From Corynebacterium matruchotii (GTDB lineage Bacteria; Actinomycetota; Actinomycetes; Mycobacteriales; Mycobacteriaceae), in NCBI RefSeq assembly GCF_011612265.2, contig NZ_CP050134.2:2802541-2866540 (forward strand): DNA of 64,000 bases, written 5' to 3'. The translations under genes were made by a program, and so were the position numbers. How positions within the stretch are numbered: position 1 is the first letter of the stretch; each line of letters begins with the position of its first letter. Under the pieces are notes generated by a model. That model made no database searches. It worked only from the letters and a program-made list of their open reading frames with translations, and had not been told where the DNA came from. Positions 1-64,000 of this stretch are shown one piece after another.

Positions 1-1
1 G

Positions 2-877
2 AAGATGCAGGAATCCGCCACCAAGGCCATGGACACCATGAACCAGCTCAAGCCTGATGACAGCGTTCCCACTCTCGACCATGTGCGAGCCAAAATCGAA
101 TCCCGCTACGCCACCGCCATGGGCGCCCAGGAGCTGCTGGAAAACTCCGTTGGCGACCGGCTCGCTGAAATCGAGGCGGCAAGCAACGACATGAAAGCCT
201 CCGCAAAGCTCGCCGAAATCCGCGCCCAAATGCACGGCGGCGACAGCGCCACCGGTGGCCAGCTTACCGCTGGGTCCGATTCCACCAGCCCCCAACTACC
301 CGCAGGTACCGGCATGAATACCGGTGTGGGCACTAATACTGGTGTCGACGCCGGAACGACGCCGCAATCCGGTTTCGGGGCTGGGAGCACCGGAGGAACT
401 GGGAGCGCTGGGGTTGGGGGGACGGGGGCCTTCCCGGCCTCGGGCGGGCCAGCAACAGGTGGGCCGGTAGCAGGGACGCCGATGTCAGGGACGCCGAGCG
501 TTCCGAATACCCCGGCAGCGGGCAACTCGGCCCCGAGCGTTCCGGTGATGGGCAGCTCGGCGCCGACGACTCCGGCAACAGGAATCCCGGCGACAGGGAC
601 GTCGGCGGCCTCCACGACCCCCATGGACGCAGAACCTGTGTTCGAAGAGGTGGGTCCAGACCAAAACCCTTTTAAACCCGCAGGCTCTTCTGGAACAACC
701 AGCGTCACCAACACCCTCGACGTTGACGACGCCGATGTGGTGGAAGACTCCACCGACGAGCCAGCCGGTACCAAGCCAAAAACCACCCCAAATACCGGGA
801 GCACCGGCAGCGCCGGAAACAGCAATACTACTGGTAACGGCTTCCAACTCCCCGGGCCACAACACAAAGAGCTCTAA
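2..877 (+). CDS. PspA/IM30-family protein, 3' part, with long low-complexity tail
   Basis: The gene enters from before the window, so its true start is not visible. The first ~75 visible residues are a charged coiled-coil helix ending in an Ala/Glu/Lys-rich stretch (LLENSVGDRLAEIEAAS) typical of the C-terminal half of PspA/IM30 proteins, which coat stressed membranes on the cytoplasmic face. The following ~210 residues are almost only Gly, Pro, Ser, Thr, Ala and Val with repeated PATG/TPAAG-like units, and then an acidic segment. Family members normally end soon after the coiled coil, so this tail is unusual. The family call rests on the coiled coil alone, because the N-terminal half is missing. 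The reverse-strand reading frame through the tail is a composition artefact. Confidence 0.7.
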   Translation, partial: KMQESATKAMDTMNQLKPDDSVPTLDHVRAKIESRYATAMGAQELLENSVGDRLAEIEAASNDMKASAKLAEIRAQMHGGDSATGGQLTAGSDSTSPQLPAGTGMNTGVGTNTGVDAGTTPQSGFGAGSTGGTGSAGVGGTGAFPASGGPATGGPVAGTPMSGTPSVPNTPAAGNSAPSVPVMGSSAPTTPATGIPATGTSAASTTPMDAEPVFEEVGPDQNPFKPAGSSGTTSVTNTLDVDDADVVEDSTDEPAGTKPKTTPNTGSTGSAGNSNTTGNGFQLPGPQHKEL

Positions 878-986
878 AACCACAGGAATAACCAGCGAAA
901 AACACCCCAATTTTCGTTGGTTTCCTCTGGGGGTAGCGCACCTACCACAAGCTCCTCAGGCGTGTGGGTAATGCTACTGTTTTTTC

Positions 987-2342
987 ATGGCCCATGGATC
1001 CTCGGCTAGGAGAAGCCCTGCTTATAGCAGCTCAAACCGCCCGAAGCGTTCATCGCACTCGGCGCATTCAGCGCATTCGGCGCGCGTGACGAACGCGCCG
1101 GGTGCTCACGTCACACGTGATGCGTCGCGTTCGTATCAGGGGCATTCATATCGAGGTCGGGTATTGGGAGTGCTTATGCTCTCCCAGTTTTTTGCTGCGT
1201 TTCCCCTGGGCATGGTGACCGCGCTCATCCAATTGCAGTATGCGCACCATCATCAGGCGTCGGGAGTGTCTTGGTTGAGCATTGTGTCCCAGGTGGGGTG
1301 CGTGGCGGCAATCGTTGGACTTACGAGGATTACCCTGCGGCAGGGACGTCGATTAGCGCTGGTATTGGGCATGGGGCTCATGTTGGCGGCCAGCGTGTTG
1401 GGATTAGTCTCCGCCCTGCTCGACGTGGATTTACTACTCTACCTTGTTGCTTTCCTGTTGGGGGCGGGGTTGGCCGCGAACTGGTACGCCCCATTTGCCG
1501 CCACGGATTTCTCCTCAAAAACATCGCGTGCCAGCGATTTCTCCTATGTCCTGAGTATGACCGCCATAGGGATGGCCCTGGGGTCGCCAGTGGTGAACTA
1601 CACATATTATTTGGAGCAACAGGCGGAAATTCCCCTTGGGGTCATTGGGTTCACGCTATGCATGCTGTGTTGCATGGTATCGGTCATTATTCTCTGGTTT
1701 GGCCTCCATCCCATAGCAGACACCATGCAGCAATCCGAACATTTGAGCGAAGATAATGATGCCCGGTTTCGGTTTATAGAAGCGCCAGGTGCAAGCGCCG
1801 CAATAGTGACGCTCACCGCCATGATCTTAGTGATCGACCTCCTCTGGACCACAACCACGGTCTATGTGGTGTCTTCCGAAAATGAACTGTACGGCACGCA
1901 GTCATTGATGCTGGTGGGGGCAGCCCAAATATTGTCGAGCCTGATCGGATATGGCATGTCTCCCCTGTTCGGCGTGGTAGCGGATCGGCTGGGGCGCACC
2001 CGGGTGGTGGCGACAGGCTACGGCCTGGCGGTGATAGGTTGCCTGATTTTAGTGGTTGCGGCCAGCGAGACCATGTGGGTGCTCGCGGCCATTGTGATAT
2101 TAGGCATCGGCAAGGTTGCGGTGATGGTTGCCACCGGTGCTTTGCTTGTCGACGCCGTACCGCGCCATCACCGTGTCATCCTGCAGGGATGGGCCGGCGG
2201 CATCAGCATGGCCATCGCACCCCTCGGCACCGTGATGGCATTCTTGGGCATGCCCCGGCTGGCAGCCATCGGCATCATAGTGCTCATCATCGTGTTCTTT
2301 TTCGTATTCGGGGCAGTGCGCCGCACTCCCCGCCACGATTAG
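987..2342 (+). CDS. MFS transporter
   Basis: A 451-residue integral membrane protein. After a ~55-residue Ser/His/Arg-rich cytoplasmic tail there are about 11-12 hydrophobic helices. The stretch GVVADRLGRTRVV, about two thirds along, matches major facilitator motif A between helices. The substrate cannot be told from sequence; drug or metabolite efflux is only a guess. No clear ribosome binding site precedes the ATG, so a leaderless transcript or a later start after the polar tail is possible. Its TAG stop shares bases with the stop of the convergent NYN gene (TTAG), leaving no room for a terminator between them. Confidence 0.8.
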   Translation: MAHGSSARRSPAYSSSNRPKRSSHSAHSAHSARVTNAPGAHVTRDASRSYQGHSYRGRVLGVLMLSQFFAAFPLGMVTALIQLQYAHHHQASGVSWLSIVSQVGCVAAIVGLTRITLRQGRRLALVLGMGLMLAASVLGLVSALLDVDLLLYLVAFLLGAGLAANWYAPFAATDFSSKTSRASDFSYVLSMTAIGMALGSPVVNYTYYLEQQAEIPLGVIGFTLCMLCCMVSVIILWFGLHPIADTMQQSEHLSEDNDARFRFIEAPGASAAIVTLTAMILVIDLLWTTTTVYVVSSENELYGTQSLMLVGAAQILSSLIGYGMSPLFGVVADRLGRTRVVATGYGLAVIGCLILVVAASETMWVLAAIVILGIGKVAVMVATGALLVDAVPRHHRVILQGWAGGISMAIAPLGTVMAFLGMPRLAAIGIIVLIIVFFFVFGAVRRTPRHD

Positions 2343-3559
2343 TCAAACCGATTATTCACCAAAATCCCCCGAATACCCGTGTGAAACCCATCTCGCAATT
2401 GCACCCGCTGGGTTTCAGTCAAGGTATATTCGTGCAGCGCATCGCACGCAAACTGCAGCAGTGGCCGGTCGATTTCTGGGGGCAAACCCCCGCCAGAAAG
2501 TAGATGGGCGGAATCTCGCTGTTCGCTGGTGGCGGCGTTTTCATACCACCAGATGGCATATTGTTGGCCCACATCAAACGGGGTAAGAAACCCGGCGGAA
2601 GTCCACACCTCATTATGCAAGGGCACATAATGCGAGCGGAGCTTGCGCCGGGGGGCCATCATGGAAGGGTTGGGGCGCCTGGTGGGCGCATCGGCTGGCG
2701 AGGGTTTTGCCTTGCCGTCGGAAGCAGCCGATGGGGTTTCGGCGGTTTTTCCCTCCGAACTCATGGTGAGCGAAATCTGCCCAGTTTGTCGAATGGAGTG
2801 GCTATTGTCGGTAAGCGTCTCCATGGTGGTGTGGCTGACCGTAATAGTATTGATATCGTCGAGTTCTGGTTCCGAAAATTCGGGGTCCACTTGTTCAGCA
2901 GGTTTATCAGGCTCGGGTACAGATTCGGTGGCTTCCACTTCGATGGCGACCACCTTGGTTTCTTCGTCGTCAAGCGGATCATCCACAGTGCGCACAATTG
3001 GTGGCAGGGGGCCTTCCAACACATGCAGCTGCATGCAATCGCCGAAATCCTCGCGCGGGTCGAGTATAACCAGGGAATCGCAGGCGTGCCGCAGGGCGGA
3101 AGACATGGAATCCCAACCAAACCCATAAAGATGCACGCGAATCCCATGATTCACCGCTTCTTGCACGCCCGGAATCATGTCGGCGTCGCCCGATACTAAT
3201 ACAATATCGGTGACTTCCTGACGAACACTGGTGAGTACCATGTCGGCAACCAGCCGGGTATCGACGGCTTTTTGCGTACGACGCTCACCCCATTCGATGA
3301 GCTGTCCGGCCCGCAACTGCACCCCATCGCAGGTACGCAGTGCGCGCTGGTAGCGATGCGGCCCGGTGTCGGGAATCCCGTCATACCAAAACTGCCGGTG
3401 AACGGGCTGTTCAAATTGTTCAGTCACCATGGTTCCTAATGTTCGAACCACGGCAGGTAGATCTATTTCTAATTGTGCTCGGGCACCAATTTCCCACGAG
3501 TTATAAAAGCTCGCCAAAAGGTACGACGTATCCACAAAGATTTGTGTGCGTTCAAGCAT
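2339..3559 (-). CDS. NYN (PIN-like) domain protein, putative ribonuclease
   Basis: A 406-residue soluble protein. The first ~180 residues form an NYN/LabA-type domain: an early acidic residue in IFVDTSYLL, a conserved DTRLVADM segment and VLVSGDADMIPGV carry the acidic residues that bind metal in PIN-like nucleases. A variable acidic linker (residues ~190-300) joins a C-terminal ~100-residue region seen in actinobacterial homologues. Family knowledge suggests RNA cleavage or processing; the target is unknown. The start is placed at an ATG just after an AGGAG. It converges with the MFS gene, sharing four bases at the stops, and its 5' side faces the rRNA operon. Confidence 0.75.
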   Translation of the reverse strand: MLERTQIFVDTSYLLASFYNSWEIGARAQLEIDLPAVVRTLGTMVTEQFEQPVHRQFWYDGIPDTGPHRYQRALRTCDGVQLRAGQLIEWGERRTQKAVDTRLVADMVLTSVRQEVTDIVLVSGDADMIPGVQEAVNHGIRVHLYGFGWDSMSSALRHACDSLVILDPREDFGDCMQLHVLEGPLPPIVRTVDDPLDDEETKVVAIEVEATESVPEPDKPAEQVDPEFSEPELDDINTITVSHTTMETLTDNSHSIRQTGQISLTMSSEGKTAETPSAASDGKAKPSPADAPTRRPNPSMMAPRRKLRSHYVPLHNEVWTSAGFLTPFDVGQQYAIWWYENAATSEQRDSAHLLSGGGLPPEIDRPLLQFACDALHEYTLTETQRVQLRDGFHTGIRGILVNNRFD

Positions 3560-4040
3560 GGCTCCTGATGTTTCTTTCGTGTCTAAATAGCTAAATTAAG
3601 TCGTTAATATCAAGCATGCCTTAAAGCAAGCTGCAAGTCGACACGACATTCAAAGCCCCAGCGTACAACTTTGCGGCCACCATAATTATATCTATAGAAG
3701 TATGAGCTCAAGTACCTGTGTTAGTTACATCAAGAGCGTAAGCTAGCAAACTTTGTATAGTTTTTCCCGGTTTTTGTTGTTGTGACGTGGTGGTTTGTGG
3801 TTTTGTGGTGGGGTTTGTATATTTGTGTGGTCGCTGTTTGCGGCCCTTACCTGGTTTTGGGTGGGGTTGTGGGTGGTGGTGTTGTTTGAGAACTCGATAG
3901 TGTGTCATTTGATGAAACGAATTATTGTTTGAACATGAACGCGAACGTGGGCACCAAATAGTTATTGATAGTTGTTGGTGTTTGTTGTTTGTTGTTGTTT
4001 TGTTGGTTTCTTTGTTTTTTGCCTGTAATTTTTTGTTTGT
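3560..4040 (+). promoter_or_regulatory. rrn promoter and leader region
   Basis: A gene-free stretch before 16S. TATAGT at 3756-3761, preceded by TG, is a plausible extended -10 element. From 3765 on the strand is strongly T/G-rich. A box GAGAACTCGATAGTG at about 3888-3903 matches the conserved actinobacterial rRNA leader element linked to antitermination and RNase III processing; a related box, GAGAACTGTATAGTG, recurs in the 16S-23S spacer at 6004-6018. The transcription start itself cannot be fixed by eye. Confidence 0.5.
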
Positions 4041-9222
<5,182 letters not shown>

Positions 9223-9383
9223 CCTAGTGTGTGTGGGCAACAAAGAAATGTGTTGCCGGGAGCATGTGTTTGCCGCAAAAAGAAGAATGATTATTGTGTT
9301 TGTGTTTGTTGTACAGTGTTTGACGCAACACGCTGCCCGTACCCTGTTGGGGTGTGGGGGTGGTTTGTTTCAAATTGGGTTTG

Positions 9384-9502
9384 TGTTGGTGGTTTTAGCG
9401 TCGAGGGTACGCCCGGTCCCGTTCCGATCCCGGTAGCTAAGCTTGACTGCGCTGATGGTACTGCAATCGTGGGGTTGTGGGAGAGTAAGACACCGCCAAC
9501 AC
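9384..9502 (+). rRNA. rrf: 5S ribosomal RNA
   Basis: Its core ACGCCCGGTCCCGTTCCGAT then CCGGTAGCTAAGCTTGACTG, and the closing GGGAGAGTAAGACACCGCCA, match actinobacterial 5S. The start and end pair as TGTTGGTGG with CACCGCCAACA. It lies about 160 bases after 23S, closing the operon. Confidence 0.93.
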
Positions 9503-9532
9503 ACCAAAAACTTAATATCTACATCATGGTGT

Positions 9533-9590
9533 GTGGGGTGTGTGGGGGCTTGTCCGGGTAAAACCGGCAGGCCACCACACACCCCACTTT
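9533..9590 (+). terminator. rrn operon terminator
   Basis: A long imperfect hairpin: GTGGGGTGTGTGG pairs with CCACACACCCCAC around an inner stem CCGG-GTAAAA-CCGG, followed by a short T run. Position directly after 5S supports rrn termination. Confidence 0.8.
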
Positions 9591-9649
9591 CGCACACCCT
9601 AAACGTCGAAAAGCGGCAGGATTTATGAGAAAGTTATCCGGCAAATCAC

Positions 9650-10123
9650 ATGAGCAACAACAAATCCTCTAAACTCATCTTCATGAAACGAGCTCAAATA
9701 GCTGCTGGTCTTACAGCAATACTGGTACTTTCTGGTTGTGGTTCCTCATCAGCCATGAATGAACTAAACCTGTCGTACGAGGGCGCTAAACTGCAATTCA
9801 TGGGGGATGCAGTGCAATGTGCAAAAGACGCACAAGGCGGACTATCGGCAGTGGTGGATCAATCATCCACGAATCAGGCAGACCCCTCGGTTGTGAACCT
9901 CACGCTCATCGACCAGGGCGGCAAACCCATGGTCAATATCTACGCCAACTCCAATAAAACCATTGTGGCCTCCGCAGCCATGGAAACCACCAAGGACGGC
10001 GAAACCTACAACTACAAAGGCAAAGCCCTACTCACCGGAAACAACGAAAACAAAGAGGTTGATGTTGAAGGCTCATTCCGCTGTGTCACATTCGTGGAAA
10101 CCAGCACAACGCCTAGTAAATAG
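9650..10123 (+). CDS. secreted lipoprotein, LpqH (19 kDa antigen)-like
   Basis: A 157-residue protein with a short basic N-terminus, a hydrophobic helix and a lipobox LSGC, so it should be lipidated at that Cys and anchored outside the membrane. The mature part resembles the mycobacterial LpqH/19 kDa antigen family in size and beta-rich pattern (DAVQCAKDAQGG early, FRCVTFVE late), with two conserved Cys. Exact function is unknown; the family is a surface antigen. An alternative start lies at Met12. It converges on the RluA-type gene with an 11-base overlap. Confidence 0.65.
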   Translation: MSNNKSSKLIFMKRAQIAAGLTAILVLSGCGSSSAMNELNLSYEGAKLQFMGDAVQCAKDAQGGLSAVVDQSSTNQADPSVVNLTLIDQGGKPMVNIYANSNKTIVASAAMETTKDGETYNYKGKALLTGNNENKEVDVEGSFRCVTFVETSTTPSK

Positions 10124-11132
10124 ATAACGAGCGGAATTCCCGCTCCACCCCACTGAGGGGATCGGTGAAGCGTAACATCTTAGCCCGAAGATGCATGGGG
10201 ACAGCAAAGTCCTCCTCAGCCTCTGGGAGCACCGTAGGATAAGCTGGGTCGCCCAGGATCGGCACCCCCGCCTTCCACATGTGCAGCCGCAGCTGGTGTG
10301 TGCGGCCCGTAGCCGGCTGTAACACGTACCTGGCCTGTTGTGGTAGCTCCGACCCATGTGTGGCCCGCAGCGCCCGCATACGCTCAGTTGGCACAGGCTC
10401 TACCGCAATCACCGTGGTGATCGCATTCGGTTCCCCCGGAACAAAATAGCCCTGCAGCTCGCCAGGGTTTTTTGTCATGCGATCCCGCCACACCATACCC
10501 GGTTGCGCCTTCGGATTCACCGGATCATAACGCGCAATCGCCTCGTACGTTTTTTCGGCCTCCCGCCGCGCAAACAACTGCTGATACGCCCCCCGAACCT
10601 CCCGGGTCTTCGTAAACACCAACACGCCCGACGTCAATCGATCCAACCGATGCGCCGGCGAAAGCTCCCCGTTACCCGTGAGTTTCCGCAACTGGACCGT
10701 GGCACTCTGGGTAATGTGTTTTCCCCGCGGCATGGTGGCAAGAAACGGCGGCTTATCGACGACTAACAGTCGCTCATCCTCAAAAATGGTTTCACACCGA
10801 TAAGGCACCGGAACCTCAGGGGCGGGAATCCGATAAAACCACACCTCCTGATTCGCCCGCAGCGGCGTCTCTGCCGCCAATTCCCGGTCCTTCGGCCACA
10901 TTCCCGCCCGCACCTCACCCCGGCGAAAACTCGCCCGCAGGGCGGCCTCCGTGTCCGCCGGATGCCGACGCCGCTGGGTGCGCTTCAACTCCCACACAAA
11001 ATCAAACGCGGTCATCCCCGCAGCCGCCGGTGGCACCTGTGCCCGACTCGGATTCAGGCCATCCCGGATCGGTAGTGGCGGCTGCGGACGCCGTGAATGT
11101 GGCCTGCTTGGGTGGGGGTCGGATACGTTCAT
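10113..11132 (-). CDS. RluA-family RNA pseudouridine synthase
   Basis: A 339-residue enzyme converting uridine to pseudouridine in rRNA or tRNA. The catalytic motif HRLDRLTSGVLVF is complete with Asp near residue 164, followed by the family's TGRTHQLRLHM and GDPAYP motifs. The N-terminal ~90 residues are poorly conserved and lack a clear S4 domain. Which base it modifies cannot be told from sequence. Confidence 0.9.
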   Translation of the reverse strand: MNVSDPHPSRPHSRRPQPPLPIRDGLNPSRAQVPPAAAGMTAFDFVWELKRTQRRRHPADTEAALRASFRRGEVRAGMWPKDRELAAETPLRANQEVWFYRIPAPEVPVPYRCETIFEDERLLVVDKPPFLATMPRGKHITQSATVQLRKLTGNGELSPAHRLDRLTSGVLVFTKTREVRGAYQQLFARREAEKTYEAIARYDPVNPKAQPGMVWRDRMTKNPGELQGYFVPGEPNAITTVIAVEPVPTERMRALRATHGSELPQQARYVLQPATGRTHQLRLHMWKAGVPILGDPAYPTVLPEAEEDFAVPMHLRAKMLRFTDPLSGVEREFRSLSIY

Positions 11133-11200
11133 GTTTGCTAATGCTATTACGGCGAGTAAATTAAGAGAAAGCTTAAGTCCGAGACGAATGGAGAACCCCC

Positions 11201-11365
11201 ATGGATTTTAACGCCATCATTGAACCTGCCATCAAATTCTTTTCGACCGGTATCGGTGCCATGATCGCCGAATTTGCCCGGGCCATCTACAACGCCCTGT
11301 ATCCGGCCAATGCTGGTGCCGCCACCACAGAGACCTCCGCGGTCACCCCGCCTCCCGGTAAGTAG
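11201..11365 (+). CDS. 54-residue amphipathic small protein
   Basis: An ATG preceded by GGAG (11190-11194) opens a 54-codon frame. Residues 1-37 form one amphipathic helix (MDFNAIIEPAIKFF... ending AIYNALYPANA), followed by a Thr/Ala/Pro tail. It has no classical signal peptide. The size, acidic start and helix are reminiscent of the short mycomembrane porin peptides of Corynebacterium (PorA/PorH class), but I cannot confirm homology. It sits between the RluA-type gene and uspA and has its own upstream gap. Confidence 0.6.
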   Translation: MDFNAIIEPAIKFFSTGIGAMIAEFARAIYNALYPANAGAATTETSAVTPPPGK

Positions 11366-11491
11366 GGGCGATGCACCTTTGGGCGTCGTAAAGCAGGGGC
11401 CAAATTCACAGCGCGTAGTGGTTCTAACCAGTATCACAACTGGTAAAATAAGTGGTATATAACCGCTTCTACGTGAAGAAAGGTCCCAAAT

Positions 11492-12448
11492 ATGACTGCC
11501 GAAAACACCGTCGTAGTAGCTGTTGATGGTTCTGACGCCGCCAAAAATGCGGTACGTTGGGCAGCTAACACCGCATCAAAGCGTGGCGTTCCGCTCCGCA
11601 TAGCCTCCAGCTACACCATGCCACAATTCCTCTACGCAGAAGGAATGGTGCCACCCCAAGAACTCTTCGACGAACTGCAGGCCGAAACCATGAGCATTGT
11701 CGAAGAAGCCAAAAAAATCGCTGAAGAAGTCAACCCTGACCTCAAAATCGCCTACACCATTGCCGAAGGCACCCCCATCGACATGCTGTTGGAGCTCAGC
11801 GAAACCAACAAAATGATCGTCATGGGCTCCCGTGGCCTCGGGGGGCTCTCTGGCATGGTGATGGGGTCCGTTTCCGCTGCCGTGGTATCCCACGCGCACT
11901 GCCCAGTTGTGGTGGTGCGGGAAGACAACCACCTCACCGAAGAAAACAAATACGGCCCTGTCGTGGTAGGTGTCGATGGTTCGGACGTGTCCCAGCAGGC
12001 CACCGAATTCGCCTTCGCCGAGGCCGACGCCCGGGGCGCCAAGATTGAGGCCATCCACACGTGGATAGACATGCAGGTCCAGGCCTCCCTGGCCGGCCTG
12101 GCTGCCGCGCAACAAGAATGGAAAGTGGTGGAAGAGGAGCAGACCCAACTGCTGCAAGAACGCCTCGCTCCCCTCCTGGAACAATATCCCAATGTTGATG
12201 TGGACATGGTTATCACCCGGGACCGGCCCATCCGTGCACTTGTCGACGCAGCAAAGCACGCCCAGCTGCTTGTAGTCGGCTCCCACGGGCGCGGCGGCTT
12301 CCGGGGCATGCTGCTTGGCTCCACCTCCCGAGCCCTATTGCAGCAAGCACCCTGCCCCATGGTTGTGGTTCGGCCGACCAAGCCAATCAAACAGGCCAAA
12401 TCATTCAAATCGCTGAAGTCGTCTAAAACACCGAAGTCAGACAAATAG
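11492..12448 (+). CDS. universal stress protein, tandem UspA domains
   Basis: A 318-residue cytoplasmic protein of two fused UspA domains (about 4-147 and 155-300). Each ends in an ATP-binding G-2X-G-9X-G-S/T motif: MGSRGLGGLSGMVMGS in the first and VGSHGRGGFRGMLLGS in the second. The last ~20 residues are a Lys/Ser-rich tail (KSFKSLKSSKTPKSDK). Family members help survival in stress and stationary phase. An AGAAAGG precedes the ATG, and a terminator follows. Confidence 0.92.
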   Translation: MTAENTVVVAVDGSDAAKNAVRWAANTASKRGVPLRIASSYTMPQFLYAEGMVPPQELFDELQAETMSIVEEAKKIAEEVNPDLKIAYTIAEGTPIDMLLELSETNKMIVMGSRGLGGLSGMVMGSVSAAVVSHAHCPVVVVREDNHLTEENKYGPVVVGVDGSDVSQQATEFAFAEADARGAKIEAIHTWIDMQVQASLAGLAAAQQEWKVVEEEQTQLLQERLAPLLEQYPNVDVDMVITRDRPIRALVDAAKHAQLLVVGSHGRGGFRGMLLGSTSRALLQQAPCPMVVVRPTKPIKQAKSFKSLKSSKTPKSDK

Positions 12449-12475
12449 GTTGTAGCGGTTGTAGCGCGTGCTGCT

Positions 12476-12506
12476 GAGCCCCGGTTCACCACCGGGGTTC
12501 TTTTTT
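12476..12506 (+). terminator. terminator after uspA-type gene
   Basis: A stem GAGCCCCGGT / ACCGGGGTTC with a 3-5 base loop, followed by TTTTTT. A good intrinsic terminator 28 bases after the stop. Confidence 0.85.
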
Positions 12507-12585
12507 GCATTAGGTAGTGGTGCCGAAGCGGGGGATGCTCATGGATGCTCATGGATGTGGTTGTGGGGCCTGTGGGCCGCGTTGT

Positions 12586-12696
12586 TCTGAATCGTTCCAG
12601 TTGTAGGGCTGCAAGTTTGGTGGGCTGGGGTTTGTTTTTGTCACCTGTTGTGGGTGGGGTGACTTCCGACAAGTCCTAGCCCACCAAATCTGAAGC
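12586..12696 (+). repeat. palindromic repeat, copy A
   Basis: The arms TTTGGTGGGCT (12616-12626) and AGCCCACCAAA (12678-12688) are perfect inverted repeats. The left flank CTGAATCGTTCCAG and right flank GAAGCC are shared with the copy at 16651. It lies in a gap with no gene. Confidence 0.8.
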
Positions 12697-12788
12697 CTTT
12701 ATGGTTGGGGTGCCGATGGCTCACGAGTAGTCGGCTCTGGCCTGATTTTGGCCAGATTCTGGTTTCTGCTACCCGTCCCCATGGCGGG

Positions 12789-12876
12789 GCTGCAAGTTTG
12801 GTGGGCTGGGGTTTGTCAGGCGGGTGGCAACGCGCGGCAGGCAGCAAAAACAAATGCCAGCCCACAAAATATGCTA
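12789..12876 (+). repeat. palindromic repeat, copy B
   Basis: The left arm GCAAGTTTGGTGGGCTGGGG is identical to copy A. The right arm AGCCCACAAAA (12859-12869) has one mismatch. The centre differs completely from copy A. Confidence 0.75.
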
Positions 12877-13013
12877 CTTATTATTACCGAGTTTATCCGG
12901 TAGAAAATGTTATCTAACTGTAGCTCTATTACGACCCAATGATGGTGGGGCTACCCCTATACTTGGAGGTGCTACTGGCAAACACGTAGACATTAAATAG
13001 TTAGGAGTAAAAA

Positions 13014-13274
13014 ATGTTGGCATTAGGATTTGTGGGCTGGATCGTTATCGGCGGCTTGGCCGGTTGGATCGCCTCAAAGATCAAAGGAAACGATGCTGAA
13101 CAAGGCATCCTCATGAACATCGTTATGGGTGTGCTCGGCGGTGTTCTTGGCGGGTATGTGTTGAAGTTCTTCGGTGTTGATGTGGCCAATAAAGGCATGA
13201 TTTTTAGCTTCGTCACCTGCCTGATAGGTGCCGTGGTTGTGATCTCGATCAAACAGTATTTCCAGAAGAGGTAA
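13014..13274 (+). CDS. GlsB/YeaQ/YmgE-family small membrane protein
   Basis: An 86-residue protein with three hydrophobic helices and the family's Gly-rich pattern (GGLAGWIASKIKG and MGVLGGVLGGYVL). The family was first named transglycosylase-associated and is linked to general stress responses, but no enzyme activity is established. A TTAGGAGT ribosome binding site sits 5-6 bases before the ATG. The gene stands alone, ends in a bidirectional terminator, and follows the two repeat copies. Confidence 0.88.
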   Translation: MLALGFVGWIVIGGLAGWIASKIKGNDAEQGILMNIVMGVLGGVLGGYVLKFFGVDVANKGMIFSFVTCLIGAVVVISIKQYFQKR

Positions 13275-13289
13275 TATCACGCCTGGTCA

Positions 13290-13315
13290 GGGGAGCAATT
13301 ATTGCTCCCCTTTTT
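13290..13315. terminator. bidirectional terminator overlapping the xre stop
   Basis: The perfect stem GGGGAGCAAT / ATTGCTCCCC is followed by TTTTT. The same bases encode the last codons and TAA stop of the convergent regulator gene. Confidence 0.85.
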
Positions 13316-13541
13316 CCATTTCTCCGGTCTCTAGCCAATGCTGACTGATCCCGGTCACGGCGGCGAGCGTCGCTAGTTCTTCTGGGCGTGGTTGCCGCAC
13401 CCCTTGTTCGGTGCTGGCGTAGGTCGCTCGGCTGATACCTATCTGTCTCGCCATTTTGGCTTGGGTCAGCCCTAGGTGTTCTCGGGCTATCCGCATGCGT
13501 TGCTGTAGCGAGAGTGTTGGAATAATCCCCTGCTCATCCAT
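13299..13541 (-). CDS. XRE-family helix-turn-helix regulator
   Basis: An 80-residue protein made of a single HTH_3 domain: RMRIAREHLGLTQAKMARQI, then GISRATYASTEQGVRQPRPE. It is too small to carry a sensing domain. The start is placed at the Met before DEQGIIP; the frame stays open further upstream to 13670, but that would run through the operator of the divergent tetR gene. No ribosome binding site is obvious. It may regulate itself and the neighbouring tetR gene; that is inference. Confidence 0.7.
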   Translation of the reverse strand: MDEQGIIPTLSLQQRMRIAREHLGLTQAKMARQIGISRATYASTEQGVRQPRPEELATLAAVTGISQHWLETGEMEKGEQ

Positions 13542-13636
13542 GAGATTAAGGCTAGTAAGATGTCTGGAAAACGGCAAGGGCTGACCTGCATTTTTGGGTT
13601 GGGGTGGTTTGGTGAACGTGGAATTATGCTTAAAAT

Positions 13637-13663
13637 AGACTAGTCTGTTCAGTGGTAGTCTAG
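13637..13663. promoter_or_regulatory. candidate TetR operator
   Basis: The palindrome AGACTAGTCT (13637-13646) is followed ten bases later by TAGTCTAG (13656-13663), in the gap before tetR and its AAAGGAG site. Repeated AGTCTAG half-sites next to a tetR gene suggest autoregulation. Confidence 0.45.
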
Positions 13664-13684
13664 TTTTCAAAGGAGCGAAGTGTC

Positions 13685-14329
13685 ATGCCCCTCGCAAAGG
13701 CCGGAAGTGCCGCACCTTCGACCTCGGGGGTGAGCCGCCGGCGGAGTCGTCCCACCCCGCGGCAGCGCTTGCTTGATGGCGCCACGAAATTATTCACCAC
13801 TGAGGGGATCCGGGTGATTGGCATTGACCGGATTCTGCGGGAGGCGGATGTCGCAAAGGCATCGCTGTATTCGCTCTTTGGTTCGAAAGACGCTTTGGTG
13901 ATTGCCTATTTGAAGCGCATGGATGAGCAGTGGCGGCAGGCCTACCAGGAGCGGATCGCGGATCTGAAAACGCCGGATGAGAAGATTTTGGCGTTTTTCG
14001 ACCAGGTGATCGAGGAAGAGCCGGCGAAGCAGTTCCGGGGGTCGCACTTCCAGAATGCGGCCACCGAGTTTCCGCGCCCCGAGACCGATGCGGAGCGGGG
14101 CATTATCCAGGCGGTCATTGACCATCGGGAGTGGAAGCTGGCCACCCTGACTGATCTGCTCACCGAGAAGAACGGCTATCCGGGGCGCAGCCAGGCCCTG
14201 CAGCTGCTGGTGCTTCTTGATGGTGGTTTGGCAGGCGGGCGCGTGTCGCAAAGCATTGAGCCCCTCCAGCTGGCGCGGGACCTTGCCGTGCAGCTTTTGG
14301 CGGCCCCGCCAGCGGATTACTCCATTTGA
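13685..14329 (+). CDS. TetR-family transcriptional regulator
   Basis: A 214-residue repressor. The N-terminal DNA-binding domain (about residues 24-70) has the TetR signature: LLDGATKLFTTEGIRVIGID, then ADVAKASLYSLFGSKDALVI. The C-terminal ligand domain is variable and gives no hint of the inducer. A strong AAAGGAG lies eight bases before the ATG. Its 3' end overlaps the convergent yidC-like gene by 13 bases. The obvious target is its own promoter. Confidence 0.88.
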   Translation: MPLAKAGSAAPSTSGVSRRRSRPTPRQRLLDGATKLFTTEGIRVIGIDRILREADVAKASLYSLFGSKDALVIAYLKRMDEQWRQAYQERIADLKTPDEKILAFFDQVIEEEPAKQFRGSHFQNAATEFPRPETDAERGIIQAVIDHREWKLATLTDLLTEKNGYPGRSQALQLLVLLDGGLAGGRVSQSIEPLQLARDLAVQLLAAPPADYSI

Positions 14330-15477
14330 GACTGGTTTTTTCGCTGCCGTTTCTCAATAATCGCCCGCTCCGCGCTCTCCCTGAGGTGAGTGCTTTTCGC
14401 TTTACGACGCTCAGAGCTGATGGCCTTCCGGCGGGCTTTTTCGGCTTTCCGCTCGGCCCGATCCTGGTGAAAATAGGCATTGGCCTCATGGATTCGCCGC
14501 CTATGGTCGTCGTAAAGCCAGGGAACAACCACGATGCCCACAAGGGACAACGCACGCTTGAACCGGTGTGCCCGGCGAGTGCGGAGGCGGCCAATGCGCA
14601 GGTGGCGCTGGTCGCGTTGAAACGCCAAAATTTCGGGGCTGAGTGGGAACCGGTAATGCAAAATCAGGTAGATTGTGACGTTCTGCACCAGCGTCCATAG
14701 GTTATTGGCCACCCAATACGCGACGATTGCGGTTGGTACCGGGCCGGTCAACCCGCCGGATACCAGCAGGAACGGAGTGCACACCGTGGCCACAGCCACC
14801 ATGCGCATCACCACAATTGCCGTCTGGGACTGGTGGTCGATGGTGAGATAATTGCGTATCACCGTGATCGACATATTAATGAAGGTAATCAGCGCTGTGG
14901 CCAGCAATAATGGTGCCACAAACCGCATTACCTCTTCGTAATTCGTGCCCAATCGCGCAAACTGCTGAGGGGTCATTGACACATATGCCGACACCGGGAT
15001 ACTGCCGAATCTCGCGTGCAGGAACGATGACACATCCGCGGAACTGAGCATCCCAATGGGGTCATGCACTTGAGAATCTAACCCATTTTTGGGGCGAGCC
15101 ATCCGCAGCAAAACCTGATATAAACCTAAAAATACTGGGATTTGAATGAGTGGCGGGATGCAGCCTGCCGACACTCTATAGCCGTACGATTTCCGAATCT
15201 CCCGCTCCCGCTGGTCCCGTTCGGAGATCTTCTCATATGAGGTTTCGTTCTCGTACTCTTTATGGAGGGCGGTGATCTCCGGACGCATCATGACCGTGAG
15301 GCGGCCCGAGTGAAGAATATACCATTGAGCTGGGGCAATAAGGCCACGAACCACAATAATGAGGCCAAAAATTGAGAGCACCCATGCCAGGGAATCGTTA
15401 ATGCCTAAAACCGAGTGCAACAAAATGTGCCACAGTTTCATGATTCCCGAAACGGGGTACATGAAGATGCCTAGCAT
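14317..15477 (-). CDS. yidC: YidC/OxaA-family membrane protein insertase (paralogue)
   Basis: A membrane protein of about 386 residues. A helix pair at the N-terminus is followed by the conserved RPEITALHKEYENE charged hairpin, the GCIPPLIQIPVFLGLYQVL helix of the YidC core, and three further helices (..YWVANNLWTLVQN near the end). The tail is ~100 very basic, Arg/Lys-rich residues, as in YidC proteins that bind ribosomes. It lacks the rnpA-yidC-jag neighbourhood of the main actinobacterial yidC, so it is probably a second copy. The start at MLGIFMYPVSG leaves room for a promoter facing the sortase gene. Confidence 0.85.
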   Translation of the reverse strand: MLGIFMYPVSGIMKLWHILLHSVLGINDSLAWVLSIFGLIIVVRGLIAPAQWYILHSGRLTVMMRPEITALHKEYENETSYEKISERDQREREIRKSYGYRVSAGCIPPLIQIPVFLGLYQVLLRMARPKNGLDSQVHDPIGMLSSADVSSFLHARFGSIPVSAYVSMTPQQFARLGTNYEEVMRFVAPLLLATALITFINMSITVIRNYLTIDHQSQTAIVVMRMVAVATVCTPFLLVSGGLTGPVPTAIVAYWVANNLWTLVQNVTIYLILHYRFPLSPEILAFQRDQRHLRIGRLRTRRAHRFKRALSLVGIVVVPWLYDDHRRRIHEANAYFHQDRAERKAEKARRKAISSERRKAKSTHLRESAERAIIEKRQRKNQSQME

Positions 15478-15558
15478 TGGTTCTTCGCTCACTCCTGACT
15501 TAAAATTTCTTCGGTAACGGCTTACAACTACACAATGGTACTTAAAAGGAAGAGGTTC

Positions 15559-16389
15559 ATGGGTCGTCATTTACCATCGACGGCTCCGGCTGCGAGGCCG
15601 GAAGGTCGGGAGTCGAAAAGCAGGCTAAGTGTATCACTGGTGCTGGGAGAACTCATGCTGACCATGGGGGTAATCGTGCTGCTTTTCGCGTTTTATGAGG
15701 CATATTGGACCAACATTGAGTCGGCCAAAATCCAGACGCAGGTGAGCCATGACCTCGATCAGAAATGGCAGAAACGAGTGAACCCGCGGCGGAAAATCCA
15801 GCCTGAACTTGGTACCGCATTCGCTCGAATGTATATTCCCTCATTCGGGTCTGATTTCAACTTTGCCATCGTCCACGGTACCGACGATACTGCGCTGCTT
15901 GCGGGTCCGGGGCATTATGTGGATTCCCAGCTTCCCGGTGAGAAAGGTAATTTCGCGGTTGCCGGACACCGGGTGGGCAAGGGCGCGCCGTTCAATGATT
16001 TGGACAAGCTTCAGGCCTGCAACGCCATCGTGGTGGAGACCCAGAGTGCCTGGTACACCTATCGGGTGCTCCCCATTGACGTTACTGGCGAACAGCGGCT
16101 TTCCGAGGCGCAGCAATGCCTCACACCAGAGCAGGTGGCGCGCGTGGCCGGCGGCGATTATGCCGATGTGCAGGGCCGATACATCACCACTCCCACCAAT
16201 GTAGCGACCATTGGCGCGCATCCCGGCATCAACGATCACACGCCCGCCGACACCATGGAGCCGGTGCTGACGCTGACTACCTGCCACCCGCAGTTCTCCA
16301 ACGCCGAGCGCATGATTGTGCACGCCATGTTGGTGGAATCGCATCCCAAGGAAGAAAACTACCGACCGCCGGCGCTGACAAGCAGCTAG
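15559..16389 (+). CDS. class E sortase
   Basis: A 276-residue membrane-anchored transpeptidase. One N-terminal helix (about 27-48) is followed by the sortase fold with His137 in NFAVAGHRVG, the catalytic Cys242 in LTLTTCHP, and Arg251 nine residues later. Class E enzymes cleave LAXTG-like signals to join proteins to peptidoglycan or build pili. AAAGGAAGAGG sets the start. No LPXTG substrate is next door, so its substrates lie elsewhere. A 50-residue membrane protein follows 22 bases later, probably in the same transcript. Confidence 0.92.
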   Translation: MGRHLPSTAPAARPEGRESKSRLSVSLVLGELMLTMGVIVLLFAFYEAYWTNIESAKIQTQVSHDLDQKWQKRVNPRRKIQPELGTAFARMYIPSFGSDFNFAIVHGTDDTALLAGPGHYVDSQLPGEKGNFAVAGHRVGKGAPFNDLDKLQACNAIVVETQSAWYTYRVLPIDVTGEQRLSEAQQCLTPEQVARVAGGDYADVQGRYITTPTNVATIGAHPGINDHTPADTMEPVLTLTTCHPQFSNAERMIVHAMLVESHPKEENYRPPALTSS

Positions 16390-16411
16390 GCTCACAGTGA
16401 GGATTTTGCAA

Positions 16412-16564
16412 ATGTATGGATTATTATGGCGTTCCCTGCCTGGGCCCTGGTGGGTAAAACTGGTGATAGTGCTTGTTCTATTGGTGGCTGTGTTCCTTGT
16501 GCTAATGGAATACGTGTTCCCCTGGGTTTCCACCCTCATGCCCTACAACGACGTGTCCGTGTAG
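16412..16564 (+). CDS. conserved actinobacterial small membrane protein
   Basis: A 50-codon frame with one helix: MYGLLWRSLPGPWWVKL, then a Val/Leu-rich span, ending FPWVSTLMPYNDVSV. The motif layout (LPGP..K/R, hydrophobic span, FPW, PxN-V) is one I associate with small membrane proteins beside sortase and trpG/pabA genes in Actinobacteria. GTGAGG lies ten bases upstream. Its role is unknown; it may partner the sortase. Confidence 0.7.
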   Translation: MYGLLWRSLPGPWWVKLVIVLVLLVAVFLVLMEYVFPWVSTLMPYNDVSV

Positions 16565-16650
16565 GCATTGGGCCCTGGCTATGCCCTGGCGCCGGTCCCT
16601 GCTGTGCCCTGTTGCCCCGCCTGGCTTCGCCTCGCCCTGAGCTGCCCTGA

Positions 16651-16761
16651 GCTGAATCGTTTCAGTCGTTGGGCTGCAAGTTTGGTGGGCTGGGGTTTGT
16701 TTTTGTTGCCTGCGATGCATGGGGTGGGTGCTGGCAAGTCCTAGCCCACCAAATGTGAAGC
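16651..16761 (+). repeat. palindromic repeat, copy C
   Basis: Arms TTTGGTGGGCT (16681-16691) and AGCCCACCAAA (16743-16753). It shares with copy A the left flank CTGAATCGTTTCAG, the inner TTTGTTTTTGT and the right GGCAAGTCCTAGCCC. A and C are therefore closer relatives than B and D. Confidence 0.8.
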
Positions 16762-16916
16762 TGGATGCTTCCCGCTTGTCGACGAACTAAAGTGAGCCCT
16801 CTCCGACCAGCCGAAGGCCGCCCCGCGGCCCACTTCGGGGCTGCACTGTAGCTATGTGGGCCTTATGGCCGCTGGTACTGATGCCCTGTGGCGCTTTGCG
16901 CCGCCCTGTGGTGGGG

Positions 16917-17005
16917 GCTTCAGGTTTGGTGGGCTGGGGTTTGGGCGGCGCCCTAGGGGATGAGTACCCCGTGGGAGGCTAATGCCAGCCCACCAAATGT
17001 GAAGC
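16917..17005 (+). repeat. palindromic repeat, copy D
   Basis: Arms TTTGGTGGGCT (16925-16935) and AGCCCACCAAA (16987-16997), with a centre (GGGCGGCGCCCT) not shared with the other copies. It lies between the small membrane protein gene and the DUF559 nuclease. The rest of this ~600-base gap shows no gene. Confidence 0.75.
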
Positions 17006-17124
17006 CGGGTGGAAAGGGGGCATTGGCGCGGTGGGTGGGCGTTGGTGGGGCGTAGCAGGGATTAGTGGGCCTCGGCAGGAGGTGGTGAAGGCATAAAAAT
17101 AAGACCGTTAGGCCTGGAAAATCG

Positions 17125-17156
17125 AGAAAAGGGCAGACTGCCCCCTCAGAGGGGGC
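17125..17156 (-). terminator. probable terminator of the DUF559 gene
   Basis: On the minus strand the stem GCCCCCT / AGGGGGC (17140-17156) is followed by a pyrimidine-rich stretch with TTTTC, seven bases after the stop. Confidence 0.55.
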
Positions 17157-17162
17157 CAAAAT

Positions 17163-18158
17163 TTAGCAACGGTACCTGGAGGTGGACCACCAGGGGCGAC
17201 TCTTCAGGTTTTGGGGTACATGCTCAGTTAAGGGTCGGGTGTGGTGGATGAGGCTAGTGAGGTGGGTTATTGTGGGGATGAGATGGTGGGTGAGCTCGTC
17301 GGGATGCAGGCGGAGGACGTGGTAGCCGAGGTTTTCCAGGTAGTGTTCACGCCGGTTTTGGTTGAGGAGGGTCGTTTTCACCTGAGTGTCGGTGCCTTGT
17401 TCTTTGAATCGACCATCGATTTCCACTATGAGCCAATCGTCGATAAGCAAATCAACGCGGTAATAGTTGTCGGATTCCTGGAAGAAAAACACCACCTGGG
17501 CGTCCACGGATATATGCGGCAGCTGGGTAATAATCAGGTAGCGGGCGTAGGACTCATACACCGAATCAATGCCATAAAGCGCCCAGTTGAGGACCCGTTG
17601 GGCGCGAACCATGCCCCACTGGCTGCGATGGCGGGCAACGTAAGCCTGGAAATAATGCAGGTCATAGGCGCGGAGGGCGGATTCCAGGAACGCCAGGCCC
17701 TCGGCCTCCCCATGCATGGTGCAAATATCGGTGAACGTTCGGGCCGGGGTGGTCACCCGATAGCCGTGGACGATCATGATGTCTTCGGGCAGGAGGTCGG
17801 CGCTCCGGTAGTGAACAATGCTGGGCCACTGGCTACGTGAGGGAGGCTGGGCCTTCCCCGGAAGCGTGACATCGACGGTGGTGATGTGGTGCAGGTTCAG
17901 CACCCCAATGCCCAGCAGGCTGGCGGCGGCAAAACCACTGATGACGCCGGTTCTTCTGGTAGCGCCTACCGCCCGGGCGTGGGTGTCGAGCCGCTTATGG
18001 CTGGGAAGATTGTGGTAGCTCTGTTTGGTCATCCACCAGCCGCCGGCAAGTTGGATATTGGCGGCCTGGAACTTGGCAGTTTCGGAGGTGGTGCGGCGGG
18101 GCCGATAAGTATAAGTGGTGTAGGTGGTGCGGGGAACACGGGTCTGTGGGGGTGGCAT
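17163..18158 (-). CDS. DUF559/Vsr-like endonuclease-domain protein with AbiEi-like N-terminus
   Basis: A 331-residue protein. The middle (about residues 85-165) resembles the C-terminal part of AbiEi-type proteins (VTTPARTFTDICTMHGEAEGL). The last third is a DUF559 nuclease fold: YRVDLLIDDWLIVEIDGRFK has the D...ExD acidic pair, and NRREHYLENLGYHVLRLHPDEL is the family's closing helix-strand. Such proteins are common in Actinobacteria, usually solitary, and have no proven function; DNA cleavage is inferred from the fold. The first ~40 residues are Arg/Thr-rich and the true start may be later, at MTKQSYHN. Confidence 0.75.
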   Translation of the reverse strand: MPPPQTRVPRTTYTTYTYRPRRTTSETAKFQAANIQLAGGWWMTKQSYHNLPSHKRLDTHARAVGATRRTGVISGFAAASLLGIGVLNLHHITTVDVTLPGKAQPPSRSQWPSIVHYRSADLLPEDIMIVHGYRVTTPARTFTDICTMHGEAEGLAFLESALRAYDLHYFQAYVARHRSQWGMVRAQRVLNWALYGIDSVYESYARYLIITQLPHISVDAQVVFFFQESDNYYRVDLLIDDWLIVEIDGRFKEQGTDTQVKTTLLNQNRREHYLENLGYHVLRLHPDELTHHLIPTITHLTSLIHHTRPLTEHVPQNLKSRPWWSTSRYRC

Positions 18159-18241
18159 GATTGCTATCTTCGCAGGTGAAAAGCTATTTTAATTCCACCA
18201 ATACTCCCGGGGTGGCCAGAATGCAATATGATTTATGTCTC

Positions 18242-18829
18242 TTATAGGTTGAGGTTTTTTATGGTCTCCTTGGCAATTAACTCTGCTTTGAGGGATTGCT
18301 CCTGGTTGCTAAACACCACCACGGCCACCGGTCCCTTCTGCACTGCATAAACCGCACCCTGCGGGTTGCCGCTGCGGCCACCCGACCAGCCGTTCTCATC
18401 AACCGGCTCGGTGGTGGTGATGGGGGCAGCCCAATCGACCACATTGATGGCGGCCTGCTCGGTGGGCATGTGGCGCACAATCACGGTGGCCTGGGGCTCG
18501 TCAGGGAAGGACCAAAACACGCAGGCCGGGGTGTTGAACCGGGCGTCGATACCCTGGCCGATCATGCGCTGCCCATTGGTGTTCGCCACCCATTGGGTAT
18601 CCAGGTAGGGGCAGGGAACCATTTCGGACTTACCGGCAGGTATCACCGGGAGGGCATCAACCGGGAGATTGCTATCCAACACCGGGGCCGTAGGGGCCGC
18701 GGAAGCCGAGGCGGCCACAGTACCCTTACCAGTATCACCTGAGCTGCTACAACCGGTGAGTCCGGTAAGACCAACAAAACAGGTGAGGCAGGCGAGGAGA
18801 ACCATGCCGGAACGTGCAGTGCGATTCAT
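18242..18829 (-). CDS. DUF2020 lipoprotein
   Basis: A 195-residue secreted lipoprotein. The signal peptide ends in the lipobox LTGC. The mature part has conserved Cys in VPCPYLD and TPACVFWSFP and a WSGGRSGNP loop, typical of DUF2020 proteins found mainly in corynebacteria and relatives. Function unknown; it is expected on the outer face of the cytoplasmic membrane. It is divergent from the histidine kinase gene with a 32-base gap, so both promoters must overlap. Confidence 0.82.
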   Translation of the reverse strand: MNRTARSGMVLLACLTCFVGLTGLTGCSSSGDTGKGTVAASASAAPTAPVLDSNLPVDALPVIPAGKSEMVPCPYLDTQWVANTNGQRMIGQGIDARFNTPACVFWSFPDEPQATVIVRHMPTEQAAINVVDWAAPITTTEPVDENGWSGGRSGNPQGAVYAVQKGPVAVVVFSNQEQSLKAELIAKETIKNLNL

Positions 18830-18861
18830 GGTCTATAGCCTAGAGTGAGTATAGTTCGGGT

Positions 18862-20100
18862 ATGAAATCGAACCAGCTAGAAGCATCGAAAAGCAATATT
18901 GCTGCGGGAGATGTGTCAACCTACGATTCACAGCCGGGGGCCGCCAACTACCGGCGCGCCATGAACATATTAACCGTGGCGCTCCTCATTGGGGCGCTGG
19001 GGGCGGCGGTGCGCACCCAGGATGTGCAGGCCGCCATTGTGGCGGTCATCCTCTGTATTCTCTTCGCCTTCTTCTACACCATGGCGGTGACCCGCATCCG
19101 GGACAGGCTCATGCTGAAAATCATGTGGCTGGCCGGGCTGACCGCAGTCTGGGTGATTATGCTGCCCATCATTCCCGTCAGCGTGTACTGCGTTTTCCCG
19201 CTCTTCTTCCTCTACTTGCGGGTCCTCCCGGACTATCGGGGCATGATCGCCGTCGTCGGGGCGACCTGCGTGGCAATCCTCAACTTTAGAGCCCACCTCA
19301 CCTATGGGGCGGTGATGGGCCCAACCGCATCGGCCCTGGTAGTAATTGGTATCCACCTGGCATTCCAAGCCCTGTGGAAGGGGGCCAGGGAGCGGGAAGA
19401 ACTCATTGATGAACTGATCGAAACCCGATCCCAATTGGCGGCAACCGAACGGGCCGCCGGCATTGTTGCCGAACGCCAGCGGATCGCCCACGAAATCCAT
19501 GACACCCTGGCCCAGGGCCTGTCCTCCATCCAAATGCTGCTGCGGGTGGGGGAGCAGGAGATAGAGCAGTCCGCCCTCGCCGAGGCGGAGAAAACCAAGG
19601 TGCTCAAATACATGGAGTTGGCGCGGAACACCGCGGCAGATAATCTCTCCGAGGCCCGCGCCATGATTGCGGCGCTGCAGCCGGCGGCGCTCAGTAAAAC
19701 CTCCCTGGAGGGGGCGCTGCACCGGGTGGCGGAAAGCTTCGTGGGGGTGGATTGGAGCATTCAGGTGGATGGCGATGAACGCCAGTTGCCCATGAAGACT
19801 GAGGCCGCCTTGTTGCGGATTGGGCAGGGGGCGATGGGAAACGTCGCAAAGCATGCGAATGCTACCCGGTGTGCCGTCACGCTCACCTATTCCGCCGACG
19901 AAATCCGCCTGGACGTGGTGGATGACGGCGACGGTTTTGTGCCACAGGATGTTGCAGATCGCCCGGCTGGCCTGGGGCATATCGGAATTAACGCTATGCG
20001 GCAGCGAGCGGCGGAATTAGGTGGCACACTGGAGGTAGAGTCGCAACCAGGTGAGGGTACTGCGGTGACGGTGGCATTGCCGGTTGAGAGTACCGAGTAA
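18862..20100 (+). CDS. sensor histidine kinase (HisKA_3 type)
   Basis: A 412-residue membrane kinase. Five or six hydrophobic segments fill residues ~34-165, with no sizeable external sensor domain, so it probably senses within the membrane. The DHp segment is ERQRIAHEIHDTLAQGLSSI, with the phospho-accepting His in EIHD (about residue 213). The ATPase domain has GNVAKHANATR (N box), DVVDDGDGF (D box) and GLGHIGINAMRQRA (G box). The signal cannot be told. The response regulator follows 53 bases later. Confidence 0.9.
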   Translation: MKSNQLEASKSNIAAGDVSTYDSQPGAANYRRAMNILTVALLIGALGAAVRTQDVQAAIVAVILCILFAFFYTMAVTRIRDRLMLKIMWLAGLTAVWVIMLPIIPVSVYCVFPLFFLYLRVLPDYRGMIAVVGATCVAILNFRAHLTYGAVMGPTASALVVIGIHLAFQALWKGAREREELIDELIETRSQLAATERAAGIVAERQRIAHEIHDTLAQGLSSIQMLLRVGEQEIEQSALAEAEKTKVLKYMELARNTAADNLSEARAMIAALQPAALSKTSLEGALHRVAESFVGVDWSIQVDGDERQLPMKTEAALLRIGQGAMGNVAKHANATRCAVTLTYSADEIRLDVVDDGDGFVPQDVADRPAGLGHIGINAMRQRAAELGGTLEVESQPGEGTAVTVALPVESTE

Positions 20101-20153
20101 GCATGAGCTATGTTAGTTTGGCTTTTGATGTATCCAATAGTAAGGACCCTGTT

Positions 20154-20792
20154 ATGATTCGCGTTTTGCTTGCCGACGACCATGAGATCGTGCGTCTGGG
20201 ACTACGGGCAGTACTAGAAAGCGCCGACGACATTGAAGTGATCGGTGAGGTCGCCACCGCGGAAGCGGCTATCGCCGCCGCCCAGGCCGGTGGCATAGAC
20301 GTCATCCTCATGGACCTGCGATTTGGCCCCGGGGTTGAAGGCACCCGGCTTGCCACCGGCGCCGACGCCACCGCGGAAATCAAACGAACCATGGAAAAAC
20401 CGCCGCATGTGTTGGTCGTCACCAACTATGACACCGACGCCGATATTCTGGGTGCCATCGAGGCCGGGGCACTCGGCTATCTACTCAAGGACGCCCCACC
20501 GGAGGAGCTCTTAGCAGCAGTACGTTCCGCCGCCGAGGGAGATTCCACCCTGTCGCCCACGGTGGCGAACCGGCTCATGACTCGGGTGCGTACTCCCCGG
20601 ACCTCGCTCACTCCCCGGGAGCTGGAGGTTTTAAAGCTGGTGGCGTCGGGGTCATCGAACCGGGAGATTGGGCGGGCCTTATTGTTGTCGGAGGCCACGG
20701 TGAAAAGCCACCTGGTGCACATTTACGACAAGCTGGGGGTGCGGTCGCGGACGTCGGCGGTGGCGGCAGCCCGGAAACAGGGCGTACTGTAG
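20154..20792 (+). CDS. LuxR/NarL-type response regulator
   Basis: A 212-residue partner of the upstream kinase. The receiver domain has the acidic pair at residues 8-9, phospho-Asp54 in VILMDLRF and the conserved Lys112 in LLKDA. A ~15-residue insertion (GPGVEGTRLATGADA) after the Asp is seen in one actinobacterial NarL subgroup. The C-terminus is a LuxR HTH (LTPRELEVLKLVASGSSNRE...). The start at MIRVLLADD, after AAGGACC, is preferred over an in-frame ATG 51 bases upstream. Confidence 0.9.
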   Translation: MIRVLLADDHEIVRLGLRAVLESADDIEVIGEVATAEAAIAAAQAGGIDVILMDLRFGPGVEGTRLATGADATAEIKRTMEKPPHVLVVTNYDTDADILGAIEAGALGYLLKDAPPEELLAAVRSAAEGDSTLSPTVANRLMTRVRTPRTSLTPRELEVLKLVASGSSNREIGRALLLSEATVKSHLVHIYDKLGVRSRTSAVAAARKQGVL

Positions 20793-20925
20793 GCATACCG
20801 ACGCCGAGGCACCGAGGCGCCAGGACATCAGGGCACCAGCCAGGCCGGAACACTTAAGCGCTGATTAACTTTACTTAAGCAATTATTTAGATTTCTTAAA
20901 TATAGCTAATTAGCGCTTCGATATA

Positions 20926-21255
20926 TTAATTGGTGTTTGCGGCCAAATAATCGTCGATTAATTTCCGGGAAAGTTTTCCACGTACCGCGACCTCATATCC
21001 TCGGGCTTGGGCCCATTCCCGCACGTCTTTTGCATTATACTTTTGATTCGGCAGGTGCCGGGCACTTATAGATTCCGGGCGGGCTTTATCAATGAACTCC
21101 ACAATAGCATTGCGGAATTTTTCGCAATTCTCCTTGGAGACATCCATGACGTAGCTGGATCCGTCAATGCTGAACCGGATAACATGCACATCTGTTTCCT
21201 GAAGCGGCTTGTCATCCAAGTCGTCATATATCTGGGTTATTTCGCGCCGGGCCAT
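20926..21255 (-). CDS. lsr2: Lsr2 nucleoid-associated protein
   Basis: A 109-residue actinobacterial xenogeneic silencer, functionally like H-NS. The N-terminal dimer domain (residues ~1-60) has the family pattern MARREITQIYDDLDD and VIRFSIDGSSYVMDVS. The C-terminal DNA-binding domain is DVREWAQARGYEVAVRGKLS, where the minor-groove motif usually read as RGR is RGK. The start follows AGAAAGGTG; a GTG three codons earlier is less likely. The gene's own flanks are AT-rich, so autoregulation is plausible. Confidence 0.93.
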   Translation of the reverse strand: MARREITQIYDDLDDKPLQETDVHVIRFSIDGSSYVMDVSKENCEKFRNAIVEFIDKARPESISARHLPNQKYNAKDVREWAQARGYEVAVRGKLSRKLIDDYLAANTN

Positions 21256-21672
21256 GCGAATCACCTTTCTAATACCTATGAATTAGTCAATACTTCACTA
21301 AAAATATTTCCTACTTGGCCTAAATGGTGGGTAGGTAGGAGATATGAATTTGTCAGCAACCATAAAAAGCTACACGGCAATTCCTTGCTATTAGTATAGA
21401 TAAAGATTCAATAAATGCAATACACGACATGGAATATCGGCCTATTTATGGAGTTTGGTTTAATCCTTAATTGCGTGCAGCGAATCTGATATGAGGAAGA
21501 TGTGTTGGTTCTTGTATGATTCTTGGATCATTCTTGTGTGGCTCTTATCGCATTCTTGCGCAATCCATTCCGGCCGTAAAATGATGAATATAATTATTTT
21601 GACCTGAAAATATAAGAAATTATTTATCTATTCCCGGCGGGTTGATAACAATTTTAACCGAATAAATCAGGG
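21256..21672. other. AT-rich gap upstream of lsr2
   Basis: About 420 bases with no credible gene. It is much richer in A/T than the neighbourhood, with TTAAT/AATAT-type tracts that Lsr2-type proteins favour. I see no clear repeat or RNA structure; the lsr2 promoter must lie here. Confidence 0.5.
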
Positions 21673-21726
21673 AAAAATAAAAAACTTGTCTGTTGCTGAA
21701 ACCCATGAGTTTCGCCACAGACAAGT
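21673..21726 (-). terminator. terminator of the 21.8 kb gene
   Basis: On the minus strand ACTTGTCTGT pairs with ACAGACAAGT (21684-21726) around an inner GAAAC/GTTTC stem, followed by TTTTTTATTTTT. A strong intrinsic terminator. Confidence 0.85.
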
Positions 21727-21752
21727 GAAGAGAATTACGGTTTATCGGAGAA

Positions 21753-22382
21753 CTATAGGAGCCGGGCTAATACTTCTTTGTTTAATTCGTCCAAATCCGC
21801 AGAAATAGTCCGGTGCGCGCGTTTCCGCTGGTCTGGGCTCATCCGATCAGCGTTCTCCACGGCGGTCCGCAAGGCTTGCAGGCGTTCAACAACATCGGTT
21901 TGAAAACCTTGCGGCAGCTTATAGGTGGCCAGTGACTTTTCCATCCCCGTGATTCGGGCCTTCAAATCCGCCCCCGGGCCGGAATGCTGCGCCAACTCGT
22001 CCACTGATACGCCCAACTGCTGGGCACGGGATTTCGTGTTCGCGTCACGCACCATCACCACCGCTTTATACACCAGTGGTAGAAGCAGCGGCGCCATGGC
22101 CCGGATCGCAGCCGAATACCGCAGCACCTTGCCGGAATTCAGGCGGCCCTTGCGCAGCCGCTGCAATTCCGCAGTGGCCATTTTTTCCCGATGCTTGCGT
22201 TGTGCCTTGAGGAGCTTGCTCTCGTTCTTGAGCAGTTTTTTCTCCTCAGCGGCCAGCAGCTTCGATCGGCGGAGTTCCAATTGGGCGGCCGACTTGATTT
22301 CCTGCCGGGCCCGCGCCTGGGCGGCCTTGACCTCGATCTTTGTTTGGGCACGCCGTTTCAAAATGGTTTTTAATAGTCCCAT
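21753..22382 (-). CDS. conserved corynebacterial protein, coiled coil (DUF6474-like)
   Basis: A 209-residue protein not recognised beyond a corynebacterial family I recall as DUF6474. Residues ~1-85 are a highly charged Lys/Arg/Glu/Ala helix likely to form a coiled coil. A short hydrophobic segment (AIRAMAPLLLPLVYKAVVMV, about 95-115) could touch the membrane, and the C-terminal ~90 residues are again helical. It is monocistronic with its own terminator. No function is proposed. Confidence 0.6.
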   Translation of the reverse strand: MGLLKTILKRRAQTKIEVKAAQARARQEIKSAAQLELRRSKLLAAEEKKLLKNESKLLKAQRKHREKMATAELQRLRKGRLNSGKVLRYSAAIRAMAPLLLPLVYKAVVMVRDANTKSRAQQLGVSVDELAQHSGPGADLKARITGMEKSLATYKLPQGFQTDVVERLQALRTAVENADRMSPDQRKRAHRTISADLDELNKEVLARLL

Positions 22383-22472
22383 GGGTTTCGATAAGCTCCT
22401 TGCTCGTAAGACATCAATTCCACACTACATTGCTTCCTAGCTTAGGCTTTCATAGTTGTGGAGGAAGATATC

Positions 22473-23981
22473 ATGTTGTTGCAACCATCCGATCTTGTTG
22501 GCTGCCGCTACCGGTTGTCGCAGAAGCAGCGGCACCCCGATATCCCCCCGACCGACACGACGTATGCTCGCCGCCGACGCCTGACGCTCGCTCGTCGTCA
22601 AGCAACCGCGTTACTGCCCACCCACCCGCAGCGAGGCGATAAAAAACTCTTCCACCGCGTCGATCTGGGCACGCTTGACGACGCCGAAGACCGCTGGTTT
22701 GCCACGCTCGAAGCCCTGGCCGCCCAGGCAACCATCATCACCGACGCCATGCTGCACACCACCTGCGGTGGGCATGCCTTCGCCGTGCCTATCGACGCCC
22801 TCGTCCGCCGGCCCGACGGCAACTACATGCCGGTGCTCATCACCAACCACCGCATCATCCGCCCCGATCCCAACCGCAGCATCCAGGTCATGAGCACTCG
22901 CAGGCTGGGCTTGGGAACCCCAAACATTGGGCACTACCGGCTGAAACACCACTCCGCCGACTCGTTCACCCTGGCGCTCGCCAACCACGCCCTGGCCGAT
23001 GTTGGGCATGCCGCCCAGCGTGGCATCCTCATCGGCCAAGACCCCGAAATCGCGGTCATTCTCGACACGGAACTGCTGGAACAGGGCCTGCAACTGGCCC
23101 TGAAACAGCCCATTCCCGCCCACGCGCACCGGGTGAAAGAATGCGGCACCTGCCGATTCTGGCCCCTCTGCGAGGCGGAACTGGTGGAACGCGATGACCT
23201 GAGTCTCCTCTTCGCCGGGGACAAGTCCGCCCAATACCAGCGGGAGGGGATCATTACCGTTGCCGACCTGGCCCAGGAACCCGCGGGGAACCCGGTCAAC
23301 CCAGACATTATTTTGGCGCGAGCATTCCGGCGCGGCAGCCACCTAGTGAAACGCCGGCCAGAAACCACCGCCCCCAGCTTCGACCTGGAAATCGACATTG
23401 ATGTCGAGGCCTACCTCGACCGGGGCGTATACCTGTGGGGTGCCTACGACGGCACCACCTATCATCCGTTCGCCACCTGGGACAATCTCGGCGGTCGCGC
23501 CGAGGCCGAAAACTTCGCCCGCTTCTGGACCTGGCTCACCAACACTCGCCGCGCCGCCCATGCGGCCGGGAAAACGGTGGGCGTGTTTTGCTACTCCAAC
23601 CATGGGGAGAATTATTGGCTTCTGTCGTCCGCCCGCAAGTTTGAGACGGAGTTTTCGGATATTGCCGGCCTGCCGTCGATGGCAGAGGTGCGGCGGTTTA
23701 TTGCTTCCCCGGAATGGTTAGATGTGTTTGCGTTGGTGCGGCGGGAGCTCTTGGGGACGCGGGGGCTGGGGTTGAAGATAGTGGCCCGGGCGACCGGGTT
23801 TTCCTGGGATGAGCAGGATGTGGATGGCGAGGCCAGCATTGGCCTGTATTTGGCTGGGACGCCGGCCGCCCGGGCGGCATTGCTGAGCTATAACGGTGAT
23901 GATTGTCGCGCCACGGCCGCGGTGCGGCGGTTTTTGGCGGCTGGTGCGCCCGGGTTGCCGAGCATGGCAGATTTTGCCTAA
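22473..23981 (+). CDS. TM0106-family RecB-like nuclease
   Basis: A 502-residue protein. The N-terminal half is a RecB-like nuclease region ending in the Cys cluster ECGTCRFWPLCEAELVERDD, which may bind metal. The C-terminal half is an RNase H-like exonuclease region: DLEIDIDVEAYLD begins the acidic set, and the end has SYNGDDCRATAAVRRFL. Such proteins occur across Actinobacteria as stand-alone nucleases of unproven role, presumably in DNA processing or repair. The start follows GGAGGAAG; a GTG 15 bases upstream overlaps that site and is rejected. Confidence 0.8.
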   Translation: MLLQPSDLVGCRYRLSQKQRHPDIPPTDTTYARRRRLTLARRQATALLPTHPQRGDKKLFHRVDLGTLDDAEDRWFATLEALAAQATIITDAMLHTTCGGHAFAVPIDALVRRPDGNYMPVLITNHRIIRPDPNRSIQVMSTRRLGLGTPNIGHYRLKHHSADSFTLALANHALADVGHAAQRGILIGQDPEIAVILDTELLEQGLQLALKQPIPAHAHRVKECGTCRFWPLCEAELVERDDLSLLFAGDKSAQYQREGIITVADLAQEPAGNPVNPDIILARAFRRGSHLVKRRPETTAPSFDLEIDIDVEAYLDRGVYLWGAYDGTTYHPFATWDNLGGRAEAENFARFWTWLTNTRRAAHAAGKTVGVFCYSNHGENYWLLSSARKFETEFSDIAGLPSMAEVRRFIASPEWLDVFALVRRELLGTRGLGLKIVARATGFSWDEQDVDGEASIGLYLAGTPAARAALLSYNGDDCRATAAVRRFLAAGAPGLPSMADFA

Positions 23982-23994
23982 CGGTGCCGGTTGC

Positions 23995-24648
23995 CTAGTT
24001 GCAGGGGATACCAGTGGAGTGGCGGGGGCAATAGCCGCCGGGGTTTTTGTCTAGGTATTGTTGGTGTTCGGCCTCTGCGAGATAGAATGTGCCGGCGGGC
24101 GTGTCGATGAGGGGCATGACTTCGGTGGTGATGTCACCGTAGCCGGCGTCGGTGAGTTTGGTTTGGTAGTGTTCGACGAGTCGGCGGGCGATTTCGAGTT
24201 GTTCCGGGGTGGTGGTGTAGATTGCGGAGCGGTATTGGGTGCCAACGTCGTTGCCTTGGCGGAAGCCTTGGGTGGGGTCGTGGGCTTCGAGTACTTTCAC
24301 GATTAACTGTTCGGTCGTGATTTTTTGGGGGTCGTAGACGACTTGAACTACTTCGGCGTGGTTGGTGCGGCCGGTGCATACCTCCCGGTAGGTGGGGTTT
24401 TGAGTGACGCCGCCCGCGTAGCCGGCTGCGGTGGATTCCACGCCGGGGGTTTTCCATAAGAGTTTTTCGGCGCCCCAGAAGCAGCCGAGGCCAACGTAGA
24501 GGGTTTCTTGGGTGTCCTTCCATGGTCCGGTGATAGGGGTTCCCAGGACCGCGTGCGGGGCGGGGTGGGGGAGCACCGGATGAATGCTGCCCTTGAGTGC
24601 TTTTGCGACGCTCACAAGTTGTGCTGGTTTACCGAATAACAAATCCAT
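23995..24648 (-). CDS. msrA: peptide methionine sulfoxide reductase MsrA
   Basis: A 217-residue enzyme that reduces methionine-S-sulfoxide in proteins. The catalytic Cys56 is in GLGCFWGAEKLL, with conserved YAGG, NHAEVVQVVYDP and GTQYRSAIY. C-terminal Cys in GGYCPRHS and at the end (IPCN) are resolving candidates. The ~45-residue N-terminal extension is usual in actinobacterial MsrA. AGAGGG sets the start. It faces sodA across a shared gap; both are oxidative-stress genes, which hints at shared control. Confidence 0.95.
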   Translation of the reverse strand: MDLLFGKPAQLVSVAKALKGSIHPVLPHPAPHAVLGTPITGPWKDTQETLYVGLGCFWGAEKLLWKTPGVESTAAGYAGGVTQNPTYREVCTGRTNHAEVVQVVYDPQKITTEQLIVKVLEAHDPTQGFRQGNDVGTQYRSAIYTTTPEQLEIARRLVEHYQTKLTDAGYGDITTEVMPLIDTPAGTFYLAEAEHQQYLDKNPGGYCPRHSTGIPCN

Positions 24649-24893
24649 AATGATGGCCCTCTTCTGGTGATGTGTTTCAGGCATGTTCGTGGTGAGCATG
24701 GTGAATGGGTGAACTATTGATGGATAATTTGATTGTTATAATTATTGACTCTATATACCCTATTAACGATACTGGGACGGATTTGATTCCCATTGTGACA
24801 GAATACGCATAAAAGGGGCCGATATGACGTGCGGAACGCATGATTATTGTGCGTGATGTCGGTCGGTTGGGATGATTATTTGCTGCTGAGACG

Positions 24894-24921
24894 TTGCAAT
24901 ATAACAGATTTGCCCTATCAT
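24894..24921 (+). promoter_or_regulatory. candidate sodA promoter
   Basis: TTGCAA (24894-24899), 16 bases, then TATCAT (24916-24921), about 38 bases before the sodA ATG. A second candidate, TTGACT-N17-GATACT, lies at 24745-24773. Confidence 0.45.
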
Positions 24922-24958
24922 GGCTAGAAACACCCATTAGGAAAGGATCATAGTTTTT

Positions 24959-25564
24959 ATGGCCAAGAAATACGTACTTCCCGAGCTCCCTTACGCCTAT
25001 GATGCGCTGGAGCCCCACATTTCGGCGGAAATCATGGAGCTACACCACAGCAAGCACCACCAAAATTATGTCAATGGCGCCAACGCCGCCCTGGAGAAGC
25101 TGGAGGCCGCCCGCAAGGATGGTTCCATCGCGGCCGTCGTGACCGCACTGTCGAAGGATTTGGCGTTTAACCTGGGTGGACACACCAATCACTCCCTGTT
25201 CTGGGAGAATCTGGGCCCCAATGGTGGCGGCAAGCCTACCGGCGCATTGGCCGCAGCCATTGATGCGGATTTCGGTTCCTTTGAGGAGTTCCAGAAGCAT
25301 TTCGCCGCCGCCGCCTTGGGGCTGCAGGGTTCCGGCTGGGCGGTGCTGGCCTACGACAAGATCGGCGAGCGGCTCGTTATTGAGCAGATGACCGACCAGC
25401 AGGGCAACCTGTCTATCGACCTGGTGCCATTGTTGCTGCTCGACATGTGGGAGCACGCTTTCTACCTCCAGTACAAGAACGTGAAGGCGGACTATGTTGC
25501 CGCCGTGTGGAACGTGTTCAACTGGGATGAGGTTGCTGCCCGCTACGCCGCCGCGGTGAAGTAA
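24959..25564 (+). CDS. sodA: superoxide dismutase (Mn/Fe type)
   Basis: A 201-residue cytoplasmic enzyme. All four metal ligands are present: His in [12 protein letters not shown], His in NHSLFW, and Asp and His in [24 protein letters not shown] is also typical of the family. Mn is the usual metal in Corynebacterium, but sequence alone cannot exclude Fe or cambialistic use. The AGGAAAGGA site lies about 11 bases from the ATG. Monocistronic, followed by a terminator. Confidence 0.96.
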
Positions 25565-25575
25565 CTTTCACTCAC

Positions 25576-25606
25576 GCCACTGCCCTCACTGGGTGGTGGC
25601 ATTTTT
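25576..25606 (+). terminator. sodA terminator
   Basis: Stem GCCACTGCCC / GGGTGGTGGC with a 5-base loop, then ATTTTT. Confidence 0.8.
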
Positions 25607-25692
25607 GCTGTCGGTGTTTCCCCGTCGGCCGCGATGGTTATAGTAGTTGTGCGTTAAAAACCCCGTCGATAAGCAGGCAGCGAGGAGACACC

Positions 25693-27486
25693 ATGAACCG
25701 CCTGGCCAAAACCGCCTGGCACCGTAAGGCCAGCAAACCCGTCACTGTGTGGATGGCCGCATTAGTGCTCATCAGCCTTGTGCATTGGGCGCTACCGAAT
25801 TACCGGTGGGTGCTGATCCACATGTTTACGCTGGGGATTGTCACCAACTCCATTATGTTGTGGTCGCAGCATTTCACGGAGAAATTCCTGCACCACCAGC
25901 TCCCCGAGGAGACCCGACCGTGGCAGTTGCGGCGGTTTGCCATTTTGAACGTTGGGATCCTGCTGATTATCACCGGCCAGCTCACCAAGAACATGTTTGC
26001 CCAGCACTGGCATGTTACCGCCGTGGGCGCCACCGTGGTGGGCGGGTCGCTTGCCTTCCACGCCGGCTATCTGGGGCGGCAATACTTGCAGGCCAAGCGC
26101 GGTCAGCGGTACGCCCCGAGTGTGATTGCCTATATTTGTTCCGCCTGCTGTCTGCCGTTGGGGGCGTTGGCTGGTGCGGCGCTGGCGGCGGGCTTCCCCA
26201 ATCCGTGGCAGGAGCGGCTGCTGCTCACCCACCTGATTCTCAATATTTTGGGGTTCGTGGGGTTTGCCGCTATCGGCTCGCTCATGCTGCTTTTTCCCGC
26301 GATATGGCGCACCCAGGCCCACTATGAGCGCGCACCGTTGACCTTTGCCCTCATGAGCATTGGTTTGACGACGGCCGCAGGTGGGGCACTCTTCGGCCAG
26401 GGGCTGATTGTGGCCGGTGGGCTGGTCGCCTACCTCATTGGGATTATCATCCCGATTATGAGCTGGGGGGCGTGTGTCGTCACCGTGCTGCGTGATCCCC
26501 GGGATCGCGTCACGTTTGCCGCGGTGTCGGTCGCCGCCGCCCCATTGTGGCTGTGCGGCACCCTGATTGTGCTGGCCTATCGGGCCGCCACAGACTTGGG
26601 TACCACCGCCATTTCCCTTCCCACCATGCCATTCCTCATTGGGTTTGCCGCCCAACTCCTCATCGGGGTGATGAGTAATATCCTGCCCAGCAATATTGGT
26701 GGTGGCCCCAAAGCCACCCGCACCGGCATGCTTGTCTACGATCGGGCCGGCCTATTCCGGGCCACCTTGGTGAATGTGGGCCTGGCCTGCTGGTTATACA
26801 CCGAAAATTCGTGGCTGCGGGTGGTGTTGTCCATCCTGGCCATGGGGTCGCTGGCGGTCTTCTTGGTGCTCACCCCGTTTGCGGTACGTGCCCAATTGGG
26901 GGTTATCCGTAAGACTCGGGAGCCGCTCCCGCTGGCGGAGAAGCCGAAAACCAACCAGATCACGGCGGCCCTAGCGGTGTTGGCGCTGGTGATCGCCTCG
27001 TTCGGTGGTTTGGTCGATGGGGGTTCCGGCGGGTCCTCCGGGGTAGTTACCGCCGGCGGCACCGGGAAGACCACCGAAGTGGCGTTGGACATGAAGGGGC
27101 TGCGGTTCAGCCCGGATGTGATTACCGTGCCTGCCGGAAACCAATTGGTGTTGACCGTGCACAATAGCGACACCATGGCCCACGACCTGAAGTTCGACAA
27201 TGGGGCGCATACCGGCCGCATGAATCCGGGCGAGCAGAAACGCCTGGAGGTTGGGGTGATTAGCACCGACATGGCCGGCTGGTGCACCATTGCGGGGCAT
27301 CGGGCCCAGGGGATGGAAATGACGGTCAAGGCCGACACCAGCGGCGGCAGCGGTAGTAGCAGTAGCGGCAGTAATGGCAGTAATGGCGGCGGGGCGGATA
27401 CCGCTAAGCCAACCTCGGCGCATAAGCCCACCCATCCGATTCAAAACGGCACCGATGACAGCCTCGAACCCATTACGGAGCGTTAA
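25693..27486 (+). CDS. multi-span membrane protein fused to a cupredoxin domain
   Basis: A 597-residue protein. About ten membrane helices fill residues ~15-440 (NnrS/copper-oxidase-associated type). A Gly/Ser linker leads to an external plastocyanin-like domain (about 455-550). Type-1 copper ligands are visible: His in SDTMAHDLKF, then Cys, His and Met in GWCTIAGHRAQGMEM. The last ~50 residues are a Gly/Ser/Asn linker-like tail. Corynebacterial relatives, as I recall them, continue into multicopper oxidase or nitrite reductase domains, which are absent here. Likely roles are copper handling or electron transfer; neither is shown. GGAGACACC sets the start. Confidence 0.75.
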   Translation: MNRLAKTAWHRKASKPVTVWMAALVLISLVHWALPNYRWVLIHMFTLGIVTNSIMLWSQHFTEKFLHHQLPEETRPWQLRRFAILNVGILLIITGQLTKNMFAQHWHVTAVGATVVGGSLAFHAGYLGRQYLQAKRGQRYAPSVIAYICSACCLPLGALAGAALAAGFPNPWQERLLLTHLILNILGFVGFAAIGSLMLLFPAIWRTQAHYERAPLTFALMSIGLTTAAGGALFGQGLIVAGGLVAYLIGIIIPIMSWGACVVTVLRDPRDRVTFAAVSVAAAPLWLCGTLIVLAYRAATDLGTTAISLPTMPFLIGFAAQLLIGVMSNILPSNIGGGPKATRTGMLVYDRAGLFRATLVNVGLACWLYTENSWLRVVLSILAMGSLAVFLVLTPFAVRAQLGVIRKTREPLPLAEKPKTNQITAALAVLALVIASFGGLVDGGSGGSSGVVTAGGTGKTTEVALDMKGLRFSPDVITVPAGNQLVLTVHNSDTMAHDLKFDNGAHTGRMNPGEQKRLEVGVISTDMAGWCTIAGHRAQGMEMTVKADTSGGSGSSSSGSNGSNGGGADTAKPTSAHKPTHPIQNGTDDSLEPITER

Positions 27487-28147
27487 GCAGCTCTGATAGA
27501 TCCCGGATGGTGGGATACCGTGGGTCGGTGGTGCCGGTGCCTGCGTGGTCGACGTGGATTGCCGCGATGCCGGCGGCGATGGGGGCCAAGACATCGTTGG
27601 GGAGGGTGTCGCCCACCATGATGGTGTCCGCCGGAGCGGTACCCACGATGTCGAGGGCGCGGGTATAAAACTCTGGGTTGGGTTTGGCGGCTTCCATTTC
27701 GACCGCGGCCAACATGATAAGCCGATCGTCCCATAGGCCGGTGGTCCGAAGTTTCGTGGTTTGTAGGCTGGCGGCGCCATTTGTTGCAATCCCAACTAAT
27801 TGTCCACAATCGAAACATTGTTCGAGTACCTCGGCGGCGCCTGAAAATGGCTGCATAGAAGCTATATATTGGTGCAAAAACCCGTCAAAGAGCTGCAGAG
27901 CCGCCGTCTCGGATAACTTTGGTTCATGCAAGTATTCCCGCACCCGAGCCGCCCGCTGCCCCGAATGGGTCAGCTTGCCGTGTTCATAGGCCAAAAACCA
28001 CTGTTGTTCCAAGGCCTGCCACCGTGCCGGGTCGGGGGGAATTCCCAGCTCCTGGCTCCAGGCTATAACGCCTGCTCGGGCTGCATTGCTGTGGTCGACA
28101 AGTGTCCCATCGAGGTCAAAAAGCACTGTGCGATACGAGTTCAACAT
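27473..28147 (-). CDS. HAD-superfamily hydrolase (subfamily IA)
   Basis: A 224-residue phosphatase of the phosphoglycolate phosphatase/pyrimidine nucleotidase type. All HAD motifs are present: LFDLDGTLVDHSN (I), GIATNGA (II), the motif III Lys in AAKPNPEFY, and MVGDTLPNDV (IV). A helical cap lies between I and II. The substrate cannot be predicted. Its 3' end overlaps the cupredoxin gene by 14 bases, convergent. Confidence 0.88.
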   Translation of the reverse strand: MLNSYRTVLFDLDGTLVDHSNAARAGVIAWSQELGIPPDPARWQALEQQWFLAYEHGKLTHSGQRAARVREYLHEPKLSETAALQLFDGFLHQYIASMQPFSGAAEVLEQCFDCGQLVGIATNGAASLQTTKLRTTGLWDDRLIMLAAVEMEAAKPNPEFYTRALDIVGTAPADTIMVGDTLPNDVLAPIAAGIAAIHVDHAGTGTTDPRYPTIRDLSELLNAP

Positions 28148-28301
28148 GGGTCATTAGTGTAGTCTTTGTGACGCCAATTACAGGGATGGGGGTGGGGTTG
28201 ACAAACCGCAACAGTTCCGCAACCACAGGAATGAGTTATCAGACATGTTCAATGCAACCGAAAAAATCAGATCATTTATAGGAGAAAAAGTTTGAGCGGA
28301 A

Positions 28302-28356
28302 TAATAATAAGGCCACGCAACACTGTTCTGTCCCTGGTGATTGGTGTTGCGTGGCC
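28302..28356 (-). terminator. terminator of the 28.4 kb gene
   Basis: A perfect 13-bp stem, GGCCACGCAACAC (28311-28323) with GTGTTGCGTGGCC (28344-28356). On the minus strand TTATTATTAT follows. Confidence 0.8.
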
Positions 28357-28381
28357 GTTGGTTGGGCGTCGACAGGCGCGG

Positions 28382-28777
28382 CTAAATCTGTTGGGGGTCG
28401 ATAACTGGGTGCGGCACTTCGAACATGGTGCCGAATGTTTGCATTTGTTGATTGAGCGCCTGAATCGCCTGGGAACTGCGCACGTGCTCGCCAATGTGGG
28501 CCTCGTCTTCGGCAGTGAACATGGTGCCGGCTAAGTCGAAGGTTTCCATGAGCATGAGCCGCATGACAAGCGGTGCCGCGGGTACATCCACCTCATAGAG
28601 CAACTGGACGGTAGCATCATCGTTGTCGAGCTTGACCTGGAAATTTACATCCCGCTCCGTGGCGGGCTCGGTTCTCTGAATGCCACCAGTCGCCGGCTGA
28701 TAGATCGCGGGCGTCGCGGCTTCAGCAAGCAACCAAGTGAGCGTGGGCGTGCCATATTTAGATTGGAGAAAACTCAT
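28382..28777 (-). CDS. hypothetical protein, 131 residues
   Basis: Not recognised. A soluble protein without signal peptide. An N-terminal segment (FLQSKYGTPTLTWLLAEA) and a central beta-like stretch (VNFQVKLDNDDATVQLLYEV) are followed by an amphipathic helix with Gln-rich repeats (QAIQALNQQMQTFGTMF). The start is set at the ATG after TGGAGCCC; two in-frame ATGs lie 12 and 36 bases upstream. It is monocistronic with a strong terminator, which supports a real gene. Confidence 0.55.
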   Translation of the reverse strand: MSFLQSKYGTPTLTWLLAEAATPAIYQPATGGIQRTEPATERDVNFQVKLDNDDATVQLLYEVDVPAAPLVMRLMLMETFDLAGTMFTAEDEAHIGEHVRSSQAIQALNQQMQTFGTMFEVPHPVIDPQQI

Positions 28778-28813
28778 TTTGGGCTCCATTGTTGTGATGA
28801 TTACCACCTCCAT

Positions 28814-29641
28814 GGTAGTGGCACCTGCTCAAAGGTATCCATGCGAAATATCGCACATATGCACGTTTGGGGGCATGTAGATATGGTGCTACCGGGGCTT
28901 TTCGACGATCGGCGTGTCGGTCCCAAATCTCTGTGGAACCTGACATATTGTTATTAGCAATGGCGTTAAGATCACAAGCATATAACAAATGATTTCTGAA
29001 CCTAACTAAAAGATGTTAGGCGCATAAGCATGCTTGCCGAAAAGTAAATCCTACGTATATCAAATATGCCATTTCCCCTCAGTAACCACGATTTTATTCA
29101 TGATATTTTGCTTAGCGGGGGTAGTGGGGGTTTTAGCTAAAGGTTTACTGATGTCTTCTTATCTTATAGGCAGCGCCAGTCAGAAGAACTGATGAGGTGT
29201 TTTTTGTATAACCTAGAGCTTTGCCGTTTAATGACAATTAAATTCATTAGTAAGGAAAAGGGTGATGAGTCCACTAACCTAAGAAGCTCAAGTCGTGTTC
29301 TACCCCCGGTACAATTTTTCAAACAAAATTACTATTGATGCAATGTTCGAATGACTTAGCAATGAATAAAACCCAATTGAACTCATAGTTTACTGAATTA
29401 GATTTTTAGCAAATGTGCTATTCAAACATTCTCTCTAATTTATTCTGATTTAACACTCAGTCGACCAGATATGATAGCTTGCAGCCAGTTGGTTGATAGG
29501 CCAATGCGGGTTACCGCCAGACCTGTCAACAAATTTTGGATTGATCACAATCGAAAGCTTGGTCATCGTGATACAATTGTTATTTTCAATAGTATTGGGA
29601 GTATGTATCCCGAAGACCTCAACCCGGACACTAAAGGAACA
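28814..29641. other. long AT-rich gap before the CAP-protein gene
   Basis: About 830 bases without a convincing gene. It contains one copy of the dispersed motif GCTTTTCGACG (28897-28907) and a gapped inverted repeat CCTAAC-N8-GTTAGG (29001-29020). A 48-codon frame at 29192 lacks a ribosome binding site and a recognisable sequence. The gap may hold a long regulated leader for the secreted CAP protein, but I see no known riboswitch. Confidence 0.45.
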
Positions 29642-30355
29642 ATGAACAGACTCAACGGTAAAGTTACTGCTAAATTCATGGCCGCTAGCGCTTCCGTCAT
29701 CGTCGGAATCAGCGCTATGCAACCCGCAGCAGCACAGGAAATCTCCATCCCAGATGAACTCAATAACCTCCTTGACCAGCATGGAGCCACCACGGACATC
29801 TGGAACAGTGGGGCTCAGCTTCCCGTCAATATTCCGGACATCCCACTGGACTCCTCCTCCGACATTCTCAACCAATTGACCGGTGAAGCGAACAAGGCGA
29901 TAAACTCCGTTCCCGAGGTTCAGGTGCCGGCGCTTCCTGCCGTCCCCGAAGTCCCGGCTACACCCCAAATTGGTGGATATAACGCGGGCGAAGTCATTGG
30001 CCGCACCATCGCCGAGATCAATGCCTATCGGGCCCAAAATGGTCTACCCATGGTGAACCAAACCCCGGCCGCCCAGGCCTCCGCCCAGGGCTATGCCGAC
30101 TTTATGTTGGGGCAAAACATCGGCAACTTCAGCGGTACCCCTAATGGCTACCACCACGACCCCACCTGCAACTGCTGGGAAAACCTGCTTTGGGGCTACA
30201 ACAACCCTGACGCCATGTACCATCCCTTCAACTACTGGCGGAACTCTCCCGGCCACAACGCCAACCTGTTGGCCCACGGGCCAACCAGCATCGGCGTTGG
30301 CGTAGCACACGACGCCGCTACCGGCCACTTCTTCGCCGTCATGCGGATGTTCTAA
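29642..30355 (+). CDS. secreted CAP-domain (SCP/PR-1) protein
   Basis: A 237-residue exported protein. The signal peptide is residues ~1-33, with an AQPAAA-like end before QE. A Pro/Val-rich spacer follows, and a CAP domain fills about residues 115-237: EINAYRAQNGLPMV, the region around NWENLLWG (here CNCWENLLWGYN), WRNSPGHNANLLAHG with the conserved His, and GVGVAHDAATGHFFAVMRMF. CAP proteins of corynebacteria are secreted with unclear roles; family members bind lipids or have peptidase-like folds. AAAGGA lies close to the ATG; an in-frame ATG at 29603 would spoil the signal peptide. Confidence 0.85.
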   Translation: MNRLNGKVTAKFMAASASVIVGISAMQPAAAQEISIPDELNNLLDQHGATTDIWNSGAQLPVNIPDIPLDSSSDILNQLTGEANKAINSVPEVQVPALPAVPEVPATPQIGGYNAGEVIGRTIAEINAYRAQNGLPMVNQTPAAQASAQGYADFMLGQNIGNFSGTPNGYHHDPTCNCWENLLWGYNNPDAMYHPFNYWRNSPGHNANLLAHGPTSIGVGVAHDAATGHFFAVMRMF

Positions 30356-30377
30356 CCGGGAATCATGATGCCGTTAC

Positions 30378-30416
30378 GGTAGCCCAGCGTCAGAAACGCG
30401 GTAACGCTGGGCTACC
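30378..30416. terminator. hairpin between convergent genes
   Basis: A perfect 13-bp stem, GGTAGCCCAGCGT / ACGCTGGGCTACC, with a 13-base loop. There is no T run on either side, so termination would need help. Confidence 0.5.
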
Positions 30417-30423
30417 ATGACAG

Positions 30424-30687
30424 CTACCTGTTTCCGGAAAGACTTGGTTGGTCTTCCTGCCGGTTTCGCTCTCGGGTCGTGAAGCCTACCTGGAACTCCA
30501 CGATACCGGCGACCAGCAGCCCAACCGCACTCAAAGCCACCATCGTCGACATCATGCCAGAGGAGTCGAATGCCACCAATCCGAGAATGATAGCCACCGC
30601 TAGCACGCACAATAAGCTAGCAAACAACATCGTAGTGCGAAACCGATACTCTGAATGCACCAGCTGCGGTTGCCGAAGAACGGACAT
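30424..30687 (-). CDS. small two-helix membrane protein
   Basis: An 87-residue protein. A short N-terminus ([18 protein letters not shown]) is followed by two hydrophobic helices (about 20-42 and 48-66) and a charged tail. I do not recognise a named family; similar short membrane proteins sit near this tRNA-Pro in corynebacteria as far as I recall. The start is at Met before SVLRQP because the open frame further upstream runs through the tRNA gene. An AGAGG lies about 12 bases before it. Confidence 0.6.
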
Positions 30688-30767
30688 GAACGACCGAAAC
30701 CTCTTTTCTTGTGTGGAGTTTTCATGGAAGAGAAGAGCACCCCCAGTACTAGGTACTGAGAGTGCTA

Positions 30768-30844
<77 letters not shown>

Positions 30845-30869
30845 TCGAAAAGCAATGCTAGTCGGCAAA

Positions 30870-31865
30870 CTACTCTCGTGCCAAATCCGGCTTCTCAACG
30901 AGGGAAATCAGCGTTGCTGACGGGCGGCAAAACAGCCGCACTGGTGCAAACTTAGACGTTCCCAAACCATTACTGACATGCAACATCATGCCATCGAACT
31001 CGTGCAGTCCCCACGCGCGGACCCGGTCGATACCACAATTCGTCACCAATGTCTTCCCTCCAGGCAAACAAATCTGCCCCCCATGGGTATGCCCACATAA
31101 CGCCAATTGGTAACCATCGGCGGCAAACTGAGCAAGCACCCGTGGCTCTGGGGAATGCGCCAACGCCAACCGCAGATCCGCCTCTGCATTCGGCGCCCCC
31201 GACACCTGGCCATAGTCATCCAAATCATGATGCGGATCATCCACGCCGGTGGCCGCAATCCGCACCGAACCCACCTTAAACTCCAGCCGCCGATGCGTGG
31301 CATCCTGCCATCCGTGCTCAATAAACGCCGCCCGCATGCCCCGCCACGGCAATTCCACCCGCGAAGCCTTCCGCTTTTTCCCCACCACATACGACAGCGG
31401 ATTCACCACGGTCGGCGCGTAATAATCATTCGAACCAAACACAAACAAGCCCGGGCGCCGCATGAGCGGCCCCAAAGCCCGCAACGTGGCCGGCACCGCC
31501 TTCAGGTCCGACAAATTATCCCCAGTATTGACCACCAGATCCGGCTGCAACTGATCCAGGCTGGCCACCCACTCCTGTTTGGCCCGCTGCCCCGGCACCA
31601 TATGCAGATCCGAAATATGCAGCAACCGGAACTCCCGCTTGCCCCGCAACGTACCAGGCGGCAATAACGGCAATTCTAAGCGTCGCAATTGGAACTGGTG
31701 GCATTCCCGTACCGCCCAGGCTGTTACCCCGGCAGCGGCCACGCTAGCGGTGATTGCGGTGATTCCAGCGATTCGGCCGATTCGGCGAAACCGGTCAGCG
31801 GCCGATGGAACGGCGTCGTCAAGCGTCAAAATTATTCCCACCCACGTAACAATACCGGAACGCAT
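30870..31865 (-). CDS. membrane-anchored metallophosphoesterase
   Basis: A 331-residue protein. One N-terminal helix (about 30-50) is followed by a calcineurin-like phosphoesterase domain: HISDLHMVP (DxH), [10 protein letters not shown] (GDxx), [11 protein letters not shown] (GNHD-type, here GSND), LALAHSPEP and [13 protein letters not shown] (GHxH). Metal-dependent hydrolysis is certain from the motifs; the substrate is not known. It is divergent from the yqeY-type gene, with overlapping promoters. In Mycobacterium and corynebacteria this family sits beside ponA, as here. Confidence 0.88.
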
Positions 31866-31878
31866 ACAATAAAAAGCT

Positions 31879-32337
31879 ATGAGTAACCTGCAAACACAAA
31901 TCCGGGACGACATGAAAACCGCCATGAAAGCCCACGACAAACAACGCACCGGCACGCTCCGCATGTTCCTCGCCGCACTTACCGCCGAGGAAACTTCCGG
32001 CGCCCGACACAAGCTTGACGACGACGAGGTACTCAAAGTCCTCGCCCGCGAAATCAAAAAACGCAAAGAATCCGCCCAAGTCTACGCCGACGCCGGCCGC
32101 CAAGAACTTGCCGATCAGGAACTCGCCGAAGTAGCGGTCCTGGAGGAATACCAACCAACCCAACTCACCGACGACGAAGTAACCGCACTCGTCCAGGCCG
32201 CCATCACCGATGTGGCCGCCGGCGGTGACATCAGCATGAAACTCATGGGTCCGGTCATGCAGCAGGTAACAAAAACGGCCGCTGGCCGCGCCGATGGTAA
32301 GCGCCTGTCAGCGGCCGTTCGTGCGGCCTTGCAGTAG
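31879..32337 (+). CDS. GatB/YqeY-domain protein
   Basis: A 152-residue helical protein of the YqeY family (LQTQIRDDMKTAMKAHDKQR at the start, VLEEYQPTQLTDDEV in the middle, MKLMGPVMQQVTKTAAGRAD near the end). The domain resembles the tail of GatB amidotransferase and may bind tRNA; stand-alone function is unproven. TACAAT (31865-31870) lies eight bases before the ATG and no ribosome binding site is seen, which fits a leaderless mRNA. Confidence 0.88.
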   Translation: MSNLQTQIRDDMKTAMKAHDKQRTGTLRMFLAALTAEETSGARHKLDDDEVLKVLAREIKKRKESAQVYADAGRQELADQELAEVAVLEEYQPTQLTDDEVTALVQAAITDVAAGGDISMKLMGPVMQQVTKTAAGRADGKRLSAAVRAALQ

Positions 32338-32356
32338 ATAACCCCTATCCGGTGGG

Positions 32357-34771
32357 CTATCCACCACCGAAGAGCTTCTTCAACTCCTCGGCAATGTTAT
32401 TAATATCGTTCTGCAGCTTATTCAGGTCTTCCTCATTCTGGTTGTCCTGATTAGCTGCCCCGCCGGTGCCATCCGACACCTGGAGCGTAACCTTACTGCC
32501 CCGGCGCAGCGGCGGATTAGCAATCACCTTCACCACTGTGCCCTTTGGCGCGCCATTCCCCGGCACCGCCTGTTTCTGCACGTCGTAACCCTCGGTGCGG
32601 AGTGTCACCTCAACCTCTTCAGCATTACGACCCTGATACTTCTGGCTCATCGCTTGGGTGCGACCCGAACTAAACTCCGAGCTTGGCGACGGCAACGACC
32701 CCGACTGGGCGCCCACCGCATTCGCGGCCTGGAACCAGGTCCGGGCGGGCTCATAACCACCGTAAATGTCGCCCCAACCGCACTGGCGGGCCGGGCTGGA
32801 ACAAATCGGGGACGATGACGTGCCGTCGTTGAAAATATAGGTAGCGGCTGCAAACTTATCGTTAAAGCCCATGAATGCGGCCGACTCGTGCGCCTCGGTG
32901 GTGCCCGTCTTTGCGGACACCGGAACGCCCCAACCATTAGCCCGAGCGGCCTGAGCGGCGGTACCATTGCCCACCGCGTCGCCACTCAATGCGGCAGACA
33001 GGGCATAGGCCACATCCTCGTTCAACGCATTCTCACACGCCGGGGTGTCAATGAACACCTCTTTGCCCTTCTGGTCGGTCACCTTCTCGATCGGGGACGG
33101 TTCACACCACACCCCGCCCGAGGCAATCGACGCCGCAACATTCGACAACTCCAACCCATTCACCGCGGTCGGACCCAAGGTAAACGAACCCATATTGTGC
33201 TTCTTAATATGATCCGCAATGGATTCTTTCTCCCCATCCCAAGTGCCGGGCTTAGCATACGAACGCATACCCAACTTCACGGCCAAATCCACCACCGTAG
33301 GCACCGTCACCTGCTCAATCAGCTTCACGAACGTGGTGTTCGGCGACTGGGCCAACGCATCCTTGAGCGTCAGCGTGCCCGGATACGAACCAGCGTTCCG
33401 CACGCAATACAGGCCCTCTGGGCAGCCGGCCGCACCGCCGGAACCCATGCCGGCCACATTCACCTGTGCCGGCACCGCCAACGGCGTATTAATGCCATAG
33501 CCCTGATCCAGGGCGGCCGCCGCGGTGAAAACCTTAAACACCGAACCTGCACCGTGGCCTACCAGGCTGGCGGTCTGCGGCAGCATCGTCTCGTACTTGT
33601 CCGCATCCAGGCCATACTTCCGCGACGACGTCATCGCCCGAATGTAGCGGGTTTCCTTACCCGGCTCCACCACGTTCATGATCTCCGCCACACCTTCGGT
33701 CTGCGGATCCACGTTACGGGTTACCGCCTCATGGGCGGCTTTCTGTACATCCGGATCCAAACTGGTGCGAATGGTGTACGAACCACGCTTAATATCATCC
33801 AGGCTCATGTTCTTGCTGTCCAAATACTTCAACACATAGTCGCAGAAGAAGCCCTTATCGTCGGCGGTAATGCAGCCATTATCAATCTGCTGCGGCTCAT
33901 CAAGTACCCCCAGCGGCTCCTTCTTGTATTTGTCGGCATCCTCCTGGGAAATCTTCCCCAGCCGGGCCATCTCGTCCAACACGGTACTGCGACGCTCCTT
34001 CACCCCCTCCTCATTGGTATAGGGGTTCAGCACACTTGATGATTGCACCATGCCCGCCAACATGGCGGACTGTGGCACATTCAATTCCTTCGCGTGCTTA
34101 CCAAAATAAACCCGGGCTGCGGCCTCTATGCCATAGGCGTGATTGCCGAACGGCACCAAGTTGAGATACCGGGTCAGCACCTCATCCTTGGAAAGCATTT
34201 TGTCGATAGCCGACGCCATTCGCATCTCCCGTAACTTCCGAGGAATCGACTGCTCGGTCGCAGCCTGCCGCTCCTCATCGGTGCGGGCGGTGGCCAACAG
34301 TAGATAGTTCTTCACATACTGCTGATCCAGGGTGGACGCACCCTGCTCCACCCCGCCGGCCACAAAGTTCGTCAATACGGCACGGATATTGCCTTGGATA
34401 TCGACACCTTTATGTTCGTAGAAGCGACGGTCCTCAATAGAGACGATGGCGTCCTTCATCGCCTGCGGGATATCCTCCGACTTAATCTCATACCGACGCT
34501 GGCCAAACACCCAAGCAAAGGGCGTGCCGTTTTTATCGGTGATCGTCGTGACGCCAGGAGTGGCGCCTTCGGTAAGATCTTGCAGGTTAGACTGCATCGT
34601 TTCGTTCGTGCGTTTAGCCGCAACGCCGCCTAAAGCGGCCATAGGCGTGAGCGCAACAGCGGCCGTCAAACCGACGGCGACTGCTGCGCCAATAATCTGT
34701 GACAAGGGTTTCCATACAGGCACCCTTAATACACTAGCGATTATCGGGCATAGGGGGGAATAACCAATCAC
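32357..34771 (-). CDS. bifunctional class A penicillin-binding protein with PASTA domain
   Basis: A ~800-residue cell-wall synthase. An N-terminal helix (about 24-48) is followed by a glycosyltransferase domain with catalytic Glu in SIEDRRFYEHKGVD and GGVEQGASTLDQQYVKN. The transpeptidase domain has SVFK (Ser about 410), SPNT and KTGTTEAH. One PASTA domain (about 690-755) and a Gln/Asn-rich tail end it. This corresponds to mycobacterial PonA2 by position beside the WhiB4-type gene. The start is uncertain: a GTG at 34771 or a GTG nearer VPVWKPLSQ. Confidence 0.93.
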   Translation of the reverse strand: MIGYSPLCPIIASVLRVPVWKPLSQIIGAAVAVGLTAAVALTPMAALGGVAAKRTNETMQSNLQDLTEGATPGVTTITDKNGTPFAWVFGQRRYEIKSEDIPQAMKDAIVSIEDRRFYEHKGVDIQGNIRAVLTNFVAGGVEQGASTLDQQYVKNYLLLATARTDEERQAATEQSIPRKLREMRMASAIDKMLSKDEVLTRYLNLVPFGNHAYGIEAAARVYFGKHAKELNVPQSAMLAGMVQSSSVLNPYTNEEGVKERRSTVLDEMARLGKISQEDADKYKKEPLGVLDEPQQIDNGCITADDKGFFCDYVLKYLDSKNMSLDDIKRGSYTIRTSLDPDVQKAAHEAVTRNVDPQTEGVAEIMNVVEPGKETRYIRAMTSSRKYGLDADKYETMLPQTASLVGHGAGSVFKVFTAAAALDQGYGINTPLAVPAQVNVAGMGSGGAAGCPEGLYCVRNAGSYPGTLTLKDALAQSPNTTFVKLIEQVTVPTVVDLAVKLGMRSYAKPGTWDGEKESIADHIKKHNMGSFTLGPTAVNGLELSNVAASIASGGVWCEPSPIEKVTDQKGKEVFIDTPACENALNEDVAYALSAALSGDAVGNGTAAQAARANGWGVPVSAKTGTTEAHESAAFMGFNDKFAAATYIFNDGTSSSPICSSPARQCGWGDIYGGYEPARTWFQAANAVGAQSGSLPSPSSEFSSGRTQAMSQKYQGRNAEEVEVTLRTEGYDVQKQAVPGNGAPKGTVVKVIANPPLRRGSKVTLQVSDGTGGAANQDNQNEEDLNKLQNDINNIAEELKKLFGGG

Positions 34772-34892
34772 CCCTCAATGTGTGATGCATTCGACTTGGG
34801 ATATTTCGTGTGAATACACTTACATACGTTCGGATGTGTAAAACTGCCGGATATCACATGTAACAATCCTTAATTAGCCAGGAGGAACTACG

Positions 34893-35234
34893 ATGTCCGC
34901 ACCTCGGGGAAGCGAGATAACGCGCAATCCTTTCCTAACTAGCCCGGAGGGTGTGAATACTGAGCGCGGTGAATGGGTCATGCAGGCTAATTGCCGAAAC
35001 GGTGATCCTGATGCTTTATTTGTTCGTGGCGCAGCCCAGCGTCGGGCCGCCGTCATTTGCCGTCAATGCCCGGTCATAGTGCAATGCCGGGCGGATGCGC
35101 TAGATAATAAGGTGGAATTCGGGGTGTGGGGTGGGCTTACCGAGCGCCAGCGCCGGGCCCTACTGCGGAAAAATCCCCACATTACGTCGTGGGCAGAATA
35201 TTTAGCCAATGGGGGAGAGCTCGTCGGCATATAA
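34893..35234 (+). CDS. whcA: WhiB-family Fe-S regulator, WhcA/WhiB4 type
   Basis: A 113-residue protein with the four Fe-S Cys in the WhiB pattern: one in QANCRNGDP, then ICRQCPVIVQC (CxxCxxxxxC). The GVWGGLTERQRR turn and a basic tail for DNA binding follow. Position next to the PonA2-type gene and DUF4177/RidA matches mycobacterial WhiB4, whose Corynebacterium counterpart is WhcA, a redox-responsive negative regulator of oxidative-stress genes. A strong CAGGAGGAACT site lies before the ATG. Confidence 0.9.
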   Translation: MSAPRGSEITRNPFLTSPEGVNTERGEWVMQANCRNGDPDALFVRGAAQRRAAVICRQCPVIVQCRADALDNKVEFGVWGGLTERQRRALLRKNPHITSWAEYLANGGELVGI

Positions 35235-35264
35235 CAACTTACTGTTAGATCAGTCACGCTGAGA

Positions 35265-35275
35265 GCTTTTCGACG
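35265..35275 (+). repeat. dispersed motif GCTTTTCGACG, intergenic copy
   Basis: One of the exact TT-form copies of GCTTNNCGACG, lying in the short gap between whcA and the DUF4177 gene, where no coding constraint explains it. Confidence 0.7.
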
Positions 35276-35302
35276 GGTGATATTGTCCGGTATGGTAGGT
35301 GC

Positions 35303-35461
35303 ATGAAGAAATGGGAATATGCTACTGTACCGCTACTAGTTCACGCCACTAAACAAATTTTGGACACGTGGGGTGAAGACGGTTGGGAGCTCGTCACGGT
35401 CGTGCCGGGTATGAATCCGGAAAACGTGGTGGCCTACCTCAAGCGGGAGGTTGCCGAATGA
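35303..35461 (+). CDS. DUF4177 small protein
   Basis: A 52-residue protein, MKKWEYATVPLLVHATKQ... GEDGWELVTVVPGMNPEN...YLKRE, matching the DUF4177 pattern (WEY near the start, GxDGWELV in the middle). Function unknown. In Mycobacterium the same small gene lies between whiB4 and the RidA gene. Its TGA stop overlaps the next ATG (ATGA), so the two are translationally coupled. Confidence 0.85.
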   Translation: MKKWEYATVPLLVHATKQILDTWGEDGWELVTVVPGMNPENVVAYLKREVAE

Positions 35462-35910
35462 CCGTTCTCGAACGCTTGAGCGAATTAGGTATTACCCTGC
35501 CGGCGGTGGCCGCACCCGTGGCCGCCTATGTGCCGGCCATTCGGGTAGGAGACCAGGTGTGGACCTCGGGTCAGCTCCCATTTGTGGATGGCAAACTACC
35601 GGCCGTCGGCAAGCTTGGGGCGGATATCACTGTCGAACAAGGGGCCGACTATGCCCGCCAAGCCGCACTCAACGCATTGGCCGCCGTCGACGCACTTGTT
35701 GGCATTAATAATGTCAAACGGGTGCTGAAAATTGTGGGCTTTGTGGCATCCGCCGATGGTTTTGCGGAACAACCTGCCGTCGTCAATGGTGCCTCCAACC
35801 TTATTGGGGAAATTTTTGGCGAAGCCGGAGCTCATGCGCGGTCGGCTGTTGGGGTTGCTGAACTGCCGCTATCGTCACCAGTAGAAATAGAAATAATCGT
35901 TGAGGTTTAG
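35458..35910 (+). CDS. RidA-family protein
   Basis: A 150-residue YjgF/RidA-fold protein. RidA enzymes hydrolyse reactive enamine/imine intermediates, but the divergent actinobacterial group here lacks a proven substrate. Seen: RVGDQVWTSGQLPFVDGKL near residue 30, NALAAVDALVG in the middle, and the closing ARSAVGVAELPLSSPVEIEI, which contains the usual R-x-x-V-G-V pattern. It overlaps the DUF4177 stop by four bases and uses the GCGGGAGG site inside that gene. Confidence 0.88.
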   Translation: MTVLERLSELGITLPAVAAPVAAYVPAIRVGDQVWTSGQLPFVDGKLPAVGKLGADITVEQGADYARQAALNALAAVDALVGINNVKRVLKIVGFVASADGFAEQPAVVNGASNLIGEIFGEAGAHARSAVGVAELPLSSPVEIEIIVEV

Positions 35911-35956
35911 CCAATTTTGATAGTGTAAACAGCTTTTCATGGCTAAGCTTTAACAC

Positions 35957-36763
35957 ATGGAGCATCCAGCCTACAGTCAACTACGACCGGTAACCCCCTC
36001 AGCATCCGTCGTGTTATGTCCCAACCCCGGCTACAGCTCCCTCGAAGGCACAAATTCGTGGGTGATACGGGCACCAGAAGACACACACAGCATAGTGATC
36101 GACCCCGGCCCCACCGATGAAGGACACCTCAATGTGCTGAATAATAAAGCATCAGAGGTCGGACTCATTCTACTCACCCACCGCCACCACGACCACGCCG
36201 ATGGGGCCCACCGGTTTCGGCAACTCACCGGAGCTTCTGTGCGGGCCTGGGACCCCGCCTACTGTATTGGGGCGGAGCGGCTCACCAATGGGGAAATCAT
36301 CAGTCTTGAAGACGTCACCCCCCAAATCGAAGTTGTTTATACCCCCGGCCACACGAGTGATTCCGTGTGCTTTTTCATTTGGTCCGGCGTGCCCCACGAA
36401 TCTACCCTCGAAGGCATCGTCACCGGCGACACCATTGCCGGCCGCCACACCACTATGATCTCCGAAACCGACGGCGACCTGGGCCTGTATTTAAAAACCC
36501 TGGCGCTCTTAGAAGAACGCGGCTCCGGCGTGAAACTCCTCCCCGGTCACGGCCCCGACGGTTTCGACGTGGCCAGTTTCGCCCACTGGTATATCGAACG
36601 CCGCCAGCAACGCCTCACCCAACTCAAGGCTGCCCAGGCCAAACTCGGCCCCGACGCTTCGCTCAAAGAGCTTATCGACGAAATCTACGACGACGTCGAC
36701 CCGGTACTTCGGGGAGCCGCCGAACAATCCACCCGGGTGGCGCTGCGCTACCTGGCCGAATAG
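35957..36763 (+). CDS. metallo-beta-lactamase-fold hydrolase
   Basis: A 268-residue cytoplasmic hydrolase. The zinc motif HRHHDHADG (HxHxDH) is at about residue 75; GHTSDSV, GDTIAG and LLPGHGPDG supply the remaining ligands. The C-terminal ~55 residues are an added helical LACTB2-like region (YIERRQQRL). It corresponds to mycobacterial Rv3677c by position. The substrate is unknown; LACTB2-type enzymes have been linked to RNA cleavage. Confidence 0.88.
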   Translation: MEHPAYSQLRPVTPSASVVLCPNPGYSSLEGTNSWVIRAPEDTHSIVIDPGPTDEGHLNVLNNKASEVGLILLTHRHHDHADGAHRFRQLTGASVRAWDPAYCIGAERLTNGEIISLEDVTPQIEVVYTPGHTSDSVCFFIWSGVPHESTLEGIVTGDTIAGRHTTMISETDGDLGLYLKTLALLEERGSGVKLLPGHGPDGFDVASFAHWYIERRQQRLTQLKAAQAKLGPDASLKELIDEIYDDVDPVLRGAAEQSTRVALRYLAE

Positions 36764-36768
36764 TGGCC

Positions 36769-36805
36769 CAAAACCCCACAGCACATTCATCCATGACTGT
36801 GGGGT
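36769..36805 (-). terminator. glxR terminator
   Basis: On the minus strand ACCCCACAG (36805-36797) pairs with CTGTGGGGT (36781-36773) and TTTTGGG follows. It lies between the convergent MBL and glxR genes. Confidence 0.6.
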
Positions 36806-36830
36806 GAGGGTAGGGTGAAAAAACTTTTTG

Positions 36831-37514
36831 TTACCGGGCGCGCTTGGCCAAATGCTCCGTATCAATAATGAGAACCGATTTGCCTTCCAGGCGGATCCAA
36901 CCCCGATATGCGAAGGTTGCGAGTGCCTTATTGACGGTTTCCCGCGAGGCCCCCACCAATTGGGCAATCTCCTCCTGGGTCAAATCATGATTCACCCGCA
37001 GGGCACCGCCTTCTTGGGTGCCAAATCGATTGGCCAACTGCAATAAGGTTTTTGCCACCCGGCCGGGTACATCCGTGAAAATCAAATCCGCCAATGCCGA
37101 ATTTGTGCGGCGTAATCGGCGGGCCAGCACCCGCAAGAGTTGCTCCGAAATTTCGGGATGGTCGGCAATCCACTTGCGGAGCATCTCCGAATTCATGGTT
37201 GCGGCATGCACCTCGGTCACGCACACTGCTGATGAAGTGCGGGGGCCCGGGTCGAAAATGGATAGCTCCCCAAACATGTCGGATGGGCCCATGACTGTGA
37301 GCAGGTTTTCCCGGCCGTCGGGGGCATGACGCGCCAGCTTCACCTTGCCGGCCGTAATGATGTACAGGCGATCACCGGGTTCGCCCTCCTCAAAGATGGT
37401 GGCGCCGCGCGGATATCTGACGGACTCTAAATCCTCAATCAGATTGGTGACGGCTACCGGGTCGACGCCTTGGAAAATCCCTGCGCGAGATAGGATGTCA
37501 TGCACGCCTTCCAC
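36831..37514 (-). CDS. glxR: cAMP-responsive global regulator GlxR (Crp/Fnr family)
   Basis: A 227-residue dimeric regulator. The cyclic-nucleotide domain (about 12-120) has [20 protein letters not shown], the phosphate-binding cassette with Arg and the following Thr/Ser. A long dimer helix leads to a winged HTH with [20 protein letters not shown] as recognition helix. GlxR controls a large share of carbon and energy genes in Corynebacterium. The near-complete identity of the motifs to GlxR and the neighbouring tlpA/NUDIX/marP genes make the call firm. Confidence 0.95.
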
Positions 37515-37646
37515 GTCTTAGCACTCCTCATACATGTAATAAGTTGGTATCTACTGCCCACAACTCTACTATGTCTTACGTCACTTTCGCACCCCAAAAA
37601 AAAGCTGTGTCACAAAAGTGTCAAATGAGGGGCCCCAAAGGGGGTA

Positions 37647-37817
37647 TTAACCTTGCGTTTCCGAGACTTGAGGCACTGCCCCGGCGGGTACCGTCGACAA
37701 GTTTACATCGAGCGGCTCTATCAAATCGGGAAACACCACGGCCCGCTCTAACCAGTCCATCACCATCGGGAATATCGCAATCACGATGGGAATTACAAAC
37801 ACCAAAAGGATTGACAT
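37647..37817 (-). CDS. 56-residue membrane peptide upstream of glxR
   Basis: A 56-codon frame starting MSILLVFVIPIVIAIFPMVM, a single hydrophobic helix, then DWLERAVVFPDLIEPLDV and a polar tail. It ends 130 bases upstream of glxR on the same strand. A small protein of this type precedes glxR in other corynebacteria as far as I recall; function unknown. A TAGGG lies close to the ATG. The longer frame on the same strand (to 37914) lacks these features. Confidence 0.6.
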   Translation of the reverse strand: MSILLVFVIPIVIAIFPMVMDWLERAVVFPDLIEPLDVNLSTVPAGAVPQVSETQG

Positions 37818-37997
37818 ACCCTAAACCATAACCCGATGAGAAGGATATTATGACAACTAAGGCCGTCATCACTATGTCACGCACCCCCTCCCCAATAGGC
37901 AATCGCCACCCCATGCCAACAATAGGAATCCTGCTAATAGATCAGCGTGCTACCCCCAAACTGGCAGAAGCGGGTCGGCCTACTGGTTACTGAACTC

Positions 37998-38546
37998 ATG
38001 CGAAAAACCATCATTATCTCCACCGCGGGGTTCCTCCTCATATTGGCGGTCCTCATTACCATGATGCTCACCCCCCGCGACACCCAATCCCAATCGGCTA
38101 CCGCGGAGGCGGAGACGCAGCAGCCCATAGCCGCCCGACCCTCCTGTCCCCCTATTGGGGAAATTGACTTGCCCTGCCTCGGGGCGGAACGTAACAACCA
38201 GGGCAAAGACATCACGGTCGTCAACCTGTGGGCGTGGTGGTGCGTGCCCTGCCGTACCGAACTGCCCCTCATGCAGCAGTTGGCTGCCGAAAATCCCCAA
38301 TGGGCGGTTGTGGGGGTGCACGCCGACCAGGATGCCGCCCGGGGCGCCCAACTGCTCACCGACCTGGGCATTGACCTCCCCAGCTACCAAGACGACACCA
38401 ATGCCTTCGCCGGCAAGCTCGGTTTGCCCAGTGTGGTGCCAATAACCGTTGTATTCCGTGGGTCAGAAAAACTAGGGGTCATTCCCCGGGCTTTCACTCA
38501 TTACAATGATCTCGCCACTGCTATTGGGGAAATGGTGAACCAATGA
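37998..38546 (+). CDS. TlpA/ResA-type thiol-disulfide protein
   Basis: A 182-residue membrane-anchored thioredoxin-fold protein. An N-terminal helix (about 5-27) exports the domain. The redox motif is WAWWCVPCRTELPLM (CVPC), followed by the cis-Pro segment LPSVVPITVVF. It should act outside the membrane in disulfide reduction or cytochrome maturation. It matches mycobacterial Rv3673c by position. Its end is overlapped by the NUDIX start (ATGA), so the pair is coupled. Confidence 0.88.
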   Translation: MRKTIIISTAGFLLILAVLITMMLTPRDTQSQSATAEAETQQPIAARPSCPPIGEIDLPCLGAERNNQGKDITVVNLWAWWCVPCRTELPLMQQLAAENPQWAVVGVHADQDAARGAQLLTDLGIDLPSYQDDTNAFAGKLGLPSVVPITVVFRGSEKLGVIPRAFTHYNDLATAIGEMVNQ

Positions 38547-39289
38547 CACACAAACAACAGCGACCAGACCAGCCCGGAACCAACATTATGTTGCGGCCCG
38601 AGGACTCCCCCCAATGGCTCACTCCCCTTATTGGGGAAATCAGGTCGGGGGAGGTTGACGGAACGTTGCGTCGTAAAGCGGGGTTGAGCGCCGACAGCGG
38701 GCCCAAAAAAGCCGCGGTGCTCATGCTTTTCGACGGCCAAACCACCCCCACGCTTCCCGATGACGCAACCATCTTGCTCACCCATCGGTCGCCAACAATG
38801 CGATCCCACTCCGGGCAAATCGCATTCCCTGGCGGGCGCGTCGACGCCACCGACATCAACCCGGTCGACACCGCTCTCCGCGAAGCCTGGGAAGAAACCG
38901 GCCTCGACCGCACCAAAGTCACCCCTCTCGCCCAATTGGGGAAAATCTTCATTCAAGCCAGCGGCTATCCGGTCTACCCCATCCTCGCCTATTGGGGAAA
39001 ACCCGGGTTGCACGACAACGTGCGGGTGGTGAGCCCCAATGAGGCAGACGAAGTTTTTGCCGCCCCTATTGGGGAACTACGGGACCCCATGAACCGTTTT
39101 ACTGTTAGTCGCGGCGCATGGAACGGTCCCGCGTTTCGATTCAACGACTATGTTATTTGGGGTTTCACCAGCAATATACTCGATGCACTCATTGCCCATG
39201 CCGGCTGGGAACTCGAATGGGATCGAGAGAAGCACTACGATTTAGCGCAGACACTCGCGGCATCGCGAAATAACGAACGACATTTTTAA
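38543..39289 (+). CDS. NUDIX hydrolase, CoA pyrophosphatase type
   Basis: A 248-residue enzyme. The NUDIX box begins GGRVDATD and ends ALREAWEETGL, giving the REAxEEtG core, and QIAFPGG just before it is the signature of CoA pyrophosphatases. Expected reaction: cleavage of CoA or related dinucleotides to 3',5'-ADP and phosphopantetheine. It matches Rv3672c by position. It is translationally coupled to the TlpA-type gene. Five copies of the local ATTGGGGAA 9-mer fall in this gene. Confidence 0.88.
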   Translation: MTHKQQRPDQPGTNIMLRPEDSPQWLTPLIGEIRSGEVDGTLRRKAGLSADSGPKKAAVLMLFDGQTTPTLPDDATILLTHRSPTMRSHSGQIAFPGGRVDATDINPVDTALREAWEETGLDRTKVTPLAQLGKIFIQASGYPVYPILAYWGKPGLHDNVRVVSPNEADEVFAAPIGELRDPMNRFTVSRGAWNGPAFRFNDYVIWGFTSNILDALIAHAGWELEWDREKHYDLAQTLAASRNNERHF

Positions 39290-39312
39290 GGAAAAGTGAG
39301 GTAGCAATCAGG

Positions 39313-40518
39313 ATGGGCAGCGTTAGTACATCGAGCCTCATCGTTGATGGCTTCATCATTTTGGTGGTCGGTTTTGCGATCTACGCTGGCTGGCGGCAGG
39401 GCGCCTTCGCCTCAGTCCTTTCCACCATTGGGGTGATAGCCGGACTGGTGTGTGGGGCAGCCTTCGCGCCCTTTGTCATGCAGCTAACAAATTCCGTTGC
39501 CATTCGGTTTCTGCTGGCGTTAGGGATCATCATCCTCCTGGTCGCTATTGGGAGTTTGGTGGGTGGATCCCTGGGGTCGTCGTTACGCGAACGTATACAA
39601 CTGAGATCGTCGTTGATTATTGACTCGGTGATTGGCGCGGTCTTCCAGGCGCTAGCGATGCTTATAGCCACATGGTTGGTGGCGATACCCCTGGTGGCGG
39701 GGTTGCCAGGTTCGGCCGCCAATGGCATTCGCAATTCGTTCATATTGGGGCGGGTGGATGCTGTCGCACCCTCAATGTTGGCGAATCTGCCCAGTCGGGT
39801 ATCCGCCATGTTGTCCGATACTGGGTTGCCGCCGCTGATTTCCCCCTTTAGCACGTCGAAAAATGTGGCGGTGGATGCGCCCGCTATTGCGGTGGAAGAC
39901 GTGGCGTTGGTTGAGCGTGTCCGCCCGTCTGTCATTCACGTTGTGGGGGAGTCACAAGCGTGTGGTCGCAGGCTCATGGGGTCCGGCTTCGTTGCGGATA
40001 AATAACATGTGATTACCAACGCGCATGTGGTTGCCGGCACGGAGGAAGTATGGCTCGATACCGTATTGGGGACTTTTAAGGCAGATGTGGTGTTTTATGA
40101 TCCCCAATTGGATATTGCGGTGTTGCGTTCTGAGGAATTAACCATGGCGCCGCTCCAATGGGCCTCAGCGACTGCTGTCACGGGTGAAGACGCCATTGTT
40201 ATGGGTTTCCCCAATAGTGGGCCGTTTGAGGCGGCTCCGGCGCGTATTAGCGAACGGTTGAAGATTGCGGGCCCCAATATTTATGCGACGGGTCGTGTGG
40301 AACGGGAAGCCTACACTGCCAGGGGCTCGATTCGTCAGGGAAATTCTGGTGGTCCAATGTTGAATTTGGACGGCCAGGTGTTGGGCGTGGTTTTTGGTGC
40401 TAGCGCGGACGAAAGCGATATTGGGTATGCATTAACGGCCGATGAGGTCAAGGAGGCTATCGGCAATATTGCGGCGTTGGATACACCGGTGGGTACGCAG
40501 GAGTGCGTGGTCCGTTAG
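39313..40518 (+). pseudogene. marP: MarP-type membrane serine protease, interrupted by an in-frame stop
   Basis: Residues 1-~180 contain four membrane helices of the CvpA-like domain, then a linker and ACGRRLMGSGFVADK, the start of the trypsin-like domain. A TAA at 40003-40005 stops the frame. The same frame resumes at once with HVITNAHVVAGT (catalytic His), YDPQLDIAVLR (Asp) and RQGNSGGPML (Ser), ending GTQECVVR, so both disulfide Cys of MarP are kept. Only one codon is wrong. MarP protects mycobacteria from acid and oxidative stress. It may be a true nonsense allele, a sequencing error, or a re-start at the GTG right after the stop, which would free an unanchored protease. Confidence 0.8.
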
Positions 40519-41708
40519 TTGAGCGGGTACCAGTCGTGGTGGCATCCGAGGATATTTTGCGCATAGTTGAGGGCATTTTTGCTGTTCGCTCGGGATTTAT
40601 TGCGGGTGATGGTGCCGTCGGGCATACGGTAGTAGACGGCCCCGGTTTCGGGGTCGGTGAAGACGTGCCCGTGTCGGGGTTTGTGGCGGTCATCATCGTT
40701 GGTGAGGTTGTGTTCGCGGCAGAGGGGGCAGAGGTTTTCGGGTTTGGTTTCGCCGCCGCGTGAGTAGGCGATGATGTGGTGGGTTTCGCAGCGTACTGCG
40801 GGGATGCGGCAGTGGGGGTTTTGGCAGATGAGGTGGGAGACGATGCTGATGAAGCGGTCGTCGGCGTCGGCGAGCCGCTTGACTTCCAATAGTTGTTGGG
40901 GGCGGGGGTTGCCGTCGGGGCCGTTGTAGCAGGCCACGGCGAAGCCGAATTCCGCGAGGCGGGCGTCGACAAGCTCGCGGATGTCGACACTTTCGCCGTC
41001 AGTGTTGGTGACGGTGCCGTCGTTATGTGACTGGATGTTGGCAATGGGCACAAGAAAGCACGGGCGTTGGCGTAGGTCGCGCGGGTTATTGGGGTTTTCG
41101 GTGGTCTCAACCTGCTCTAGGGTGGTCACGTCTATGCCGTGGAGGACCCGATCGGTGAGTGCCTTGGCTAACCCTTCTGACTTGTCGACGGCCTGGCCTT
41201 CCTGTACCCATTGTCTGCCTTGGGGCTCTAGGGAGTTCATAATGCGGGTGGCTACGTGGGATGGCAGCTTCATGATAATGTGCCGCATATTGTCGGCGTC
41301 CGCCAGTTCGGAGCAGCGCAGATACCATTTGCGCCGCCGATTGTAGCCAGCATTGAGTTCCCCAATGAGGGATTTGATGTGTTCCGCCAGCTCATCCACG
41401 GTGCAGTCGACGGCGGTTTTCATGAGGTCCAGGCGGAAGTCTCGCCGGTTGATGTCTGGGTTGGCGAGCTGCTTGTCGGTGCGGGAAATGAGCCGCAGTT
41501 TCGACACAGATAGCCGCAGCTTGGTGGCTTGTGCTAATTCTTCGGCGTCAAAAACCTTGGCGATTGCCCGGAGCATACTGACTTCTCGTTTGGCCACATC
41601 TAGCTGTGCCGCGAGTTCCCCAATGGTGAGTGAGGAGGATTTCACCTCAGCCAGCAACACGGCCCCCAATGGGGCAAGTTGTGTGAGGCGGCTGAGTACG
41701 GTTTCCAT
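40515..41708 (-). CDS. HNH endonuclease domain protein
   Basis: A ~397-residue protein. The N-terminal ~270 residues form a helical region found before HNH domains in many actinobacterial proteins. The C-terminal HNH module reads CQNPHCRIPAVRCETHHII, then GGETKPENLCPLCREHN, with two CxxC-type zinc pairs and the catalytic HH. Such genes are mobile-like, present in many copies in Actinobacteria, and of uncertain function. It separates marP from the ephE-like gene, which are neighbours in Mycobacterium. Its stop shares four bases (TTAG) with the marP stop. An upstream TTG start is possible. Confidence 0.82.
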   Translation of the reverse strand: METVLSRLTQLAPLGAVLLAEVKSSSLTIGELAAQLDVAKREVSMLRAIAKVFDAEELAQATKLRLSVSKLRLISRTDKQLANPDINRRDFRLDLMKTAVDCTVDELAEHIKSLIGELNAGYNRRRKWYLRCSELADADNMRHIIMKLPSHVATRIMNSLEPQGRQWVQEGQAVDKSEGLAKALTDRVLHGIDVTTLEQVETTENPNNPRDLRQRPCFLVPIANIQSHNDGTVTNTDGESVDIRELVDARLAEFGFAVACYNGPDGNPRPQQLLEVKRLADADDRFISIVSHLICQNPHCRIPAVRCETHHIIAYSRGGETKPENLCPLCREHNLTNDDDRHKPRHGHVFTDPETGAVYYRMPDGTITRNKSRANSKNALNYAQNILGCHHDWYPLN

Positions 41709-41851
41709 ACTGTTAACGTTAGGGAGTTCCCAGGTGGTGGGCAAGATTTGCTGGGAATTTTCAGAATCATTTTCCCCAATACACGGAGAATTTGTGAATT
41801 TGGTAACAATTTCGGAGAAAATTGGAAATTTTGGCCCGAAAAAAAGTCCAA

Positions 41852-42769
41852 CTAGTAGGGGGAGTCTGTCCCTTGGATGAAGCTACCCACAAACGTGGTG
41901 AACCCTTCAGGGTTTTCTAAGTGTGGGCGGAGCCTGGTGTCGGGGATGTGGGCGATTGTGGGTTGGGTGAGGCAGCGGTTGTGGGCGGCTCGGATGAGGG
42001 AGCGGGATTGGCGGGAGGCGTCGACAAGCATCATGGTGGGAACCTGCACTTTTGAGGTGGCCCATTTCACTGGTGGTATGGCGAGGGGGAGCCGAACTGT
42101 GCGGATGACTGCGGCGGCGGTGTTGGCGATCGCCAGGGCGGTGGCGCGTAGGTGAAGATTGTCGTGGTAGGCGGGGGAATGTTGGAATTGGAGGGTGGTG
42201 TTGCTGCGCAGGTCGCGGCGGATGAACCGGCCGCGGGTGCGCCAAAGGTTACGGACAAGCCAGCTGGGCAGCCGGAAGAGCCCCGATGTGATAAGGAGGG
42301 TGGTGAACAGCCAAGGATGGGTGAATGTGGCGCGCCGCATGTCAATGGGGTGGATGGCACCACAGCTGGTGATGGATGCCACATGGTCGGGGTAGCCGGT
42401 TGCCATGGTCCAAGCAAGGGTGGCGCCGGTACCCATGCCCACAATGTGGGCTTTGTCGTGGCCTAGGGTGCGGATGGCGCCGGCAATATCACCGCAAAGG
42501 TGCCGAAGGTCGTGCCCCATGGGTGGTTTGTCCGACATGCCATAGCCGCGGAGGTCGACGGCGATGGCATGGAGCCCTAAATTCCCCAATAGGGGAAGGA
42601 CATCTTTGAAGTCGGCCCAGCAGGTGTAGGCGTCGTGAAGGAGGACGATTGCGGGGTCGGCTGGGTTGCCGGCGGTGGCCGCGTGGAGCCGCAGGCCACG
42701 GGTGTGCACCATGTCGTGGCGGAATTCGCCGTCGAGTGCGACCGCATTGGGGGAAAGATTGCGTCGCAT
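41852..42769 (-). CDS. alpha/beta hydrolase, EphE-like, with altered nucleophile site
   Basis: A 305-residue alpha/beta hydrolase by fold: AIVLLHDAYTCW (oxyanion strand), AVDLRGYGMSDKP, and HLENPEGF at the end with the catalytic His. The nucleophile elbow reads HIVGMGTGATLAW, where family members have Gly-x-Asp/Ser-x-Gly; the nucleophile position is Gly here. Position matches mycobacterial ephE (Rv3670), a putative epoxide hydrolase. Activity as a classical hydrolase is doubtful. Confidence 0.75.
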   Translation of the reverse strand: MRRNLSPNAVALDGEFRHDMVHTRGLRLHAATAGNPADPAIVLLHDAYTCWADFKDVLPLLGNLGLHAIAVDLRGYGMSDKPPMGHDLRHLCGDIAGAIRTLGHDKAHIVGMGTGATLAWTMATGYPDHVASITSCGAIHPIDMRRATFTHPWLFTTLLITSGLFRLPSWLVRNLWRTRGRFIRRDLRSNTTLQFQHSPAYHDNLHLRATALAIANTAAAVIRTVRLPLAIPPVKWATSKVQVPTMMLVDASRQSRSLIRAAHNRCLTQPTIAHIPDTRLRPHLENPEGFTTFVGSFIQGTDSPY

Positions 42770-42781
42770 GGTTATGGTGGG

Positions 42782-43267
42782 TTACCGATCGGTGCTGCGC
42801 GCGTTGAGGGCGGCTTCGGCGTTGCCGGGTCGGAGGGCGCGGAGTTCGGCAACGGATTCGATGGTTTTCTTTGGCGCCTTGATTTGTTTGACTTTCCGGA
42901 ACCCAATGAACGCCAGGAGGGCCGCGAAGAGCAGCATGGCGAAGAAGATAATAAGGTAGGCGGCCCAGGCCCACAGCCAAATTTTCAGCACCTCGGCAAG
43001 TGCGAAGAAGAAGAAAAATGAGCTGTAAAGCGCGATCACTCCGGCCACGGTGAACAGGCCGCCGCCGATGGCGCCTTTTTTGGCCTCCACCTGGATTTCG
43101 GCTTTGGCCAGTTCGATTTCGGCACGCATGAGTGAGGAGATTTGTTCGGTGGCGTTCGAAACGAGTTCCCCAATGGAGCCTTTGGTGTTAGTGTCTACGT
43201 CGGAAAGCGGAATGGAGTTGACCTGGGGTTTTTTCGCGCCGGTGAACATTCCTTCGTCGTTACTCAC
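42782..43267 (-). CDS. holin-like superfamily (DUF1469) membrane protein
   Basis: A 161-residue protein starting at GTG after GGAAGG. A polar N-terminus leads to SIGELVSNATEQISSLMRAEIELAKAEI, the conserved amphipathic region of this family, and then two long aromatic helices with SSFFFFFALAEV and IIFFAMLLFAALL. The family is named for similarity to phage holins but is chromosomal in all Actinobacteria (Rv3669 position). Function unknown. Confidence 0.82.
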   Translation of the reverse strand: MSNDEGMFTGAKKPQVNSIPLSDVDTNTKGSIGELVSNATEQISSLMRAEIELAKAEIQVEAKKGAIGGGLFTVAGVIALYSSFFFFFALAEVLKIWLWAWAAYLIIFFAMLLFAALLAFIGFRKVKQIKAPKKTIESVAELRALRPGNAEAALNARSTDR

Positions 43268-43391
43268 GTGGGTTTTCCTTCCAGAGTATTTTTTAGTCAC
43301 TGCCAATGGTGCCATGAATTGCCCTGAAACGTGAATTAGTTGCGTGGATTGTTGCTGATTCTTTGTTTTTTCTCTATTGTTACGACGCATT

Positions 43392-44093
43392 ATGGATCCG
43401 CTCGCCCATATTGCCGCCCATCCCACGATTGCTTCGCTTATCGACGCCGCCACCGCCAACCTTCAGGCCCTCCACCGGCACCCCGCCACCGCGCGGGGCT
43501 CGGGGGTGACGAGCTCCGAGGGGGTGCTTCGCGGCGCCCGGCTGGCCGCCCTCTTGGGGAATGCGCCGGAAACACAGCTGGTCGACGCCTATAGCGTTTT
43601 GGCCCCGGATGTTCGGGAGCAAACGGCCCGCACGTTTATCAAGGCCCCGCTGCAGGTGTTGGCGCGGCTGGATGTGCTGGTGGGCGGTTCCGGCCGGCCT
43701 CGTGATGGGCGGGCTGCCGGCCGGTTGGCCCTATTGGGGAGGATTGTGGCTGCCGGGCCGCACCAGGCGGTGATCCCGGCGGTGGTGCAGGGGGAGATCA
43801 TTGCCCATGAGCTCTTTGGGCCGCGGAGCGTGGCGGTGGGGTTGGCGGCTGCTCGGGTGAGCGCGTTGGCCAGCGGTTTTGACCCGCGGGGGTTGGCGGT
43901 GCCGGAGGTGTACTATAACCGGCACCGGTCGGAGTTGCTGGCCTTGGGGGCGGGGTTTGCGCAGCCGGCCGGGGTGGTGCCGTTTGTGGCCTATTATTTG
44001 GCGGCGATGCGCGCCGGGGTGGTGGAGGCGCGGGGGATTGCGAATGCGGCACAGCAGTCGGGTGTGGGTGGCCCTGCCTGTGGGCGTCGTTAA
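43392..44093 (+). CDS. conserved actinobacterial protein (Rv3662c position)
   Basis: A 233-residue soluble protein, Ala/Gly-rich, without recognised motifs. EGVLRGARLAALLG near residue 45 and YYNRHRSELLALGAGFAQ in the last third are the most distinctive stretches. A homologue sits next to the SerB-like gene in Mycobacterium (Rv3662c). Function unknown. No ribosome binding site is seen and the upstream TATTGT suggests a leaderless mRNA. The stop overlaps that of the convergent HAD gene (TTAA). Confidence 0.65.
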   Translation: MDPLAHIAAHPTIASLIDAATANLQALHRHPATARGSGVTSSEGVLRGARLAALLGNAPETQLVDAYSVLAPDVREQTARTFIKAPLQVLARLDVLVGGSGRPRDGRAAGRLALLGRIVAAGPHQAVIPAVVQGEIIAHELFGPRSVAVGLAAARVSALASGFDPRGLAVPEVYYNRHRSELLALGAGFAQPAGVVPFVAYYLAAMRAGVVEARGIANAAQQSGVGGPACGRR

Positions 44094-44932
44094 GCGGCGT
44101 GGTGGGGTCTGCGGTACCACCACCAGATTCCGGCGCTGACCGCGGCTATGCCGGCGATGACGCTCCCGCCGATGCTGAGTTCTTTGCCGGTGGGCATGGG
44201 GATGAGGGGGATGGGGTTGCGGAAGGTGCGGATTTCCCAGTCGCGTTCGGCGGCGATTTTGCGGAGCGCCCGGTCGGGGTTGACGGCTATGGGGTGGCCG
44301 ACGGTTTCGAGCATGGGCAGGTCGGTGGCTGAGTCGGAGTAGGCGTAGCTGGTGGCAAGGTTGTAGCCGTTTTGGGCGGCGAGGGTGCGGATGGCTTCGG
44401 CCTTGGCAGCGCCTTTGCAGTAGAAGGATATATTGCCGGTGAATTTGCCGTCGGCTTCTTCAAGTTTGGTGGCGATGACCGTGCGGACGCCGAGTTCTTT
44501 GGCGATGGGTTCGACGAGGACGGTGGCGGATGCGGAGATAATGACCACGTCGTGGCCGGCTGCGAGGTGGTGGGCGATGAGGTCGCGGGCCTCGGCGTAG
44601 ATGGTGGGGGCGACGACGGTGTGGAGGGTGTCGTCGGCAATCTGTTTGACCTGGTTGACGTCCCAACCGGTGACCATGTTGCTGAGCTGGTCGCGGCTGG
44701 CATCCATTTGTTCGCTGGAATGCCCGGAAACCATGTAGCTGGCTTTGGCGAGTGACATGGAGAAGGCGGTGCTGGGGCTGATGAGCCCGGAGTTCAGGAA
44801 TTCCTTGCCGTAAACGTAGGCGGAGGAGGTGGCGATGACGGTTTTGTCCAGGTCGAAAAATGCTGCGGTGGTGGCGGGTAGGCGCATGAGTTCACCACGG
44901 GTTGTGCGGTGGTTCTGTGTTGGCCTTATCAT
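44090..44932 (-). CDS. HAD-IB phosphatase, SerB-like, with C-terminal membrane helix
   Basis: A ~280-residue phosphoserine phosphatase-like protein. FFDLDKTVIATSSA is motif I (DxDxT), VVIISASATVLVEPIA motif II, and AYSDSATDLPMLETVG motif IV. A helix of ~20 residues near the end (GGSVIAGIAAVSAGIWWW) would anchor it. It matches Rv3661 beside ssd. The true substrate is unknown. The start at ATG 44932 has TACACT eight bases upstream and no ribosome binding site, fitting a leaderless mRNA; ATG 44887 is an alternative. Confidence 0.85.
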   Translation of the reverse strand: MIRPTQNHRTTRGELMRLPATTAAFFDLDKTVIATSSAYVYGKEFLNSGLISPSTAFSMSLAKASYMVSGHSSEQMDASRDQLSNMVTGWDVNQVKQIADDTLHTVVAPTIYAEARDLIAHHLAAGHDVVIISASATVLVEPIAKELGVRTVIATKLEEADGKFTGNISFYCKGAAKAEAIRTLAAQNGYNLATSYAYSDSATDLPMLETVGHPIAVNPDRALRKIAAERDWEIRTFRNPIPLIPMPTGKELSIGGSVIAGIAAVSAGIWWWYRRPHHAA

Positions 44933-45221
44933 CTTGAATAAGTGTAGTCGTTTTTGGTGATTCCCCGGGTAGGACATGTCATTATCGTGTGGTATTGCTC
45001 TCTTCGAAAACCTGTGACATAATGGTCCGTGCAAGGCCCCGATATACAGTGTGGCCTGCCCCGGCCTCAAACCCCCCTTTGTAATCGGCCGGGTTTGGCG
45101 GCCCGCGCAGTCCCCCCCTTTAGCGCGGGTCGCCCTTTATGCTTTACGACGACCCCCGCCCGGGGGTAGCCACCCCTTGGTTTTCTGTTATTAGTGTTGC
45201 CTGTGGTGCTGGTGGGAAAAG

Positions 45222-45272
45222 TTATCCACAGAATTTTGTGGTCCTCATCAACAATATGGTGGGTTTTCCACA
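45222..45272 (+). promoter_or_regulatory. two DnaA-box-like sites before the ssd-tad operon
   Basis: TTATCCACA (45222-45230), the strict DnaA box, and TTTTCCACA (45264-45272), which fits TTWTNCACA. They are in the same orientation 42 bases apart in the gap between the divergent HAD and ssd genes. The same gap (45071-45323) also holds GC-rich inverted repeats and one GCTTTACGACG motif. Confidence 0.45.
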
Positions 45273-45323
45273 GCCTAGCGGCGTTGGCAAGCGTGCCGGG
45301 GGCAATGGGGCGAAACTGAAAGC

Positions 45324-46388
45324 ATGACCACCACGCCAACCATTCTCGTGAGCGTCACCGACCCTGTGCTCCACCCTGAGGCGATTAATATCGCAGCAGC
45401 TACCGGCATGGATATTATCGACACCAGTGACCCGCGCGACATTGTGCGGCACGCCCCCAAGGCCGCCGCCATCCTTGTGGACGCCACTACCGCCACCCAC
45501 GCCGGCGGCATCCACCCCCGCGGGCACCTGTTTCTGTTGCATCCCGAGCCCGGGCCGGTTGATTGGACACTGGCCGTGCGCATTGGGGCCGCCGACGCGG
45601 TGATCCTGCCGGCGCAATCCAATAAACTGCTCGCCACCCTCGCTGCTACCACTGCTGCCCCGGACTCGCCCTCACCGGCCGCCGCGGCCTCGGTGATCGC
45701 CGTCACCGGGGCCGTGGGTGGGGCGGGCACCTCCACCCTGGCGGTCGCCCTCGCCCTGCAACTGCACGAGATCGTTCCCACAGTCCTGGTCGACGCCGAC
45801 CCGGTATCGCCAGGCATGGATCTCCTCCTCGGGTGCGAAACCACCGGTGGCATTCGGTGGGCGGACCTGAGCTTTCGCTCCGGCTCCATTGCCGCCGCCG
45901 ACCTGATTGCCGCCCTCCCCGAAACCGAGAGTGGCCTGCCGGTACTCACCACCGACCGCGGCGGTGATAGCACCAGCGGCATCACCGAAGACAAACTCCT
46001 CCGGGTGATCGGCACCATGCACCACACCCATTGCGTGGTCGTGGACCTCCCGGCCACCGCCCCATTCTTTGCCGCCCTCACGGATGCCTGCGACTTTGTG
46101 GTGCTCCTCATCCCCGCTGAAGTGCGGGCCGCGGCTGCCGCCAGCCGCATCGCCCACTCCCTGACCGCCCGGCGCGTCGACACCGTTGGGGTTGTGCGGC
46201 ATCGTGGCTGGTCCGGCCTGACCGCCCATGATGTTGCGGACATCGTTGGGGTCGACGTGGTGGGGGAATTGGGGACCGTGTCGCAGGTGCCTCGGGTGGC
46301 GGAGACCACCGGGATTCGCACCCTGGGGGCGCTGCCCCGTGCTCTTCGTAAGGCTGTTCGATGCGTGTTGCCGCAGGAGATGGCCTAA
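45324..46388 (+). CDS. ssd: Ssd, septum-site-determining-like protein (CpaE/MinD family)
   Basis: A 354-residue ParA/MinD-fold ATPase-like protein. An N-terminal receiver-like part (about 1-115) precedes the P-loop region VTGAVGGAGTSTLAVALAL, where the usual Lys residues of the deviant Walker A are missing (GGAGTST rather than KGGxGKT), as in mycobacterial Ssd (Rv3660c). It heads the tad operon and ends directly against the tadA ATG. By family, it influences septum formation or pilus localisation. Confidence 0.87.
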   Translation: MTTTPTILVSVTDPVLHPEAINIAAATGMDIIDTSDPRDIVRHAPKAAAILVDATTATHAGGIHPRGHLFLLHPEPGPVDWTLAVRIGAADAVILPAQSNKLLATLAATTAAPDSPSPAAAASVIAVTGAVGGAGTSTLAVALALQLHEIVPTVLVDADPVSPGMDLLLGCETTGGIRWADLSFRSGSIAAADLIAALPETESGLPVLTTDRGGDSTSGITEDKLLRVIGTMHHTHCVVVDLPATAPFFAALTDACDFVVLLIPAEVRAAAAASRIAHSLTARRVDTVGVVRHRGWSGLTAHDVADIVGVDVVGELGTVSQVPRVAETTGIRTLGALPRALRKAVRCVLPQEMA

Positions 46389-47537
46389 ATGCCGGTCGAT
46401 GCTGCGGTTATTGCCGACAAGGTGCAGCGGGTGTTGGCCGCGGTGCCTGCGGAGCAGGCCTGCGACCCCGGCTATGTGGCCCACACCATTCGGGCGGAGG
46501 CGGGCGGCATCATGAGCGATGTCGAGGTGTTGTCGGTGTTGCGGAAGCTGCGCCACGATTCGGTGGGGGTGGGGCCGTTGGAGCAGGTGCTTTCCCTTCC
46601 GGGGGTTACGGATGTGCTGGTGAATGGCACCCAGGGGGTGTGGTTTGATCGGGGCCGTGGCCTGGAGGCCGCCGATATTGGGTTTGCGTCGGAGCGGGAG
46701 GTGCGGCAACTAGCCACCCGACTTTTGGTGTCGGCCGGCCGCCGGCTGGATGATACGCAGTGTTTCGCTGATGGGCAGTTGTCGCGTGATGATGGTTCCA
46801 GTGTGCGGGTGCATGCGATTTTGTCGCCGCCGGCACAGGGCGGGACGTGTATTTCGCTGCGGGTGTTACGCCACGCCGTCACCAGTCTCGAAACTTTGTG
46901 CGAGCGCGGGACGATGTCCAGGCCTACAAAAGCGTGTTTGCAGCAGTTGGTGGCGGCGCGCCGCTCCTTCCTGGTCATCGGGGGAACCGGCAGCGGCAAA
47001 ACCACATTATTGGCCGCCCTGCTGGGGGAAGTGAGCCACCGACAGCGCATCATTTGCATCGAGGACACCGCCGAGCTGCGGCCCAACCATCCCCACATTT
47101 TGGGGCTGGTGTCCCGCGGCACCAACACCGAGGGCAAAGGGGCGATCACCATGGCTGATTTGCTCAAGCAGTCCCTGCGGATGCGGCCCGACCGGATCGT
47201 GGTGGGGGAGATCCGGGGCGCGGAGGTCATCGACCTCCTGGCCGCCCTGAACACCGGGCACGACGGGTGCGCTGGTACCGTGCACGCGAATTCCCTGCTG
47301 GAGGTGCCGGCCCGCCTGGAGGCGCTGGCTGCCCGGGGCAATATGAGCCGCGACCAGCTCATGTCCCAGCTTGCCGCCGCGAAACCCGTGGTGCTTGCTA
47401 TGCGACGCCAGGCCGACGGCCGGCGGGTCTTACACCAAATCGGGGTGCTTTCCGGGATTCCCACCACCGTGACGGTGCTGTGGGATGTGGAAACCATGGC
47501 CCAGCCGAATATTGATTGGGCGGCGGTGCAGCAATGA
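46389..47537 (+). CDS. tadA: TadA/CpaF-type secretion ATPase
   Basis: A 382-residue hexameric ATPase that would power Flp-type pilus assembly. FLVIGGTGSGKTTLLAALL is Walker A (about residue 200), RIICIEDTAELRP the Asp box, MRPDRIVVGEIRGAEV Walker B, and NTGHDGCAGTVHANS the His box. It follows ssd with no gap and its TGA overlaps the tadB ATG, showing tight coupling. Confidence 0.93.
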   Translation: MPVDAAVIADKVQRVLAAVPAEQACDPGYVAHTIRAEAGGIMSDVEVLSVLRKLRHDSVGVGPLEQVLSLPGVTDVLVNGTQGVWFDRGRGLEAADIGFASEREVRQLATRLLVSAGRRLDDTQCFADGQLSRDDGSSVRVHAILSPPAQGGTCISLRVLRHAVTSLETLCERGTMSRPTKACLQQLVAARRSFLVIGGTGSGKTTLLAALLGEVSHRQRIICIEDTAELRPNHPHILGLVSRGTNTEGKGAITMADLLKQSLRMRPDRIVVGEIRGAEVIDLLAALNTGHDGCAGTVHANSLLEVPARLEALAARGNMSRDQLMSQLAAAKPVVLAMRRQADGRRVLHQIGVLSGIPTTVTVLWDVETMAQPNIDWAAVQQ

Positions 47538-48406
47538 TATCCATGCTGGTTCCGGCCGCCCTCGGCTCGGCGGGCCTGCTACTATGTGCCCCAACCAGCG
47601 GGGTTGGTCGCTTGACGACGCCCCGCCACCGGTGGGTGGCCCGGCTGGGTGGGCTGGTGCGCAACCACCCGTACCAGCTGGCCATCGGCGGCGTGGTGGT
47701 GGGGGCCGCCACGGTGGGTCAGCATTTCCCCACCTTGGTTGCTGCTGTTTTTGCCGGTGGTACCGCGATGATGATGCTGCGGCGGATGCGGGCGCGTCGT
47801 CAAGCAGCCCGGCAGCGTGCCGAGAGCGCCACCATGCTCACGCTCATCGTGGGGGAGTTGCAGGCCGGTGCCACCATGGGTGCCGCCCTCACCGCCTGCC
47901 TGCCGACCCTCACCGAACCCGAACTCCGGCGCGAAATCACCGTGGCCGCCCGCCGCTGCGCCACCGGCGGTTCCGCCGGCGCCGAACTGGAACAATCCCC
48001 CATCCTGGCGCTCAGCCTCATGGGCCATGCGTGGCGCATCGCCGAAACCAACGGCATGGCGCTCGCCGGGGTCCTCGACAACATTCGCCACCGCATCGAC
48101 CACCAAAACCGGCACGAATCCCGCACTAAAGCCGCACTTCAGGGCGCGAACGCCACCGCCATCGTGTTGGCGCTCCTGCCCCTGCTGGGCATGGTGATGG
48201 GTCACGCCATTGGGGTGAACGTGCCGGCCTTCCTCACCAGTGGTGGTGTTGGTGGTCTCATTCTCATCGCCGGCGTGAGCGCCGAATGCGCCGGCATTCT
48301 CTGGTCCGATCATATTATTCAGAAAGCTCACTCATGCTCATCGTCAGCTCCTTCCTCATCCTCTGCGCCCTCTCCCTCACCCGCGGCCGGCCCGCATCCC
48401 GGCTAG
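47534..48406 (+). CDS. tadB: TadB-type pilus assembly membrane protein
   Basis: A 290-residue protein of the GspF/TadB type: N-terminal helices, a cytoplasmic domain with ESATMLTLIVGELQAGATMG and SLMGHAWRIAETNGMALAGV, and C-terminal helices (IVLALLPLLGMVMGHAIG; VGGLILIAGVSAECAGILW). The last ~25 residues (Ser/Pro-rich) overlap tadC in another frame and are probably dispensable. The start is the ATG overlapping the tadA stop (ATGA). Confidence 0.88.
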   Translation: MISMLVPAALGSAGLLLCAPTSGVGRLTTPRHRWVARLGGLVRNHPYQLAIGGVVVGAATVGQHFPTLVAAVFAGGTAMMMLRRMRARRQAARQRAESATMLTLIVGELQAGATMGAALTACLPTLTEPELRREITVAARRCATGGSAGAELEQSPILALSLMGHAWRIAETNGMALAGVLDNIRHRIDHQNRHESRTKAALQGANATAIVLALLPLLGMVMGHAIGVNVPAFLTSGGVGGLILIAGVSAECAGILWSDHIIQKAHSCSSSAPSSSSAPSPSPAAGPHPG

Positions 48407-48954
48407 GCCCGGCAGAAAATGCTGGCCGGCGGGGTGTGGGATCACGGTGCGCCGCGTGGGCGCGCGCCGGGCCGGCCGGGCGGCTCTACCGGTGGTGGCT
48501 GGCGAAGCTCGCCCCCACCCCCAACCCGCTCGATACCGCCGCGGACCTGGAACTGTTTGTCGCGTGCGTGTCCGCCGGCCTCAGCCCGGCGCGGGCTGCC
48601 GCCGCGGTCGCTACCACCAGCTCCTGTGTCGCGTGGCGGAGTACCGCCAGCCTCCTGTCCCTGGGGGTTGACGTCGACCGGGCGTGGCGGGAACTCGCCC
48701 AGGCCCCTGGTTTGGGCGAGCTGGCCGCCCTGGCGCGCAGCTCCCACCACTCCGGTGCTGGGTTGTCGAACGGGTGTTCACGGATCGCGGCGCGGTTGCG
48801 TGACGACGGTGCCGACCATGCCACCGCCGAGGCCGAGCGCGCCGGGGTACTCATCGCCCTGCCCATGACCCTGTGTTATTTGCCGGCTTTCTTCCTCCTG
48901 GGCCTTGCCCCCATGGTCATCAGCCTGGGAACCAGTATTCTTTCCTCCCACTAG
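48334..48954 (+). CDS. tadC: TadC-type pilus assembly membrane protein
   Basis: A 206-residue protein of the same GspF-like class: a helix at the N-terminus, LELFVACVSAGLSPARAAAAVA, LARSSHHSGAGLSNGCSRIA, and a closing helix pair (LPMTLCYLPAFFLLGLAPMVISL). It starts 73 bases inside tadB, an unusually long overlap that suggests tadB was extended by loss of an earlier stop. Expected to pair with TadB in the pilus platform. Confidence 0.85.
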   Translation: MLIVSSFLILCALSLTRGRPASRLGPAENAGRRGVGSRCAAWARAGPAGRLYRWWLAKLAPTPNPLDTAADLELFVACVSAGLSPARAAAAVATTSSCVAWRSTASLLSLGVDVDRAWRELAQAPGLGELAALARSSHHSGAGLSNGCSRIAARLRDDGADHATAEAERAGVLIALPMTLCYLPAFFLLGLAPMVISLGTSILSSH

Positions 48955-48975
48955 TTTCTTGTAAAGGAACCCATC

Positions 48976-49227
48976 ATGAGTCGCCTCATGCATCTCCCTG
49001 TCACTGCCACTACTACCCTCATGGCCGCCACCATGAATCTGCTCGCCAAGGCGTTCGAACGCCTTGGTCGGTTCGATAACGACGAGGGGACAACCACCAT
49101 CGAGTACGCTATGGCGGCCCTCGCCGCGGCCGCGCTGGCCGGCGTCCTCTATGTGATCGTCACCTCGCCCACCGTGCACGATGCCCTCCAGGGCATTATC
49201 ACGAACGCCCTCTCCAACACCCCCTAA
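48976..49227 (+). CDS. Flp-like pilin, DUF4244
   Basis: An 83-residue protein. A polar leader ends in RFDNDEGTTTIEYAMAALAA: Gly, then the Thr/Glu/Tyr of a type IV/Flp prepilin processing site, then one hydrophobic helix and a short tail (HDALQGIITNALSN). It would be cleaved after Gly and polymerise or sit in the membrane. AAAGGAAC precedes the ATG. Confidence 0.88.
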   Translation: MSRLMHLPVTATTTLMAATMNLLAKAFERLGRFDNDEGTTTIEYAMAALAAAALAGVLYVIVTSPTVHDALQGIITNALSNTP

Positions 49228-49232
49228 CCGCC

Positions 49233-49538
49233 ATGTTGGGGAACGATGATGGTGCTGTCACCGTCGAAACCGCCATTGCCACCGGCGCCCTGATCGCGGT
49301 GTTCACCACCCTGGTCGCCGGCCTGGTGGCCGTGGGTGCTCACCTTGCCGCCATCGACATTGTCGGCGCGGCCGCCCGGGCCTACACCATTGGTGTGCCC
49401 TACGAGCCGCCCCGGGGTGCCGTCACCGTCACCGAATCCGGTGGGCTGGCCACCGCTACCGCTGTCGTGCCCAGCCCCCTGGGGGCCCAAACCGCCCGCG
49501 CTATCTTCCCCATCGAACAAGAATTCGGAACACCATGA
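49233..49538 (+). CDS. TadE-like pseudopilin
   Basis: A 101-residue protein whose DDGAVTVETAIATGALIAVF is the TadE-type start (Gly, Thr-x-Glu, then hydrophobic helix). The rest is a short external domain (PYEPPRGAVTVTESGG). The gap to the pilin gene is five bases and its TGA overlaps the next ATG. It matches Rv3655c by position. Confidence 0.82.
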   Translation: MLGNDDGAVTVETAIATGALIAVFTTLVAGLVAVGAHLAAIDIVGAAARAYTIGVPYEPPRGAVTVTESGGLATATAVVPSPLGAQTARAIFPIEQEFGTP

Positions 49539-49864
49539 GCGGGCTCACCACCTTGCGTGACGACGATGGTAGCGCCACCATCACCACTGCCGGCCTCATT
49601 GTCGCCCTTATCCTCGTGGTCCTGGCCCTCACCCATGGCATCCGAGGCACCATTGCCACCCACCACGCCAAAGTCGTGGCAGACCTCAGCGCCGTGGCCG
49701 GCGCCTATGCTGCCTACACGGGTGTCGACCCCTGTGACACGGCCGCCACCGTCGCCCGTCGTAACGCGGCAACCCTGGACCACTGTGCCACCAGCGGCGA
49801 CGATGTCACCGTGACCGTTTTCGATGCACCAGCCCACGCCGTCGCTACCGCCGGCCCACGCTAA
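49535..49864 (+). CDS. TadE/TadG-like small exported protein
   Basis: A 109-residue protein with an N-terminal DDDGSATITTAGLIVALILV, a pseudopilin-like helix. A conserved pair of Cys follows (DPCDTAATVARRNAATLDHC), probably a disulfide, with a short end. It matches Rv3654c and is the last gene of the operon. Its stop shares four bases with that of the convergent helicase (CTAA). Confidence 0.8.
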   Translation: MSGLTTLRDDDGSATITTAGLIVALILVVLALTHGIRGTIATHHAKVVADLSAVAGAYAAYTGVDPCDTAATVARRNAATLDHCATSGDDVTVTVFDAPAHAVATAGPR

Positions 49865-52299
49865 CCATCCAGCATCGAACATATTTTCTGCAACAGGGTG
49901 ATTGCGCCGCGTTTGTCTAACGGCTGGTTTCCATTCCCGCACTTCGGCGACTGCACGCATGACGGGCACCCCGACTCGCACTCACAGCCCGCCACTGTCA
50001 CCGCGGTCGCCGAAACCCACTCGCTAAACCGGGAAAACCCGCAGTCCGCGAACCCCGCCCCGCCCGGATAGCCGTCATACACAAACACCGTGGGTAGCCC
50101 CGTGTCCTGGTGCAACGCCGTCGACACCCCACCAATATCCCACCGGTCACAGGTCGCCACCAGCGGCAAAAGCCCAATTAGCGCATGCTCCATCGCGTGC
50201 AACGTGCCCGGCACATCCTGAATCCCCAACTCCGCCAACACCACTGGATCTATCGTGATCGCCACCGCCCGAGTCACCAGCGACTCCGGCGGCATACCCA
50301 ACGGCACCGCTGCTAGCGTCGCCCCGCCCGGATCCCGCACCGCATAGCCTGTCACCTGCCGGGTCACCTCCACCAGCATATTTGCCACCAGCAGCCCCGG
50401 CGCCACCTCATCGCATGCCGCATCAGGCGCTGACACCACCCGAATCGTCGTCGACGACAGCGCCTGCGTGAAATAATCCGGCATCTCCCCGTGCACTAAC
50501 GCCACGCCTTCCGCCAGCGATAACTCATCCACCACATAGCTACGCCCCTGATGCAAATACACCGCGCCCGGATGCACCTGGCTCGCCGCCTGGCCGGCAT
50601 CGACCGTGCCCACCACCCGGCCCGTCGCCGACTCCACAATCGTGACCTCCCGGCCCGAACCCCGCACACTCACCACCCGATGTGGGTCCGGCTGCCCCGG
50701 TGGCACCGCCGCATAATATCCCCGCGGTCGCCGCCGCAACCACCCGTCCGCCACCAGCCGGTCCACCACCGGCCCCGCCCGAAACCACGCAACTTCCCGA
50801 TCCGTCAGCGGCGCCTCCAATGCCGCGCACAGAACATGGCCGGCAAGAATGTGGGGATTGGTGGGATCGAACACCGCCGCCTCCACCGGCCTGCTGATGA
50901 GCGCATCCGGGTGGTGCACCAAATACGCATCCAGCGGATCCGCACTGGCGATAAGCGCCACCGTGGCGGCCTGATTCCGCCGCCCGGCACGCCCCGCCTG
51001 CTGCCAAAAACTCGCAAGAGTTCCCGGAAACCCGGCCGTAATCACCGCATCCAAACCCCCAATGTCAATCCCCAACTCCAGGGCATTGGTGGCAGCAACC
51101 CCCAATAGCTCACCATCGTCGAGTGCCTGTTCGATCCGCCGCCGGTCGGCCGCTAAATAACCAGCCCGGTAGGCGGCAACCCGGGCACTCAGGTCTGGTC
51201 TACCGACCCGGGCCAACTCCGTTTGGGCGCGCAACGCTACGAGCTCCGCGCCGGCCCGGGACTTGGTGAACACCAGGGTGCGGGCACCCTCGACGAGGAA
51301 ATCCGCCATGAGCAGCGCCGCCTCCGTGGTCACGGAACGCCGTCGGTCACCAGGGCGAACGTCGGCTTGCCGCCCCGCATCCCCCGCATCCGCCGCCAAG
51401 CCTTCCCCCGTGCCCCCACCGGAAGCCTCACCGGAGTCTTCGCCGAGGGCCCCGCCGGAGGAATCCGCTGGCCCCGCTTCCGTGAGAATAATGGTGCGCC
51501 GACCCCGCGGCGACCCATCCTCGGTGACTGCCACCACGTCAGGATCGCCAATGAGCCGTGCCGCATGCTGGGCCGGATTATTGCTGGTGGCGGACGCCAG
51601 GATCACGACCGGCCCGCCAGTTTTCGGCCCACCATGCCCGCCGGCCCCAACCCCACCCCCACGCCTGCCTTCCCTCATATTGCCCCGTGGCTGCTGTGCG
51701 CGCCGAGCGAGCCGGAGCAGCCGCCGAAGCACCAGGGAAACATGCGCCCCAAAAACACCCCGGTATTGGTGGGCCTCATCCACGATGACATATCGCAGGT
51801 TTGCAAACAGCCGCCGCCACAGGTCCGGGTAGGCGAGAATCCCGCCGTGGAGCATGTCCGGGTTAGTGACTAGGTAGCGGCTGGTGGCCCGAATGGTGCG
51901 GCGGGCCTCGGTGGGGGTGTCACCGTCGTAAGGCGCGGGGTTGATGCTGGCCAGCGCCGGGTCGGCCCGACAGAGCCGCAGTATTGCGGTGAGCTGGTCG
52001 TTTCCCAAGGCTTTGGTGGGGGTGAGGTAGAGGGCGCAGGCTGCCGGGTCGCGGGCCAGGTCGGTGAGGGCGGGGAGTTGGTAGCCCAATGATTTCCCCG
52101 ACGAGGTGCCGGTGGCGACAATGACGTGGCGCCCATCGTGGGCGGTGGTGGCGGTGAGGCTTTGGTGCTGGTAGGGGCGGGTGATGCTGTATTCGTCGGC
52201 AAGCTGGGTGATGAGTGGGGGATATGCCCAGGTGGGCCAGTCGCCGTAGACTGCGGGTCGGGGCGGCTGGGTGATGGTGGTGCGGTAGGTGGGGGTCAT
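49861..52299 (-). CDS. DEAD/DEAH-box helicase with C-terminal Zn-binding DUF1998 domain
   Basis: A ~812-residue superfamily 2 helicase. VATGTSSGKSLGYQLPAL is Walker A, YVIVDEAHQYRGVFGAH the DEAH box, and QAGRAGRRNQAA motif VI. The C-terminal region carries the four-Cys cluster CECESGCPSC...CGNGN of DUF1998. A variable Gly-rich insert lies around residues 225-330. The actinobacterial family (Rv3649 position) resembles Hrq1/MrfA-type DNA repair helicases; the exact role here is untested. The start is the ATG before TPTYRTTI. Confidence 0.9.
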   Translation of the reverse strand: MTPTYRTTITQPPRPAVYGDWPTWAYPPLITQLADEYSITRPYQHQSLTATTAHDGRHVIVATGTSSGKSLGYQLPALTDLARDPAACALYLTPTKALGNDQLTAILRLCRADPALASINPAPYDGDTPTEARRTIRATSRYLVTNPDMLHGGILAYPDLWRRLFANLRYVIVDEAHQYRGVFGAHVSLVLRRLLRLARRAQQPRGNMREGRRGGGVGAGGHGGPKTGGPVVILASATSNNPAQHAARLIGDPDVVAVTEDGSPRGRRTIILTEAGPADSSGGALGEDSGEASGGGTGEGLAADAGDAGRQADVRPGDRRRSVTTEAALLMADFLVEGARTLVFTKSRAGAELVALRAQTELARVGRPDLSARVAAYRAGYLAADRRRIEQALDDGELLGVAATNALELGIDIGGLDAVITAGFPGTLASFWQQAGRAGRRNQAATVALIASADPLDAYLVHHPDALISRPVEAAVFDPTNPHILAGHVLCAALEAPLTDREVAWFRAGPVVDRLVADGWLRRRPRGYYAAVPPGQPDPHRVVSVRGSGREVTIVESATGRVVGTVDAGQAASQVHPGAVYLHQGRSYVVDELSLAEGVALVHGEMPDYFTQALSSTTIRVVSAPDAACDEVAPGLLVANMLVEVTRQVTGYAVRDPGGATLAAVPLGMPPESLVTRAVAITIDPVVLAELGIQDVPGTLHAMEHALIGLLPLVATCDRWDIGGVSTALHQDTGLPTVFVYDGYPGGAGFADCGFSRFSEWVSATAVTVAGCECESGCPSCVQSPKCGNGNQPLDKRGAITLLQKICSMLDG

Positions 52300-52587
52300 G
52301 GATGGTCCTTGGCGGCAAAGAATCAAGTACAACCATTAAGCATAAGGGTGTGAATCAGGCCACTGATCTATTCTTTGGGGGGTAAACATGGAACACTAGA
52401 GGATGGTTGTCACATGAGGTTTTGTATCTTCGCGGCATTGTAGCAAGGTGATGTGCCTCTGATTTATTGTGTTGCCCCATGGTTTGTGGCGTCGGGCGTG
52501 TGTTCAGCAATGATAGGTTGCCGAGATGAGCGCGCTTGATCTGCCCTGATAACAATCTCTTATTGACTATATATGAAGGAAAATACT

Positions 52588-52794
52588 ATGGCTAAAGGCA
52601 CTGTTAAATGGTTTAATGCTGAGAAGGGTTTTGGGTTTATCGAGCCGGAGGATGGTTCGGCTGACGTGTTCGTGCATTATTCCGAAATCAACGGTGATGG
52701 GTTCCGATACCTGGAGGAGGATCAGGTAGTGGAGTTTGAAGTGGGTGGCGGGGCTAAGGGCACCCAGGCATTGAACGTTCGTGTGATTCGGTAA
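52588..52794 (+). CDS. cspA: cold-shock domain protein
   Basis: A 68-residue single-stranded nucleic acid binder of the OB fold. [15 protein letters not shown] contains RNP1 and VFVHYSEI is RNP2. AAGGAAA precedes the ATG chosen; an earlier in-frame ATG overlaps that site. The 250-base gap upstream could hold a structured leader typical of csp genes, but none is obvious. The csp-topA order is conserved in Actinobacteria. Confidence 0.95.
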
Positions 52795-52808
52795 TTGGTT
52801 GGTGATCC

Positions 52809-52834
52809 TTGCTCTTGTGGGGGTGAGAGCAAGT
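52809..52834 (+). other. hairpin directly after cspA
   Basis: CTTGCTCT pairs with AGAGCAAG around TGTGGGGGTG, without a T run. Three bases later comes a GCTTTTCGACG motif copy (52837-52847). Confidence 0.4.
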
Positions 52835-52875
52835 AAGCTTTTCGACGCTTGCCCCTGGTGGCTGCGTGAAAAAAT

Positions 52876-52898
52876 AGCCCCCGGGTCTGGGGGTTTTA
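52876..52898 (+). terminator. cspA terminator
   Basis: Stem CCCCC / GGGGG with a GGGTCT loop followed by TTTT, 80 bases after the cspA stop. Confidence 0.6.
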
Positions 52899-53008
52899 TG
52901 GGGGCGTTGGACATTTATGTCAGGTGCAGCCGTATTATAAGGAATCGTCTGTAATTTTTTTATGTTCACATTGAGACACTGAGATTGAGATTGAGGTTCA
53001 TTCGGTTC

Positions 53009-55969
53009 ATGGCTGAAGGCAATGACATCAAGCGTCTGGTCATCGTTGAGTCCACGACGAAGGCCAAAAAGATTGCCCCCTATTTAGGCAGCAATTACAT
53101 CGTTGAGGCGTCGGTGGGTCATATCCGTGACCTGCCGCGGGGGGCTGCTGATGTGCCGCCGAAATATAAGAAGGAGCCATGGGCGCGACTCGGGGTGAAT
53201 GTGGATAAGAACTTCACCCCGTTATATGTGGTGAGCCCGGATAAAAAGAAGAAGGTGGCGGATCTCAAGGCCAAGCTCAAGGATGTGGATGAGCTGTTGT
53301 TGGCCACTGACCCGGACCGGGAGGGTGAGGCCATTGCGTGGCATTTGTTGCAAACCTTAAAGCCGAAGGTGCCGGTGCGGCGCATGGTGTTCCATGAGAT
53401 CACCAAGCCGGCGATTTTAGCGGCGGCCCAAAACACCCGGGAGCTGGACAATAACCTGGTGGATGCGCAGGAGACCCGCCGCATTTTGGACCGGTTGTAT
53501 GGCTATGAGGTTTCCCCGGTGTTGTGGAAGAAGGTGATGCCCCGGCTGAGCGCGGGCCGGGTGCAGTCGGTGGCGACCCGGGTGATTGTGGATCGGGAAC
53601 GCAACCGCATGGTGTTTGTGCCGGCCGAGTATTGGGACTTGGCGGCCGAGTTCACGGCCCCCGCGTCGGCGGGCACGGCGTCGCAAGGCTCGTCGACAAG
53701 CACGGACGGCGGGGACGACCGGAAGTTTACGGGCCGGCTGAGCAGGGTCAACGGCAAGCGGGTGGCTGCGGGCCGGGATTTCAACGATCGTGGCGAGCTC
53801 ACAAGCGACGCGGTGGTGGTGACCAAGGCGCAGGCCGAACAATTGGCTACCCAATTGCAGCACGTGACCCTGCCGGTCATAAACGTGGAGGAGAAGCCGT
53901 ACACCCGGAAACCGTCGGCGCCGTTCATGACTTCAACGCTGCAGCAGGAGGCGGGCCGGAAGCTGCACTACACGTCGGAGCGCACCATGCGGGTGGCGCA
54001 GCGACTGTACGAAAACGGGCACATCACCTACATGCGTACCGACTCCACAACCCTATCTGAGCAGGGTTTGCAGGCCGCCCGGCAGCAGGCGATCGCCTTG
54101 TTCGGCAAGGATCATGTGGCGGATTCGCCGCGTCGCTACGACCGTAAGGTGAAGAATTCGCAGGAGGCCCACGAGGCTATCCGCCCGGCCGGGGAACAGT
54201 TTTCCACCCCGGCGGAGCTCCGGTCACAGCTGGATGCGGAGGAATATAAGCTGTACGAACTGATTTGGCAGCGTACGATCGCATCGCAAATGGCGGATGT
54301 GAAGGGCGTGTCCATGAAGGTCACGATCGGTAACGAGGATGTGGAGTTCACCACGACGGGCCGCACGGTCACGTTCGCCGGGTTCCTGCGCGCCTATTCG
54401 GATGCGATTGCCGATGCCGCCGCGAGCTCCGACGCGAACCAAAGCCGACTGCCGCACCTGAAAGTCGGCGACGAGGTGGCGATTTCCGATGTTGCCGCCG
54501 ACGAGCACACCACGAACCCGCCCGCCCGCTACACCGAAGCGTCGCTGGTGAAAAAGATGGAGGATTTAGGCATCGGCCGCCCCTCCACATACGCCAGCAT
54601 CATTAAAACCATTCAGGACCGCGGCTACGTGTATTCGCGCGGCAATGCGCTGGTGCCCAGCTGGGTGGCGTTCGCCGTGGTGGGGTTGATGGAGAAATCG
54701 TTCGCCGCCCTGGTGGACTATGATTTCACGTCCTCCATGGAGGATGAGCTCGACGACATTGCTGCAGGGAACGAGGTTGGTGCGAACTGGCTCAAGGGGT
54801 TCTATTTCGGCGACAAGCACGCCTCCGACGCCACCGCCGAAACCATCGCTCGCCAGGGCGGCCTGAAAGCGCTGGTGGGCAATAACCTGGAGCAGATTGA
54901 TGCGCGAGTGGTCAACTCCCTACCGCTTTTCGACGACGACCAGGGCCGACCCATTTATGTGCGGGTGGGCCGGTACGGCCCCTACCTGGAACGCCAAATC
55001 GGGGTGAAACCGGACGGGGAACCCGAATTCCAGCGCGCTAACCTTTCCGACACCACCACCCCGGACGAGCTCACGCTGGAGTTCGCCGAGAAACTCTTCG
55101 CCACCCCCCAATCGGGCCGGGAGCTGGGCGTAAACCCCGCCAACGGCCGGGTCATTGTGGTCAAAGAGGGTAGGTTCGGGCCCTATGTCACCGAGATCAT
55201 GGGTGCGGACGAGAAGGAAAAAGTGGCGGTGTCCGCGGAACAGATTGTTGCCGAGGAGCGGGCCGCGGAGGACGCCCAACGCGCCGCCGAGGGCAAGCGG
55301 GCCAAAAACTGGGAGACCAAAACCGCGATTGCCGCGAAGGAAAAACGCATCAACCAGATCATTGAGGAAACCCTGAAGCCGGCCACCGCTTCCTTGTTCT
55401 CCAGCATGGACCCGTCCACGGTGACCCTGGAGGAAGCCCTGCAATTGATCTCCCTGCCCCGGGAGGTGGGGGTAGATCCCACCGACGGCCAGATGATTAC
55501 CGCCCAAAACGGCCGCTACGGCCCCTATCTGAAGAAGGGCACGGATTCCCGATCCCTAAGCAGTGAGGAACAAATCTTCACCATCACCCTGGATGAGGCC
55601 CGCCGCATTTATGCGGAGCCGAAACGCCGGGGTCGGGGCGCCGCCACCCAGCAGGCCATTAAGGAACTGGGCGATAATGACGTGTCCGGCAAGCCCATGA
55701 GCGTGAAGGACGGCAGGTTCGGCCCCTATGTGACTGATGGGGAAACCAATGCGTCGCTACGCAAGGGTGACGATCCCCTCACCCTGACGGATGCGCGGGC
55801 CAACGAACTCTTGTCCGAGCGGCGCGCCAAAGAAGCCGCGGACGGCGGGCCGAAAAAGAAGGCCACGAAGAAAACCGCGGCAAAGAAGAAAACCACGACG
55901 AAGAAGGCGGTGAAGAAACCGACGAAAACCACCAAGCGGGTCGTGAAGGCCGGCAGCCGCAGTAAATAA
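53009..55969 (+). CDS. topA: DNA topoisomerase I
   Basis: A ~986-residue type IA topoisomerase relaxing negative supercoils. The Toprim domain starts RLVIVESTTKAKKI and has LLATDPDREGEAIAW. The active-site Tyr341 is in HITYMRTDST. The C-terminal part has three actinobacterial TopA repeats marked by GRFGPYV or GRYGPYL, no zinc fingers, and a Lys/Thr-rich tail (about the last 45 residues) that binds DNA. The start at MAEGNDIKRL matches the family; an in-frame ATG 24 bases earlier is less likely. Confidence 0.96.
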   Translation: MAEGNDIKRLVIVESTTKAKKIAPYLGSNYIVEASVGHIRDLPRGAADVPPKYKKEPWARLGVNVDKNFTPLYVVSPDKKKKVADLKAKLKDVDELLLATDPDREGEAIAWHLLQTLKPKVPVRRMVFHEITKPAILAAAQNTRELDNNLVDAQETRRILDRLYGYEVSPVLWKKVMPRLSAGRVQSVATRVIVDRERNRMVFVPAEYWDLAAEFTAPASAGTASQGSSTSTDGGDDRKFTGRLSRVNGKRVAAGRDFNDRGELTSDAVVVTKAQAEQLATQLQHVTLPVINVEEKPYTRKPSAPFMTSTLQQEAGRKLHYTSERTMRVAQRLYENGHITYMRTDSTTLSEQGLQAARQQAIALFGKDHVADSPRRYDRKVKNSQEAHEAIRPAGEQFSTPAELRSQLDAEEYKLYELIWQRTIASQMADVKGVSMKVTIGNEDVEFTTTGRTVTFAGFLRAYSDAIADAAASSDANQSRLPHLKVGDEVAISDVAADEHTTNPPARYTEASLVKKMEDLGIGRPSTYASIIKTIQDRGYVYSRGNALVPSWVAFAVVGLMEKSFAALVDYDFTSSMEDELDDIAAGNEVGANWLKGFYFGDKHASDATAETIARQGGLKALVGNNLEQIDARVVNSLPLFDDDQGRPIYVRVGRYGPYLERQIGVKPDGEPEFQRANLSDTTTPDELTLEFAEKLFATPQSGRELGVNPANGRVIVVKEGRFGPYVTEIMGADEKEKVAVSAEQIVAEERAAEDAQRAAEGKRAKNWETKTAIAAKEKRINQIIEETLKPATASLFSSMDPSTVTLEEALQLISLPREVGVDPTDGQMITAQNGRYGPYLKKGTDSRSLSSEEQIFTITLDEARRIYAEPKRRGRGAATQQAIKELGDNDVSGKPMSVKDGRFGPYVTDGETNASLRKGDDPLTLTDARANELLSERRAKEAADGGPKKKATKKTAAKKKTTTKKAVKKPTKTTKRVVKAGSRSK

Positions 55970-56079
55970 TCACCCGATTGTGTGAAACACGGCACGAAAC
56001 ATCTGGTTTCGGCTCCCAATCTCCGATAGGATTTGTATTACAAACATTTTATCGGCAACTATCGGATGTGGAGTTTGTG

Positions 56080-57203
56080 ATGAAACTGCGTGCGGCACTG
56101 GCGGTAACAGCGACCATACTTGCCGGTGCCGTGGGCGGACTGTCCGGTTGCGCCCTACCGACCGGCATGGCGGGTCTCGGCAACGGCGCCGGCACCGGGC
56201 TGACCGGCACACAGGTGGCCGACACCGAATGCCACCCCCAACTCGACCTGGCCGAAACCGCTTTCGGACTGTGGGTAACTGCTAAGAAAATCCCCATCCA
56301 GGGCAGCAGCCACCAGTTTTATTTCACAGTGCAGGACAACTACTTCGACCCCTGCGCCGACCTCAGCTGGGTGACCCTCCAGGGCGTGGAGCAGGACCCG
56401 GCGCACTACGATCCCATGGCAATGGAATCCGCACAACGCACTCTCATATTTTTTCATCGTGACCAATTGATTACCGATGCGAGTTTCCTCCTTGCCTATG
56501 ATGCGCGCGACATTACGGTCGCCGATAACCAGCTGGAAGTCACCTACGAAGCCCTAGCCTACCCGCGCGTGACCGAGGGGCCCACCCAGAAAATCACCTA
56601 TAAATATGCGGATGGGGCGCTGCGGCAGCAAGCCAACCCCACCATCGACGTGAAGCCTCTGAAGCTGGACTTTCACACCAACCCGCCCGCGAGCGACGCC
56701 ATCACCATCCCCCTGGGTAACGCGAATTACTCGCCCGCAATTAAAACATATGAAGGTAATGTGCTTGCCGACGTCCCCATGGGCGGCGGAAAAATCCTCT
56801 GCGATTTCTACCTGACCCAGAAAACCAGCGGCCCGAGCTGCACGAACCGGCAGAAAGCCACCTGGCCAATCGTCAATGAGGGCCCCGCGCAGGCGCCAAC
56901 CAATAGCGACAGCAAGAGCAACAGTGAAGGTAAAACCAATTTCGCAGCCTTCTCGTTCAGCCCACCACCATCATTGCGCACATCCTATTTCCCGTCGGGG
57001 AATATCAACCCGAGGACACGTTCCCGGACGAGTCCGTGGTGCAAGTGGGCCCCTATTTTGTGGATACCCGCGGCGATACCGTCAAGATTTCGAATAATTC
57101 CAGCACCGTGGTGCTTGGCGACGGCGTGGCGGAGCTCCGGGACGAGCCACTATTCACTCTGGACAAATCCCGGTGGCCGCAGGATCTGAAGTCGAGCCGG
57201 TAG
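56080..57203 (+). pseudogene. secreted lipoprotein with a frameshift
   Basis: A signal peptide with lipobox GLSGCALP opens the frame after TGTGGAG. The external domain contains paired Cys (TECHPQLD, FDPCADLSW) and reads normally to about residue 285. Beyond 56934 that frame turns into unrelated Arg/Pro-rich sequence, while another frame continues with sensible coding (TIIAHILFPVGEYQPEDTFP, then VVQVGPYFVDTRG) to a TAG at 57201-57203. One base is gained or lost between 56934 and 56960. The protein family is not recognised beyond a corynebacterial lipoprotein after topA. It is probably intact in life if the indel is a sequencing error. Confidence 0.7.
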
Positions 57204-57299
57204 TTTCGGCACATCATCCCAGGGTGATTAATGCCTCGGCAATACTCCGCGACGAGGCGATGGGGATCCAGTGGGAATGTATTTCATAATGTTATTCGA

Positions 57300-58643
57300 T
57301 TACAAGCCAAGTTCATTTTCATCATCTTCATCATTATCTTCTCTTGCCGCGAACCATTCCTCATCCTCTTCGGTGTCCCATTGCTCTTCCTGAATTGACA
57401 TGACTTCTTCTTCCCTTTCCAAGCCTTCATCCAACATTAGTTGGGCAGGTATGCCAGCTTCTATTAACTCTCTGGGATCAGTCATGTAATATGTAGATTT
57501 AGCATCCGTAAGCTTGACATGTTTGTTACACTCACAATCAAAAGCACCATGTAAACTTCTTGTATCTTTATCTGTTGTAGTGTCCTTAACCTCCCAGATT
57601 TTCATGTCAAAATTCTGAAGATCTTGTATGGTAAATTGGGATGATTTTTGTTGATTTTCTAGATTTTGTAATTGTGGGTCGTGAACATCAAGTTCCCACA
57701 AGCTACCCTTGGGGCACTTTAGGAGTTCAGATAATATTTTGACCATAGTCTCTACAGAGAACCGATTAATCTGGTAAAAATTATCGTTTCCACTATCAAT
57801 ATAGTCCCGGTTCTTTTGAGCTTGTGTGAAGAATTCTGTCATGTTTTGTCGGGTAGGAATGGTAAAACTACCATGGGAATCAATGACAAGATCGTTTAAG
57901 GCCTTCTGAAATTTATCAGAATCGATAGGAAGACTTGTAGCAAGGGTCGTAATATCGCGGAGGTCTTTCCAGCGTAAAACTTTTTGCAACTTGCCAGATT
58001 GGATACGGAAAAGCCCGGCTATTTTTCCAGCAAGGTATTTTTCTGGGCTAATGAGTTGGAGTGTGGTGAGTTCTTTTTTGTCATTATGGGTGGATAGTAG
58101 TGGGTCCCGCACTCGTAGTTTAGTTACCCCATTAAACATACCTTGTTGGTTAAGTTCTCTTCCTCTAGCTTTGATTGCATCCATCTTGATAGTGCTTTGG
58201 AATCGCCCATGAAGATATACATCAATTTCAAAGCTGTTGCCTTTTCTACTTTTAATATCATCAGCATGGAAGCATTCGTATGTGAAAGGATCATTTTTAT
58301 CCTCAGACATGAGTTCGCACAAAGCATCCATTGCTTTGGTTGTTGGATTAAAGAGAGTGAGAATATCAAGATCTTCTGTTATTCGGGCATCAGGTGCTCG
58401 GAGCATGAGAGAAGTACCACCACTAATCATAATTTTTCCACGAGCATGATTGGTGAGTTGGATGGCAAGATGTCGGCTCAAAACTTGCTTTGTTGCTCGA
58501 TTCTTTAACTCAATAGGATTTTGAGAATTAGAGTGTAGTGGTTTTGTTGTAGTGATTGTATTGATGAGTCGTTTGAGGATTCCTTCAGGGGTTTCTCGGT
58601 TTCTGTCAGCGAGATTTTTTAAGTCATTTGGTGTAGGGGGCAT
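57300..58643 (-). CDS. AbiEii/AbiGii-type nucleotidyltransferase toxin
   Basis: A 447-residue protein. IMISGGTSLMLRAPDARITEDLDIL has the GG-S and DxD motifs of the AbiEii nucleotidyltransferase fold (Asp about 91 and 93), and SPEKYLAGKIAGLFR holds the later conserved Lys. In type IV toxin-antitoxin systems AbiEii stops growth by modifying a nucleic acid target, and the pair blocks phage. The last ~100 residues form a Cys-containing, very acidic extension (VMSIQEEQWDTEEDEEWF and a run of Asp/Glu) not usual in the family. It starts 5 bases after the antitoxin gene. Base composition is far more AT-rich than the rest, indicating transfer. Confidence 0.8.
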   Translation of the reverse strand: MPPTPNDLKNLADRNRETPEGILKRLINTITTTKPLHSNSQNPIELKNRATKQVLSRHLAIQLTNHARGKIMISGGTSLMLRAPDARITEDLDILTLFNPTTKAMDALCELMSEDKNDPFTYECFHADDIKSRKGNSFEIDVYLHGRFQSTIKMDAIKARGRELNQQGMFNGVTKLRVRDPLLSTHNDKKELTTLQLISPEKYLAGKIAGLFRIQSGKLQKVLRWKDLRDITTLATSLPIDSDKFQKALNDLVIDSHGSFTIPTRQNMTEFFTQAQKNRDYIDSGNDNFYQINRFSVETMVKILSELLKCPKGSLWELDVHDPQLQNLENQQKSSQFTIQDLQNFDMKIWEVKDTTTDKDTRSLHGAFDCECNKHVKLTDAKSTYYMTDPRELIEAGIPAQLMLDEGLEREEEVMSIQEEQWDTEEDEEWFAAREDNDEDDENELGL

Positions 58644-58648
58644 AGCGG

Positions 58649-59326
58649 TTATTTTTGTGGTTTATTTGTGGGTCGAGGTGGCGTATGTTCTTCGAAGAAC
58701 AGGTCGAGGACTTCTTTGCCATTGATAGGGGTTTTACCAGTTTTATAGCTGTGCCATACTCCAGCCGCAGGTTCGAGGGCCCAGGCGATTTCTTCCCAGG
58801 AATAGCCACGTCGGTAAGCACTGAATGCCATAACGACGGCATCATCAAAGTCATCACTTCTAACATGCTCATAGTATTTTCGCATGGCAGAGATGATTTT
58901 TTCTACTGGAATATCATCAATAAGCACCCAATCATCAGAGGTAATGTTCTCATTTGGAATGTAGGTAATACCAAAATCCTTATTCGCATAGGGCATTAAT
59001 TCTGGTGGAGTTACCATCATTAATGGTGCTGTTGACCAACTGGCAGAAAAATGCTGGATGCGTAATGCTAAATCACAAGCGAAGTAGGGCATAGGGTGTC
59101 GCTTTTCGGTGGGATAGTGGGGAATGCTATCAACCAATCTCGATAGGCATCATCAGCAAGATTATATGTAACAAGTTCGGTGTAGTACACATACTTCATA
59201 AACTCTTCATCCTGTGGTGGGACGCCAATGAAACCAGTTCCGCAGCCTCATCATTAATTCTTCTTTGGTGATTTGGCAAGGGAGAATGAATCCGTGTTGT
59301 TTTTCTGCTATTTTTCGATAATCCAT
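58649..59326 (-). pseudogene. AbiEi-type antitoxin, reading frame broken
   Basis: An ATG after AGGGA gives MDYRKIAEKQHGFILPCQIT, a start typical of AbiEi HTH domains. After EELMMRLRNW the frame must shift (near 59240) to FIGVPPQDEEFMKYVYY and YNLADDAYRDWLIAFPTIPP, then again (near 59105) to MPYFACDLALRIQHFSASWS through to HTPPRPTNKPQK. Joined, this gives one protein of ~225 residues directly upstream of the toxin. Two single-base indels break it. Either the antitoxin is lost, which would be odd beside an intact toxin, or the indels are sequencing errors. Confidence 0.65.
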
Positions 59327-59857
59327 AAAATCATTCCCTAAATAATCATATCTAATACCTTAAAGCGTAACTGCGTCTTGGTATTGGAATGGAAATATAA
59401 CAATTCATCTTTGATTATAGGCGATGAACTTTATTCAGGGGTAGGGGAGGTTCATGAAGCTTATTCAGCTACTGGGAAAATCCATCTACGACAACAGGAG
59501 GAAAATCAGAAAGAAAATGCTATCTAGCTTGTCTTTCCTTACTTACAGAGACTAGTCATGTTTGGAGACGTTGAATAAGCTTCCATATGGGGAAGTTTAT
59601 GTCAGGTGTCCACAAAACCCGACACTTGACAGTTATACACAAGCACACTACCTGCCTCGTTTTCCTATTCTTTCGGGGGCGATTGGTTACCGGGTGGCAG
59701 GGGCATTCAAAAACGCTTGAATAAGCTTCATGCTATCCGTTTTATTTGAGTGCGGCTTCCATGAATCTTATGATGCTGCTCATTTTTGCACTGCAACCCC
59801 GCGGAAGTTCGTCATCAAGCATTGTGGTAGACATAAACCACGGGTGATACTAGTATA
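59327..59857. other. AT-rich gap with inverted repeats
   Basis: No gene is supported. CATGAAGCTTATTCA (59453-59467) and its perfect reverse complement TGAATAAGCTTCATG (59718-59732) flank 250 bases. A third partial copy, TGAATAAGCTTC, is at 59572-59583. A TATAAT at 59854-59859 faces the next relic gene. Confidence 0.5.
59453..59732. repeat. MITE-like segment with 15-bp inverted ends
   Basis: Perfect 15-bp terminal inverted repeats CATGAAGCTTATTCA / TGAATAAGCTTCATG bound 280 bases without a coding region. It lies beside the transferred toxin-antitoxin pair. Target duplications are not clear. Confidence 0.4.
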
Positions 59858-60137
59858 ATGAGCGGCACCGAACCCCTAATAAGAATATTGCATTTGCGGA
59901 ATTCGATGCCATGAAGGATGCTCTGAGTGCCTTGCGAGCCACCTATGTTCATAGGAACATTGCTGATGGGAGTAGTGCTGCGGACAAGTAGTGGACTGCC
60001 AAGTTTATAGCTGCTGGTCAGCTTCTCAAAACAGCAGATGACAGTAAACCCGAGGAGTGCTTGCGATTGCGCGGTTGGCTAATGCGGAAATCGCCATGAT
60101 GGGTGGCATTGGGCTTCCGCCAACGGAGAAACCGTAA
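59858..60137 (+). pseudogene. relic of a small unknown gene
   Basis: Coding-like sequence in pieces: NIAFAEFDAMKDALSALRAT, then a TAG inside AADK*WTAKFIAAGQLLKTAD, then after a shift AIARLANAEIAMMGGIGLPP and a TAA at 60135. Joined, it would be a helical protein of ~85-90 residues. No family recognised. A perfect terminator hairpin starts in its last codons, which supports a once functional gene. Confidence 0.45.
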
Positions 60138-60169
60138 CGACCACCGCATGCCAGTGGTCGTTACGGTTT
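60129..60169. terminator. hairpin terminator
   Basis: A perfect 16-bp stem, AAACCGTAACGACCAC / GTGGTCGTTACGGTTT, with a 9-base loop. It lies between the relic gene and the convergent rskA-type gene and can serve both sides. Confidence 0.75.
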
Positions 60170-60217
60170 ATTGCAAACAAGCTCGCTTGTCGACACCCCA
60201 AGGTGCATTATCCGCAG

Positions 60218-61008
60218 CTACAGCTGCATTTCCTCTAGGATCTTTCCGGTGGGCTTGTCGCTGCCGGCCACCGGTTCCTCGGTCAGAAACACCTTGGATG
60301 TGGCGGATTCGAATGGCATCCACACGTCTTTATGCTCCTCTGGGGTGATTACCCCGGCCGAATTGATGCGGCCGGCTTGGTTCACGCTCCATACCTGGAT
60401 TCCCATGCCTTTTTTCACCTCGGGGGTGCCCTGCACCATTGCCCCGGCCTTATTCATGGTGGTGGATGACACCAGGTGAAGTTGTACCCCACTGGAACTC
60501 ATGGTGATGCTTTGGGCATCCGCGGACTGCATGATCTCGGACATCGCCTGGTTGGTAGGCCCGGTGCTGGGGCGAAGAGCAGCTTGGGCAGGAGGAATCC
60601 GCTGCCAGCCAAGAGTGCGACCACCGCGGCCGCCGCGGCAATGAACATGATGCGTTGCTTCGATAAGCGAAACCGCCAATTGCCCAGGTTGATAACACGC
60701 CCACCACCGGCACTACTCGCCTCACCGGCACCGGCCCCACCCGAATCCGCCTTGGCCGCGGTCACATCCGCAGGCTCCGCAGCATCCGGGTCCGTGGCAG
60801 CAGCGTCCGTACTGGTCACCGCGTCTGTGACTGCGGCGTCCGGGGCACCGGAATCCCCCTCCGGTTCGATTCCGTTGATGGCTGCCAGCACAGTATCCTT
60901 CAGGGAATCCGACGGGGTGACCGGCACCGTGGACAACGCCAGGGCGTCGGCAAGCTCAGCGTCGGCTAATTTCTCGTCGGGTAACCAGGATTGGTCCTTA
61001 GTAGTCAT
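60218..61008 (-). pseudogene. rskA: anti-sigma-K factor RskA, frameshifted
   Basis: The first frame gives a cytoplasmic anti-sigma part (DEKLADAELADALALSTVPV), an Ala/Asp-rich linker and a membrane helix (IMFIAAAAAVVALLAGSGFL). Near 60570, in a run of four G/C, the frame shifts. The other frame continues with the external RskA domain: TGPTNQAMSEIMQSADAQSI, AMVQGTPEVKKGMGIQVWSV, and the closing SATSKVFLTEEPVAGSDKPT. Together they make a complete ~260-residue RskA, which holds SigK inactive at the membrane. The ATG overlaps the end of sigK. The single-base indel is likely a sequencing error. Confidence 0.8.
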
Positions 61009-61618
61009 CGTGCCTCTTTCTTATTAGTAACATGCAGGGCAGATTTTAGTTTTTTCAATCCATCACGGACCCGGGTCTTAGCCGTCCCAGGGGAATGCCC
61101 AGGTGGTCGGCGAGTTGTTGCTGGGTGAGCCCACCAAAATAGGTGAGCATAATGGCGGTGCGGTGCGGCTCCCCAATGTCGTTTACCGCGGCACGCAAAT
61201 GCTCACCCTCAACACTAGTTATGGCGTCTTCTTCCACATCAATGTAGGGGTGAGCTGTTCAAGCATGGTGGTGCGCTCGTCGCGCGCGAGTGCCGCCATG
61301 CGGGAACGAAGCTTATCAATGGCGCGGGAGCGGGCCAGGCGCAGCACCCACCCCCTGCGCGCTCCCTCTTTCGGGGGAAAACATTGGGGCGGTGCGCCAG
61401 ATTTCCACAAATACCTCTTGGGTGATTTCTTCGGCGATGGCCCGGTTGCGGAGTACCTGCATGCAGATACCCATGACTCGGGATGCTAGCCGATCATAAA
61501 GTTCGCCGAATGCGCGCTTGTCACCAGTGGCGACCTGCACAAGTAGCTCTTCGCTGGATAGATCCATGTTATCCAGAGTAGCGCCCCACACAGGTTTGTG
61601 CTTTTTACCACTCATCAT
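61005..61618 (-). pseudogene. sigK: ECF sigma factor SigK, frame broken by three indels
   Basis: Pieces in three frames join into one ~204-residue ECF sigma factor. Region 2 is LLVQVATGDKRAFGELYDRL with TQEVFVEIWRTAPMFSPERG, then RGWVLRLARSRAIDKLRSRM, then VEEDAITSVEGEHLRAAVND and region 4 TAIMLTYFGGLTQQQLADHL; the end reads TAKTRVRDGLKKLKSALHV and stops on the rskA ATG. The shifts fall near 61351-61355 (a run of five C), 61240 and 61088. SigK identity rests on the partner RskA and the dipZ neighbour, as in the mycobacterial SigK regulon. Its ATG overlaps the lipoprotein stop (TAATG). Confidence 0.8.
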
Positions 61619-61875
61619 TACTGCCCCGATTTTTCCTCGGTCATCATCGTGTTTTCCTGAGAATCCATCCCCGACGGTGCCATGGAATCGGACGGGCTCA
61701 TGGCCTCCGACGATGACGGCGTCATGGCATCCGATGGCGTGTTCGACATGGACATTGCGGGCGACATGGCTGGTGCGGACGCCGGCGACATCGCCCCAGT
61801 TTTATCGCACGCAACCAGACCCGTGGCGGCCAGCCCCAATGCGCAGGTGATGGCAATAAATTTACGGTTGGTCAT
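61618..61875 (-). CDS. small Met/Ser-rich lipoprotein upstream of sigK
   Basis: An 85-residue protein. The signal peptide ends in the lipobox LVACDK; the mature part is a low-complexity repeat of (A)MSPS/SMSNTPS units rich in Met, Ser and Pro, ending in a charged tail. Met-rich exported peptides can bind copper or act as oxidation sinks, but nothing here proves it. It is the first gene of the operon and coupled to sigK by TAATG. In Mycobacterium this locus encodes FAS1 lipoproteins (MPT83/MPT70); no FAS1 domain is present. Confidence 0.7.
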   Translation of the reverse strand: MTNRKFIAITCALGLAATGLVACDKTGAMSPASAPAMSPAMSMSNTPSDAMTPSSSEAMSPSDSMAPSGMDSQENTMMTEEKSGQ

Positions 61876-61945
61876 GACTGTCTCTTATCGTATGTGGTAG
61901 CCGCCATTGATTTGGCGGTCATAAAGAGTTCGGAGTCCTCAAATA

Positions 61946-61966
61946 TTTGGATTGGTCCAATCCAAA
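61946..61966. promoter_or_regulatory. 21-bp perfect palindrome between sigK operon and dipZ
   Basis: TTTGGATTGG-T-CCAATCCAAA is perfectly symmetric (10-1-10). It lies in the 142-base divergent gap, 52 bases before the dipZ ATG, and is a likely operator for one or both directions. Confidence 0.6.
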
Positions 61967-62017
61967 GCGGCGGTTGGCACCGAATATTCCCACAAGAACT
62001 TTGAAAGGACTTTACTC

Positions 62018-63606
62018 ATGGTTTCTCTTATTCTGATAGGTCTTATCGGTGGGGTGTTGACGAGTCTTTCCCCCTGCATTATCCCGGTGCTGCCACTGGT
62101 TTTGGCCGTGAGCGCCGGGGATAAGCGGCGCCCCTACTATGTGGTGGCCGGCATGGTTGTCAGTTTCGCCGCGATCACCCTCAGCGGTTCGATCGTGCTC
62201 AATTTATTGGGGCTGCCCCAGGACACGGTGCGCTGGGTGGGCATTGGGCTGCTCGTCCTCGTGGGCCTGGGCATGCTCATTCCGGTGCTGGGCGAGTGGG
62301 TGCAGGCGCCATTCGACCGGCTGCCCCGCCTCCACGCGCTCCTGACCAAGGCGCAGGGCCGGGGCGGTTTCGTAGTGGGGCTGGCCCTGGCGCGGTGTAC
62401 GTTCCGTGCGCCGGGCCGGTCCTGGCCGCCATTACTGTTGCCGCGGCCACCGGTGAGATTGATACCTCGATCATCGCACTGACCATCGCGTTTGCCATTG
62501 GTGCGGCCATTCCGCTGTCCATGTTTGCCCTTGGCGGCAATCGCATGAGCGACTGGTTTCGATCCCATCACACCGCTTTTCGACGCTCGGCCGGTGCCGT
62601 CGTCATCGCCATGGCGGTCCTGCTTGCTGTCGACGCCCCAACGGCCCTCCAACGGCTCGTGCCCGATTGGACCAGTAGTGCCCAACAGGCCCTAGGAAAC
62701 CACATCATCGGAAACCAAGACCTGGAGTCCTGTCGTAAGGGTGACCCCGGAACCCCACACGATTGCGGCCCAGTGCCGCAACTATCCAGGCTAGAGAACT
62801 GGATCAACACCGACCAGGCCATTGATCCGGCCACCTCGGGGAAGGTGACCCTGGTGGATTTTTGGGCCTATGCCTGCATCAACTGCCAACGTGCCAACGA
62901 GCACGTCGTCAAGCTTTACGACCACTACAAGGACTATGGCCTTGACGTCATCGGCGTGCATGCGCCCGAATATGCATTCGAACGGGATGCGGACAACGTT
63001 CGGAAGGCCATCGTAGCGCAGCACATCAAGTACCCGGTGGCGCAGGATAATAGCTTCGCTACCTGGAAAAACTTCCATAACCGCTATTGGCCGGCGCACT
63101 ATCTTGCGGACCACACCGGTCGGCTGCGGCAGGTGCACGAGGGCGAGGGCAAATACGCGGAGACCGAGCGGGTGGTGCGGCAGCTCTTGCAGGAGCGCAA
63201 TCCGGGCATTGCACTACCAAACCCGATTGAACAGGACGAACACGCCATCACTGAGCCGCGATCCCCGGAAACCTACCTGGGTGCCTCCCGGTCACAGTAC
63301 CGGGTTTCGGGAACTCCGCCGCTGGGATATTATGCGCTTCAGGGCGAGTGGGACGTCAACCCCATGGACATCACGCCCCGGAGTGATGGGGCGGCGGTGG
63401 AGCTTCACTACCAGGCCCGTTGGGTGCAATTGGTGGCCTCTGGGCGGGGAACGGTTACGGTCAAACGCGCCGATGGTACTGAACAAACTTTCGATATCAC
63501 TGGTGATGGTACAGTGGATATTATTCGTAAAGATAATGGGGATCCAGAACTTATCACCATTGCGCCATCCCCAGGTGTTCATCTGTATTCCATTACTTTT
63601 GGCTGA
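62018..63606 (+). pseudogene. dipZ: DipZ: CcdA membrane domain fused to thioredoxin-like domain, frameshifted
   Basis: The first frame encodes CcdA-type helices (LTSLSPCIIPVLPLVLAVSA with the redox Cys) to about residue 125. Near 62390, at CCCTGGCGCGG, one base is missing. The next frame continues with AVYVPCAGPVLAAITVAAAT, the second CcdA Cys half, more helices, and a periplasmic-type thioredoxin domain with DFWAYACINCQRANEHVVKL (CINC), then a C-terminal beta domain (YYALQGEWDVNPMDI). Joined, it is a normal ~530-residue DipZ, moving reducing power across the membrane. GAAAGGAC sets the start. Confidence 0.85.
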
Positions 63607-63713
63607 GTAATTCTGCGATATTGTTCACAATACTACCGCAAATCGGGCATAGTCACAGAAAATCGGCATACTTGGCGGTATAGATATGTCGTCAGGAAGG
63701 GTGCTTTCAGAAT

Positions 63714-64000
63714 ATGAAAGATATCGTTGGTAATAAAATTGTGCTTATTGGCGCAGGCGATGTGGGCGTCGCTTACGCGTATGCTCTGGTGAATCAGGGC
63801 ACGTGCGATCACCTGGCAATCATCGACATCGATGAAAAGAAGTTGGAAGGTAACGTCAAGACCTCAACCACGGCGTGGTGTGGCATCTTCGCGGACTCGG
63901 GTGGTCAAAGGGCACCTACGCGGATTGCGCCGACGCCGCTATGGTCGTCATTTGCGCCGGTGCCGCCCACAAGCCTGTGAAACGCGGTTGCAGCTCGTTG
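63714..64000 (+). pseudogene. ldh: L-lactate dehydrogenase, 5' part, cut by the window end and frameshifted
   Basis: The start reads [20 protein letters not shown] (NAD-binding GAGxVG) and [17 protein letters not shown], as in L-lactate dehydrogenase, which reduces pyruvate with NADH. After EGNV several single-base losses (near 63860, 63882 and 63975) scatter the continuation, but MVVICAGAA and an ETRLQLV-like piece are recognisable in other frames. GGAAGGG lies upstream of the ATG. The rest lies beyond the window. Confidence 0.8.

Follow-up and report, generated by a model that had tools for sequence, protein, structure and literature searches.

A probable DNA uptake sequence dispersed through Corynebacterium genomes

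Introduction

Sequence words that serve as a password for DNA uptake are best known from two Gram-negative families. Other short over-represented oligonucleotides, such as KOPS and Chi, are polarised along the replichores. In the sections of the reports cited here, the DNA uptake sequence (DUS) of the Neisseriaceae exceeds 3,000 copies in some species, lies within and between genes, forms inverted pairs in the gaps and occurs in eight dialects that track phylogeny, the genome of Simonsiella muelleri carrying two of them (PMC3630211). The Pasteurellaceae uptake signal sequence (USS) is described there with approximately 1,300 copies in H. influenzae (PMC5217627), no orientation bias around the chromosome and an excess in non-coding DNA (PMC1939737). 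The cited sections also treat tadA genes and comEA as competence genes in Micrococcus luteus (PMC6667448), and a study of Liberibacter crescens reports in its title that DNA uptake requires a working Tad pilus (PMC8513845). A search for spaced motifs that included three Corynebacterium genomes gave CRISPR pairs for them in the cited section (PMC5217627).

Here we report the abundance, distribution and genomic context of the word GCTTNNCGACG in Corynebacterium. As the first-pass annotation had supposed, the motif appears to be new: no earlier description of it, or of any Corynebacterium uptake sequence, was found in the open-licence literature. A contig scan listed at least two Corynebacterium records among the 80 loci returned up to its limit.

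Copies in the window

The window, the whole 64 kb stretch of DNA analysed, contains 42 copies of GCTTNNCGACG by exact search of both strands, 20 on the plus and 22 on the minus strand, and not 38 with 19 each way as initially counted. The expectation from 100 dinucleotide shuffles is 0.47 (sd 0.67, maximum 3). The reported over-representation is real and the effect far bigger than claimed. The copies are listed below with coordinates, strand and sequence; intergenic positions are those of a crude gene caller.

2144..2154, +, GCTTGTCGACG
2965..2975, -, GCTTGACGACG
9604..9614, -, GCTTTTCGACG, intergenic
10751..10761, +, GCTTATCGACG
11384..11394, -, GCTTTACGACG, intergenic
14399..14409, +, GCTTTACGACG
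14508..14518, -, GCTTTACGACG
16774..16784, +, GCTTGTCGACG, intergenic
17438..17448, -, GCTTATCGACG
19842..19852, -, GCTTTGCGACG
20168..20178, +, GCTTGCCGACG
22593..22603, -, GCTTGACGACG
22673..22683, +, GCTTGACGACG
25664..25674, -, GCTTATCGACG, intergenic
28897..28907, +, GCTTTTCGACG, intergenic
30843..30853, -, GCTTTTCGACG, 2-base overlap with the edge of the tRNA gene at 30771-30844
31814..31824, -, GCTTGACGACG
32013..32023, +, GCTTGACGACG
32681..32691, +, GCTTGGCGACG
35265..35275, +, GCTTTTCGACG, intergenic
35604..35614, -, GCTTGCCGACG
36670..36680, +, GCTTATCGACG
38669..38679, -, GCTTTACGACG
38725..38735, +, GCTTTTCGACG
40964..40974, -, GCTTGTCGACG
42019..42029, -, GCTTGTCGACG
43198..43208, -, GCTTTCCGACG
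43436..43446, +, GCTTATCGACG
44085..44095, -, GCTTAACGACG
45141..45151, +, GCTTTACGACG, intergenic
47610..47620, +, GCTTGACGACG, within the longest tadB frame (crude caller: intergenic)
47795..47805, -, GCTTGACGACG
52194..52204, -, GCTTGCCGACG
52837..52847, +, GCTTTTCGACG, intergenic
53691..53701, -, GCTTGTCGACG
54925..54935, +, GCTTTTCGACG
56763..56773, +, GCTTGCCGACG
57113..57123, +, GCTTGGCGACG
58809..58819, -, GCTTACCGACG
60945..60955, -, GCTTGCCGACG
62575..62585, +, GCTTTTCGACG
62904..62914, -, GCTTGACGACG

Eight of the 42 are the 11-mer GCTTTTCGACG, the number of identical 11-mers first noticed, and ten are called intergenic where about nine had been estimated; these include all seven positions named earlier, as well as 47610, which the longest tadB frame encloses. 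The rRNA operon (16S 4042-5596, 23S 6127-9223, 5S 9385-9501) is free of the motif, as stated in the first-pass annotation, and the widest motif-free interval of the window is 2965-9604. Absence from the AT-rich toxin-antitoxin region had also been claimed; one copy, at 58809, does sit in the 58-60 kb stretch, which is GC-poor (GC 0.424), was defined by GC alone and may be the region meant. The flanks of the 42 copies are unrelated, with at most 0.29 bit of information per position and no extended AT-rich flank, and the copies are therefore not a few paralogous genes. A dispersed repeat element of the REP/MITE type was rejected for want of homology beyond the core.

Abundance across the genome and the genus

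The 2.87 Mb genome carries 702 forward and 701 reverse copies of GCTTNNCGACG, 1,403 in total or approximately one per 2 kb, compared with 62 of the reversed word. In a 464-kb sample, 232 copies were counted against 6.4 expected under an order-4 Markov model, and none of the 27 one-base variants exceeded 4.1 times its Markov expectation. Two outcomes had been named in advance as speaking against a genome-wide DNA signal, a whole-genome count near the Markov expectation and confinement to a few paralogous genes; neither was found, and the signal is borne out by these counts and by its conservation between species.

Among 242 Corynebacterium genomes, GCTTNNCGACG is at least four times as frequent as the reversed word in 170 (115-1,964 copies each), and the strand totals summed over these 170, 91,753 and 91,833, are more even than chance. 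Outside the genus, in 293 genomes of the same order, the excess over the reversed word was at most about 1.8-fold as read by eye. A word-discovery search of 18 low-count genomes, run alongside three motif-rich ones as positive controls, yielded two further words. The first, GCTTNNCGATG, reaches at least 200 copies in 17 of the 242 genomes and is carried by some species low in GCTTNNCGACG; the second, CGCGNCGTCATC, was present in one of 80 genomes searched with 346 copies (179/167 by strand; control 1/1). We refer to GCTTNNCGACG as the C dialect or C-form and to GCTTNNCGATG as the T dialect or T-form. One genome, G024, holds both, with 1,337 T-form and 352 C-form copies, and 47 genomes that lack all three words are termed motif-free. 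The word TCGCCGAGG of genome G206 was rejected as a dialect, being GC-rich and codon-periodic.

Gene context, conservation and mobile DNA

In each of the four species pairs compared, motif sites are kept more often than control words; in two of these pairs the figures are 28/40 compared with 52/184 controls and 32/41 compared with 72/209. Intergenic sites make up 69 of 232, the non-coding share of the sequence being 20.5%. The nearest gene end is a 3' end for 36 of 58 intergenic sites (background 46.5%, p=0.018), and five of 58 lie between divergent genes (background 20.5%, p=0.022). Perfect inverted pairs GCTTTTCGACG...CGTCGAAAAGC occupy some gaps. Coding copies lie on the strand opposite to the gene in 57 of 160 cases, and of the same-strand coding copies 93 of 103 are in the frame CTT-NNC-GAC; a preferred reading frame is likewise reported for known uptake sequences in the cited section of PMC2346458. 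A bias toward gene termini was looked for among the sites, not found and rejected.

The motif is scarce in the two mobile elements on which this comparison rests: at the density of the genome that we take to be that of the host, phage BFK20 (43 kb) has one copy where 15.4 are expected, and the phage-like plasmid pCGR1 (49 kb) has two where 17.5 are expected.

Tad locus and competence genes

The window contains a complete Tad locus, listed below with model matches; the uptake role of its two ATPases is a suggestion drawn from gene content.

45324..46388, +, Ssd/CpaE-like (TadZ-type) ATPase with a putative uptake role, start of the Tad locus (TIGR03815 1.5e-70)
46389..47537, +, TadA-family pilus ATPase with a putative uptake role (PF00437 3.8e-49, TIGR03819 2.1e-136)
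47516..48406, +, TadB-like membrane protein (PF00482 3.8e-9)
48286..48954, +, TadC-like membrane protein, longest open frame, start probably further in (PF00482 4.1e-9)
48976..49227, +, Flp-type pilin candidate (PF14029 DUF4244 5.2e-21)
49233..49538, +, TadE-like minor pilin candidate (NF041390 TadE_Rv3655c 5.9e-4, below cut-off)
49535..49864, +, Rv3654c/TadE-like minor pilin candidate, "TadF" (TIGR03816 6e-18; PF13400 below cut-off)

ComEC is present in 241 of the 242 genomes, and both DprA and a TadA-type ATPase in 80 of 80, with a diverged or split DprA in three motif-free genomes, G029, G112 and G162. A helix-hairpin-helix (HhH) search for ComEA gave matches in 80 of 80, the best in most genomes being a larger non-ComEA protein of approximately 750-950 residues; a ComEA-sized HhH frame (approximately 180-400 residues) occurs in at least 73 of the 80 among the matches listed. 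The seven genomes outside these are G008, G029, G103, G112, G113, G139 and G225, six of which are motif-poor. Neither ComEC (242 genomes) nor the Tad ATPase or DprA (80 each) separates motif-bearing from motif-free genomes, and all seven Tad genes are present in motif-free G011, G029, G043 and G131.

TadE is diverged or missing in 35 of 47 motif-free compared with 9 of 187 motif-bearing genomes, a count made by eye, confounded by ancestry and based on a cut-off (E above 1e-16) picked after the table was seen; the model was built from 12 motif-bearing and four motif-free rows. A good TadE match occurs in 12 of the 47 motif-free genomes, and alignments and trees of TadE and TadF gave no residue pattern separating dialect from ancestry. 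The idea that uptake sequences depend on an outer membrane, here the mycomembrane, was rejected because the Pks13 match of motif-rich G005 is only 2.7e-13 while 46 of the 47 motif-free genomes pass the cut-off.

Spacing and alternative explanations

Neighbouring copies of the C dialect alternate between strands, with 71 same and 140 opposite neighbours in genome G000 and 102 and 153 in G022. Same-orientation pairs closer than 2 kb number 49 in G000 where 107 are expected, and pairs of opposite orientation differ little from chance apart from a slight excess below 300 bp (28 compared with 19); none of 200 similarly abundant control words, all in G000, alternates or repels as strongly. Close direct pairs occur too, 12 and 18 bp apart. 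An intracellular signal for recombination or repair, polar in the manner of Chi and recognised by AdnAB or another nuclease, with each orientation every 2-3 kb or so, would account for this repulsion and for the even strand totals of the 170 genomes, and the scarcity in the phage and phage-like plasmid is also compatible with protection of self DNA. We nevertheless consider it unlikely. The repulsion is weaker in G022 and absent in G024, the T dialect has no alternation pattern, mycobacterial AdnAB is not known to respond to Chi, and the motif has no polarity along the genome, unlike known Chi and KOPS. KOPS itself is contradicted, as there is no orientation toward the terminus and no strand heterogeneity among 21 chromosome stretches. 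A search of 57 genomes for RecC (PF04257) gave no match in any of them, which excludes classical RecBCD-Chi and contradicts a RecBCD-type form of the recombination hotspot proposed in the first-pass annotation. The spacing of all copies in G000 is itself more even than random (CV 0.79 compared with 0.99, sd 0.065; none of 2,000 simulations as even), as a chromosome-organising or nucleoid-protein binding site requiring even spacing would predict, but such a site is quite improbable given dialects inside the genus, absences from otherwise similar genomes, pairs closer than 60 bp and per-strand evenness that is weak in G022 (0.86 compared with 0.93 simulated) and absent in G024 (0.99 compared with 0.99).

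The contrast between the chromosome and BFK20 and pCGR1, together with the absence of the word from some species, would also suit a site recognised by a methylase, a restriction enzyme or some other defence system and enriched as a mark of self. This is very unlikely: the word is non-palindromic, its 2-base gap is unlike the spacer of Type I sites, and restriction sites are usually avoided rather than amplified. A functionless by-product of mutation, codon use or a repeat element could explain the single preferred frame, but hardly the copies in gaps, those opposite to genes, the unrelated flanks or the one-base variants, all within 4.1 times expectation, and it is already contradicted by conservation above control words in all four pairs; we give it almost no weight.

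Proposed explanation and significance

An uptake sequence, one of the functions suggested in the first-pass annotation, fits best with abundance, strand balance, conservation, dialects, scarcity in one phage and one phage-like plasmid, and the presence of machinery genes. GCTTNNCGACG is probably the main, and presumably ancestral, dialect of a Corynebacterium DNA uptake sequence maintained by molecular drive through Tad/ComEA/ComEC-mediated uptake. Import of naked DNA would run through the Tad pilus together with ComEA and ComEC, with a preference for word-bearing DNA conferred by a receptor at the cell surface, perhaps one of the Tad minor pilins. As such DNA recombines into the chromosome, copies of the word would build up and be retained, whether or not DNA of the cell's own kind is also selected for. 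A change of receptor would change the word, to GCTTNNCGATG in some species and CGCGNCGTCATC in one, and where cells lose specificity or competence it would decay. We infer three things here: recognition of the word in the course of uptake, Tad as the pilus involved, and a minor pilin as the protein that reads the word.

More tentatively, the genus may hold a third, independently evolved system of self-recognition in uptake, Tad-based and ancestral to the genus, with at least three dialects, repeated losses and a main dialect that is strand-polar over approximately 2 kb. As far as we are aware, systems of this kind are so far confined to the Gram-negative Pasteurellaceae and Neisseriaceae, and this one would be the first elsewhere; we know of no description of strand polarity over approximately 2 kb in known uptake sequences. 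Against the uptake-sequence reading stand the machinery genes, which motif-free genomes carry as well, and the lack of a gene-terminus bias. The same-strand repulsion sits unexplained beside it; orientation is irrelevant to uptake in H. influenzae according to the published analysis (PMC1939737, section cited).

If GCTTNNCGACG is an uptake sequence, much of this skin, oral and soil genus is, or was until recently, open to natural transformation by way of a species password, including what we take to be the industrial C. glutamicum, which perhaps could be transformed simply. The trait would then have a third origin, the dialects and losses over 242 species would form a natural experiment, and the word would offer a handle on the receptor. 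If not, it is still a conserved genome-wide signal without explanation.

Comparison with known systems

The motif resembles KOPS and Chi as a short over-represented word and differs from them in its lack of polarity and, for Chi, of RecC (57 genomes). Like the Pasteurellaceae USS as described in the sections cited above, it combines a similar copy number with no orientation bias and a non-coding excess; unlike the USS, it has no AT-rich flank (42 window copies) and no gene-terminus bias, and its core holds a two-base gap. The gene kinds of Tad-dependent uptake in M. luteus and L. crescens, as covered in those sections, occur in Corynebacterium, where their part in uptake is putative; for M. 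luteus, the cited section of PMC6667448 names no uptake sequence (0 occurrences). Compared with the Neisseriaceae DUS, the word is unrelated, belongs to Actinobacteria, alternates between strands in the C dialect and accompanies a Tad locus with a putative uptake role, with no known equivalent of the ComP receptor. It shares with the DUS, as described in the section cited, many copies within and between genes, inverted pairs in gaps, and dialects, two of which meet in one genome, here G024.

Motif abundance and distribution

The word GCTTNNCGACG (the C form) occurs 42 times exactly in the window, with 20 copies on the forward and 22 on the reverse strand against an expectation of 0.47; the first-pass annotation was right that the motif is over-represented, but its count of 38, 19 on each strand, was too low. 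Its proposal of a genome-wide signal is borne out by the complete source genome (G000), a single contig of 2,866,540 bases that ends with the 64 kb of the window and carries 702 forward and 701 reverse copies, compared with 29 and 33 of the reversed word that served as control. In the Markov comparison that it had also proposed, 232 copies were found where an order-4 model gives 6.4, in a 464-kb sample consisting of 20 spaced stretches of G000 and the window. All 27 one-base variants remain at or below 4.1 times the Markov expectation in this sample. Just 4 of the 232 copies have C at the first free base, the two free bases being most often GT, TT, TA, AT, GC or GA, and the flanks of the window's 42 copies hold at most 0.29 bit of information per position. 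The rRNA operon of the window (4042-9501) is free of the motif, as had been noted.

The motif is at least 4 times as frequent as the reversed word in 170 of 242 Corynebacterium genomes (copy numbers from 115 to 1,964, with a median near 1,090); 7 others lie at 2 to 4 times and 65 below 2. Strand sums over the 170 are 91,753 and 91,833, and no genome deviates at p<0.01. Of 298 genomes sampled across the order, 293 are from outside the genus; inspected by eye, none of these has the motif at more than about 1.8 times the reversed word (for example, 149/139 vs 81/81 in G505 and 226/192 vs 131/115 in G401).

Dialects

Further dialects were sought by a gapped-word search of 40 kb per genome in 18 low-count genomes; three motif-rich genomes served as positive controls, and the motif was recovered from all of them. 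The search returned the one-base variant GCTTNNCGATG (the T form) in G001, G004 and G107; G097 gave an extended version of this word, and G012 gave CGCGNCGTCA. The word from G206 was rejected as a codon artefact, and the 40 kb searched in each of the other 12 genomes yielded no clear dialect word. Among these 12, repeated words were seen in G011 (GCCGNNNNCGGCG), G049 (TGTGNNTAACT/TGGATAACT) and G120 (CTTCTTCGC). Of the 242 genomes searched, 17 have at least 200 copies of GCTTNNCGATG; one T-form genome, G024, carries 352 C-form copies as well. The word CGCGNCGTCATC occurs 179/167 times by strand in G012, where the control count is 1/1; none of the 79 other genomes searched has more than 39 copies. 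Both main forms are absent from 47 of the 242 genus genomes, here called motif-free.

On a midpoint-rooted tree of the TadA/B/C proteins of 40 genomes, which is a Tad-protein tree and not a species tree, the C form is found across deep branches, the 8 T-form genomes among the 40 share one clade with two motif-free genomes, and motif-free genomes are dispersed. This placement suggests that the C form is ancestral, with one switch to the T form, one separate replacement and several losses.

Conservation and genomic placement

Motif sites were compared between species with permuted words of the same composition and CpG count. Sites kept were 68/70 vs 278/316 for the controls in a pair at 98.0% identity, 36/37 vs 86/117 at 95.1%, 32/41 vs 72/209 at 86.5% and 28/40 vs 52/184 at 85.3%. 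Retention above the controls in all four pairs argues that selection or drive holds the copies in place.

According to a crude gene caller, 160 of the 232 copies in the 464-kb sample are coding, 69 intergenic and 3 at edges, the non-coding share of the sample being 20.5%. The frame CTT-NNC-GAC (Leu-X-Asp) is used by 93 of the 103 coding copies on the gene's own strand, while 57 coding copies are antisense to their gene. Usable flanks were available for 58 intergenic copies: the closest gene end is a 3' end for 36 of them (background 46.5%, p=0.018), and 5 sit in gaps that separate divergent genes (background 20.5%, p=0.022). A gene-terminus bias was looked for and none was found. All six pairs less than 45 bp apart in the sample are inverted, and in some gaps two inverted copies could form a perfect hairpin; elsewhere in G000, however, two close pairs are direct, with spacings of 12 and 18 bp.

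Motif density drops in GC-poor DNA. The stretch G000:C1:1-20000, possibly a genomic island, is GC-poor (46%) and has only 2 copies in its 20 kb. Phage BFK20 (42,972 bases) has 1 copy where 15.4 are expected, and pCGR1 (49,000 bases), a plasmid whose annotation includes genes for a phage terminase, portal and capsid, has 2 where 17.5 are expected, at the density of G065 (1,183 copies), which we tentatively take to be C. glutamicum ATCC 13032. The recorded host of BFK20 is Brevibacterium flavum, presumably a name belonging to C. glutamicum.

Candidate uptake machinery

ComEC was detected in 241 of 242 genus genomes, the exception being 90% complete. DprA was found in 80/80 genomes of one panel and a TadA-type ATPase in 80/80 of another, and the ComEA HhH domain was matched in 80/80; the top match was usually a larger protein, with a ComEA-sized frame in at least 73/80 genomes among the matches listed. 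In motif-poor genomes, DprA is diverged or split (G029, G112 and G162), and an in-frame TGA lies in the ComEA match of G007 and in the ComEC match of G123, all possible signs of competence-gene decay. The window itself encodes the following.

45324-49864: complete Tad pilus locus (Ssd/TadZ, TadA, TadB, TadC, Flp-like DUF4244 and two TadE-like pilins)

After it come a DEAD-box/MrfA-type helicase gene, a cold-shock gene and the gene of topoisomerase I, an order common to most of 20 genomes examined. The best TadA match among the named genomes listed (69% identical) is in Corynebacterium sp. S30M_Sa_12, whose 21-kb Tad locus contains 18 motif copies.

No gene among ComEC, DprA, TadA, ComEA and TadE cleanly separates motif-bearing from motif-free genomes. 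The TadE-like minor pilin comes closest: its match is weak or absent in 35/47 motif-free vs 9/187 motif-bearing genomes, as counted by eye (Fisher p 4e-23, ignoring kinship of the genomes). Here the 187 comprise the 170, G012 and 16 further T-form genomes, and eight genomes whose state is intermediate were excluded; the genus model had 12 rows from motif-bearing and 4 from motif-free genomes, and weak means E above 1e-16, a cut set after the table was seen. Four of the nine exceptions have no TadE match: G156, G168 and G189, which are fragmented or incomplete there, and G171, a good assembly. In the 80-genome TadA panel, each of the 19 genomes scoring under 159 bits is motif-free. G007, G142 and other low-scoring genomes combine a diverged Tad locus, a weak or missing TadE and no motif. 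Much of the association appears to come from a single diverged group, and a good TadE is present in 12 motif-free genomes, so the putative tie of TadE to the motif should be taken as a lead.

A stop codon lies inside the TadE match of several motif-rich genomes, G061, G062, G034 and G041 among them, perhaps only because the match extends beyond the true start. The match to the mycolic-acid synthase Pks13 is just 2.7e-13 in G005 (1,539 motif copies) and is in two pieces in G022 and G097.

Strand pattern and interpretation

Copies in G000 are spaced more evenly than random (CV 0.79 vs 0.99). Neighbours lie on opposite strands 140 times and on the same strand 71 times, because same-orientation pairs within 2 kb are too few (49 vs 107 expected); opposite-orientation pairs are close to random apart from a small excess within 300 bp (28 vs 19). 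Compared with 200 G000 words of like abundance, none was as low as the motif in same-strand neighbour share (0.336, control mean 0.556) or in same-strand pair ratio within 2 kb (0.46, control mean 1.27). This strand polarity is the best argument for a polar signal read inside the cell, a reading that the control words strengthen slightly and that we consider improbable. The effect is weak in G022 (133 same-orientation pairs vs 167 expected; 153 neighbours on opposite strands, 102 on the same), and there is none for the T form in G024 (114 vs 109; 77 opposite, 102 same) or in four T-form genomes pooled (47 opposite vs 41 same). Over the 170 genomes, of which related ones are not independent, the two strand totals agree more closely than chance predicts (dispersion 0.63, against 1.11 for the control word); the dispersion for 14 T-form genomes is 0.90. 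Among the known intracellular words, KOPS was ruled out because the motif has no polarity along the chromosome, and RecBCD-Chi on the features tested, RecC being found in 0/57 genomes.

We judge GCTTNNCGACG to be probably a DNA uptake sequence. Excerpts of earlier work report Tad-dependent DNA uptake in other bacteria (PMC8513845) and treat tadA and comEA as competence genes (PMC6667448). Most of the sequence features tested make the motif look like the uptake sequences of Neisseriaceae and Pasteurellaceae; it departs from them in its strand polarity and in terminus bias. As described in excerpts of PMC3630211, PMC1939737 and PMC2346458, those sequences likewise combine similar copy number, strand balance and no chromosome polarity with dialects that follow phylogeny, two of which may share one genome, and with inverted intergenic pairs, a preference for one reading frame and a non-coding excess.
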